40,022 nucleotides of DNA from a virus. Below the pieces are notes generated by a model. It searched no databases and was not told where the DNA came from. It saw only the letters and a list, made by a program, of their open reading frames with translations. Both the position numbers and the translations under genes were made by a program. How positions within the stretch are numbered: the first letter of the stretch is position 1; every line of letters begins with the position of its first letter. The stretch lies in the IMG/VR virus record IMGVR_UViG_3300028666_000062, positions 1 through 40,022 of that record. One strand, written 5' to 3'. Positions 1-40,022 of the stretch are shown here, piece by piece.

Positions 1-1
1 G

Positions 2-271
2 GCCGACCTCTACGAGGCCAACCTCTCCAGGGCCGACCTCTCCAGGGCCGACCTCTCCGGGGCCAACCTCTCCAGGGCCGACCTCTCCGGGGCCAACCTC
101 TACGAGGCCGACCTCTCCGGGGCCAACCTCTCCGGGGCCAACCTCTACGAGGCCAACCTCTCCGGGGCCAACCTCTACGAGGCCAACCTCTCCAGGGCCG
201 ACCTCTCCAGGGCCGACCTCTCCGGGGCCAACCTCTCCAGGGCCGACCTCTCCGGGGCCAACCTCTACGAG
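2..271 (+). repeat. 15-bp tandem repeat, 18 units, coding for the pentapeptide repeats
   Basis: Eighteen consecutive 15-base units of the form GCC(A/G)ACCTCT(A/C)C(A/G)(A/G)G run without interruption. Units differ only at a few positions, giving AD or AN followed by LSR, LSG or LYE. The near-perfect DNA identity, beyond what the protein repeat needs, suggests recent expansion by slippage or unequal recombination. The array probably continues to the left of the window. Confidence 0.9.
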
Positions 272-634
272 GCCAAGAACTTTAACCCCGACGAATATCG
301 CCGTGTGTTTTGGATTATCCCCGAAGTCGGGGCCTTCACGGCCTGGAAGAAACTGGCCGAGGGCATTGTTGCCAAGATCGAGATTCCAGCCAAAGCCAAG
401 CGTACCGCGAGCTTACAGGGGCGTAAGTGCCGAGCCGAATACGTCAAGGTTCTAGCGCTCTACGATTCGGTCGGCAAGACGGTTACGGGGCCGGGAATCG
501 GGATGCATGACGGAACGAAGTATCCGGTTGGGAAGATCGTTCGCGCCGATTCGTTCGATGATTCCGTATTCGTAGAATGCTCGCACGGCATACATTTTTT
601 CCTGTGCCGTAGCGAGGCTCAGAACTATGGCTAA
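2..634 (+). CDS. Pentapeptide-repeat protein with C-terminal DUF5758-like domain (5' end missing)
   Basis: The frame is open from base 2 to the stop at 634, so the N-terminus lies outside the window. The first 90 visible residues are 18 perfect pentapeptide repeats of the A(D/N)Lxx type ([15 protein letters not shown]), which form a right-handed quadrilateral beta-helix. About 120 residues follow that resemble the domain often found after phage pentapeptide repeats (DUF5758 from memory): an Ile-Pro-x-x-Ala-Lys-Arg-Thr segment, then GRKCRAEY and a closing ECSHGIHFF motif. Some pentapeptide proteins (Qnr, MfpA) mimic DNA and bind gyrase; whether this one does is unknown. It is the first visible gene of the plus-strand block. 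Confidence 0.75.
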
Positions 635-725
635 TATCAGGCTCGAAGGCACCGCCTGTGGCGTCCGGGTGTTCCCCCCGGCGCTGGGCAGCGCGCCAGC
701 CAAGAAAGAAGGCGACGATGCCTGA
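627..725 (+). CDS. Possible 32-aa small protein
   Basis: An ATG at 627 overlaps the stop of the pentapeptide gene by 8 bases, and the frame ends with TGA at 725. The peptide begins [12 protein letters not shown] and ends with a charged KKEGDD stretch. Support is only positional: it fills the space between two genes and overlaps both, as most genes here do. No family is recognised. Confidence 0.3.
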
Positions 726-816
726 TCGCGACACAAGGCTTGGTCTGTGCGTTATTTTCGGAACCGCTGCCCTTTTTCTCCTAGCATCCTATCTGCTGCA
801 TTGGGGGAGTAAATGA
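718..816 (+). CDS. 32-aa single-pass membrane microprotein
   Basis: ATG at 718, stop TGA at 814-816. After a short polar start (MPDRDTR) the peptide is one hydrophobic helix of about 20 residues ending in LLHW. Its stop overlaps the ATG of the next gene (ATGA at 813-816), the coupling signature used across this phage, which supports it being translated. The function is unknown. Confidence 0.5.
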   Translation: MPDRDTRLGLCVIFGTAALFLLASYLLHWGSK

Positions 817-1871
817 GCGAGCTAGGCCTGAAGGCGAAAACCATCGCCGCGCATTGGGCCGACGTTATGGGCGTTACTGCGGCATTCACTGTGCAGACAG
901 GCTCGTTCGACGGCTTGCCCGAGGAGGCTCGTGCGACAGGCGACGAGTACGGGGCTACGTTCTCCGCGCCGTCGGGCGGCGAGTTCATCGTCTGCATATC
1001 GGACAAGTGCCCCGCAGAAAAACTTGTAGAGGTCATCGTCCACGAACTCGTCCACGTTCATACGTTCTCGCAGAGCGGGGCTGACGTGCGTGAGGCGATG
1101 GAGGTCGCGACCGAACTTGCGGCGCAACTCGTTCGGGGAAACGCCGCGCTCTGCGACCGCGTAGAAGAACTCACCAGAGAACGCGATGCCCTCATGGTTA
1201 GAGTCATAGACGGCATATATCGTGAGGCGTCGCAGCAAGCGAAAATCGACGACCTTCGCGCCGTCGTGGAGAAGGTGCGGGCGCTCGTCGCGAAGTGGCA
1301 CTACCCCAAGCCTAAAGGCGACGCTGCGAAGTTATTTGGTATGGCGCTAGAGACAGCGCGTAACGATATCCTCGCTCTTCTCCCTGCTCCCGTAGACGAG
1401 CAACAAGATGTATCGGGGGCCGTGTCCCGTCCGTTTCAAGCGGGCACGGTTCTCCAAACCTCGCGCCCGGCCGAGGCTGATACAAGCCGGGCTCCCGCTG
1501 CCGAGAACGCCTCCCTTCGCGTCGTCGTGGATGCAGTGCTGAGAGCAGCACGCGAGCAGTACGACGACGCGGAAAAACGATTGATGCTCGAACTCGACGG
1601 GCGTGCGGAGACAACGCGCTTCGGCGTCATGCTGCATCCGTCCGTCATCCTCGCCCTGCTCCCGCCCGCTGCCGAGCAAGCCGCGAAGCCCGCGACAATC
1701 CGCCCCGACTTGGTTCGCGAGATACTCCGCAACGCCGCGCTCTCAGACCAAGCAAAGCTCTCGAACATCGACGTTCTATGCGCCGGGGCAGAGATGGTGG
1801 ACGACGCCGCGAGGCCCGAGCCAAGTGCAGAGCAGCGGCGACGAGTACCACTGATTTGGCCGTTGGTGTAG
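813..1871 (+). CDS. Hypothetical protein with an HEXXH motif (possible zinc peptidase)
   Basis: 352 residues. Residues 77-81 read HELVH, followed by another His at 83, inside a hydrophobic segment (VEVIVHELVHVH). This is the zinc-binding helix of many metallopeptidases; E97 or E101 could be the third ligand. The N-terminal 100 residues look like the compact domain. The rest is helical with a coiled-coil-like stretch around 110-140 and two related segments that each end in LALLP, suggesting an internal duplication. The start is fixed by the ATGA overlap with the preceding microprotein. No signal peptide is seen, so action would be in the cytoplasm. The motif alone does not prove activity. Confidence 0.5.
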   Translation: MSELGLKAKTIAAHWADVMGVTAAFTVQTGSFDGLPEEARATGDEYGATFSAPSGGEFIVCISDKCPAEKLVEVIVHELVHVHTFSQSGADVREAMEVATELAAQLVRGNAALCDRVEELTRERDALMVRVIDGIYREASQQAKIDDLRAVVEKVRALVAKWHYPKPKGDAAKLFGMALETARNDILALLPAPVDEQQDVSGAVSRPFQAGTVLQTSRPAEADTSRAPAAENASLRVVVDAVLRAAREQYDDAEKRLMLELDGRAETTRFGVMLHPSVILALLPPAAEQAAKPATIRPDLVREILRNAALSDQAKLSNIDVLCAGAEMVDDAARPEPSAEQRRRVPLIWPLV

Positions 1872-1877
1872 GTCATT

Positions 1878-2082
1878 GTGCTGGCTCTCTTGGGTAAAGC
1901 CGTTCTCATTAGCGCGACGTTCGTGAAGTTTAGTGACGGCGGAACGGGCGCGCTAATTCAGTATCGTATCTTGGGTAGCACGGCCGAATTGGGTCTACGC
2001 TTCCGCCCTATCGTTGCCTCCGTCGCAAGAGCAACTCGACGCCCTAGAGCAGAGCATCGAAGAAATGGAGCCGAAGGAGTGA
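1878..2082 (+). CDS. Small protein split by an apparent +1 frameshift near 2007
   Basis: A GTG at 1878 opens a frame reading MLALLGKAVLISATF and then a plausible globular stretch ending ELGLRFRP at about 2009. From there the same frame turns Arg-rich. The +1 frame reads LPPSQEQLDALEQSIEEM and stops with TGA at 2080-2082. That TGA overlaps the GTG of the next gene as GTGA, the usual junction here. The simplest reading is one 67- to 68-residue gene with an extra base near the CCC at 2006-2008, by mutation, sequence error or +1 recoding. No family is recognised. Confidence 0.4.
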
Positions 2083-2351
2083 ACCCGTGTGAAATCTGCG
2101 GGCAGTATATCTACCGCGACGGGTCGTTGCAAAACGACAACTTCCTGCACCTCTGCAATCAGTACGACCGCAACGTGTACGAGTGGATGCGCTCCAGAAG
2201 CGAGCACTGCCGACGCGACGGTTGTTCTTGCGCCTACAGCCACATCAAGGGCTTGTGCCGGAAGTGCGGTCATTTCACCGCGCAAGTCATGTTGCCTACT
2301 GGCATCGAGCAGGCAGAGGCCGCGCTGCCGAACCAGGACGGGGCGACGTGA
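2079..2351 (+). CDS. Cys-rich putative zinc-binding protein
   Basis: Starting at GTG 2079 the product has 90 residues. It carries CEIC near the N-terminus and CRRDGCSC, CAYSH and CRKCGH in the second half, so there are enough paired Cys and His residues for one or two zinc sites. The start is chosen because GTG overlaps the previous stop (GTGA) and AAGGAG lies at its 5' side, although that spacing is very short. A longer frame from 1878 is open but Arg-rich and belongs to the frameshifted neighbour. The stop overlaps the GTG of the polymerase gene. A nucleic-acid-binding role is a guess from the Cys pattern. Confidence 0.5.
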   Translation: MNPCEICGQYIYRDGSLQNDNFLHLCNQYDRNVYEWMRSRSEHCRRDGCSCAYSHIKGLCRKCGHFTAQVMLPTGIEQAEAALPNQDGAT

Positions 2352-4654
2352 GCGGTTGCGTCGCCTGTCCGCTGCACGAGAGTGCACTGACGGTGTGCGT
2401 GGCGGCGCGTGGGCCGGACGACGCGAAGGTGCTGATCGTCGGGCAGAATCCCGGCAAGGAAGAAGATTTGGACGGCCGCGCGTTCGTGGGGAAGTCCGGT
2501 CGCCTGTTGGATGCGATGCTCGCTGACGCGGGCTACGATCCCACACAAGTGCGCCTGACGAACGCCGTGCGATGCGTGACGCCGGACAACCGCGTCCCGT
2601 TCCCGTCGGAGTCGGCTGCCTGTTCGCACCACCTCAAGGCCGAGATACTCGCGCTCAAGCCCGACGTGATCATCGCGATGGGGGAAGTTGCGCTCAAGGC
2701 GCTCGTCGGCCCCATCGCGCTCGCGCGCGTACGGGGACAGGCACTGCCGCTCAAGGCCGCGTTCGAGTATGAGTGCGAAGTGTTCGCGACGTGGCACCCC
2801 GCGTTCGTCTTGCGTCGTCCGATGGCGCGCAGCACCGTCGTGAGTGATTTGCGCCGCGTGCGTGACCGTTTCAAAGCGCAGACCAAACAGGCGTGGAAGC
2901 CGTGGGTCCCCGGCGCGTCCCGTTTGTCCAAGCGCGAGCACCTCGCCTACGACATCGAGACGTACGGCGCGGACGGGAAGATTACGCCCGAGACGACGCA
3001 AGTGGCCGTGTGCGACGGCGTGCAGACGTTCGTGTCGATCCGGCACTTCGACGACATGCTCGACCAACTGACCTACGGCGCGCCGCTCATCGTCGGCCAC
3101 AACGCGTGGAAGTTCGACGACATCAAGACGGGCGTCGTGAGCGACTACGACACGATGGTCATGGCGTACCTCGACGACGAGACGCAGCCCTTAGGACTGG
3201 AGTCCCTGTGCGTCAAGTACTTTGGCGTGCGCGGATGGAAAGAAGATGCCGGGGCTCCGCTCGGGTCGCCCGTACTGGCCGCGTACAACGCGCGCGACGC
3301 TGCGCTGACGCACCGCCTGTTCCCGTTCCTGCGGGACAAGATCGGCGAACGCAGCATGAAGATCATCGACCACTGCATACGACCCGCGCACCGCGCCCTG
3401 ACGGCAGCGAGCGAACGCGGCGTGTGGATCGACCCCGACGCCGTCGAACAGGCACGCGTCGAGACGCAAAAGCTCCTGGACGAACGGCATGCCGCCGTGC
3501 TGCGTGAGGTCGAGAGGTGCGGGTTCCCGCCCCACTACTTCGACAAGGAACTCAAAACCAAAGTCAAGCACGTTCCGTTCAACCCGAACTCTAACGACCA
3601 CGTCGGCACGCTGCTGACCTGGCTCGGGTTCAAGCTCGGCACGACCAAAGAGGGCGACCCGAAGGTCGATAAGGAGACGCTCGTTTACATCGACCACCCA
3701 TTCGCCGTTGCCGAGCTAGCGTACCGGGAAGTCGCCAAGCGCATGAGTACCTACATCATCCCGTACGCGAAGATCGCGGCAACAGGTGACGGACGGGCCC
3801 ACCCGACCTTCAAGCTCACGGCGACCGACACCGGACGAAGTGCCGCGTCGGCACCCAACACGCAGAATCTGGATCGCAGTCTCAAGAAGATCAAGAACGC
3901 CCCGCCGGGCAGCGCGCTGCTCTCGGCCGACTATTCGTCCGTCGAGTTTCGCATGGGCGCGTTCATCGCGAACGAGCCGACCATCGTCAACAACTACACG
4001 GCGAACCACGAGTGGGACCCGCACACCTGGTTTGCCGCGCGCCTGTACGGCATGCCCGAGTTGGAAATCACGAAGGACTCCGAGGAGCGCCAAGAAGCAA
4101 AGTCGGCGAACTTCTCGCAACTCTACATGGGCAACGGCGCGACGATCCGCGATTACCTAGCACGCGAAATGGGTATGTTCGTCTCCGAGACGCGCGGGCA
4201 GGAAATCCACAACGCGTGGCACGCCGCATTCCCCGGCTGGAGCGCTTGGTACGACCGCGTGAAGGACGAGATGCTCGCCAACGGCTACGTCGAGGGGTTG
4301 ACCGGACAGCGCCGTCACTTCGGCGACCTGTCGCTGCTCAACCGCGTGCAGTTGCTTGAAGCGTGGCGGCAAGCCGTCAACTTCAAGGTCCAGAACTTCT
4401 GCGCGCACATCGCGTTCATCGCGCTCGGTGCGTGTCATGCTCACGGGTTGCCGGTCGTGGACTTCGTGCACGACGACATCAAGTTCGAGTTCGCGTCGCT
4501 CGAACAGGCGGAACAGGCAAAGCCGCTCATCCAGAAATGCATGGTCGACGAGCCGCTGCGCGTGCTGTGTGACGTGTTTGGCGTCGAGCCGACGGTGCCG
4601 CTCGGCATCGAGTTCTCACTGCAACAGTTGCCAGGCAGAAAACAGGCGGTTTAG
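2348..4654 (+). CDS. Uracil-DNA glycosylase (family 4-like) fused to family A DNA polymerase with 3'-5' exonuclease
   Basis: 768 residues from GTG 2348, which overlaps the previous stop. Residues 1-175 are a family 4-like UDG: C4 and C7, VGQNPG at 31-36 with EDLDGRAFVG following, C76 and C92 completing the Fe-S ligands, and TWHPAF at 148-153. Residues 198-330 are a DnaQ-like proofreading domain (DIE at 202-204, HNAWKFDD at 251-258, YNARD at 313-317). The polymerase follows: TDTGRSAASAPNTQN at 493-507, motif A DYSSVEFR at 528-535, motif B RQEAKSANFSQLYMG at 581-595, motif C VHDD at 707-710. Motif C is HDD rather than the usual HDE. The enzyme should replicate phage DNA; the glycosylase could remove uracil at or near the growing fork. 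Confidence 0.93.
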   Translation: MSGCVACPLHESALTVCVAARGPDDAKVLIVGQNPGKEEDLDGRAFVGKSGRLLDAMLADAGYDPTQVRLTNAVRCVTPDNRVPFPSESAACSHHLKAEILALKPDVIIAMGEVALKALVGPIALARVRGQALPLKAAFEYECEVFATWHPAFVLRRPMARSTVVSDLRRVRDRFKAQTKQAWKPWVPGASRLSKREHLAYDIETYGADGKITPETTQVAVCDGVQTFVSIRHFDDMLDQLTYGAPLIVGHNAWKFDDIKTGVVSDYDTMVMAYLDDETQPLGLESLCVKYFGVRGWKEDAGAPLGSPVLAAYNARDAALTHRLFPFLRDKIGERSMKIIDHCIRPAHRALTAASERGVWIDPDAVEQARVETQKLLDERHAAVLREVERCGFPPHYFDKELKTKVKHVPFNPNSNDHVGTLLTWLGFKLGTTKEGDPKVDKETLVYIDHPFAVAELAYREVAKRMSTYIIPYAKIAATGDGRAHPTFKLTATDTGRSAASAPNTQNLDRSLKKIKNAPPGSALLSADYSSVEFRMGAFIANEPTIVNNYTANHEWDPHTWFAARLYGMPELEITKDSEERQEAKSANFSQLYMGNGATIRDYLAREMGMFVSETRGQEIHNAWHAAFPGWSAWYDRVKDEMLANGYVEGLTGQRRHFGDLSLLNRVQLLEAWRQAVNFKVQNFCAHIAFIALGACHAHGLPVVDFVHDDIKFEFASLEQAEQAKPLIQKCMVDEPLRVLCDVFGVEPTVPLGIEFSLQQLPGRKQAV

Positions 4655-4663
4655 GATAAAGAC

Positions 4664-5602
4664 ATGAGCGACTTCCCTCTCGTCCTCTCCATGACGCAGT
4701 TCCAGCAGTACCGTCGGTGCCGCAAGAGCTTCGAGTACAGCGCCATTCGCGAGTACGATCCCGTTAAGACGAGCGAGGCCGCATCGGCGGGATCGTCGTT
4801 GCACAAGCTCCTGGAGCACGCCGCGCACAATGCAGGCAAGCTCCCCGCGTCGTGGGAGGACCCCGACATGCTCGCGGTCGCCAAGGAGTACCTCGCCAAG
4901 CGCCCGTTGCCCGAGGGCATCATCAGCGCCGAGAAAGGCTACTTCGCCGAAATCGCGCCGAACGTGTTCATTCGCGCGAGCTTCGACCTGGTCTATAAGG
5001 ACTGGCAGTTGGTGATTCGCGACTACAAGTCGTTCGCCAAGGCCCCGTCGCTCGACGCCGACTTCGACAACCAGGCGCAAGACTATCTGGTCGTCGCCGA
5101 AATGGCGCTCGGCACGACGGACGCGCGCTTCGAGTGGGAGTACATCCGTCGCGAACTCGGCCGCTTTCTGAGCGGCGGCAAGGGCAAGGAGGCCATCTGG
5201 ACGCCGTGGCCCGACGAGGACCGCTACATCCAACAGACGCTTGTCCTCTCCGACATCGAGCGTGAGACGATCAAGCGCGAACTCTACGACTGCGCGCTCG
5301 ACATTCAGCAGACCATCGAGAACGGACGGTTCTACCGTACCGGCCTCAAGAGCGGCCCGCACGGCTGCGAAGGCTGCTTTTATCGCGGCATTTGCCGGAC
5401 TGAGAAGCAGCACGGTGAACTTACCGAGCAGGACCTGGCGCTGCTCACGAACCCCTACGATCCGGCAGCGCGCCAGGATGCCGGAACGATCATCATGGAC
5501 CCGCGCGTCAAGCATTACGAGGCACGCGGGATCGCCACTTCGGATGCCGTGCTCGCCGTTTACGGCCCAACAGGCATCCAAAAAATAAAAGAAAGTGTGT
5601 AG
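4664..5602 (+). CDS. PD-(D/E)XK nuclease of the Cas4/RecB type with Fe-S cluster ligands
   Basis: 312 residues. The catalytic signature is complete: H47 (GSSLHKLL), D108 (FDLV), D120-Y-K122 (RDYKS) and a QxxxY-like NQAQDYL at 137-142. C19 with C235, C238 and C244 (CEGCFYRGIC) makes the four-Cys Fe-S site of Cas4/AddB-type nucleases. Such enzymes resect DNA ends and feed recombination; in phages they sit beside Sak4-type ATPases and SSBs, as here. GGATAAAG lies just upstream of the ATG. The 3' end is odd: it closes with AVYGPTG and an A-rich run (CCAAAAAATAAAAG) unlike the GC-rich surroundings, and the next gene reads on in the -1 frame. Confidence 0.85.
   Translation: MSDFPLVLSMTQFQQYRRCRKSFEYSAIREYDPVKTSEAASAGSSLHKLLEHAAHNAGKLPASWEDPDMLAVAKEYLAKRPLPEGIISAEKGYFAEIAPNVFIRASFDLVYKDWQLVIRDYKSFAKAPSLDADFDNQAQDYLVVAEMALGTTDARFEWEYIRRELGRFLSGGKGKEAIWTPWPDEDRYIQQTLVLSDIERETIKRELYDCALDIQQTIENGRFYRTGLKSGPHGCEGCFYRGICRTEKQHGELTEQDLALLTNPYDPAARQDAGTIIMDPRVKHYEARGIATSDAVLAVYGPTGIQKIKESV
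5579..5588 (+). repeat. 10-bp direct repeat, left copy (CAAAAAATAA)
   Basis: The same 10 bases recur at 6375-6384, 796 bases away. The two copies bracket the ATPase gene almost exactly, and both are AT-rich islands in GC-rich DNA. They could mark a past recombination that permuted the gene. Short A-runs also arise by chance. Confidence 0.5.
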
Positions 5603-5628
5603 CCATTCTCTATAGACTCGATGCCGAC

Positions 5629-6384
5629 TTGAACGGCACAGACTCCATTCAGTCCTACATCGACTCAGGTGCCGTCGTGAACCTGGAGTGTCCGACGTTC
5701 ACTGAGTTCGACAAGCACCGCCTGTCCTTGCAACAGACGGTGAAGCCGGGCGACTTCGTGTGCCTGGATACCGTAACTAAGATGCTCTCCACCACGCGCG
5801 CCGACCGGCAGGTGGGCAGCAACCCCGGCGAGCCCCTGTGGGACCCCGCCAAAGTCAACAAGTACTTCGGCGACAAGGAGTACCTGGCCGTCTACAACAT
5901 GGCGACGCAACTCGTCATGCGTGCGTTGCTCAACCTACGCGCACGCGGCGCGAAGATCATCGTGCTCGCGCACGAGGACGAAGTTACCGACGCGATGGCC
6001 GGGATGAAGATGGCTGGTCCTCAAGTCAATCCGGCGATGGTCGGAGAACTCATCGCGTCGTCGTCGGACGTGTTCCGTCTCGTCGCGCTCACCAATCCCG
6101 TCGTCAACGAGGCGGGCAAGGTGGTGTTCCCGGCCGACACGCGGGTGCTGTACCTGCGCCGGTCGGACTCGTATACGGCGAAGTTCCACGTCGCGCGCGA
6201 CCGTAGCGACAAGATTCCCAAAGCGCTCCCCAACCCGACGTTGCCCGCGTTGTGGGATACCCTCGGTAAAGTGTCGTCGTTCCTGACGGTGTACGCACAC
6301 CCGGGAGCGGGCAAAACGACGCTGATGGCAACGGCCACCGACAAACTACTGCCCACTAACACCAAACAAGAAAGCAAAAAATAA
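5629..6384 (+). CDS. RecA/Sak4-like ATPase with the Walker A loop at the C-terminus
   Basis: 251 residues if the TTG at 5629 is used. The frame is open further upstream and reads VAILYRLDADLNGTDS without any ATG or GTG, so the true start is unclear. Visible in order: a Walker B-like strand FVCLD at 43-47, the strand and sensor IIVLAHE at 110-116, and ARDRSDKIP at 189-197. All match the part of phage Sak4/AAA_24 ATPases that follows Walker A. The Walker A itself, HPGAGKTT at 224-231 preceded by strand SSFLTVYA, is near the C-terminus. In the known family that strand and loop start the protein. The gene lies between the nuclease and the SSB-like gene, the expected place for a single-strand annealing recombinase. 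Confidence 0.65.
   Translation: MNGTDSIQSYIDSGAVVNLECPTFTEFDKHRLSLQQTVKPGDFVCLDTVTKMLSTTRADRQVGSNPGEPLWDPAKVNKYFGDKEYLAVYNMATQLVMRALLNLRARGAKIIVLAHEDEVTDAMAGMKMAGPQVNPAMVGELIASSSDVFRLVALTNPVVNEAGKVVFPADTRVLYLRRSDSYTAKFHVARDRSDKIPKALPNPTLPALWDTLGKVSSFLTVYAHPGAGKTTLMATATDKLLPTNTKQESKK
6375..6384 (+). repeat. 10-bp direct repeat, right copy (CAAAAAATAA)
   Basis: Second copy of the 10 bases found at 5579-5588. It forms the last codons and the stop (TAA) of the ATPase gene, immediately before the SSB-like gene. Confidence 0.5.
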
Positions 6385-6386
6385 TC

Positions 6387-7046
6387 ATGGCAAAAGAAGA
6401 ACCCAAAGCCGTCCTTCTCTCCGACCTGTCCGCGTTCGGCGACCTGATTCCCCCGGGGATCGAGTTCGTCGCGAAGGCCACGAAGATCGACGCGAAGTCC
6501 ACCAAGGCCAACGAAGATGGGACCGGCGGCGGCAAGCCGTACCTGTCCATTTCGTTCTCGATTCTCAACGGTGACCACGAGGGGCTGGAGGCGACCAAAG
6601 CCTACTTCCTCTCCATCACCAAGTCCGGTAAGAACGGCAAGCTCTACGGCAAGGGCGTTTCCGAACTGTGCTCCGACTTGAACGCCATCGGCAAACCGTT
6701 GCCGAAGGATTACCCGTTCAAAATGGCACCGACGCTCGCCGACGTACAGGCGCTCTCGAAGCTCGTGGCCGAGCGCGTCAAGCCGTCGGTGACGCCGCGC
6801 ATCAAGTTCAAAACCGTCGCCGAGGGCGTGCAGAAGAAAGTCAAAGACGTCAACGGCAACGACGCGTGGGTCGACGACTTCAACGACGACGGCACGAAGA
6901 AAACGCGCACGAAGTACCTCATCATCGGTGCAGGTGCGGCGAGCGCGTTCGCCGAGCCGAAAATGCAGAACCCGCTCGGCGAAGGTCCCGACGAGGGTGC
7001 CACGTCTCCCGAGGTCGACGAGCAGGATGCCGTCAACCTTCTCTAA
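6387..7046 (+). CDS. Putative single-stranded DNA-binding protein
   Basis: 219 residues. The core (about 20-150) alternates beta strands and loops with a Gly-rich turn (GTGGGKPYL) and a later KTRTKYLIIG strand, as in the phage SSB-like families that accompany Sak4 ATPases. The C-terminus is acidic and ends in hydrophobic residues (DEQDAVNLL), the tail type SSBs use to recruit partners. The gene follows the ATPase by two bases and overlaps the VRR-NUC gene by 20. Function rests on context and tail, not on a recognised OB-fold motif. Confidence 0.55.
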   Translation: MAKEEPKAVLLSDLSAFGDLIPPGIEFVAKATKIDAKSTKANEDGTGGGKPYLSISFSILNGDHEGLEATKAYFLSITKSGKNGKLYGKGVSELCSDLNAIGKPLPKDYPFKMAPTLADVQALSKLVAERVKPSVTPRIKFKTVAEGVQKKVKDVNGNDAWVDDFNDDGTKKTRTKYLIIGAGAASAFAEPKMQNPLGEGPDEGATSPEVDEQDAVNLL

Positions 7047-7347
7047 CGAACGGGCCATGAAGGCCGCGATCCTTCGCCTGCTGCGCTCCAACGGCATCGT
7101 CTGTTGGAGCGCGGCGGCGGGGCCGTACTCCACGTCGGGGATTCCCGACATTCTCGGCGCGATGCCCGGCGGGCGGCTTCTCGCCATCGAGGTCAAAATG
7201 CCCGGCAAGAAGCCCACCAAGCTACAGGCGGCGCGTCTCGCCGACCTGGTCGCGGCAGGCGCGAACGCGTGGTGGACGGACAACATCGAGGACGTGAAAA
7301 ACTGGATCGAGACGTGGCAACAGGTAACAGAAATGAGGTTGGAGTGA
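7027..7347 (+). CDS. VRR-NUC domain nuclease
   Basis: 106 residues from ATG 7027. The whole protein is a VRR-NUC domain: SGIPDILG (catalytic Asp), LLAIEVKMPG (ExK) and KLQAARLADLVAAG, ending with a Trp-rich helix. This family, a PD-(D/E)XK branch found in FAN1 and many phages, cleaves branched or flapped DNA and probably helps resolve replication or recombination intermediates. An internal ATG at 7057 would give a 96-residue product that keeps all motifs. The TGA at 7345-7347 overlaps the next GTG. Confidence 0.85.
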   Translation: MPSTFSNERAMKAAILRLLRSNGIVCWSAAAGPYSTSGIPDILGAMPGGRLLAIEVKMPGKKPTKLQAARLADLVAAGANAWWTDNIEDVKNWIETWQQVTEMRLE

Positions 7348-7550
7348 AAACGAGGCATCATCTTACCGTCGCGCTCATCAACGCGGGCATGGAAGAACAG
7401 GACGCCGAGGCGCTCGCTCGCGAGGCGTACGCGACCGAGGACCCGCGCAAGTTCGTGCAAGTCATGCTGCAACAGGCAGAGGGCGAACTCACACGTCTCA
7501 CGATTGTCGCGAACGCGCTGCGGCACGTCACGGGAGAAGTATTCGTGTGA
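7344..7550 (+). CDS. 68-aa hypothetical protein
   Basis: GTG at 7344 overlaps the VRR-NUC stop (GTGA). The peptide is acidic and helical, with EEQDAEALAREAYATEDPRK in the first half and a hydrophobic last helix. Its stop overlaps the next GTG. No family is recognised. Position suggests an accessory to the recombination block. Confidence 0.5.
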   Translation: MKTRHHLTVALINAGMEEQDAEALAREAYATEDPRKFVQVMLQQAEGELTRLTIVANALRHVTGEVFV

Positions 7551-7642
7551 AGGCGTACTGGCGGGACTTCGTGTGGGGGATCGTTCCCCTCATCGCCGTG
7601 CTGGCAGCCCTGGCGCTGCTCTACAACGTCACGGGGCCGTAA
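7547..7642 (+). CDS. 31-aa single-pass membrane microprotein
   Basis: GTG at 7547 overlaps the previous stop (GTGA). The peptide starts MKAYWRDFVWG, continues as a hydrophobic helix rich in Leu and Ala, and ends NVTGP. It is the last gene of the plus-strand block, and its last 14 bases overlap the end of a similar minus-strand microprotein. Confidence 0.45.
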   Translation: MKAYWRDFVWGIVPLIAVLAALALLYNVTGP

Positions 7643-7721
7643 GACTAAACAGGAACCACAAGAACACGCCGAATGTGGCTGCCGCTATGACGATGTAGAA
7701 CAGCCACGTTCCGCGCGTCAC
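7629..7721 (-). CDS. 30-aa single-pass membrane microprotein
   Basis: The minus-strand GTG at 7721 overlaps the stop of the large virion gene (GTGA), and the frame ends at 7629. The peptide (VTRGTWLFY, then a long aromatic-rich hydrophobic helix, ending SLTAP) is a clear membrane segment. It is the last gene of the minus-strand cluster and overlaps the opposite-strand microprotein tail to tail. Confidence 0.45.
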   Translation of the reverse strand: MTRGTWLFYIVIAAATFGVFLWFLFSLTAP

Positions 7722-10600
7722 GGCTCCGGTGTAAACCCCTGCGATTCGTCGCGACCGCCGCCGAGAAGACCGCGCACCTGTTTTTCCGTTTTGTGCATGA
7801 TGGCCCTGTCGTTGCGCTTCTGCGCCTGCAGGGCCTTTTCGCTTTGTGCCTTGTGGTAGTAGACCGCGAGTGCTTCCATCGTCGCCGTAACGAGCTTGTC
7901 CGTCAACGACTCCGGCTCGAAGCGCTGCTTGCCGTTGGGGCCGTTGGGGCGCGGCATGCCTGTTCCCTGCGCGAAGTGCGACGCGATGTCCCACGGCTCC
8001 GTGAACGGGCTCATCGACGAGAGCATGCTGCCGACGGTATCGAGCGTCGTCGCGTGACCGGCCATCGCGGCCTCGTGCGCGTCGGACATCTTCCCGACGA
8101 TGCCGGTCGTGGCCGGTGACGTGAGGTAGCCCATCGGATCGGTGACGAGCTTCGCGGCGTCGGTGATGGGACCGCCGAGTTCGAGTGAGTTCGCGCGCTG
8201 GTCGGCCTCGGGCCGGTTGCGGTTGTAATCGACTTGGCCGCGCGCGTACGCGAGTACCCGCGACGGGTTCTCTTGGATCGCGCGCAGCACGTTCTTCGGC
8301 ACGATCCCGAGCCGGAACGCGACCCACGGGCCGCCGAGCGCCGTGAACGCCTGCACGAACGCGGCCTGGTTGTGGTAGTCGCCGAGCCGGTCGTTGACCA
8401 TGTAGCCCTTCATCAACTCGTCGGCCTCGTTGCGCGACGGCCCGAGCTTCTTGTCGAGCGTCTCCAGCAGCCCAGCGCGCCACGACTGTTCCATGTGCGA
8501 CATGGCGTTCTGCAGGCCACCGGCCGTCTTGTCCCACCCGGGGATGCGCGACCACACCGTCTCACGCAGGCCCTCGCCGATGTTCGCCGACGCGCCGATA
8601 GTGGCGAGCCGGTCGCGCATGGCTTGGGGGACGCCCTTGCCGACGGTCGATCCGATCATGTGCTTCATGCCGCGGAACACGGCGGGCAGGCCGCCCGCCA
8701 GGTAGGCGAGTTGGCCGACGTTCTTGAGGCCGTGCGGGAGCGGGTTGAGGAACAACGCCGCCTGCATGAGTCCACGCGGGATCGACACGAGCTTGGCGAG
8801 CGCGCCGCCCCCCTCGGCGGAGTTGAGCCCTTCAAGCACCGTTTTCTTGCCGAGGATCGCCTGGAGTCCGCCGACGGTCGTCTGCGCGCCCGGCTGCCAC
8901 CCGTTGTGCGTCGTCAGGAAGTCGTGCGCTTCGCGCGCCGTCGTGTAGTGTTGCGTCGCGTACCGCATGTCTTTGAGTTCGGCGGCCATTTCCTCCGGCG
9001 TTCCGGCGAGGAACTTCGCGAGCTTGCCCTGCATCTGACGCTGCGCGGCGGCGACGGCCTTTGCCTGTTCTGCGGCAGAAACGAACTGCGTGACCGGCGC
9101 GGTCACCGGACGCGTCGAGCCGAGCCCGTTGAGGACCTGCTGCTCCTCGGCCGTGCGCGCGTTCTGGTGCAGATAGTCGAGGTAGCGCGTCCGTACGGCT
9201 GCCTGTTGGTTCGGCGACCGGAATGCCGTCGTGTCAGCGCGCTCGTTCTCGCGCGCGATTTGCCTGTTGCGGTTCTCGATTTGAAGCGCCGCGTTGCGTC
9301 CGTCGTCGGTCATCACCTTATCGAGCGTCGCGCGCGGCTTGAACGCGGCCTTGAGCAAGTCGGACGACGTAGTCGACATGCTGGAGTACAGCGCCGCGAC
9401 CTTCGGCAGCCACGGCATGTACTTCGCGACGCCTGCCGAGTGCGCGAGTGCGTTGAGTGCCGACGCGACCTGTTGGCCGCGCATACTGAGCTTGAGCACG
9501 CCGCCGACCTTCGTCGCGAGGCCCAGGCCGTCGATGTACGTCGTCGGGTCGCTGACGGTCTGCAACGCCATGTCCTGCCCGCCCTTGAGGATCGCCCCCA
9601 TGTACGGCTGGATTTCCTTGGGGAGTCCCTTGACGTACTCGTCCCAAAACTCGTGCGTCGGCGCGTGGAACAGCGCGCGGATGCTCTCGGTGTCGCGCTG
9701 GGTCGCGTCCTGTCCGTTGATCTTGTCGCCGGGGTGGAACACGTCGCGTGCGATGGCCCCTAAGACGTTCTGGAGGCGCTGAGACGGGTCGCCGGGGATG
9801 CCCTGCTGCCACATGCCCGCGTACGCGCCGACGCCGCGCTGGAGGCCGCCTAGCAACGAGAACACCTCGTCGACGGGGTGCGCGCTCGCCCACTGCCAGT
9901 TCTGCCGGATCGCGTTGTCGGTCGCCGCGACGGCGTGCGCCGTATGATCGACTTGCTCTTTGGAAAGGGACGGCACGATCCCGGCCTCCGCCGTCGCGCC
10001 CAACTGTGAACCAGTGGGCGTTGCCTGTTCCTTGCCCGTTGAGAATCCAAGGCCGGTTCCGCTTGCAGCCGCGTGCGGCGTGAACACGTTCGACGGGTCG
10101 CCGACACCCTCGCCCATTTCGACGTGAATGTGCCCCACGTCGCCGTCGTCGTGGAACACGCGCGCGTTGCCCTTGAACGCCTCGTAGAGCTTGCCGGTGA
10201 GCCCGAGCCGCATACCACGGCCGAGCACGTCGTTGACGAACTTGATGGTGTCGGGTGTCGCCTCGCCGGTAATCGGCGCGCCGTTGACGGAGTCCACGTC
10301 CATCGCGCGACCGGCCAGGTGAGGGTCGTTCGGCGCGAAGTGGTGGCCCTTGTTGAAGTCGTAGACGCCGAGCGTGTACCCCATGCCGGTAATGCCGTTG
10401 ACCTGCTGACGGAACGCGGGCAGCACGCCGCCCTTGCCCTGCTGCCAGTCCGTGTGGAAGTCGGCGACGGTATCGACGCCGGGGTTGAGGCTGACGATCC
10501 CGCCCTTCCCGCCTGCGGGCGTGGGCGTAGACGACGGGACGTTGAACCCCAGTCCATCGCCGCTTGCGGGAGCCGCCGTGAAGCCGAGCCCTGCGGTCAT
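7718..10600 (-). CDS. Large internal virion protein with N-terminal M15-like peptidase domain
   Basis: 960 residues. After a flexible Gly/Pro-rich start, residues 75-162 hold an M15/LAS-type zinc site: HLAGRAMD at 94-101 (HxxGxAxD) and GHIHVEM at 156-162 (HxH). M15 enzymes cut peptidoglycan cross-bridges, so this end probably opens the wall during DNA entry. The remaining 800 residues are helical and low in recognisable motifs, with a hydrophobic Gly-rich segment near 660-690, as in podovirus ejection proteins that cross the envelope. The ATG overlaps the stop of the upstream gene (ATGA). It is the last large gene of the structural cluster, the usual place for such proteins. Confidence 0.7.
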   Translation of the reverse strand: MTAGLGFTAAPASGDGLGFNVPSSTPTPAGGKGGIVSLNPGVDTVADFHTDWQQGKGGVLPAFRQQVNGITGMGYTLGVYDFNKGHHFAPNDPHLAGRAMDVDSVNGAPITGEATPDTIKFVNDVLGRGMRLGLTGKLYEAFKGNARVFHDDGDVGHIHVEMGEGVGDPSNVFTPHAAASGTGLGFSTGKEQATPTGSQLGATAEAGIVPSLSKEQVDHTAHAVAATDNAIRQNWQWASAHPVDEVFSLLGGLQRGVGAYAGMWQQGIPGDPSQRLQNVLGAIARDVFHPGDKINGQDATQRDTESIRALFHAPTHEFWDEYVKGLPKEIQPYMGAILKGGQDMALQTVSDPTTYIDGLGLATKVGGVLKLSMRGQQVASALNALAHSAGVAKYMPWLPKVAALYSSMSTTSSDLLKAAFKPRATLDKVMTDDGRNAALQIENRNRQIARENERADTTAFRSPNQQAAVRTRYLDYLHQNARTAEEQQVLNGLGSTRPVTAPVTQFVSAAEQAKAVAAAQRQMQGKLAKFLAGTPEEMAAELKDMRYATQHYTTAREAHDFLTTHNGWQPGAQTTVGGLQAILGKKTVLEGLNSAEGGGALAKLVSIPRGLMQAALFLNPLPHGLKNVGQLAYLAGGLPAVFRGMKHMIGSTVGKGVPQAMRDRLATIGASANIGEGLRETVWSRIPGWDKTAGGLQNAMSHMEQSWRAGLLETLDKKLGPSRNEADELMKGYMVNDRLGDYHNQAAFVQAFTALGGPWVAFRLGIVPKNVLRAIQENPSRVLAYARGQVDYNRNRPEADQRANSLELGGPITDAAKLVTDPMGYLTSPATTGIVGKMSDAHEAAMAGHATTLDTVGSMLSSMSPFTEPWDIASHFAQGTGMPRPNGPNGKQRFEPESLTDKLVTATMEALAVYYHKAQSEKALQAQKRNDRAIMHKTEKQVRGLLGGGRDESQGFTPEP

Positions 10601-11847
10601 TGGTTCCCGATGACTTGCCCGTTCGCGTCGTACAGCGGCGTGCCCGGCGCGTTCGGCTTACCCCACACCACGGCTCCCGATTTCGTCTTGCCCTGGATGT
10701 AACCGGACGGCGGCGTGAACGGCGTAGCGCTACGCACCGTCGGCTGCGGCTTGCCGGGGTTCTGTTGGTGCAGTGTCGTCGCCGTGCCAAGGTTGTTGGA
10801 AATCCATTCCTGCGCGACTTGCGTGTCCTGCTGTAAATCGCCGAGCGCTTTCGTGTCGGCGGCGATTTGGTCCTGAATCGCCTGCATCTGCGGATCGTTC
10901 GCGGGATCGTCGGAAACTTGCGACAGGCGGATATAGTTCTCGCGCAGGCTGACAATCTGCGCGTTCAAGTCGTGCGTCGAGCGCAGCGTGTCGGCAACGG
11001 CCGCGCGCACGCCCGAGTCGCCGCCGAGTCCCCGTTTTTGTGCCGCAACCATCGCGGCTTGCGCGCGGGTGTGCGCGGCGTCGGCATCTTTCGACCTGGA
11101 CTGTGCGTTTAGCAGCGCGGCCTGCGCGTCGGCAGTGTACTTGGCCGTCTTGGCCGCCTCGACGCGGTACGCTTCGGTGCCGGGGATTTCCATGTTCTTG
11201 AGGTGGTCGGCGCGTGCTTGTGCATACGCTCCCTCGTCGGCGTCCTTGAGTCCCATCGCCTTCGCGCGCGACATGGCGACTTCCATCTTGGCCGAGTACG
11301 ACTTCGGACCAGTTTGGAGCGACGGGGGAACGCCGGAGTACTCCGACAAGAATGCGTCGCGTGCTGGACCGGCATCGCGTTCGAGCGCGTCGCTGGTGAG
11401 CTTCTCCCGCGCAGCCGGGTCGAGTGAGTCCCACGGCGTCTTGAACACCGTCGTGTCAATGTGACCGTTCGCGTCGAGCGGAACAGGAACGCCGCGTTGC
11501 TGCGCGAGCTTGGTGAGTTGGTCGATCATCGTCGGGTCCTGGGCATAGTCCGGCCGTGCTTTAATCATCGAGCCGAGCCGCGTCCACTGCTGATCGAGCG
11601 AGTCGCGCTGCGCCTGTTCCATCTGCATGTCGCCCTGCTTAATGGCCTGTTTGCCCTGCTGGATTTGCAACTTCGCGAGTTGCGCCTGTTGCTGCTGCTC
11701 GGGAAACTGCCCGAGCGCCTGCGTGAGTTGCATGAGCGGGTTAGGTGCAGTGGCCTTCAGCAGCGCCGAGTAGTCCGGCGTCGCCTGCGGCGCACCAATG
11801 GGGGGGGTCTGAATCGGCGCACCGATGTTCGGGATGTTACCGGGCAT
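10597..11847 (-). CDS. Internal virion (ejection-type) protein, coiled-coil rich
   Basis: 416 residues from ATG 11847, chosen because the longer frame upstream lies inside the ATP-grasp gene. Long Gln- and Ala-rich helices (about 40-80, 190-300) alternate with Pro-rich linkers, and the last 60 residues are an extended Pro/Gly segment. There is no enzymatic motif. It lies between the ATP-grasp gene and the M15 protein, overlapping both ends, which fits a partner of the ejection apparatus. The call is by composition and position. Confidence 0.5.
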   Translation of the reverse strand: MPGNIPNIGAPIQTPPIGAPQATPDYSALLKATAPNPLMQLTQALGQFPEQQQQAQLAKLQIQQGKQAIKQGDMQMEQAQRDSLDQQWTRLGSMIKARPDYAQDPTMIDQLTKLAQQRGVPVPLDANGHIDTTVFKTPWDSLDPAAREKLTSDALERDAGPARDAFLSEYSGVPPSLQTGPKSYSAKMEVAMSRAKAMGLKDADEGAYAQARADHLKNMEIPGTEAYRVEAAKTAKYTADAQAALLNAQSRSKDADAAHTRAQAAMVAAQKRGLGGDSGVRAAVADTLRSTHDLNAQIVSLRENYIRLSQVSDDPANDPQMQAIQDQIAADTKALGDLQQDTQVAQEWISNNLGTATTLHQQNPGKPQPTVRSATPFTPPSGYIQGKTKSGAVVWGKPNAPGTPLYDANGQVIGNQ

Positions 11848-13186
11848 ACGCGTTCTCCTCGATTTCCAGGTACGGGGTCGTTCCCCATCCGAAGGACGCC
11901 ATCTTCTCGATGTCGGCCGTGATGATCTTCGCGCCGTCGGTGCGCGCCTGTAAGTAGGCCACGTCGATCTTCTTGATCGTCGCGGCAATCTGCTCGAAGC
12001 CCGCGTTTACTTGCCTGTTGCGCGAGACAGCCGTTCCAACATAGCCGAAGTCGTTGCCGACGGCGAGTCCCTCTTTGTCGTGCATCAAGCCCGCCATGAC
12101 GAAGTCGCCGTGCCACAACGACGTGACGCCGTTGACCGGAGAACCCATCGAAATCTTCGCGCCCTTGAGCGCGTCGTTCTCGGTTGGGTACGGTGGAACC
12201 GACACGCGAACGCCGTGATAGCCCTGCGACACGTCAACCAAGTGGTCGATTTCCCCGCCTGTTGCAATTTGGTACAGCACGCTGGAGAGACTCGTGAACG
12301 CGAGTTGACTGGTGAGTTCGCTGTCGATACCGAGACGCGGCGTCCATTCCAAGAACCACGCGCCTTGTTTGTTGACGACGGCGTTGATGTCGTACAGGCC
12401 CGGCGGCGCGTTATTTTTCCGCATGCCGAGCGCGAGGTCGTCCCACTTCAAGGCGCTCGCGATCTTCGGCGTCGCTTCCAAATAGAACCACACCGTATTG
12501 AGCGAGCAGCCGGTGGCCGGTCCCATGTCGCCGTCCATGAACTTCTTTTCTTCCAGCGTGCCTTCGTAGGGCCCGGTCCACGACATGCCGTTCCACCACC
12601 GCGCCGTCGAGAGTGCCACGCCGGGGACGCGCTCTTGGACGATGCACTTCACGCTATCGCCGAATCGCGGGATGACGAGACGTTCGCATGACGAGATGAC
12701 TTTCTCCGCATCGTCGACGAGCGTCACCGAACACCCCAAGTCGCGGTCGGGTTTCCACGCCCACCCGCCGTCTCCGACTTCTTGCTGCTTCGTGGACTTC
12801 ATGTAGGCGATGGCTGCCGTCACGGAGGAGAACGATTTTGTGGGCGGTACGAGAATGCCGTTCGTCTCTGCAAACTTTTGACCGAACGCGCGATCCATTT
12901 CCAAACGGTCCATGAACGAACCACCGCCGACGACAAGGCGGCCCTGTGCGCGCAGTCGGTCGGGAATGTGGCCGTTGTTGGTGCAATCGAAAAACCAAAT
13001 GGTCTGATGATCGGCCATTCCCCACGCGAACCATTCCTCACGGGAGGTTGCGACCGGCACGAGTCCGTCTCCGATGCGCTTTGCAGACGGCTTGGCACGG
13101 TAGACGAGAACAGAAGTACCCTCATCACACAAACGGCGAGCCCATGCAATCGACATGCCCTCCTCGCTCCAGAACGCGACGCGCAT
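11837..13186 (-). CDS. ATP-grasp enzyme resembling PurD (phosphoribosylamine-glycine ligase)
   Basis: 449 residues. The N-terminal 100 form a Rossmann-like pre-ATP-grasp domain ending in GGSFMDRLEMDRAF, where PurD proteins hand the substrate over. The ATP-binding half has WAWKPDRDLG at 142-151, CIVQERVPGVALS at 181-193 and DGDMGPATGC at 218-227, equivalent to the PurD Gly-rich turn. The metal site reads FLEWTPRLG at 278-286: the Glu and Arg are kept, but the Asn of the usual E-x-N-x-R is Thr. ATP-grasp enzymes join a carboxylate to an amine through an acyl phosphate. The substrate here is unknown. It sits inside the virion gene block, away from any nucleotide genes. Confidence 0.75.
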   Translation of the reverse strand: MRVAFWSEEGMSIAWARRLCDEGTSVLVYRAKPSAKRIGDGLVPVATSREEWFAWGMADHQTIWFFDCTNNGHIPDRLRAQGRLVVGGGSFMDRLEMDRAFGQKFAETNGILVPPTKSFSSVTAAIAYMKSTKQQEVGDGGWAWKPDRDLGCSVTLVDDAEKVISSCERLVIPRFGDSVKCIVQERVPGVALSTARWWNGMSWTGPYEGTLEEKKFMDGDMGPATGCSLNTVWFYLEATPKIASALKWDDLALGMRKNNAPPGLYDINAVVNKQGAWFLEWTPRLGIDSELTSQLAFTSLSSVLYQIATGGEIDHLVDVSQGYHGVRVSVPPYPTENDALKGAKISMGSPVNGVTSLWHGDFVMAGLMHDKEGLAVGNDFGYVGTAVSRNRQVNAGFEQIAATIKKIDVAYLQARTDGAKIITADIEKMASFGWGTTPYLEIEENAYAR

Positions 13187-14466
13187 TACGGCTGCGATCC
13201 CGGCGTCCCGTAGCCGTAGTTTGCCGGGGCCATCTGTTGGCCCGGGTACCAGTAGCCGCCGGGCGGCGTGTAGACGCTCGGGAACGAGTTCGGCGGCGTG
13301 TAGAGGTTCGAGTTCGCGTAGAACTGCGAGTAGTCGGGAACGCCGGACATGTCCGTTCCGCCCGGCTGCTGTGTGTTGCCACCGCTGTTCTGCGAGTAGT
13401 TCGCGAGCAGCGAGCCGATGGACGAGAACGGATTGGACGCGTTGGCGTTCGCGTACGCGCCCTGTCCCGCAAAGAACTCGCCGAGTTGCGCCTGTTGGCT
13501 GTTGAGCGAACCGAGCGCGCCCGCGTTGAACTCGTTGAGTTGGTTGCCCTGTCCGACGAAGTTCCCATACTGATCGAGCAGCCCCTGACCGAACTGCGCC
13601 GCGCCCTGTTGATTGCCGAGCACGGTCTGGTTGTACTGATTGCCGAGCGTCGCCGCGCCGGTCAGCATGTTGGACTTCTGCGCGTCGGCCGACTGCGCGA
13701 CGCCGAACTGCTGCGCGAGTCGCTGCAGCGTCTGTTGATCGAGTGCGCTCGACGTGGAGAGTTGTCCCTCGACGCCCTGCTGCGCGACCTGCTGATTCTC
13801 CCCCGCCAACTGCGATCCCAGGTTCGCGCGCGACGACAGCAACGAGTTCTGCGCTGCCTGTTCGGCCGCACTGATGTTCTGCCCCGGCGTCGCCGAGGCT
13901 TTGATGTCGTTGACGCTCTGGTTAAAGCCCTGCTGAAGCTGGTTCTGCGCGTTGGTTTGGAACTGCTGGTTAAGTCCGCCCGTTGCCTCGCGGCCGTAGA
14001 ACGCCTGCGCGCCCGGTGCGGTCCCGGCCAGGTTGGTGTTCGCGTTGCCGAGCATCGAGAGTTGCTGCGGCGTGAGTTTTCCGACGTTGGTGCCGCCGAA
14101 GTTCGACAGGTAGTCCGTCGCGTTTCGGGTGAGCCCGCCCGCGTTGATGCCCGTCGCGGCAGCGAGCGCCGCCGGGTTCTGTGCATCCTGAAGGTACGTC
14201 GACTCCGCGCCGGGGACTTGCGACCCTGCCTGTTGCATCGACTGCGTTTCGAGTCCGGTCAGTCCCGGCAGCAGCGACGTGTACTGATTCGCCTCGTTCT
14301 GCAACCCACCAAGCACGCCGAGTTCGCGGTTTTGCAACTGCTGCTGGTTGCCGAAGATTTGCTGCATCATCGCCTGCATTTGGCGCTGCTGCTGTTGCTG
14401 CTGGAAGTACGAGAAGATGCTCCCGACGCCACCGAGCGCGAGTCCCCACGGAGCGAAACCGGCCAT
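13186..14466 (-). CDS. Gln/Asn-rich virion protein, probable ejection protein
   Basis: 426 residues from ATG 14466 (TAATG junction). Residues 5-20 are hydrophobic (WGLALGGVGSIFSYF), then a run of Gln and a long low-complexity region rich in Gln, Asn, Ala and Gly. The last 90 residues are Tyr/Pro/Gly-rich (YTPPNSF, YTPPGGYWY). No Cys and few charged residues are present. A hydrophobic start followed by Gln-rich helices is common in short-tailed phage internal proteins. The call is by composition and location. Confidence 0.45.
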   Translation of the reverse strand: MAGFAPWGLALGGVGSIFSYFQQQQQQRQMQAMMQQIFGNQQQLQNRELGVLGGLQNEANQYTSLLPGLTGLETQSMQQAGSQVPGAESTYLQDAQNPAALAAATGINAGGLTRNATDYLSNFGGTNVGKLTPQQLSMLGNANTNLAGTAPGAQAFYGREATGGLNQQFQTNAQNQLQQGFNQSVNDIKASATPGQNISAAEQAAQNSLLSSRANLGSQLAGENQQVAQQGVEGQLSTSSALDQQTLQRLAQQFGVAQSADAQKSNMLTGAATLGNQYNQTVLGNQQGAAQFGQGLLDQYGNFVGQGNQLNEFNAGALGSLNSQQAQLGEFFAGQGAYANANASNPFSSIGSLLANYSQNSGGNTQQPGGTDMSGVPDYSQFYANSNLYTPPNSFPSVYTPPGGYWYPGQQMAPANYGYGTPGSQP

Positions 14467-14843
14467 TACTGTACCCCCTGAAGCAGATTCCACCCCTGCT
14501 TACGAAATGCGCGTCGTGCCTGTTGCGTCGGCAGGTGCAGCGTGCCGTACAAATCGCACGGCATTTCCACCAGTCGTTGCAGCAGCATCTTCGTCGCCGC
14601 GAAGCTCTCACGCGTGAGGTCGACGGTGAAGATGCCCGACACGAGCATTCCTTCGCTGCCGAGCGACGCCAGGCCCATGACGGCGCGCAGGCCGCCGCCG
14701 AAGAACGCGCCCGCCCACCACATCCCCTCGCCCGCTTCGGGATCGTGCGTGACGCTCCAGCGGCGGCAGTAGTCGCGCGCGAGCGGCAGCGCCAACTCCG
14801 GCCCGATTTCGGCGCAGAAGTTAACGAGCGGGCGCGGCACCAC
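14466..14843 (-). CDS. Putative acetyltransferase-like (GNAT-like) virion-block protein
   Basis: 125 residues from a GTG at 14843, overlapping the upstream gene by 23 bases. The body alternates strands and helices, and the end reads LHLPTQQARRAFRKQGW, like the last helix and strand of GNAT enzymes. The central LVSGIFTVDLT strand would be beta 4. The acetyl-CoA loop (Q/RxxGxG/A) is not clear, so this may be a degenerate or structural version. The substrate is unknown. Confidence 0.35.
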   Translation of the reverse strand: MVPRPLVNFCAEIGPELALPLARDYCRRWSVTHDPEAGEGMWWAGAFFGGGLRAVMGLASLGSEGMLVSGIFTVDLTRESFAATKMLLQRLVEMPCDLYGTLHLPTQQARRAFRKQGWNLLQGVQ

Positions 14844-15234
14844 GACCCCCCGGCATCAAGCCGAGTTGAGCGAGCATCTGGACGATCCCCTGGACCTGTG
14901 GGGGCAACGGTGGCGGTCCCTGCGGGGCTCCGCCCGGCGGCCCTCCCGGTCCACCTGGGCCCGGCGGCGGCCCGCCTTGCGGCGGCATACCCGGAGGTGC
15001 TCCCGGGGGCCCTCCAGCGGCACCTCCCGGCGCGCCGCCGCCCATCAGCATCTGAAGCAGCAACGGCAGAATCGCCTGGAGCGAATCTTGACCGGCCGCG
15101 GCACCGTTCGGCGACGGCTTGGCTCCCTTCGTCTGGAGCGCGGCCAAGAGCGCCGGGAGCGACGCGGGGCCCGGCGACGGCGCGCCGGACGGCGGGGCTC
15201 CCATGCCCATTGGGGACGGCGGCAACATGCCCAT
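14821..15234 (-). CDS. Pro/Gly-rich, collagen-like low-complexity protein
   Basis: 137 residues. The first 65 include a Leu-rich helix (LPALLAALQTKG, SLQAILPLLLQMLMGGG). Residues 66-110 are almost only Gly, Pro and Ala with triplets such as GPP, GAP and GGP, partly collagen-like. A final helix (VQGIVQMLAQLGLMPGG) closes it. This may be a flexible linker or fibre element of the particle. No family is recognised. Confidence 0.5.
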   Translation of the reverse strand: MGMLPPSPMGMGAPPSGAPSPGPASLPALLAALQTKGAKPSPNGAAAGQDSLQAILPLLLQMLMGGGAPGGAAGGPPGAPPGMPPQGGPPPGPGGPGGPPGGAPQGPPPLPPQVQGIVQMLAQLGLMPGGRGAAPAR

Positions 15235-15237
15235 CGG

Positions 15238-15393
15238 TTACTTTCTTCCCCGGCGCGCTGCGCCGTACGGTCCCTGAGCGAAGCCCGCCAGGGCGGAGAG
15301 CGGCTGCCGTTGCGGCAGTGGGAACAGGGCCTTCAGCGACGGGCGCTTGGGCAGTTGAGGCAGCGTCTGGAGCAGCGAGCGGCCCTTTGACAT
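15238..15393 (-). CDS. 51-aa basic protein
   Basis: ATG at 15393, stop TAA at 15238. The peptide (MSKGRSLLQTLPQLPKRPS, ending AARRGRK) is rich in Leu, Pro and Arg. It fills the gap between two virion-block genes with only a few spare bases on either side. No family is recognised. Confidence 0.5.
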   Translation of the reverse strand: MSKGRSLLQTLPQLPKRPSLKALFPLPQRQPLSALAGFAQGPYGAARRGRK

Positions 15394-15397
15394 GGCT

Positions 15398-15880
15398 TTA
15401 GCTTACCACGAGGGAGAGGGACGCCGACAACGTGCCCGTAGAGGCCGTCTTGCCGCCGGTAACCACCGCGCGGAACTCCCGGTAGGCGTTGCCCCCCTGA
15501 AGCGTCGAGCCGGTGATTCTGGCCCCCGAATGGTCAATGGTCAAGGGGGCCACCGTCGGCGGGTCGCCCGTAGCGTCCTGGAGCGTCACGATGAACTGGA
15601 GCGTGTCGAACGGCCGCACATGAATGACGCCCTGCTGGCGCTGAAGCACGTTCGGGCCCGAGCCCGGCGTCTGCGTCGGCAGGTTCCCGAATCCGACGGT
15701 GACCGACTGTCCGGCCGCGACCGTGAACGGCGCTGAGTCCGACGCTGCGCTGTACGACGCCTGTTCAACAGGCGCGGGGGCGGGTTGCGTCGGCAGTAAC
15801 AGCCGAGACTTGATCCCGCCCGGCGAGAACGAGTGGACCGTGCCGACGTTAGGTGCCTGGTGCGAACTCGGGACTGCCAT
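15398..15880 (-). CDS. Hypothetical virion-block protein, beta-rich
   Basis: 160 residues. It alternates short strands rich in Val, Thr and Ser (FTVAAGQSVTVGFG, LQFIVTLQDATGD, GTLSASLSLVVS) with no Cys and few charges, as in small head- or tail-decorating beta-sandwich proteins. It overlaps the stop of the tail protein gene by one base (TGATG). Its DNA contains the 17-base palindrome at 15758-15774. Confidence 0.45.
   Translation of the reverse strand: MAVPSSHQAPNVGTVHSFSPGGIKSRLLLPTQPAPAPVEQASYSAASDSAPFTVAAGQSVTVGFGNLPTQTPGSGPNVLQRQQGVIHVRPFDTLQFIVTLQDATGDPPTVAPLTIDHSGARITGSTLQGGNAYREFRAVVTGGKTASTGTLSASLSLVVS
15758..15774. repeat. Perfect 17-nt palindrome made of two opposed AACAGGCG sites
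   Basis: The sequence CGCCTGTTCAACAGGCG has two 8-base arms around one central C. It is the only place where two copies of the dispersed octamer face each other directly. It lies inside the coding sequence of the 160-aa protein. Confidence 0.8.
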
Positions 15881-18030
15881 CAGCCGTCTCTCAGCGAGTT
15901 CGGCTTGTTGGCGCGCACCATCTTGCCGTACAGCGCGATCTTGTGGATGACCACCTGCTGCAGCGACGACGACGTGAGGCGCAACTGCATTTCGCTGCCT
16001 TCAAGTCCGACGGGAAGTTCGATGCGATGACGCACTTGGCCCGACGCGAACAGGTCCACGTCGTATGGCTGCGCGATCTCGCCCGGTCCCGGGTTGATGA
16101 TCGGCGTCACGACGACCTTTGCCTGTTGCACCGGAGCCTGCACGAACGCGAAGCCGAAGCTCTTGTCGGTGTTGATACTGCCCGCGTCGGTAATGCGCGA
16201 CTCGATGAGCGCCTCGACGGGATTGCCTAAGTCGCCGTTGGTCGTCGACGAGAACCACTGGTTGATGGAGCCAGGGTCCTCGAAGCTCGCGCCGAGCACC
16301 GGGATGAGCGACTCCGGGTCGTAGTAGACGCACCCGAGCGCCATCTTGAGTGGGAACCACGACATCGAGCGCAGGTCGAACAAGAACGTCTGGTTCTGCG
16401 TCGGGAAGCTCATCGCCATCATGCGGTCGAACGCGAACCCGATGCTCTGCGTACGGTCGATGGGCGCGTACGCGTCGAGCAGCGACTTGATGTTGCTCTG
16501 CATGAACTGTCCGTCGGAAATCGTGACGCGCTGATTGCCGTCGAACAGTTGGATGCCGCGGATCGAGTCCCAAATCAGGTAGTTCTCCAACACCGCCGCC
16601 GATTGTGCGGACGTGCACCCGACCGGGAACAGCGAAATCACCGAGAACGTATTGTCGGAGTTCCCGATAACGGCTTTCGTCGAACGGTCCTTGAGCAGCA
16701 CGAGCATCGAGCCGATGTCGGCGCACGTCACCGCCTGGTCCCCTAAGTCGTTCGGCCCGGCCTGCAGCGTGTTCAAGTTGGGGTTGAACCCCCACGGCTC
16801 GTTGTAGTTCGACCACTGCACGAGCGCGCCGGGACCAAACCCGAAGATGCGATCCTGGTAGAGCGCGATGGACTTGAACGCCGGGGGCGGGTCGCGGAAC
16901 ACCACCAGGTACTGGCCCGTGAGGTCTGCGTCGCTGATGGTGTCGAGGAACTCTGTCTGCGCGAGCGGCTTGGTGGAGACGAGCGTCCACGCGCCCGACG
17001 CGCCGCCGATGCGGTACAGGTTGCGATGCGTGACCTGTGGGTCGGTCGTCTGCGACGCGAACTTCACGGTAATCGAGTTGCCGTCGGTTCCCCCGGTAAA
17101 CGCCGTCGGCACAACAGGCGTCACGAGCGCGGGCGTGGACTGCGCGCGGTTCGTCGTCGCGTAGTAGACGATGTCGTTCCCGGGGCTTCCCGGCGTGTTC
17201 GACGTAAGCACGATGGTGTTGCCGACAGCCCGCGCACCGACAAGCGACGCCATGTTGGCGTTCGCGTTGATTTGGCCCGCGAGTTGTACGGCCACCTGCG
17301 CCGTCGAGAGAAGATTCACGAGGTTCGTCGGTGTCGGGTAGGTGTACGACAGCACGATGTTGTCGATGACGACGGTGATGATGTTGTCCGGCAGCAACTC
17401 ATTCGAGAGCGTTAACGTGCCTGTTGCCGTTGCTCCCGCCGCGACGATGGGGTCCGAAATGACGCCTTGGCTCGATTCCTGGTTGCCGTTCGAGAACGTC
17501 TCGCAGTAGTAATACGTCCCCGAGAGCGGGCCGACGCCGGTCGTGTTGCCCTTCGGAGCGTCGGAGGGCGCGACGATGCCCCACTGCGTCACGTTGAGCG
17601 CCGTGTCGATCTTGAGCGGCGTATCGACGCCGTTCGACACGAACACCCACTTCTTCGAGGGAACGAAGTAGGTAAGTTGGTTCGGCTGTAAGTCCGGCGC
17701 AGTCAGTCGCGTTAGGATGCCTGTTTGCAGCGTCCCGGCATACAGGTGCCCGATGTTCGTCGTCGGGTCGGTCGCGGCAAACAGGTACACATCGGGCTGC
17801 CCTGCCTGTTGCAGCACACCCATGCCGGTAGGAACGCTCGGGAGTTGGTCGTTGAACACCTCGATGCGGCCGGGTACGGTCAAGTACCCGCCGTAGTGCG
17901 CGTTCGGGATCAGGTTTTGGCAGTCGGCGAGGCAGACTTGTGAAATGAAGAACGGATCGGTCGTCGCGTCGATGCCGCCGAACGGCCCGACCGCGAGTAG
18001 CTCTTGCCACTGCTGCGGGCGCTGTGGCAT
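15880..18030 (-). CDS. Tail hub/nozzle-type protein (propeller-like)
   Basis: 716 residues. The start (AVGPFGGIDATTDPFF, CQNLIPNAHYGGYLTVPGR) and repeated strand motifs (KKWVFVSNGVDTPLKID, YNEPWGFN, LVLLKDRSTKAVIG, YLIWDSIRGIQLFDG) resemble tail tubular/stabilisation proteins of short-tailed phages, which form a beta-propeller at the tail tip. An inserted domain rich in Thr and Asn lies around 190-320. Similarity is by pattern recognition, not a defined signature. It follows the fibre-like gene with a TAATG junction. Confidence 0.5.
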   Translation of the reverse strand: MPQRPQQWQELLAVGPFGGIDATTDPFFISQVCLADCQNLIPNAHYGGYLTVPGRIEVFNDQLPSVPTGMGVLQQAGQPDVYLFAATDPTTNIGHLYAGTLQTGILTRLTAPDLQPNQLTYFVPSKKWVFVSNGVDTPLKIDTALNVTQWGIVAPSDAPKGNTTGVGPLSGTYYYCETFSNGNQESSQGVISDPIVAAGATATGTLTLSNELLPDNIITVVIDNIVLSYTYPTPTNLVNLLSTAQVAVQLAGQINANANMASLVGARAVGNTIVLTSNTPGSPGNDIVYYATTNRAQSTPALVTPVVPTAFTGGTDGNSITVKFASQTTDPQVTHRNLYRIGGASGAWTLVSTKPLAQTEFLDTISDADLTGQYLVVFRDPPPAFKSIALYQDRIFGFGPGALVQWSNYNEPWGFNPNLNTLQAGPNDLGDQAVTCADIGSMLVLLKDRSTKAVIGNSDNTFSVISLFPVGCTSAQSAAVLENYLIWDSIRGIQLFDGNQRVTISDGQFMQSNIKSLLDAYAPIDRTQSIGFAFDRMMAMSFPTQNQTFLFDLRSMSWFPLKMALGCVYYDPESLIPVLGASFEDPGSINQWFSSTTNGDLGNPVEALIESRITDAGSINTDKSFGFAFVQAPVQQAKVVVTPIINPGPGEIAQPYDVDLFASGQVRHRIELPVGLEGSEMQLRLTSSSLQQVVIHKIALYGKMVRANKPNSLRDG

Positions 18031-19685
18031 TAGGCCGTCCGAACTGCTTTAATCGACAGCGAAATGGGACCTGAGCCGTTTGCTACGACACCAACGCCGG
18101 TAAGCGTGACCTGCGGCGTCGTTGTCCCCGTGCTCGTCACGCTCTCGAACATGTAGAGGAAACGCTCGTACGCCGAGCCGTTCGTGTTCATCGCACTACC
18201 GTCCAAGTCGAGCACACACGTTTTCGTGTTGTCGCCTTGTGCGAGTCCGAAACCACCGGCCATCGCCTCCACAAACCAGGTGCCCGCCGGGAGTGCGGGG
18301 AGCTTGAGCACCGCGCCTGCGTTCACGGCGGCGGGCGACGGGTTCGATCCGGCAGCAACCGCCGAACCAAGTCCGCCGCCGGACACGCCGAGGTCGGCCA
18401 TCTGCGTTCCCGCGTACTTCGTGATGAGCAGCGATCCGTCGTTCGACACGATGCCGGTCGTCTTAGTGCCGAGTAGCGCGAGTTTCGAGGTGTCGATGCC
18501 GATGGTGCGCCCCGGAGCCGACGTAATACTGATGAGCGCGTGGCCCAGTCCTACGAAGTACCCACCAAGTGTGTTGACGGCCGGATCGCCGAGCGTGATG
18601 TTCCCGTCGATTTCCGTTACCGAGAACGTCGACTTGCCTGTTACTGTCAACTTCCCGGTCATCGTTGTATTGCCGTCGATTTGGGCGTCACCGTAGACGC
18701 GCAGATTCCCCGCCGAATCGACGGAGAATACGGGCGTCGGCGCGTAGGTGTTGCCCGGCGTCAGACCGGAGTCCGCGTACATAGTGAACGACTGGTCGGT
18801 AATGCCGAAGATGGCCGCACGGTTGTTCTCGGCCTTGAACACGAACGATCCCGACTGATACTTCGCGCCGTACGCGATGGCGACGTTCGTGCCCGTGTCG
18901 GCCTGCGTGCCGTCACCTTGCGGGCCGAAGCGAAGCGTCGTGCCCTGCGCGATTTCCTTGACGCCCGTAATCGTCTGCACATTGGCGAGGTCGACGTAGT
19001 CGCCGTGCGAGAGTTCGATCTGGAACCCGTCGGTAACAGGCGGCGACGTGAGCGGGAGAATGTTAATGCCGATGCCCGCGACGAGCGAGGCGATGATCCC
19101 GCCGGTAATGGCGCTGACCGGAACGTGACCAACGACCAGGGTGCCGTCTTTACGGACTTCCCATACCGGCGTGCTGTTGACCTGGATGAGTTCGACGGAC
19201 GACGCCGAGTTCGACGAGTTGTCGGTGACGTTGATTTCGAATGCGTTCTGCAGCGCACCGGCAGAGGTCCACGTCGGCGCGATGACGAGCCCCGGCGAGC
19301 CGACTCCCGTTTCGGGGAGCGGCGCGATCCCAACATGCCCGGCTTCGTCGCCCTCGTAGACGCGAACCCACGTCACCTGCGTACCCGCAAGGACCGTCGG
19401 CTGCCCGATGTACCGCGACCACGTCCCCGACTTCGCTTGGACGAACGCCGTTGCGATGCTCGCCGGGTCGGCCGGTAGGTCCTGTTCCCACTGCAGCAGG
19501 TTCGGATTCCACATGGCGTTGGTGACGAACCACACGGAGTCGCCGACCTCGCGCATTTCGAAATACGCGCTCGGCATGAGAACAGGCAAGAAGCACACGC
19601 CCGGGTACGCCTCTTGAATGACCAGGTCGTACGCGATGGTGCGCGGGATGAGTTGCGACGGGTTTTGCGCGAAAGGCCAAATCAC
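18030..19685 (-). CDS. Fibre-like tail protein
   Basis: 551 residues from GTG 19685, which overlaps the upstream stop (GTGA); a longer frame to 19721 exists but lies inside the neighbour. The first 150 residues look globular and Trp-rich. From about 220 on, the protein is built of short beta repeats with fibre-like phrases (FSVDSAGNLRVYGDAQIDG, MTGKLTVTGKSTF, TEIDGNITLG), as in trimeric fibre shafts. The last 120 residues form a compact domain with one Cys (GDNTKTCVLDLDG), perhaps the receptor-binding tip. Confidence 0.55.
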   Translation of the reverse strand: MIWPFAQNPSQLIPRTIAYDLVIQEAYPGVCFLPVLMPSAYFEMREVGDSVWFVTNAMWNPNLLQWEQDLPADPASIATAFVQAKSGTWSRYIGQPTVLAGTQVTWVRVYEGDEAGHVGIAPLPETGVGSPGLVIAPTWTSAGALQNAFEINVTDNSSNSASSVELIQVNSTPVWEVRKDGTLVVGHVPVSAITGGIIASLVAGIGINILPLTSPPVTDGFQIELSHGDYVDLANVQTITGVKEIAQGTTLRFGPQGDGTQADTGTNVAIAYGAKYQSGSFVFKAENNRAAIFGITDQSFTMYADSGLTPGNTYAPTPVFSVDSAGNLRVYGDAQIDGNTTMTGKLTVTGKSTFSVTEIDGNITLGDPAVNTLGGYFVGLGHALISITSAPGRTIGIDTSKLALLGTKTTGIVSNDGSLLITKYAGTQMADLGVSGGGLGSAVAAGSNPSPAAVNAGAVLKLPALPAGTWFVEAMAGGFGLAQGDNTKTCVLDLDGSAMNTNGSAYERFLYMFESVTSTGTTTPQVTLTGVGVVANGSGPISLSIKAVRTA

Positions 19686-20611
19686 CAGCCGTATCCTCCG
19701 CCATTGTTGCCGGTCGGCCACTCACGCATCTGCGTGCGGATCGTGAGGGGGACGAGCGAGTGGGGCTTATCGCCTTGGATCGTGTCGACGTACGCGATGC
19801 GGAGCTTACGCACTTCGGCTTCGTACCGCGTGCGGAAGCTATCTTCCCGCGTGTCGTCGTCAGAAATGGACATGTACTCCAGCATCTTGAAGCAAATCGC
19901 ATCCAAGAAGCCATCGGGATAAATCGACTCGTCCGAGCCCGTCGTGAAGTCGGGCGGACGCGGGATGTAGTCGATGCACACCTGTACCGGGAGTTGCGGC
20001 GGGGGTAAGATGCCGATGAACCCGCCGCGCAGGTAGTACATCGGAACTTGATTCCCAAAGAGCGTGTTGCGCCACGGCAGCGAAACAGGCACGCGCGCGT
20101 AATACGGCGAGCGCACCGGGAACGTCTGCGCCGGTTGCGCTAACCACTGCGGCGTGAACGCGGGCTCGCCGAGGATCGTGCCGGACGTTTGGTCCCACGA
20201 CTCGTCCTTGATCCCCGAGAGCGTGTCGATGTCGGTCGGCACGAGCGGCTGCTGATTGCCCGTGTTGTCGAGCGCGTACACACGCCGGATTTTGACGAGT
20301 TCCTTGAGTTGGTACTGGTTGCCGCGCTGCGGCTTGTACTGAACCGGCACGAACTGCCCCTGGTCGAGAATCGTCGTCGTCGTGCTGACGGCTTGGAACT
20401 CGTCGATGAGCGTGATGAACGCATCGTTCGGGGAACGCTGCCGTAAGAGCTTATACCAGGTTCCGGGAACGGTCTGGAGCGCCACCTCCACATACGTCGT
20501 CGTTGTGAGCGGGTCGGGCGCGGTAATCGACACCACTCCCGAAGGAGCCGTGTCTCCACCGCCCTCGCCGTACTCCTGCACGAGCGCATACATGTAGGTG
20601 ATGTTCGCCAT
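19682..20611 (-). CDS. Putative head-tail connector or tail protein
   Basis: 309 residues. The start (MANITYMYALVQEYGEG) follows directly on the upstream stop (TAATG). It is rich in aromatic residues and Pro (PRPPDF, PSGVVSITAPDP), has a central strand set around LKELVKIRRVYALD and ends MREWPTGNNGGGYGW. The gene sits between the anchored fibre-like gene and the fibre gene. No family is recognised with certainty; connector or tail completion is inferred from position. Confidence 0.4.
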   Translation of the reverse strand: MANITYMYALVQEYGEGGGDTAPSGVVSITAPDPLTTTTYVEVALQTVPGTWYKLLRQRSPNDAFITLIDEFQAVSTTTTILDQGQFVPVQYKPQRGNQYQLKELVKIRRVYALDNTGNQQPLVPTDIDTLSGIKDESWDQTSGTILGEPAFTPQWLAQPAQTFPVRSPYYARVPVSLPWRNTLFGNQVPMYYLRGGFIGILPPPQLPVQVCIDYIPRPPDFTTGSDESIYPDGFLDAICFKMLEYMSISDDDTREDSFRTRYEAEVRKLRIAYVDTIQGDKPHSLVPLTIRTQMREWPTGNNGGGYGW

Positions 20612-21852
20612 TACGAATCGTACCGCGAGTAGGAAACCGTCGTCCCCGGCGCGATGTCGCCGCCCGTCTCGTTGAGAATGCCCTGCAACTGAGCATGACC
20701 GGACCCGTTCGTGCCGACGAGCGGCGCGACGGGACCGTTGTTGTTGCCCGTCAGGAACACGCCGAAGAAGCAGGCCGTGCCCGACCCGTTGCACGCTGGA
20801 TTCGCCGAGAGCGCGCAGACGTTGGTTGTGTGACACGTTCCCGTCGTGGTCGTCGTCGTGGACGAGAACGCCGCTGGAACGACGTTTCCGTTAATCCACA
20901 ACGAGCTTCCGCACACGCCGACGTTGCCCGACGCATCGCCGTCGAGCAGAACGGTCGACGACGTGACCGAACGAATCGAGAATCCACTCACGGCCGACAC
21001 GCCACACGCGCTACTACCGTTGCCTGTTCCGATGATTGACTGATTCGCGCCCGTCACGTCGCCGAAGATTACGTCCTGTCCGAACTGCCCGTAGGTCGCC
21101 GCTTGGACGTACGAGCCCGCCGACACATACGTCCCCGTATCGACTTCGGTGCCGATATGCGCCGCGGCGTCGGTCTGGAGGTTGCCTCCGGTCGTCGCTT
21201 CAATCTTGCCTCCACCACAGCCCGCGCCGCCACACATTTCGAGCGGGCCGCTGTTGTTCGCCACCACTCCGCCGAGAAAACTCCCGCTCGTTGCGACGAA
21301 GTTTCCCGTCGTTGCCGTGAATCCCGTGCTCGCCGTAATCGTGCCGGTGAAGTGCGGACTCGGCGACACCGATATATCCGGCGTCGTGCCGCCGCTCGAC
21401 AGGAGAGGCAGCGACGCCGTGACGTTCGTGACCACTCCCGGAGGCACGTTGCACGTTTCGATGATGAACGCCAGCGAGCACAGCACCGACAGGCTGTTGC
21501 TCAATCCCGGAGACTCGAAGAACGCCGCGTTGATCGTTCCGGCTGCCGTCGTATAGCCGCCGTTGCACAGCAGCGTCGCGGCACTCGCGAAGTGAACCAT
21601 GCCCGACGATCCGCAGCCCGGCCCGTTCGTGAGCACGAAGTTGTACGCGGTCGAGTTGGTCGATTTGGACGTGAGCGTGACCGGAACGCCTGCGCCGCGC
21701 GACGACACCGAGTCCGACGATGTGGGCAGCACGAGCGACCCCGTGTAGAGGCTGCTCGCGGCGGCGTACCCCGTGACGGCGAGGATCGCCAGGAGTACGC
21801 CGTGCCACGCGCGCAACGGCTTATTCAGTGTCGAGAACAGGCGCTTGAGCAT
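20611..21852 (-). CDS. Membrane-anchored or exported Cys-rich fibre-like protein
   Basis: 413 residues. Residues 15-34 (AWHGVLLAILAVTGYAAASS) are a hydrophobic segment after a basic start (MLKRLF), i.e. a signal anchor or signal peptide. The rest is beta-rich with repeated Thr/Ser/Gly phrases (GTITASTGFTATTGNF, TYVSAGSYVQAATYG) and more than a dozen Cys, including CGGAGCGGG and CHTTNVC. Many Cys plus an export signal imply disulphides outside the cytoplasm. This is unusual for a gene between head and tail connector genes. Confidence 0.5.
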   Translation of the reverse strand: MLKRLFSTLNKPLRAWHGVLLAILAVTGYAAASSLYTGSLVLPTSSDSVSSRGAGVPVTLTSKSTNSTAYNFVLTNGPGCGSSGMVHFASAATLLCNGGYTTAAGTINAAFFESPGLSNSLSVLCSLAFIIETCNVPPGVVTNVTASLPLLSSGGTTPDISVSPSPHFTGTITASTGFTATTGNFVATSGSFLGGVVANNSGPLEMCGGAGCGGGKIEATTGGNLQTDAAAHIGTEVDTGTYVSAGSYVQAATYGQFGQDVIFGDVTGANQSIIGTGNGSSACGVSAVSGFSIRSVTSSTVLLDGDASGNVGVCGSSLWINGNVVPAAFSSTTTTTTGTCHTTNVCALSANPACNGSGTACFFGVFLTGNNNGPVAPLVGTNGSGHAQLQGILNETGGDIAPGTTVSYSRYDS

Positions 21853-22341
21853 CTAGTTGCCCTCCACTGAGTAGTCTACCGTAACGGTCGAGCCCGTGTC
21901 GCCTCCCGTCACCACCACGTTGAACGTCAGGGTGCCGTCACCGGCAAGTACCGGGTTGATCGCGCTCGCGTCGAGCGAGGGGTACGGCTCGCCGGGATCG
22001 GTCGGGTGCACCACCGAGCACAGGATGGCGTGTACCGCGACGAGCGGCGTCGCGAGGGTGACTGCGACCGTGCTCGATGCGTCGGCGGGCACGAGCAACA
22101 GGCGGCCGGGGATGACGATGGTCGTGGGACTAGGCATGGGACCCGTGACGAGCGTTAAAACGGGCGAGGGTGGAGACACCAGTGTGGTGATCACCTGCGA
22201 CGCTTCGGGGTAGTCCACGTCCAACGAGACTTGAACCTGCGCCTGATTGGCGAGGTCCATGAGCCACTGCTCGTTCCACCGCGTCGCCGTCGTGCTCGCG
22301 CGCAGGATGCGGACGCGGCGCTTGATGATCCCGAGGTTCAC
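21853..22341 (-). CDS. Putative head-tail adaptor protein
   Basis: 162 residues from GTG 22341 (GTGA overlap with the upstream stop). The N-terminal 40 residues, with RRVRILRASTTATRWNEQ and then LMDLANQAQVQVSLDVD, resemble the helical start of phage adaptor proteins that dock under the portal. The C-terminal part is beta-rich. The assignment rests on this N-terminal pattern and on position downstream of the capsid genes. Confidence 0.4.
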   Translation of the reverse strand: MNLGIIKRRVRILRASTTATRWNEQWLMDLANQAQVQVSLDVDYPEASQVITTLVSPPSPVLTLVTGPMPSPTTIVIPGRLLLVPADASSTVAVTLATPLVAVHAILCSVVHPTDPGEPYPSLDASAINPVLAGDGTLTFNVVVTGGDTGSTVTVDYSVEGN

Positions 22342-23195
22342 TTCTCACCTTTGTCGGCCTTCGCTTTCGCGCGCGAGCCCCTGCGGACGTAGTTTGGGTC
22401 CTGGCGCGGGTTGGTGCCCTTCGCGCGCATGGACTTCGCCGAGATGCGCGGCGTGCCGCCCTTGGCAGGCTTCGCGGCGCTCGTCTTGGGGAGCTTGTAG
22501 TCCGGGCCGGTCGCCTTGCCGGGGTTGAGTTGACGCGGCGCGGGCTTGAGCGCCTTCTTGCCTGTTCCCTCGGCGGCTTTGCCTGTCGTCGTCAGTGCCT
22601 TGCGACCGGCCGCGAGCGCGGGCTTGGCGGCGTCGCTGACCGTGGCCTTGCCGACAACACGCGCGCCACGCGCAGCGGGGAGCGCCGCACGTCCGACACG
22701 TCCTGCATTGGATACCGCGCGGATGCCGTCGCCGACCTGCGGGTAGAGCGCACGAGCAGCGCCTTTCGCAAGTCCGGCGAGCGCGCCCTCGGCCATGAAC
22801 GGAGCATTGGCGATGGGGTCGTCCTCGACGTTGACTGGTCGCGCCGCGCCCATGCCGGGACGCGTCGATTCCGCCGGGATCGCCTTGGCAGCGCGGGCCG
22901 ACTTGGAGCGAATCTTCGCAAGCTCGTCGCGCGCCGTGTTGCCGACGGCGTCGTCGCGCCCAGCGTTGGCTTGATCGAACTCGCGCTGACGCGTGTAGAA
23001 CGCCGCCTTCGACTCGCCCTTCTTCGCGGGGACCGCGGAAGGCGTCATGGGACCGGCAGAGGCTTTGGCGCTTCCCTTGACGCTCTTGGGAGCGACGGGT
23101 GCGGCGGGACCCGGGGGGGCAGTAGCCACCCCCCTCGTGGCCGACGCCTTTACTCCAGCGAGCGGGTCCTTTTTCTTCGGGTCGTCTTGTGCCAT
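22338..23195 (-). CDS. Basic Lys/Ala/Pro-rich protein, histone H1-like composition
   Basis: 285 residues from ATG 23195, with GAGGAACGA just upstream. Both ends are strongly basic (DPKKKDPL at the start; RRGSRAKAKADKGEK at the end) with many AAK, PAK and GKA phrases. A middle segment (150-190) is Ala/Gly-rich and may form a helix. Such composition suits binding to packaged DNA or to a negatively charged surface. No enzymatic motif is seen. Confidence 0.5.
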   Translation of the reverse strand: MAQDDPKKKDPLAGVKASATRGVATAPPGPAAPVAPKSVKGSAKASAGPMTPSAVPAKKGESKAAFYTRQREFDQANAGRDDAVGNTARDELAKIRSKSARAAKAIPAESTRPGMGAARPVNVEDDPIANAPFMAEGALAGLAKGAARALYPQVGDGIRAVSNAGRVGRAALPAARGARVVGKATVSDAAKPALAAGRKALTTTGKAAEGTGKKALKPAPRQLNPGKATGPDYKLPKTSAAKPAKGGTPRISAKSMRAKGTNPRQDPNYVRRGSRAKAKADKGEK

Positions 23196-23202
23196 TCGTT
23201 CC

Positions 23203-23640
23203 TCACGGGGCCGCGCCAATAGCGAGTACAGTGGTCGTGCCGTCGAAGTCGCCCGAGCACACGGCCTTGATGGCGGCAATCGGGTAGTCGATCTTGAGCA
23301 TACGCTGGCCGCTGACGTTCGTGAGCGGGTTCGTCCACGCGTACGCCGCTTCGGTCGACGGCGAAATCGCAGGCTCCCACGCATCGCCGTTACCGCGCGC
23401 CGTCTCTAAATCGAGGGTGACCAGGATTTCGACGTTCCCGTTCGCCATGTCGCCCGGAACGAGTTGCACGATGATGTTCTTGTATCCGAACGGCAACTCC
23501 GGCGCAGGCGTAAACCCGAGGTTATTGTCCTCGATGTTCTGGCACGACGAGAGAAGGACGCCCGTATCGAAGTTCGCGCCGACAAGCGGTCCAAACGGCT
23601 TACCGGCTTTGCCTCCGATGGTCGTGATTGCCGACCCCAT
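23203..23640 (-). CDS. Hypothetical head protein, 145 aa
   Basis: The product starts MGSAITTIGGKAG and contains beta strands KNIIVQLVPGDM and VEILVTLDLETA, ending LKIDYPIAAIKAV and TTTVLAIGAAP. No motif is recognised. It sits just downstream of the capsid gene, so a small virion component is plausible. Confidence 0.45.
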   Translation of the reverse strand: MGSAITTIGGKAGKPFGPLVGANFDTGVLLSSCQNIEDNNLGFTPAPELPFGYKNIIVQLVPGDMANGNVEILVTLDLETARGNGDAWEPAISPSTEAAYAWTNPLTNVSGQRMLKIDYPIAAIKAVCSGDFDGTTTVLAIGAAP

Positions 23641-23643
23641 CGG

Positions 23644-24165
23644 CTAGTAACTCTGCGTGTTGAGTGCGTGAAGGATCGGCTGCTGCGGATGCTCGTCGCG
23701 ACTGGCGAGTTCGGCCGTAACGCGAAGTCCCGTCACGGTGTCCGCGCCGCTCGTCGTGACGCGCAGCGCCAGAACGGTGCCCGAGGCGAACTGGAAGTCC
23801 GGCGCGACCGCGGCAATCGTCTGTCCGGTGTAGTTGCCGCACGCGACCGTAACGCCCTTGCCTGTTGGCCCGACCGGCAGCAAAGACTTGCACGCGGAGT
23901 TCGTCGTCGCCGTGTCGGTGACTTGGATGTACGGCGAGCCGGAGACGGCCGCCGCCGTAATGGAAATGCGGAGAAACTTCGACGCCTGTGCGAGCGGGAG
24001 CGCGTCCAGCACGACCGACTCCGCCTGCGAAGCCGCGACGTTACGCGACGCACCCCAACCAACCTGGTACGGAGCGTCGAACGTGATCGACTTACCCGAG
24101 CGGTTTTTGCCCTGGTACTGCGACGCGCTGCCCGGCTGCGTTTCCGGGCTTGTGGAGAAGGCCAT
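23644..24165 (-). CDS. Hypothetical head decoration-like protein, 173 aa
   Basis: Beta-rich, Ser/Thr/Ala-rich protein (MAFSTSPETQPGSASQYQG; FLRISITAAAVSGSPYIQV; FASGTVLALRVTTSG) with two Cys. It is the first gene after the capsid gene, 6 bases downstream. A decoration or head-surface role is inferred from place and composition only. Confidence 0.4.
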   Translation of the reverse strand: MAFSTSPETQPGSASQYQGKNRSGKSITFDAPYQVGWGASRNVAASQAESVVLDALPLAQASKFLRISITAAAVSGSPYIQVTDTATTNSACKSLLPVGPTGKGVTVACGNYTGQTIAAVAPDFQFASGTVLALRVTTSGADTVTGLRVTAELASRDEHPQQPILHALNTQSY

Positions 24166-24171
24166 GAGTGA

Positions 24172-25119
24172 TTACGCCCCTTCCGATCCGACGAGTCCGC
24201 GCCCTTCGACCGCGCCCCACTGGAGTCGAACTTCGACTTCGTGGTTGAGGTTTTCGGTGTTCGGGTCGACCCACGACCGCTGCTCGTCCCACTTCTTGTT
24301 GACGAAACAGGTGTGCGCGTCGGTGCCGAGTTCACCCTTGCCGGACGCGACCCACCACGGGAACGGGCCCTGCGGCGCGCTCGTGATGTACTCGACGGCG
24401 TGCGGCTTGACGCTGCCCGCGACCGAGTTGACCCGGTTCTCGTTGCTCTCCGGGTAGTAGTACGATCCGAGCACTTCGACCACTTGCTGGTGGTAGCCGA
24501 TGGGGTAGTAGATGTCCTCGGGCATACGCGAGGTCGTCAGACCGCGGTCGTCCGGCATGTTGCCCATCAGCACGAACACCTGGTTGAGCGTCTCGACCGT
24601 CAGCGCCGCCGAACCGATGAGGTTCGAGTAGGTGATGCCGGGAGCGCCCGCGCAGGGGTGCGACTGCGAGCAGAGCGGCTGGCCGTCGGCCAGGTTGTAC
24701 CCGCCGGACGCCGCCGACAGGAACGACAGGTTGAGCACGTTCCACACCAGGAACTCGATGGTCTGATCCTTCGAGTACCGCAGCAGGTTCGGCAGTTTGG
24801 GGATGATCTTCTTGGCGTCCTCGCGGCCCATCTCTTTGGTGACGATGTACCGGAGCGCGTAGGTGAAGAACGGGTACATCGTCATAAAGCCTTCCTTGGA
24901 TGAATCCAAGGTGGCTGCTTGGCCCTGCGTCTTGAGGGCCAGGGTGCCGAAGCCGACGAGGCTCAACGCCTGCCAAAAACTCCGGTCCATGTCGATGTCG
25001 AACTGGTTGAAGAAAATCGGCCACCGCTGCGGCTTCGTCGGCGTCGAGTTCGAGTAGATGTCCTTGACGATTCGCGTTGCCGCGCGGAAATAGGTGCCTG
25101 TGTTAATCGCGGTAGCCAC
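24172..25119 (-). CDS. Putative major capsid protein
   Basis: 315 residues from GTG 25119, three bases after the frameshifted decoration gene. Phrases such as RWPIFFNQFDIDMDRSFWQ, LSLVGFGTLALKTQG and GPFPWWVASGKG give the aromatic, loop-rich character of HK97-fold capsid proteins, and the size fits. The order portal, small gene, scaffold, decoration, capsid is the standard head order. The dispersed AACAGGCR octamer is absent from this gene and its neighbours (23.9-26.7 kb). Confidence 0.6.
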   Translation of the reverse strand: MATAINTGTYFRAATRIVKDIYSNSTPTKPQRWPIFFNQFDIDMDRSFWQALSLVGFGTLALKTQGQAATLDSSKEGFMTMYPFFTYALRYIVTKEMGREDAKKIIPKLPNLLRYSKDQTIEFLVWNVLNLSFLSAASGGYNLADGQPLCSQSHPCAGAPGITYSNLIGSAALTVETLNQVFVLMGNMPDDRGLTTSRMPEDIYYPIGYHQQVVEVLGSYYYPESNENRVNSVAGSVKPHAVEYITSAPQGPFPWWVASGKGELGTDAHTCFVNKKWDEQRSWVDPNTENLNHEVEVRLQWGAVEGRGLVGSEGA

Positions 25120-25122
25120 GGT

Positions 25123-25754
25123 TTAGAGCCCTCCGGCGGCGGCAAGTACGGCGGCGTCCCACTCGACGTAGACACGCGCAGCGAGGTCGCCCACGCCGCC
25201 CGGTCCAACGGGTTGGTTCGTTTGGCCGTTGTTGATCGTGGTCGTCGCACCCGAAACTTTCGCGACGATGGTGCCGAGCTTGTTCCCGCCTGGTCGTCGG
25301 CGAAGTAGATGCCGGTCGTACCGTCTTTCCCGAGGCCGACGCGCGTTCCGATGGCGGCCTGGTGCGTCCCGCCGCTAATCCAGCCGGTCGTGGTGGCGAG
25401 GTTGATCGCGGTCACCGAGAGCGGCGTCGCGAACAGGGCGACGAGCGGGCCGTCGGCCGGTGCGGGCAGCAAGCCCGTGTTTACCGGGGAGGCACCGAAC
25501 TCGCCGTTGATGGCGGTCGCGCTGCCCTGACCGCCGTAGACGGCGTCCGAGTCGGCCTGGATGACGCCCAGGAGCTTGTCACTGTTGTCGTTGGCGACGG
25601 CCGGGTCGATCTGGCCCGCCGTGTTGACGCCGAGCGTTACGACATCACCGTCGTTACAGTGCGCGTGCGCCGGGTAAACCTGCAACGAAGGGCTCCCGAT
25701 AGAACCGGGAACCTCGACGATGGGGATTTGGAAGGGAATCAACAGACCGGCCAT
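25123..25754 (-). CDS. Head decoration-like protein, interrupted by an apparent -1 frameshift
   Basis: From ATG 25754 the frame reads MAGLLIPFQIPIVEVPGS and continues as a beta-rich, Gly/Ala-rich protein to GIYFADDQA at residues 149-156, near 25290. After that the same frame becomes Ser/Arg-rich and runs into the capsid gene. The -1 frame instead reads GNKLGTIVAKVSGATT and so on to AAVLAAAGGL, and stops at 25123, three bases before the capsid start. The intended product would be about 210 residues. The slip is at GGCGGGAACAAG (coding strand). One missing G, or programmed -1 frameshifting on G GGA ACA, would explain it. Small proteins of this kind before the capsid gene often decorate the head. 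Confidence 0.6.
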
Positions 25755-25790
25755 GTGCTACCTCTGACGCCAAGAAAGCTGCATGGGCCG

Positions 25791-25819
25791 AGCGTAGGTG
25801 AAACGAATCGCGCGTTCAA
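25791..25819 (-). promoter_or_regulatory. Candidate promoter for the decoration-capsid genes
   Basis: On the minus strand TTGAAC (25819-25814) and TACGCT (25796-25791) are separated by 17 bases. The -35 match is fair and the -10 match is poor (three of six). It lies after the hairpin at 25864-25893 and 37 bases before the ATG, in the widest gap of the cluster. Confidence 0.3.
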
Positions 25820-25863
25820 CAGGAGTTCCCCACTGCTCAACCGCCTGTCCCACGAGGGGAAAT

Positions 25864-25893
25864 GAAAGAGGAGCCGCTGCCGACTCCTCTTTC
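25864..25893 (-). terminator. Perfect 10-bp stem hairpin, probable terminator or processing site
   Basis: GAAAGAGGAG and CTCCTCTTTC pair perfectly around a 10-base loop. On the transcribed (minus) strand the stem is followed by ATTTCCCC, so a weak U-run only. It stands between the 217-aa gene and the decoration gene, in the 163-base gap 25755-25917. The rest of the gap shows no gene. Partial termination or RNA end protection of the capsid transcript is possible. Confidence 0.65.
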
Positions 25894-25917
25894 CCCCTTT
25901 CCTCCCGACGGAGGTGC

Positions 25918-26571
25918 CTAGTTTTTCTGCTCGATCTCCGCCGTCACCTTGCCGCCGGACATCGACTGGACCCGGTCCTGAAGCTCGCGGAAGCTCTCCC
26001 AACGGTTCGTTTTCCGCTTCGCGTCGAACGCGCGCCACTGATAGAGTTGCTTTTGCGCCTGGGGGGTGAGTTCGCAGAGTATCACGTCCACGATCCCGGC
26101 GACCTTTTCCCCGGCGAACTTGTGCTCCTCAACGGGCAGGTCCAAGTCTTGCCGGAGTTCGTCGATCCCAACCAGGCGATACCGCTTCGAGCGGACGTTC
26201 GCCATCGTTTGTGCGTTGGCGCGGTCGCCCTTCGGCGAGAGCTTGGCCGCCCAAACGTACTTGTGCCCCGGCTTGGGACTCTCCAGCAGCGACGACGCCT
26301 CGCCAAAGAGCGACTTGTGGTGGCCGGACAGGTACGCCTGGTCACCGATGAAGTCGTTGGCCTCGTCCAGAAACCCGAACTCGCCGTTCGGCAGCGCGCA
26401 GATGGCGCGGCCTGACTGTTCGGCCTCCCGGTGCTGCTTCTCGATTTGACTCGCGCCGCGCGCCGCCTGAAGCGAGAACGTGTCTTGGCCGAGTACGCGC
26501 GGCGCTGCTTCGGGGAGCAGACCTGACGGCTCGATCTTGACTTCAGGCTCCACGTTGTCGTCGACCGTCAT
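25918..26571 (-). CDS. Hypothetical protein between scaffold and capsid genes, 217 aa
   Basis: The product starts MTVDDNVEPEVKIEPSGL, has a central globular part (ALPNGEFGFLDEANDFIGD, GHKYVWAAKLSPKG) and ends in charged helices (LQDRVQSMSGGKVTAEIEQ). The ATG overlaps the scaffold stop (ATGA). No family is recognised. Position suggests a head assembly factor. Confidence 0.45.
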   Translation of the reverse strand: MTVDDNVEPEVKIEPSGLLPEAAPRVLGQDTFSLQAARGASQIEKQHREAEQSGRAICALPNGEFGFLDEANDFIGDQAYLSGHHKSLFGEASSLLESPKPGHKYVWAAKLSPKGDRANAQTMANVRSKRYRLVGIDELRQDLDLPVEEHKFAGEKVAGIVDVILCELTPQAQKQLYQWRAFDAKRKTNRWESFRELQDRVQSMSGGKVTAEIEQKN

Positions 26572-27380
26572 TCGTCGCTATCCTCCAGCATTTTTTTGAT
26601 ACGTTTGGGATCGGTGATGCCACTCTCTTTGGCGATGCGAAGCACCTCGCGCTGCACCTTAGAGAGTTTCTGGCCCTTGTACGTCATCTCGACGCGCGTG
26701 CCTGTTGCGATGGCCGAGCCGCCGCCGATGTCGGGCGGCGTGCGTTCGCGACCGCCGTTGGCCTTGCGCGCCCGTTCAACGCGGCCGTACGCCGTGTCGG
26801 CGAGGAAGTCGAGTTGCTCTTTACGTTGCTGCGGCGTCAGATTGACGAAGCCGGGCTCCGCCTGTTTGACGAGCTTGTCGAACTCCTCCATCGACTCTTT
26901 GAAGTACGGGTCGCGCGCCGCGCGTTCGGCGCGGTACTGATTCACGTCGTTGGTCGCCGTGCCGGTCGCCACGGTGGCGAACTTGGCGTCGATCATCGCC
27001 TGTGCGTTGCGATTGGCTGCATCGAAGATGCGGAGTGCGAACCCGGCCGGGTCGCTAATCGCCATCGCGGAAAGCTCGGCCTTGAGCTTCTCCATGTCGA
27101 CCGGCGGCTGTGCCGGTTGCGTGACCGGGGCGGCCGGGCGTTCGAGTTCGGTGTCGTACGGACGCGTCGCCACGCGCCCCTTGAGTTCATCCAGTTCGCG
27201 CTGCTGCGCGGCGATCTGGTCGCCGAGAATCCTGTTGGCCTTCCTGGCTACGGCCTCGGGCGTGTCGTCGTCCTCGCCCTCGGGAGCTTCGGCAGCGGAG
27301 AGAAGCTGGTCGAGGTCCTGTTCCTCAGTCCCCTCGTCCAAGTCCATCGAGAAGCCACCTGTTGCGTCGTTTGGGTCCAT
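26568..27380 (-). CDS. Putative scaffolding protein
   Basis: 270 residues. The first 45 are acidic (DLDEGTEEQDLDQLL, EGEDDDTPE), then a helix (AAQQRELDELKGRV), a Pro-rich hinge, and further helices to a basic end (LSKVQREVLRIAKESG, DPKRIKKMLEDSDE). Acidic start, coiled coil and basic C-terminus are typical of phage scaffolds, which bind capsid protein through the C-terminal helices. The place between portal and capsid genes fits. Confidence 0.55.
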   Translation of the reverse strand: MDPNDATGGFSMDLDEGTEEQDLDQLLSAAEAPEGEDDDTPEAVARKANRILGDQIAAQQRELDELKGRVATRPYDTELERPAAPVTQPAQPPVDMEKLKAELSAMAISDPAGFALRIFDAANRNAQAMIDAKFATVATGTATNDVNQYRAERAARDPYFKESMEEFDKLVKQAEPGFVNLTPQQRKEQLDFLADTAYGRVERARKANGGRERTPPDIGGGSAIATGTRVEMTYKGQKLSKVQREVLRIAKESGITDPKRIKKMLEDSDE

Positions 27381-27382
27381 CG

Positions 27383-27652
27383 TCAGTCGTCGTCCTCGTC
27401 TTGATAAAACGCGAGTTCCTGCCGCAAAGTGGGCGGGAGTTCTCGTCCTGCCTTATCATAAACCCGCTTGATCCCTTCTTTCAAGGCCCGAACGGCGATC
27501 TGGTACCCCCGGCGCTCGTGCTCCGGCATGTCCACGTTCTCGATGAGCATGCGCGACATGCGGCGGATGTCTCGAACCATCTCGCCACGGAGCAGGCCCC
27601 AGGCCGACGAATCGAGGGACTCGGCGAACGTCGCCGTTCGAGTATCCGTCAT
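27383..27652 (-). CDS. 89-aa hypothetical protein after the portal gene
   Basis: ATG at 27652 overlaps the portal stop (ATGA). The peptide is helical and charged (RGEMVRDIRRMSRMLIENVD, EHERRGYQIAVRALKEGI) with an acidic end (QDEDDD). No family is recognised. A longer frame upstream lies inside the portal gene. Confidence 0.5.
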   Translation of the reverse strand: MTDTRTATFAESLDSSAWGLLRGEMVRDIRRMSRMLIENVDMPEHERRGYQIAVRALKEGIKRVYDKAGRELPPTLRQELAFYQDEDDD

Positions 27653-29658
27653 CCGGTGAGGCCGCGCGACTGCGGAACGACATGCAGCGCGGGCTTGCCG
27701 CCTCCCCCACCTCCGCCGGACGGCGCGCCGCCGCCCTTGCCCGACATGTGCGAGAGAATCTGCATGAACGCGTCGGTCTGTTGCTGCTGCGCTGCCTGTT
27801 TCTCCATGTCCTGTTCTTGTTGCATCGCCTCGTCCAGCGTGCCGATGAAGCTCGTCACGTCCGGCACGTCGTACGTCTCGATGTTGAGGCGCGCGAGGTT
27901 CCAAAGGCGCGTGAGCTTGCCCTGGAATAACTGCGACATCGGCGTCTCCAGGAGCAACTGCGTGAGCATGCCGATGTCCTGACGACGGCCCTCTTTGTCG
28001 AGCGCGCCGCCAAGGCCGGAAATGCCGAGCGTGTAGTCGAGCCCGAGCACTTCCTTCGGCAGCACCACGCGCTTCGCACCCTGTTGCGTCGTCTCGATGG
28101 TTTCGATCTGATCCTTGCCGTAGCGCAGGTACAGGCCGTGCTTGTACTTCAGGATGCGGAGCATCCACCGACGCACGCGCGTCGCGACCAGGTTCGCCTG
28201 CATCGCCTGCAACTGCGCCTGTAACTGTGCCGCTCGCGCGCTGCGCTGCTGTGTACCGCCAACAGGCACGCCGGTCGCGGCGGCTTGCGGCGATCCGTAC
28301 GCGCGGTCGATGCGCGCCATGAGCTTATCTTCTTCTTGAAACGACTCTTGTGGGATGCGCGGCGTCGCCAGGAACCCGTAGTCGTTCGGCGTGCTGACCT
28401 CGACTTCGACATCCGGTTCCCACCGTCGGTCGTTGTCACGGAAGCGCACGTTCGGCGTGCGGTAGCGCGGCGGCTTGACGCCCAGGTCGAGCAGGTTGAG
28501 GCGCGAGTTGACCTGCGTGTCCACTTCTTCTTGCGTCGAGCGTCCGATTTCCGGCATCGCGAAGCCGTAGAACACACCGACGCGCGGGTACATCGTCAAC
28601 TCGAAGAACGGACGGCCGCCGTAGTAGTCGAACGGCACCGCGCCCGGGCACAGACCGGAACGGTAATGCACCCAAATGATGTTTTCCTCGGGGACGCCGT
28701 CGTCGTCGAGGTCGACCAGGTTCGTGTGAATGCGGTACATTTCAACGGGACCGCGGTTCATCACCATGCCCTCGGGCGCGGCGACGGACGTATCGACCAC
28801 CGAAATCATACCGGAAATGGTGTACTGAGAGTTTCCTTGCGGGTCACTTGCCTGTTCGCCTTGCGCGTCGTAGGTGTACGCGAGGATTTCTTCGGCCGTG
28901 TCGGGGTCGAAGATTTTGGCGTTGACCTTCTTACGCATGTCGTCCTCAGTCATCCACACTTTGACGGCGAAGCCGTCGGCGGAGTTGGCCGTGCGCGCGA
29001 AGTTCGGGAACAGGATGCAACTCTTGAGGTCGCGCGGAACCTCGCGCGGCGCGTCGTAGTCGATGAAGGTGGCGATCTTCTGCACCTTCTTCGTCTCGGG
29101 GTTGCCGTCGGGACCGACGATCTGCTGGCCCATCGCGTCCATGACGGGCTCGTCCTCAACCAGTAGCTCCTCGTGCGTCGTCAGGTCGTACAGGCACTCC
29201 ATGATGACGGTGCCGTCGCGAGCGCCCATGAGAATGGCTTCTTCGTAGGCGTCGAAGCAGTCGTTGTTGTCCCACTCTGAGTTGAAGAACTGCTCGACCG
29301 CGTGCGCGTACTGACCGGAAATGGGGTCGTTGCCGCGGCAGGTGTACGGGCGCGGCAACAGGCACGAGCCAATCGTGCGCGAGCAGAACTCCTGGAACGC
29401 GGAGAACACCGTCGGCGTCGTGATGTGCGCCGCGCCCTCCCACGGCACGGCGAGCGGACTGGAACGCATTTCGAAGATGGCGTTCCAAATGTCCAGGTTG
29501 TCGTCGAGCGCGCCGCGATTGCCGAGGTTCACGTCGACGAGAATCTTCATCGTCTGCCCGAGCGCGAGACGCTGCGCGTCGTCCAACTTCGGGATCGGCT
29601 TGGAAATCGGGGTGTCGGGCGAGAGCGTCTGCGTCGATTCTAGTTTCTTGCGTGACAT
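27649..29658 (-). CDS. Portal protein
   Basis: 669 residues from ATG 29658 (TAATG junction). Features match podovirus-type portals: an N-terminal helix with NLDIWNAIFEMRSSP, a wing rich in aromatic and acidic residues, IIWVHYRSGLCPGAVPFDY, the FFELTMYPRVGVFYGF segment, then a long helical part (RSARAAQLQAQLQAMQANL) and a Gln-rich C-terminus with a Gly tail. The portal is the dodecameric ring through which terminase pumps DNA. It is the largest gene of the head module and precedes the scaffold. The start is fixed by the overlap; the frame upstream is shadow. Confidence 0.75.
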   Translation of the reverse strand: MSRKKLESTQTLSPDTPISKPIPKLDDAQRLALGQTMKILVDVNLGNRGALDDNLDIWNAIFEMRSSPLAVPWEGAAHITTPTVFSAFQEFCSRTIGSCLLPRPYTCRGNDPISGQYAHAVEQFFNSEWDNNDCFDAYEEAILMGARDGTVIMECLYDLTTHEELLVEDEPVMDAMGQQIVGPDGNPETKKVQKIATFIDYDAPREVPRDLKSCILFPNFARTANSADGFAVKVWMTEDDMRKKVNAKIFDPDTAEEILAYTYDAQGEQASDPQGNSQYTISGMISVVDTSVAAPEGMVMNRGPVEMYRIHTNLVDLDDDGVPEENIIWVHYRSGLCPGAVPFDYYGGRPFFELTMYPRVGVFYGFAMPEIGRSTQEEVDTQVNSRLNLLDLGVKPPRYRTPNVRFRDNDRRWEPDVEVEVSTPNDYGFLATPRIPQESFQEEDKLMARIDRAYGSPQAAATGVPVGGTQQRSARAAQLQAQLQAMQANLVATRVRRWMLRILKYKHGLYLRYGKDQIETIETTQQGAKRVVLPKEVLGLDYTLGISGLGGALDKEGRRQDIGMLTQLLLETPMSQLFQGKLTRLWNLARLNIETYDVPDVTSFIGTLDEAMQQEQDMEKQAAQQQQTDAFMQILSHMSGKGGGAPSGGGGGGGKPALHVVPQSRGLTG

Positions 29659-30020
29659 TATGGACGCAGCCCCACTGTGTGAGCGATTTGGAGGAACAGC
29701 AGTCCGACGGCACTCGTTGCAATCGTGCCAAGGAACCCGAGTCCCCACTTGACGGCACGCTTGATGACCACCTGCTGCCGCTTGTTCTGCTCGATGAGGC
29801 CGGGCTCGAACTCCCCGTCCTCGTTCGTGCTGCCCCGCAGCCAAATGAGAATCTGCTTCAGGGTTTTCGACGATTCCGACACCTGGTCGGTAAGCGCACG
29901 GAAGTTCTCGGACACGCTTTTAAGCTGACTTGCCAGCAAGCTTAGTTCCTCCTTCGTGGCGTACGCGTCCCCCGCCCGAGAATGCGTGTACTTTGCTCCA
30001 TCGTCATCACCGCTTCCCAT
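29658..30020 (-). CDS. Coiled-coil protein with one C-terminal membrane helix
   Basis: 120 residues. Residues 22-60 form a heptad-like helix (ELSLLASQLKSVSENFRAL, QVSESSKTLKQILIWL), followed by a charged stretch and a membrane helix at 90-112 (WGLGFLGTIATSAVGLLFL). This build is seen in phage membrane-anchored accessory proteins. No lysis motif is seen. It lies between an exported lectin-like gene and the portal. Confidence 0.5.
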   Translation of the reverse strand: MGSGDDDGAKYTHSRAGDAYATKEELSLLASQLKSVSENFRALTDQVSESSKTLKQILIWLRGSTNEDGEFEPGLIEQNKRQQVVIKRAVKWGLGFLGTIATSAVGLLFLQIAHTVGLRP

Positions 30021-30025
30021 GTACC

Positions 30026-31282
30026 CTAATACCCCGCCAGTGTAGCAAGCGTTTGGATTTGCCCGAGCGTTAGAACGTAGGGAAAGATGACGATTTCGTC
30101 GCTGATCCCGTTGTAGGCCGTCATCGAGTTGTTTCCGACCTGCGCCGAAATGAACTGCTTGGTCGTGTAACTTGGTATGGTGGTGACCTGAGTTTTGGAA
30201 ATCAGTGGTGACGGGTTGCAGTTAACCTGCGCGGCCCCGTTGACAGAGCCGAGGACGGTCGGGTTCGTCGTCGTCATGTCAAACGTCATCGCAAAGAAAT
30301 GGGTGGACGACGCGGCGATGAGCGGACTCGGACAGTTGTTGGAAGCTATCCCCGTCGTCTTGCCAACGCCCCACCCGTAGGAAAACACCGGAGGCGGTCC
30401 CGCCGTACGCGTGAACCGGCCAACGATGACACCGTAGTACTGAAGAATGGGGTAGATGGTCGTGTAGGTTGATGCCGAAGCTGGCGTTTTCATCAACCAT
30501 ACGACCGAGAACTTGCTCGTGTGGAAGTCCGTCATGGTGGACGGCATGACGCCGTACCCGGTGCTGCCCACGAAGTTCTCTGACGCGTTGGCGTCGCCGA
30601 TGAGCAGGCTCGCGTTCGTTGTAATGGTGCCGTGCGCCGTCGCGTCGTACCCGTGCCCGGACGCGTCCGCGAACGTGGATGGTGACGTTCCATCGGCCAG
30701 TCGGTAATACGCAAGCGGCCCGTCGTTCGCAACGCCACCCGGGAAGTTCGAGGGCGTCGGGCTCGGCGTCGGTGACGGTGCAGGCGTCGGAGTCGGGGGC
30801 GTCGGCACGGGCGTCGGCGTTGGTGACGGCGTGGGCGTCGGCGGCGGGTCGGGCGTCGGCGTGGGAGACGGGTCGGCGAACGACGGGCCGAGCGCGGTCG
30901 TGCACACTTCGGACACGTCGTTCGGCCCCGAAATGAGCGCGACTTCAACATAGAAGTTCGTCAGGTACGGCGCGATCTGCGACCCGAACGTGAACACCGA
31001 GTCATTGCCTGTTACCGTGCGCGACCCGAGTTGCGGAATGACTTCGTACGTCAGCCCGCCGTCACTCGAACCGTACGGGATGATCGTGGCTTGCGCGCTT
31101 TTATTGCCGGGGTTGACCGTGAACGCGCACGAGCTTTGGCCGGACAGGTTGATAACAGGCAGCGTTCCCGGTGCCGTGAACGTAATCGGCCCGTAACGAA
31201 CCGGCGGGATGTCCGCGCGTGCCGACATGACGCCAAGGATCGCAGCAAAGGCGAAAACGAGAGCAGCAGTAAGCTTCTTCAT
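30026..31282 (-). CDS. Exported protein with shared beta domain, Pro/Thr linker and LamG-like domain
   Basis: 418 residues. Residues 1-23 are a signal peptide ending SARA before DIPP. Residues 30-135 carry the domain shared with the next two upstream genes (LSGQSSCAFTV, SSDGGLTYEV, TNFYVEVALISG, EVCTTA). A linker of Pro and Thr pairs spans about 140-180. The C-terminal 235 residues look like a LamG/concanavalin-type lectin: LAYYRLADGTSPSTFADASG at its start, FSVVWLMKT in the middle, SDEIVIFPYVLTLGQI at its end. Such domains bind sugars. The ATG overlaps the upstream stop (ATGA). A secreted or surface-displayed carbohydrate binder is likely. Confidence 0.7.
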   Translation of the reverse strand: MKKLTAALVFAFAAILGVMSARADIPPVRYGPITFTAPGTLPVINLSGQSSCAFTVNPGNKSAQATIIPYGSSDGGLTYEVIPQLGSRTVTGNDSVFTFGSQIAPYLTNFYVEVALISGPNDVSEVCTTALGPSFADPSPTPTPDPPPTPTPSPTPTPVPTPPTPTPAPSPTPSPTPSNFPGGVANDGPLAYYRLADGTSPSTFADASGHGYDATAHGTITTNASLLIGDANASENFVGSTGYGVMPSTMTDFHTSKFSVVWLMKTPASASTYTTIYPILQYYGVIVGRFTRTAGPPPVFSYGWGVGKTTGIASNNCPSPLIAASSTHFFAMTFDMTTTNPTVLGSVNGAAQVNCNPSPLISKTQVTTIPSYTTKQFISAQVGNNSMTAYNGISDEIVIFPYVLTLGQIQTLATLAGY

Positions 31283-32289
31283 AGTCCGGCCCCGCAGGTG
31301 TAGTTAGCTTTCGCGGTTCCCGCCGTGCCTGTTACTTGAACCGTCGTCGTCGTGCCGGATTCCGAGAGAATACCCGCACTCGTTGCCGTCGAGGAAAGCA
31401 GAGCGGTCGCCGTGCAGTGCGTTGTGGCCGCTGGCACCGTCACGGTGAACGTGCAGGTCGTGACGCTGATGGTACATTGGTGCTGCCCTCCTTCGGAGCA
31501 TGTATTAACCGACGCTCCCCCGATATGGCAACTGTACGAGCCTATTGTAAGTTCCCAGTCGTGGGCGCTTCCCACGATCTGGTCACCTGCGCCGTCGGCA
31601 AGAGTTACCGACTCGGGACCGGATTGCATTCCGATTCCGTCCCCGGCGCTATCTAGAACGCCGACGTTCGTCCCGTTGAATAGTACGACGGACACCCATG
31701 CGCCGAGTACGAGGTTGTTCGCCGCGTCGGCGTACATCGACGGCTCCGTTGCGCCCGCGTCGAACCCCACGCCGAGTTGCGTCTTTGTCACGTCGGTGTT
31801 GTCACCGAACACGCCCGCTTGGAAGATAATACTGCCTGCGTTGGCCGTTGGGAACGGCGTAGGAACGGGGAAAGGTCCTGGAGAGAACCCTGGACCCGGC
31901 GGGCCGGACGGTCCCGTCGCCGGGACGAGTATTGTCGCCGAGCACGCTTCCGCGACGGTGACCGTGCCTGTTACGCCCGACACCGCAACGTAGAAGTTCG
32001 TCAGGTACGGAGAAATGTTCCCGCCGTACGTCCCGTTCGCTGTCTGCGCGCCGATGGACGCCACCGTTTGATAGACCGTGCCTCCGTCGCTGCTGCCCAT
32101 TGGCGTGATGGTGGCGCTGCCTGAACCTGAGAGCACCATCGCGCACGACGACTGCCCGGTCAGCGTGAGTTTCTTGAGCGACACGCTGCCGGTCACCGAC
32201 GCGTTCACGTCGCGCAGGATCGGAATGTCGGCGAGAGCCGGTGCGACGAGCATCGCGGCGACGACGAGTGCGAGAAGAAGTCGTTTCAC
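31279..32289 (-). CDS. Exported protein with shared beta domain
   Basis: 336 residues from GTG 32289, which overlaps the microprotein stop. Signal peptide MKRLLLALVVAAMLVAPALA, cleavage likely before DIPIL. Residues 30-125 form the shared domain (LTGQSSCAMVL, SSDGGTVYQT, TNFYVAVSGVTG, EACSA). A short Pro/Gly linker follows, then a Gly/Ala-rich beta segment (about 170-245), and a Cys-rich end with repeated Thr strands (CTISVTTCTFTVTVPAATTH). The C-terminal part is unlike those of its two paralogues. Confidence 0.65.
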   Translation of the reverse strand: MKRLLLALVVAAMLVAPALADIPILRDVNASVTGSVSLKKLTLTGQSSCAMVLSGSGSATITPMGSSDGGTVYQTVASIGAQTANGTYGGNISPYLTNFYVAVSGVTGTVTVAEACSATILVPATGPSGPPGPGFSPGPFPVPTPFPTANAGSIIFQAGVFGDNTDVTKTQLGVGFDAGATEPSMYADAANNLVLGAWVSVVLFNGTNVGVLDSAGDGIGMQSGPESVTLADGAGDQIVGSAHDWELTIGSYSCHIGGASVNTCSEGGQHQCTISVTTCTFTVTVPAATTHCTATALLSSTATSAGILSESGTTTTVQVTGTAGTAKANYTCGAGL

Positions 32290-32372
32290 CAGTTTTTCCC
32301 CCAAATGAGCGCCGAGATGACACACGCCGGGAAGGCGAGGAACATAATGCCGACGAGAATCCAGTTATCCAT
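32286..32372 (-). CDS. 28-aa single-pass membrane microprotein
   Basis: ATG at 32372 (TAATG with the upstream stop) and stop at 32286 overlapping the next GTG. The peptide MDNWILVGIMFLAFPACVI continues to IWGKNW: a single membrane helix. Two overlapping junctions support it. The function is unknown. Confidence 0.5.
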   Translation of the reverse strand: MDNWILVGIMFLAFPACVISALIWGKNW

Positions 32373-34249
32373 TACGCTTGCTGAGTAACCCACACGATGC
32401 CCTCGAAAAAGGTCGAGGTTCCGGTCGTTTGAATGCAGAGTTGTTTACTTGCGGCCGACACCGCGATGGAATACGGATACGGTCCGATGACCACTTCTCC
32501 GGTCGTTAGCGGCATATAAATGCTCATAACTGTCGCCACGCCGGTATCGCAGTTGCTCGTGGTCTTCGTTCCGGTTATGAGTAAAATAGCGCCCTGCACG
32601 CTCGACGCCATGTAGTACTGAAAGCCGCAAATGTAGTACTTCGTTGAGCCCGACACGTTGAACAGTTGAATGGTCGATGCGCCGCTGACCGCCGTCGTTC
32701 CTGAAAACGAAACGGGGATACTCGCTCCGCACGGCGGCAACGCACCACTCGCAATCTGTTGGCCCGCGAACTGCACGGGTTCAGGCGAGGCCGTCGTCCA
32801 GCCAATCGGTGTGGGGAATGCGGTCGGGTTCGCTACCGTTACGGGCTGCGCGGAGGGGAATACCACGGGTCCGGGAGCCGTCCCGCCGCCGCACGACAAT
32901 GCAAACGTAGTGCTACCCGCAATCCCAGCATGGATTGCGAAGCTGTTCAGCCCGTTCGCATTGAACGCCACGGGATCGGTCGTCAGGTTCGAGATTAACT
33001 GGTTGGTGGTGTAGTCAAAGACGGACAGAACGGGTCCACCGAGGCCGTTCGCTTGCACCTGCACGGTTCCAGACACGGCCGATGGATTGACATAGCACGC
33101 CGATTGGCCCGACAGAGTAATGGTCGCCGTGCCTGCCGAGCCGAGCGTCGTTGCCGTTGCGAATGGGGACGGATACGGAACGGCTGTGTTCGACACGAAC
33201 ACCGTACCTACGGGTGCGGGCGTTGTGACTTTGACGTTCCCCGACGCATCCGTGGGAGCCGTGATGGTCACCGTTTGATTGCCGGTGAAGGCGGGCGCTG
33301 GAGTCGTTACCTTGACGTTGCCCGATGCGTCGGTCGGCGCAGTAATCGTGACGGTCTGATTTCCCGTGAAAGCCGGGGCAGGCGTGGTAACCTTTACGTT
33401 TCCCGCGGCATCGGTCGGTGCCGTGATCGTAACCGTCTGGTTCCCCGTAAACGACGGAGCCGGGGTGTTCACCGTGAGCGCGATGCTCGATGCAATCGCA
33501 ACAGGCACCCACGTCGCGAACGGGGCTGTCGTCGCATTCTGCACGGTGACGGCTAGCGTCGGGAACGGAATCGGCGTCGGTAGTCCGCAGGGGTAGCTCA
33601 ATGCCGGACACGACGGCACCACGGTCGGTGCGTTGGCGACGAACACCGTCGCATTCGGCGCAGGCGTCGTGACTTTGACATTCCCGCTTGCGTCAGTTGG
33701 CGCTACGATAGTGACGTTCTGGTTGCCGGTGAATCCGGGGTTCGGTGTCGGGAGTCCACACGGGTACGTCGTCGCGCACGCGATGGGAATACTCTGTCCC
33801 GGCGAGTTGACGACCAAGACGCTCTGTACGCCGGTCGGAATGACCGTGATTGGCGTCAACTGCGACACCGCGTTGGCTTTCGTGCCCGCACAGACTTCGT
33901 ACGCGCCGACGGTTCCGGTGACGCCGGTCACCGCGACGTAGAAGTTGGTCGTTGTGACCTTCAGTACGGACTCGTACGTTCCGTGCACCGTCTGCGCGCC
34001 GATGGCGGCGAAGGTTTGGAACGTCGATCCGCCGTCGTAGCTCACATACGGCGTCACCGTTGCCGTTCCGCCGCCCGAGAGCGTCATCGAACAGTACGTT
34101 TGGCCCGTCAACGCAAGAACAGGCAGGTTGAACGTGCCCGTAATGAGCACGTTCCCTCCCTTGAGAATCGGAACGTCGGTTTGCGCCCCGGCGAGGGCCG
34201 TCAGCGCGAACGACAGTGCCGCAACAACGCTTAACAGCCAGGATCGCAC
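32372..34249 (-). CDS. Large exported protein with two shared domains and a 27-residue repeat
   Basis: 625 residues from GTG 34249. Signal peptide about 1-22 (LLSVVAALSFALTALAGA). Residues 40-125 are the shared domain (LTGQTYCSMTL, SYDGGSTFQT, TNFYVAVTGVTG, EVCAG). A related copy appears later (LSGQSACYVN). Between them lie copies of a 27-residue unit, TVTITAPTDASGNVKVTTP plus a short join, one separate and three in tandem. The C-terminal 140 residues are a compact beta domain ending FFEGIVWVTQQA. Probably a surface-displayed or secreted fibre-like protein. Confidence 0.65.
   Translation of the reverse strand: MRSWLLSVVAALSFALTALAGAQTDVPILKGGNVLITGTFNLPVLALTGQTYCSMTLSGGGTATVTPYVSYDGGSTFQTFAAIGAQTVHGTYESVLKVTTTNFYVAVTGVTGTVGAYEVCAGTKANAVSQLTPITVIPTGVQSVLVVNSPGQSIPIACATTYPCGLPTPNPGFTGNQNVTIVAPTDASGNVKVTTPAPNATVFVANAPTVVPSCPALSYPCGLPTPIPFPTLAVTVQNATTAPFATWVPVAIASSIALTVNTPAPSFTGNQTVTITAPTDAAGNVKVTTPAPAFTGNQTVTITAPTDASGNVKVTTPAPAFTGNQTVTITAPTDASGNVKVTTPAPVGTVFVSNTAVPYPSPFATATTLGSAGTATITLSGQSACYVNPSAVSGTVQVQANGLGGPVLSVFDYTTNQLISNLTTDPVAFNANGLNSFAIHAGIAGSTTFALSCGGGTAPGPVVFPSAQPVTVANPTAFPTPIGWTTASPEPVQFAGQQIASGALPPCGASIPVSFSGTTAVSGASTIQLFNVSGSTKYYICGFQYYMASSVQGAILLITGTKTTSNCDTGVATVMSIYMPLTTGEVVIGPYPYSIAVSAASKQLCIQTTGTSTFFEGIVWVTQQA
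33217..33738 (-). repeat. 81-bp coding repeat: three tandem copies and one separated copy
   Basis: Each copy codes for nearly the same 27 residues (GNQTVTITAPTDASGNVKV and a short TPAP join). Tandem copies lie at about 33217-33470 and one more at about 33655-33738. Unlike the pentapeptide array, the copies differ at many third codon positions while the protein stays almost unchanged. Confidence 0.75.
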
Positions 34250-34251
34250 GG

Positions 34252-34485
34252 TTACTTCTTCTTTTTGGTCGTCAGTTGCTTGACCGGGCCAGCTTTCGGC
34301 GCGGGTTTGGCCTTTGCGAGCCCGATTTTGGGAGGTTTGGGCATGCTCGGCTTCGCCGGACCGGCCATCTTCGGGCCTGCCGGGAGCTTGCTCGCGACTT
34401 TTTGGGGCTTCCCGGCACCGTCGGAGGCCATCGCCTCCAGCCGCATCGCTCGCGGCATGCCAGTTTTTCGTTTACGCTGCGCCAC
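34252..34485 (-). CDS. 77-aa Lys/Pro-rich basic protein
   Basis: GTG at 34485. The peptide (MAQRKRKTGMPRAM, repeated KPAP/KPS phrases, ending QLTTKKKK) has almost no acidic residues. With the next upstream gene it forms a pair of basic proteins after the terminase. Binding to DNA or RNA, or condensing packaged DNA, is plausible by charge only. Confidence 0.5.
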   Translation of the reverse strand: MAQRKRKTGMPRAMRLEAMASDGAGKPQKVASKLPAGPKMAGPAKPSMPKPPKIGLAKAKPAPKAGPVKQLTTKKKK

Positions 34486-34488
34486 GGC

Positions 34489-34725
34489 TTACTTTTTCTT
34501 CTTACCGCCGACGCCGACGCGCGTTTTCACGTCGTAGCCCGATTTGGTGGCGACGCCGTTCTTGTGGCCGCCGCCCTTGGAGCCCTTGGCCGAAGCCTTG
34601 AGCATGTCGGGGAGGGTCTGGATCGCCTCCGGGGCGCTCGTCTTACCACCGGCCAGGCGGTTCGAGAGCGTGGTGATGTTCGGCGACTCGACCGAACGCT
34701 TGGAGGCGGAGTCTTTCTTCATCAT
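34489..34725 (-). CDS. 78-aa Lys-rich basic protein
   Basis: ATG at 34725 with AAGGAG nine bases upstream, the best ribosome site near here. The peptide starts MMKKDSASKRSVESP, has LPDMLKASAKGSKGGGHK and ends VGVGGKKKK. It shares the tetra-Lys end with its neighbour. The function is unknown. Confidence 0.5.
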   Translation of the reverse strand: MMKKDSASKRSVESPNITTLSNRLAGGKTSAPEAIQTLPDMLKASAKGSKGGGHKNGVATKSGYDVKTRVGVGGKKKK

Positions 34726-34759
34726 GGGAACGCTCCTTGGAAGGGTAGAGGCTGGAGGC

Positions 34760-34765
34760 ATCATA
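34760..34765 (-). promoter_or_regulatory. Candidate extended -10 promoter (TGCTATGAT)
   Basis: On the minus strand the terminase stop is followed by GACGTGCTATGATGCC. TATGAT with TG at -15 is a good extended -10 element, 35 bases before the next ATG. No convincing -35 is seen. Confidence 0.35.
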
Positions 34766-34773
34766 GCACGTCC

Positions 34774-36444
34774 TCACCCCGCCTTCCAGACCGCGCCGTA
34801 GCGCCCTGCCATCGAGCGGGCCCCCTCCGACTCCGCGTCCCGTCGCTTCTGGAACGCGGCGTAGTCGGCGTCCATCGGATTGTAGTCGTAGGTCACCTGC
34901 TGTTCCTCGGGAACGCGGGTGAGCCGGAGGTGCTGCACGAGCGAGTCGAGTTCGTCCTCGTGGTCGAGGGTCGTCCCCGGCGAGAAACGGTCGAACTGCG
35001 TCACGAAGCGCGGATGAACAGGCAGCCCATCGGGTCCCGCGCGCAGGATCGTCTTGCCGTTCTCCCACCGCGGCTGGAGCAGCACGATTCGCTCGTTCTT
35101 GGGGACGTTGCCTGTTGAATACTCGACGAAGTTGACGCGCAGCCCGCGGCGCACGCACTCGTCCTTGAGCATGTCGAGCCAGAGGCCGGAGCCGAACGCG
35201 TCCTCGACCGACACCACCCACGGCCGGTAAATCAGGATCAGGCGGCACATGCGGTCGATGACCACGGTCGGAGGAGCCTTGAGCGCCAAGGCTTCGAGCA
35301 CCCACCACACGTCGGAGAAGTCGGTGCCGACGACGGTGATCCCGTGCGAGTCGCTCTTACGCGTCTGTCTGCGACCGGCGGGGTCCCACGCGATGCTCGT
35401 CTCTACATCGAGTTGCGCCTTCGTATCGGCCAGTCGAATGAACCCGCCGAGCGGCCTCGCGTTGTCAGTGTAGAAGTCGAACCGGCGCAGACGCATCGCG
35501 TCCATGAGGAATGTCTTGTCCTCGTCGGCCATCGGCTTGAGCAGGTACTGCGCGGCGAACTTGCGCGAGCCAATCGTCTCCAGCGTTTCTTCGAGGAACT
35601 CGTGCGACTGACGGCGGGGGAAGTACAGGCCGGTCGGGCCGTCGTAGCAGCCGCGAATGAGCTTCTTGAACTTCGGCGGCAGGCCGCGACGTACCCGATC
35701 TTCGTCAGCGCGGATGCGTCGCATGTACGCATCGTCGACGTGCCACGTCGTGAACACGATGATGAGCACGCCGCCGGGGTTGAGAATCGGCAGCAAGTCA
35801 GAAATGTGCTCGTGGACGCGCTCGCGCCCTTCGGCCGTCTGCACGTTGGTGTCCGTCACCAAGTCGTCGGCGATGATGACATCGAAGTGCTGCGAGTTCA
35901 TCGAGCGGTCAACGCCCGCCGTCGCGATACTGGCCTCGCGCGACATGTTGTCGGTACGCGGCGTGATGATGATTTCTTCGTCGTTCCAGGTGTCGCTGCG
36001 GAACTCGGGCTTCCAGTCCTGGTGGGCGAGGACTTCGTCGTTCTCGATCTTGCGGCGCACGGCGCGCAGACGCGCCTTGGCAACGCCGTGACGGAAGCCG
36101 TCGAGGAGAATCTTGGCGTTCGGGTTCTTTTCTAAGACGGCAACAGGCGTCGCTTCCGATACACCAGTCGTCTTAAAGGTTCCACGGGGAACACCAAGCA
36201 TGACGAGCGTCTGTGTGTCGCCGGAAAACGAGCAGTCGCCGAGCGACTCTTGGACGAACCCGGCCATTTCGACGTGCGGCTGTTGCTCGACATCCATGCG
36301 CCACTTGTCGCGCCAAAAGCGATACAGCCACCCCTCGGAGTATCCCCCAAAGGGTGGCTGCTCGTATTCGACCAGGGGTGTGGTTCCGGTCGAATCCTTC
36401 AAGGCCGCGATGGACCCGAACAGGGCGTCTACGTCGTCGTGCAT
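34774..36444 (-). CDS. Terminase large subunit
   Basis: 556 residues. ATPase half: Walker A GVPRGTFKTT at 84-93, Walker B FDVIIADD at 187-194, coupling motif FTTWH at 231-235. Nuclease half, RNase H-like: AWDPAGRR at 352-359, VSVEDAFGSG at 411-420 and HEDELDSLV near 504. The enzyme cuts and pumps concatemeric DNA through the portal. No small terminase subunit is obvious next to it; the 73-aa or 170-aa proteins upstream are possible candidates by position only. ATG 36444 overlaps the end of the GroES-like gene by 16 bases. Confidence 0.9.
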   Translation of the reverse strand: MHDDVDALFGSIAALKDSTGTTPLVEYEQPPFGGYSEGWLYRFWRDKWRMDVEQQPHVEMAGFVQESLGDCSFSGDTQTLVMLGVPRGTFKTTGVSEATPVAVLEKNPNAKILLDGFRHGVAKARLRAVRRKIENDEVLAHQDWKPEFRSDTWNDEEIIITPRTDNMSREASIATAGVDRSMNSQHFDVIIADDLVTDTNVQTAEGRERVHEHISDLLPILNPGGVLIIVFTTWHVDDAYMRRIRADEDRVRRGLPPKFKKLIRGCYDGPTGLYFPRRQSHEFLEETLETIGSRKFAAQYLLKPMADEDKTFLMDAMRLRRFDFYTDNARPLGGFIRLADTKAQLDVETSIAWDPAGRRQTRKSDSHGITVVGTDFSDVWWVLEALALKAPPTVVIDRMCRLILIYRPWVVSVEDAFGSGLWLDMLKDECVRRGLRVNFVEYSTGNVPKNERIVLLQPRWENGKTILRAGPDGLPVHPRFVTQFDRFSPGTTLDHEDELDSLVQHLRLTRVPEEQQVTYDYNPMDADYAAFQKRRDAESEGARSMAGRYGAVWKAG

Positions 36445-36719
36445 ACCTCGACGGGGTCATGCACGATGAGCACGTCGGACTCCTTTGCGAGCAAGTACGT
36501 CAGCCCTTCCTCGGTGAACTCGGTCCCGAGGTACTGCGAGAGCGTCACGCGGTCGCCGACACGCACTTCTTGAACGAGCCGCCCGGCGGCAACGACCTTG
36601 CCTGTTGACGGCTTGTCCGTCACGGTGTCCGGCATGAGCACGCCGTTGACTTCCGTCTCGGGTGCGTCGCGTAGGATCAACAGGTTCGCGAACAGCGGCC
36701 GCATCTTGGATGGGATCAT
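36429..36719 (-). CDS. GroES-like co-chaperonin (second copy, next to terminase)
   Basis: 96 residues from ATG 36719 (ATGA overlap). It has the full cpn10 pattern: MRPLFANLLILRD, a mobile-loop region (ETEVNGVLMPD at 21-31), GKVVAAGR at 40-47, VRVGDRVTLSQYLGTEF at 52-68 and YLLAKESDVLIV at 75-86. Phage co-chaperonins such as T4 gp31 replace GroES on host GroEL to fold capsid protein. A second GroES-like gene is at 38573-38914, and no GroEL is in the window. Confidence 0.8.
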   Translation of the reverse strand: MIPSKMRPLFANLLILRDAPETEVNGVLMPDTVTDKPSTGKVVAAGRLVQEVRVGDRVTLSQYLGTEFTEEGLTYLLAKESDVLIVHDPVEVCTTT

Positions 36720-36937
36720 TCCGTGCTGCCTTCGACCATCGAGTTCACCCACCGCAGCAACAGGCGGTCGCACTGCTGCACGATGGCGTTCGACGACGCC
36801 GTCGACGCGGGACCGTCCATCATCTTCTCGCGGTTCATGCTGATCGTGGCGATGAGTTGAACGGTCTGGAACTCCTCCATGCGCGTCGCACGGTCGGCGG
36901 CTTCCTTCATCATCGCCATCTTCTGTGGGTCAAGCAT
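36716..36937 (-). CDS. 73-aa helical protein
   Basis: ATG at 36937. The peptide is helical with amphipathic stretches (PQKMAMMKEAADRATRMEE) and no Cys except one at 56. It lies two genes before the terminase, so a small terminase subunit is possible, but no DNA-binding motif is visible. Confidence 0.45.
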   Translation of the reverse strand: MLDPQKMAMMKEAADRATRMEEFQTVQLIATISMNREKMMDGPASTASSNAIVQQCDRLLLRWVNSMVEGSTE

Positions 36938-37442
36938 TCGGTGGCTGTTCTCCCGTCTCGTATAAATCTAAGTTCGCCTGTTCGTAGGCTTGCCAACTCA
37001 CGCCGACTTCGGCCACGAGCATACGCTCGACGGACGTGGCGAGTTGGTGCTGTTTGTAGTACGGCGCGTGAATGTCGTCGCCGGGCTCGCTGACTTCGGT
37101 AATGGGGCAGGTGCACCCGAACAGCGCTTCGAGTTCGCCGACCGGGATCGCACTGCGGAACGACGTTCCCTCGACGATAACGGGACGCGCCTCCTCGTAG
37201 AGCTTGTCGAACTGGCAGACGAGGTGGTCGGGGATGCGCGCTTTGATACACAGCCACCCCTCGACGGTTTCGTGCAGCGCAACGAGCATTTCGAAGTCCG
37301 TGTTGCCCATGTCCGAGACACGGACTTCGAGAGGTAGCGAACCTTCGCGCGTCATCCAATCCCCCGTCGTCGCATAGCGTTGTGCAGCATGTGGGATGAC
37401 GGTTGCACCGAACAGGCGCGTGAAGGTTCGCGTGTCGCTCAC
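36930..37442 (-). CDS. Hypothetical phage protein, 170 aa
   Basis: GTG at 37442. A helical core carries VALHETVEGWLCIKARI, where His and Glu residues could bind metal. Later come GDDIHAPYYKQHQLATSVE and GVSWQAYEQ. I recall a recurrent phage family of unknown function with this pattern (HE near a Trp, then APYxxxH). Activity is unknown. It overlaps the 73-aa gene by 8 bases. Confidence 0.45.
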   Translation of the reverse strand: MSDTRTFTRLFGATVIPHAAQRYATTGDWMTREGSLPLEVRVSDMGNTDFEMLVALHETVEGWLCIKARIPDHLVCQFDKLYEEARPVIVEGTSFRSAIPVGELEALFGCTCPITEVSEPGDDIHAPYYKQHQLATSVERMLVAEVGVSWQAYEQANLDLYETGEQPPNA

Positions 37443-37443
37443 G

Positions 37444-37608
37444 TTAGGCGACCGGTGTCGCGGTAAGAGAAACGGCGTACTTCTTGCCGTTCACCGTGAT
37501 GTCCACGGAGGGAGACGTTGCCGGTTGACCGGCTGCGAGTTCGGCGATGTCTTGTTCGAGAATGCTCGTCTCTTGGAACACGAGCCCTGCGATGGCAAAC
37601 CAGTTCAC
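37444..37608 (-). CDS. 54-aa hypothetical protein
   Basis: GTG at 37608 overlaps the stop of the holin-like gene. The peptide has a helical first half (FAIAGLVFQETSILEQDIA) and a beta end (SVDITVNGKKYAVSLTATP). No family is recognised. Confidence 0.5.
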   Translation of the reverse strand: MNWFAIAGLVFQETSILEQDIAELAAGQPATSPSVDITVNGKKYAVSLTATPVA

Positions 37609-37847
37609 GTTGGGCCTGCTTTCTTGGCGGCCTGCAAGGCGCGCCACGATGGTGCGATGATTTGTGCGATAGTAAACGCAATCCAGTGCGTTTGGTAGTA
37701 GACGAGCAGCGTAGGGATGTCTGTCGCCTTGCCGTCAGTATACGCTTGAACGGCCAGACCCATCAACACCGCCGTCGCCGTCACATAGGTGGACTTCAAA
37801 AACGCCCACAGCGCGACTTCGACCTGCTGCTTCGTCCACGGTGGCAT
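37605..37847 (-). CDS. Holin-like small membrane protein
   Basis: 80 residues. Two hydrophobic helices (about 22-38 and 50-65) are joined by a short polar turn (TDGKATDIPT), with a basic end (QAAKKAGPT). This is the build of a two-helix holin, and it lies two genes from the amidase. Holins form the pores that release the lysin. The name is by build and neighbours only. Confidence 0.5.
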   Translation of the reverse strand: MPPWTKQQVEVALWAFLKSTYVTATAVLMGLAVQAYTDGKATDIPTLLVYYQTHWIAFTIAQIIAPSWRALQAAKKAGPT

Positions 37848-37853
37848 CCCGTC

Positions 37854-38024
37854 TTACCTGTGCACGACGGGGCCGAACGTCTGCCATCCCAGCAGCCCAA
37901 CGAGGACGAAGAACAGCAGGGAACCGCCCCATGCGTTGGGGGCGGCCTTGGCCGTGTACGCGCCCCATCCCGTAAACACGAGCGCGACGACGTACAGGAC
38001 CCAGAACAGTAACCCGATGGTCAT
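37854..38024 (-). CDS. 56-aa two-helix membrane protein
   Basis: ATG at 38024 with a strong AGGAGG eight bases before it. Helix one is LLFWVLYVVALVFTGWG, helix two LLFFVLVGLLGW. It sits between amidase and holin-like genes, so a lysis role (second holin or antiholin) is likely. Confidence 0.55.
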   Translation of the reverse strand: MTIGLLFWVLYVVALVFTGWGAYTAKAAPNAWGGSLLFFVLVGLLGWQTFGPVVHR

Positions 38025-38033
38025 GATGACCTC

Positions 38034-38576
38034 CTAGAAGTGACCCGCCGTGGATGGCGGCGTCTTATGAAGTGCTTCCCAAATCCCGGACTTCAAACCC
38101 GGAATGTGGGCGTACAGGTCGTCGCCGGGGCACGCCGTCGCGACCGACGGGTCGTCGAACAGGCACGCCACGTCCCGGTGCCCGATGGTGCGAACGATGT
38201 TCGGGCACTTCTGGTGCACGAATACGGAGAGGTCCAAGAGCGCATCGAGTTGCGCCGCGGTCGGCTCCCCGGTGAACCCCGCGTCGTCGGACTGGAAGTC
38301 GCCGATGAGGCAGATGTCGACCGACTTGCTGTTATCGTCCTGCGCCGCTGCCGGGACCGCGGTCATCGGCCGCCCCTGGTAAATCTGGCCGTCCGGCGTG
38401 ATGACGAAGTGGTACCCGATCCCCGACCACCCTTGGCTGCGATGCTGCGCGTCGATCTGCTCCGGCGTCTCGGAGAGCGCACCCGCGCTGTGATGGATGA
38501 TGAGGTCGGTTACCGTGTGCAAATCGCGCGTCAGCATGTCGCCGAACGGTGGGTAGTTGGGACTGTTGATGGTCAT
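38034..38576 (-). CDS. N-acetylmuramoyl-L-alanine amidase (endolysin)
   Basis: 180 residues. Amidase_2/PGRP fold: LIIHHSAG with H28 as zinc ligand, GIGYHFVITPDGQIYQGRP at 52-70, IGHRDV with H133, and ACPGD with C149. These enzymes cut the bond between muramic acid and the stem peptide and release phage progeny. No signal peptide is seen, so it depends on a holin; two candidates lie directly downstream. ATG 38576 overlaps the upstream stop (ATGA). Confidence 0.9.
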   Translation of the reverse strand: MTINSPNYPPFGDMLTRDLHTVTDLIIHHSAGALSETPEQIDAQHRSQGWSGIGYHFVITPDGQIYQGRPMTAVPAAAQDDNSKSVDICLIGDFQSDDAGFTGEPTAAQLDALLDLSVFVHQKCPNIVRTIGHRDVACLFDDPSVATACPGDDLYAHIPGLKSGIWEALHKTPPSTAGHF

Positions 38577-38914
38577 GCGGCCTCCATTGGAACGAGCGGC
38601 GGGTCGATGGCGAGTTGAATCGCCTCGATGGGCAACGCCACCACGTCGTAGTGATGATTCGGGAACTTCTTGACCGGCGGTTCTTGCTCGGCGACCACTT
38701 CCCCCTGGTGCCGTTTGACCACGAGCATCACGCCCGGCTTCAGGCACGCGGGCGCGCCGTCACCAACGGCCACGACCCATCCCCAAATGCGCGGGTGCAT
38801 CGGGTTGCGCTCCAGCCACAGTCCGCCACTCGTCGTGCCGCGCGGGCTGTACGGCCGGAACAAAATGTGATCGTTCCGAAACCGCATGCCCTCGAAACTC
38901 GTGTAGGTGAACAT
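38573..38914 (-). CDS. GroES-like co-chaperonin-type protein (first copy)
   Basis: 113 residues from ATG 38914. Pattern of cpn10: RNDHILFRPYSPRGTTSGG at 13-31 covers the first strand and the mobile loop, WGWVVAVGDGAP at 44-55 is the GKVVAVG strand, LKPGVMLVVKRHQGE at 58-72 is the GDRVLFxKYxGxE segment, and YDVVALPIEAI closes it. It is more divergent than the copy near the terminase and has a Pro-rich insertion. It may assist folding of another phage protein. Confidence 0.65.
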   Translation of the reverse strand: MFTYTSFEGMRFRNDHILFRPYSPRGTTSGGLWLERNPMHPRIWGWVVAVGDGAPACLKPGVMLVVKRHQGEVVAEQEPPVKKFPNHHYDVVALPIEAIQLAIDPPLVPMEAA

Positions 38915-38916
38915 AC

Positions 38917-39717
38917 TCACGCTTCGAGCACCTCGTCGGCAGAGGGGAACGCGCCGGGTGGACGCGGCGTGGCGAGCGCAGGCTCGACGTGCACGGCGCT
39001 GATGACGCGCATCGCACGAATGTCCGACGAGAACTTCTCGATGCCCCACGCGAGCAACGCAGCAACGACCGTCGTCGGTGGCACGCCCGCCAAAATGGCG
39101 AGACGCTGCACGACGGCAGCGATGGGCTGCGGCGCGGTCGCCGTGAGCTTAAAGGTCTGCGACTTGGGCGCGTCGTCGATGGCCGCGAGCGCCGAGCGCA
39201 TCCGCGCGATACGCGTCTTACGATGCTTCACGTCGCCGAACAGGCGCTCGTGTAACAGGCGTATTTCACGCACGTCCAACCGCGCCGCCCGCACCGGATC
39301 GCCCAAGAGTGCCGTCACGAAGTCCAGCCCGGCGGGGCGCAGTGCATGCCGCTGCACGCGCAAGTTGCGCGCGACGAGCTTCTTATCTTGTTGCTTGTGC
39401 CACTCCATGTGGGACGCGGCGCGAATCTTCCCCGACGAGACGCGCTCGCACCCCGGATAGGTGCACGGATACGGATTGGTGTCGCACCGCATGCACCGGC
39501 ATCCGAACGCATGCTGCTTGGGGTCGAGACGCCGCAGTTTCTTCTCGTCGTCCTCCCCCATCGCGATGTAGTGCCGCTGCAACAGGCGCATCTCGGGCGT
39601 CGCGCTCTTGGGCAACTTGCTCATCGCCCGCCGCGTCGCCGCACCGATGTCCTCCGGCGGCCCGGGGTCCTCATACACCTCTCCGTTGGAGAGAATGTGC
39701 ACGCGACGATCTTCCAT
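38917..39717 (-). CDS. Hypothetical protein with a Cys/His zinc-binding segment
   Basis: 266 residues from ATG 39717 (TGATG junction). Residues 71-100 hold CRCMRCDTNPYPCTYPGC, a Ser/Lys-rich turn and HMEWH, a C2-C2 and H-H arrangement that could bind one or two zinc ions. The rest is helical and basic (RRHRK and RLLHERL phrases) with a hydrophobic helix near 220 (PTTVVAALLAWG). A nucleic-acid-binding role is possible. No known family is recognised. Confidence 0.5.
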   Translation of the reverse strand: MEDRRVHILSNGEVYEDPGPPEDIGAATRRAMSKLPKSATPEMRLLQRHYIAMGEDDEKKLRRLDPKQHAFGCRCMRCDTNPYPCTYPGCERVSSGKIRAASHMEWHKQQDKKLVARNLRVQRHALRPAGLDFVTALLGDPVRAARLDVREIRLLHERLFGDVKHRKTRIARMRSALAAIDDAPKSQTFKLTATAPQPIAAVVQRLAILAGVPPTTVVAALLAWGIEKFSSDIRAMRVISAVHVEPALATPRPPGAFPSADEVLEA

Positions 39718-39842
39718 CAGTGCATGCTCGCGACGTAGAGCACCGCGACGAACGCACTCAGCGCGCACCCGGAAATCACGCCGACAAAGAACGGGCCCAG
39801 ATGCTCGAACCAATCGGCGTTGCCCCTTGGGTTGAATCCCAT
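39717..39842 (-). CDS. 41-aa single-pass membrane microprotein
   Basis: ATG at 39842 and stop at 39717, both in TGATG junctions. The peptide MGFNPRGNADWFEHLG is followed by a hydrophobic helix (FFVGVISGCALSAFVAVLY). The function is unknown. Confidence 0.5.
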   Translation of the reverse strand: MGFNPRGNADWFEHLGPFFVGVISGCALSAFVAVLYVASMH

Positions 39843-40021
39843 CAGTGCTTGCCCACCGTCAGTGCGAACGTACTCCGCATCCACGCGAGCGCCCCCTCGG
39901 GGTCCTGCAGCACCAACTGCATCCACGCGCGCTGCATGTCCGCTTTGCACGCCTCGACGCCGCGCTGCGCGGAGAGCACGGCGACCACCGCCTTCTGCCC
40001 CACGATCCTAAACCGCCCCAT
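39842..40021 (-). CDS. 59-aa hypothetical protein at the right edge
   Basis: ATG at 40021. The peptide MGRFRIVGQKAVVAVLSAQ continues as helices rich in Trp and Met (MQRAWMQLVLQD). The start is close to the window edge, so a longer version cannot be excluded. The junction TGATG with the next gene supports it. Confidence 0.45.
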   Translation of the reverse strand: MGRFRIVGQKAVVAVLSAQRGVEACKADMQRAWMQLVLQDPEGALAWMRSTFALTVGKH

Positions 40022-40022
40022 C

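Follow-up and report, generated by a model that had tools for sequence, protein, structure and literature searches.

AACAGGCR is an exact, strand-symmetric word in double-stranded DNA that a podovirus-type phage has built up in all its gene classes, for the most part by choosing among synonymous codons, and it is best explained as a genome-wide recognition site in this phage lineage under strong, nearly saturating selection. The stretch analysed (the window, G000) is a linear virus record of 40,022 bases with undetermined ends and 63% G+C. An initial annotation of this DNA had put the 7-mer AACAGGC at about 63 copies against about five expected, with a single copy, at 11645, that does not continue with a purine. 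Exact counting gives 63 copies (27 on the plus strand and 36 on the minus strand) against 4.9 expected from base composition, with a purine as the next base in 62 of them and the exception at that very position. By 8-mer, the copies divide into 39 of AACAGGCA, 23 of AACAGGCG and one of AACAGGCC, with none of AACAGGCT; AACAGGCA/TGCCTGTT clearly leads all 8-mers of the window in enrichment (39 against 0.9). Just one unrelated 8-mer, ACCTCTCC, ranked high in the first enrichment list, and it comes from a tandem pentapeptide-repeat gene at 1-270.

The density of AACAGGCR is 1.55 per kb, about 11-fold over expectation. The first AACAGGC site lies at 2502 and the last at 39581, with a spacing of 1.5 and 1.1 kb on the two strands, and their placement is close to random (coefficient of variation of spacing, 0.90). 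The word has sharp limits: flank analysis found at most 0.17 bit of information at any base outside positions 1-8, and the single-mismatch neighbours of AACAGGCR have counts near expectation, with no enrichment. In a literature search for the word as a motif, no paper named AACAGGC or AACAGGCR, and the sole text match was a fungal mitochondrial paper. All sites are given in Table 1.

Table 1. Positions of the word and of the phage genes discussed in the text
Feature	Position	Strand	Evidence
Dispersed AACAGGCR, 62 copies, plus one AACAGGCC	2501..39588	.	Exact counts, site list, shuffles
AACAGGC starts	2886, 3447, 4503, 4512, 4641, 5569, 7471, 15767, 17113, 19035, 19581, 20084, 21836, 22097, 28261, 29357, 31154, 33500, 34118, 35017, 36142, 36759, 37411, 38158, 39239, 39254, 39581	+	
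GCCTGTT starts	2502, 2618, 3315, 7958, 9063, 9201, 9262, 10023, 11612, 11645 (C exception), 11684, 12013, 12257, 13490, 13856, 14228, 14518, 15759, 16121, 17419, 17719, 17804, 18636, 21022, 22560, 23860, 26700, 26860, 27794, 28850, 31007, 31327, 31966, 35110, 36600, 36976	-	
Uracil-DNA-glycosylase domain fused to family A DNA polymerase	2183..4654	+	PF03167 8.7e-31, PF00476 1.3e-48, PHROG 17 2.3e-92
PDDEXK (RecB/Cas4-like) exonuclease, end-resection gene	4664..5602	+	PF12705 2.7e-15, PHROG 69 exonuclease 2.1e-12
Sak4-like ssDNA annealing ATPase	5629..6384	+	PHROG 124 2e-18, AAA_24 1.6e-7
Conserved protein downstream of Sak4	6387..7046	+	Homologues in G001 (48%), G002 (31%)
Major capsid protein	24172..25119	-	Homology: 81% identity to G001, 47-57% to other members of the family
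Portal protein, SU10-like (podovirus)	27649..29844	-	PF23899 1.9e-7, PHROG 332
Terminase large subunit	34774..36444	-	PHROG 38 4.9e-60

Codon choice and protein constraint

The initial annotation had argued that codon or protein bias does not explain the word, and had proposed a codon-preserving shuffle as a check; the shuffle bears this out. When codons were re-dealt among the positions of the same amino acid, 300 runs gave a mean of 5.4 copies and a maximum of 12, against 62 AACAGGCR in the genes, and a shuffle that also preserved neighbouring bases gave a mean of 6.1 and a maximum of 13. Overall, 61-62 copies are observed where synonymous shuffling gives about 5.5 (maximum 12-13 per run). 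The excess resides in AACAGGCA (38 against 1.1) and AACAGGCG (22 against 4.0), while AACAGGCC (1 against 2.2) and AACAGGCT (0 against 0.8) show none. No other dispersed 8-mer of the window approaches this enrichment.

The amino acids of the encoded proteins permit the word at 150 positions, and it is present at 61 of these, compared with 5.5 expected from codon usage. As had been described from the outset, the copies are found in Gln-Ala, Leu-Phe/Leu-Leu, Thr-Gly and Pro-Val contexts: 21 in the (K/E/Q)-Gln-Ala frame, 13-15 in Thr-Gly, 12 in Pro-Val, 10 in (Cys/Arg)-Leu-(Phe/Leu), and 1-2 in each of the remaining two frames. The two most permissive frames are near saturation, since 21 of 26 allowed positions are filled in (K/E/Q)-Gln-Ala and 10 of 13 in (Cys/Arg)-Leu-(Phe/Leu). 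Frames that require rare codons have the word at 15 of 68 and 12 of 37 allowed positions; ACA, CCT and GTT, rightly singled out as uncommon, make up 7%, 6% and 14% of the codons for their own amino acids. Among individual genes, the polymerase gene carries eight copies, and the major capsid gene has no position that would allow the word and no word.

One rival explanation is that the pattern stems from ordinary bias in codons or composition, from repeats within proteins or from chance. All that speaks for this explanation is that the dipeptides Thr-Gly (105 against 84) and Gln-Ala (74 against 62.5) are mildly over-represented. It fails both the synonymous and the context-preserving shuffles, it fails the test of allowed positions, where control words with a permuted core have a median observed/expected ratio of 1.06, and it does not accommodate relatives that have the same proteins and lack the word. 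We judge this explanation refuted, and its probability is negligible.

Strand use and polarity

Use of the two strands follows what the proteins allow: the word is present at 38 of 96 allowed positions on the coding strand and at 23 of 54 on the non-coding strand. A test of polarity gave p=0.08 for runs and p=0.009 for the raw Kuiper statistic. The apparent polarity is explained by the protein-allowed positions, with p=0.24 once these are conditioned on. The resemblance to segregation signals that had been suggested for the word is thus not upheld for words of the KOPS type, since there is no strand bias along replichores relative to allowed positions. Polarity along the chromosome is also a property of Chi sites, where it is a feature of host chromosomes that may not apply to a phage. 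Given that strand use tracks allowed positions, that polarity is absent and that 61 of the 62 AACAGGCR copies are genic, a function in double-stranded DNA is favoured over a role in RNA, as an operator or for a directional motor.

The stoperators of cluster A mycobacteriophages are likewise many asymmetric sites dispersed over a phage genome. They are about 13 bases long, mainly intergenic, mismatch-tolerant and bound by a phage repressor. In contrast, AACAGGCR is exact and almost wholly genic, showing neither the intergenic preference nor the enrichment of degenerate matches expected of operators, and no repressor was found in the window.

Relatives of the phage

The nearest relative found, G001, follows the gene order of the window through most of its genes (capsid 81%, Sak4 67%, portal 62% and terminase 59% identical), and a second, G002, is collinear less closely. 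The word is not enriched in either, with four copies in each whole record, and neither has a comparable word of its own. Amino-acid identity to G001 is 50% at word sites and 51% over all aligned residues, and at 8 of 38 aligned word sites the residues are identical yet the codons differ, which argues for selection on DNA. DNA-level selection thus brought the word into the window's lineage once it had parted from G001 (unless G001 lost it), without unusual protein cost.

Further family members were found by a capsid-alignment scan that is independent of the word, with capsid identity as the yardstick of relatedness. G1000, G1001 and G1003 have no dispersed word, and the word AGCAGCA of G1004 proved to be one local repeat. 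The distant member G999 (26.6 kb; polymerase 28% identical) has AACAGKY at 80 of 277 allowed positions, compared with 16.6 expected, with enrichment of AACAGGT (28 against 4.2), AACAGTT (18 against 2.8), AACAGGC (26 against 6.6) and AACAGTC (8 against 2.6). For a random motif as specific as AACAGKY, we estimate the chance of overlapping the window's word at roughly one in a thousand. Of the 21 window sites that can be aligned, just 1 falls on a G999 site (0.67 expected), so that what recurs in the two phages is the recognition and not inherited sites. L262 does not count as an independent case, being the same virus as G999 (99.98% over 4,150 bases). Repeating the count on related phages, as had been proposed, thus showed the word to be absent from five relatives and an overlapping word to be present in a sixth. 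What is new here is the near-saturation of allowed positions, the lack of the word in the closest relative and the overlapping word in a distant one. Other routes to relatives yielded little: a terminase scan found none, a portal scan found one distant relative only (27%), and none of 50,697 phage records matched the first 25 kb of the window at the DNA level.

These comparisons bear on the possibility that the reader of the word is encoded by the phage or its family: a protein that binds or condenses DNA or takes part in replication, and whose specificity shifts from one relative to another. Copies even on both strands would then serve replication or DNA handling by the phage itself. As such a reader would lead one to expect, the AACAG core recurs in two members of one syntenic family, the sites are dispersed over all gene modules, and no sampled host has the word at high density. 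A conserved phage reader would nevertheless require repeated loss or exchange, because no such word is present in G001, close as it is in Sak4, terminase and capsid, or in several intermediate relatives. In addition, no gene common to the word-bearing members only was found among the family contigs, which are incomplete. We consider a phage-encoded reader unlikely.

A related proposal is that the sites are preferred starts for primase, good priming sites being maintained on both strands. Bacterial DnaG-type primases use the trinucleotide CTG, which is contained in the complement (Y)GCCTGTT, and the part in common with G999 is CTGTT on that complement. A site every 1.1-1.5 kb on each strand would agree with the spacing of Okazaki fragments, and the lack of polarity is also consistent with priming. 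Known primases, on the other hand, recognise trinucleotides, of which any genome has plenty, and to our knowledge no phage enriches a full octamer for priming. Since relatives with the same replication genes also lack the word, priming seems a quite improbable explanation.

Phage genes and restriction-type words

The end-resection and annealing genes that had been noted in this phage were recovered by profile matches, as a PDDEXK exonuclease gene and a Sak4-like gene (Table 1). The window is probably incomplete, because both of its ends cut genes and because the collinear record G001, at 54.7 kb, has more replication genes beyond the polymerase. Among the scanned proteins there was no match to Gam or Abc2, with the proviso that such inhibitors are small and variable and that the window is probably incomplete, and no methyltransferase was found among them.

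Many palindromes are avoided in the window, and several restriction-type words are strongly depleted relative to expectation: AATT (1 against 41), AGCTG (5 against 71), CCCAG (12 against 90), GGCGCC (0 against 36), GCCGGC (0 against 36), GGTCTC (0 against 18) and GAAGAC (2 against 28). The genome is thus under strong restriction-type pressure, and the word might be a self-marking site on which a host or phage methyltransferase or other modifier acts. The more sites there are, the better the mark or the bound enzyme would then shield the phage against a defence system. Exact, asymmetric recognition of 7-8 bases with no tolerated mismatches is typical of modification enzymes. Restriction-modification, however, normally drives phages to lose recognition sites and not to gain them, whereas AACAGGCR is eleven-fold over-represented. 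Together with the lack of a methyltransferase among the scanned proteins, this makes a modification site distinctly unlikely.

Search for carriers of the word

The initial annotation had also proposed counting the word in candidate hosts. Counts were made, and no genome of comparable density was found among about 1,360 sampled genomes from five phyla; the true host probably lies outside the sample, as do Actinomycetota and many further groups. In 145 Verrucomicrobiota and 398 Pseudomonadota genomes, plain counts peaked at about 0.26 per kb, against 1.55 in the phage. Searches for paired words in Acidobacteriota (199), Planctomycetota (119), Chloroflexota (121) and Alphaproteobacteria (385, partly overlapping the Pseudomonadota set) gave scattered pairs or palindromic repeats only; searches of this kind would miss mild enrichment. 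When a species genome collection was searched for triplets in mixed orientation, the matches listed came mostly from palindromic repeats between genes in the cyanobacterial Microcoleus/Tychonema and in an Aminicenantes genome, with no dense genome among them. Clusters of three plus-orientation words within 30 bases in a viral collection were coding repeats of tail-fibre type only, and mixed-orientation triplets in viral contigs amounted to two chance matches.

These searches address the proposal that the word is an iterated signature of the host, like a DNA uptake sequence or HIP1, which uptake bias or biased repair maintains and which the phage follows without direct benefit. The uptake sequences of Neisseriaceae and Pasteurellaceae are non-palindromic, mostly genic and present on both strands at about 1 per kb, a density that the phage reaches and that no sampled host genome does. 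They are longer, at 9-12 bases, and are features of the chromosomes of competent hosts, unlike a word that occurs in a phage and is shared by no sampled host genome. HIP1 (GCGATCGC) of cyanobacteria is an octamer iterated in coding DNA through synonymous choice, as AACAGGCR is, but it belongs to host genomes and is palindromic, whereas AACAGGCR is asymmetric and not self-complementary. While the density of about 1.5 per kb, the exactness, the use of both strands and the genic location all resemble such sequences, the host should hold thousands of copies, and none was seen in the sampled genomes or among the collection matches listed. An uptake-like or HIP1-like signature is therefore very unlikely.

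A Chi-like reading

The presence of AACAGKY in the distant G999, together with the absence of such a word from G001, G002, G1000, G1001 and G1003, points to a host-linked reader, and a host-resident reader is the simplest account of a word that is common to two distant branches and absent from intermediate and closer relatives. The reader would be a DNA-processing enzyme found in the hosts of the window phage and of G999 and absent from the hosts of the other relatives. Among host enzymes that reward an exact asymmetric octamer, the RecBCD/AddAB resection nuclease is the best known. A nuclease of this type would be the most likely reader, with the word acting as a Chi-like brake: restriction or replication would leave broken phage ends, and the enzyme would halt degradation at the next word and pass the end on to recombination. 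Each added copy would then protect the DNA nearby, and a frequently cut genome would gain from such stop signs. The exonuclease/Sak4 module and the avoidance of many restriction-type words are consistent with frequent cutting of the genome, and equal use of both strands relative to allowed positions, with no polarity, is as expected for breaks that can occur anywhere.

Chi sites are similarly short, asymmetric, exact words over-represented in coding DNA. Chi is enriched about 2.5-fold in lambdoid phages that have their own recombinase and no RecBCD inhibitor, and a density of 0.2 Chi per kb has been reported both for lambdoid phages without a recombinase and for the host (PMC3784561). The window phage, with its exonuclease and Sak4-like genes and no recognised RecBCD inhibitor on a contig that is probably incomplete, may belong to the Chi-enriching class (PMC3784561). 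There are also clear differences. The word is about 7 times denser than Chi in E. coli or its phages (PMC3784561), is enriched about 11-fold as opposed to about 2.5-fold, lacks polarity, reaches a comparable density in none of the roughly 1,360 genomes sampled, and is known here from sequence alone. It has no likeness to the G-rich Chi sites characterised so far, GCTGGTGG and its relatives in PMC8022716. Protection should moreover give diminishing returns, and yet the easy positions are nearly saturated, and the window, being probably incomplete, may lack an inhibitor or a reader that the phage encodes. The Chi-like role that had initially been called attractive is thus upheld as to a DNA-level word in a phage with resection and annealing genes, and was not matched by polarity, by likeness to known Chi or by comparable density in a sampled host. 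That AACAGGCR works like Chi, as a protective or recombination site read by a host end-resection nuclease, is the reading we favour, if only tentatively.

In more general terms, the probability is close to evenly balanced that AACAGGCR represents an undescribed kind of genome-wide phage word, which members of one phage family place almost wherever their proteins readily allow it, which an enzyme of the host or one specific to the family reads and which changes between hosts (AACAGGCR here, AACAGKY in the relative), whether as a self tag in a host dialect or as a Chi-like site of unprecedented density. If it is a Chi-like or self-recognition site, phage sequence would by itself reveal the word of an uncharacterised host enzyme in a clade without a known Chi. 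The overlap between AACAGGCR and AACAGKY suggests host dialects, from which Chi-like sites and phage hosts might be predicted using phage genomes. AACAGGCR is also a measurable example of selection on a DNA word close to the limit set by the proteins.

Other features of the phage genes

The predicted genes also include an SU10-like adaptor protein and an amidase, and the named phage matches of the major capsid protein are annotated as capsid or head proteins. The conserved protein encoded downstream of Sak4 has no Pfam or PHROG match; its position and sequence suggest that it is possibly a single-strand binding protein. In the Sak4-like protein, the PHROG 124 match covers model positions 104-257 only, and the P-loop is matched separately at residues 209-243. 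The protein therefore looks circularly permuted, with its Walker A motif near the C-terminus, and the order is the same in G001 and G002.

Avoidance of restriction-type words

Restriction-type words are very strongly depleted across the whole window. Against a codon-preserving null, AATT was found once where 41 copies were expected, GGCGCC and GCCGGC were both absent (36 expected for each), and AGCTG and CCCAG occurred 5 and 12 times, respectively (71 and 90 expected). GGTCTC was also absent (18 expected), and GAAGAC was found twice (28 expected). With base composition as the null, 19 of the 48 testable palindromes fall below 15% of expectation. The set of words avoided by G001, the nearest relative found, differs in part from that of the window; its depleted words include CCCGGG (1 observed/47 expected), GAGACG (0/34) and GCCAGA (0/30).

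Other dispersed repeats

G002, a less close relative, carries an element repeated around GCGGACCTTTCGGGTGCG (L249-L251), with 17 copies of ACCTTTCG and about 10 of the longer form. This repeat is a candidate dispersed regulatory element in G002. Many copies of dispersed short palindromes, such as AACAGGCAAGATGCCTGTT, were found in several cyanobacterial genomes (loci L126-L245; Microcoleus, Tychonema and others), in one Aminicenantes genome (G017) and in one anammox-type genome (G016). These palindromes appear to be unrelated to the phage word AACAGGCR.

Gene content

The N-terminal portion of the family profile is missing from the Sak4-like protein of the window, whose Walker A motif lies at the C-terminus. 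Two relatives, G001 and G002, share this arrangement, so these proteins look like a circularly permuted Sak4 family.

Features of the window and Sak4-like counterparts in relatives
Feature	Genome	Position	Strand	Basis or remark
Pentapeptide-repeat protein with DUF5758 domain	window	2-634	+	
Protein of unknown function, HExxH metalloprotease-like motif (HELVH)	window	813-1871	+	left end
Sak4-like protein	window	5629-6384	+	family profile comparison
Sak4-like protein	G001	50228-51016		
Sak4-like protein	G002	34540-35298		
ATP-grasp-like protein	window	11837-13186	-	weak match
GroES-like co-chaperonin (Cpn10)	window	36444-36773	-	Cpn10 match, 9.8e-14

The pentapeptide-repeat protein, which is made of in-frame 15-base tandem repeats and whose gene is cut by the contig end, has a homologue in G002 (52%). 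The ATP-grasp-like protein, encoded amid structural genes, ranks with the best-conserved proteins of the phage family (40-58% in all relatives having that region). The co-chaperonin gene directly adjoins the terminase gene.

The window has no counterpart of the 1-9 kb stretch of G001 (L246). There, upstream of the polymerase, reading of the translations alone suggests two SNF2-like helicases, a PAPS-reductase-like protein and a primase-polymerase/AAA protein.
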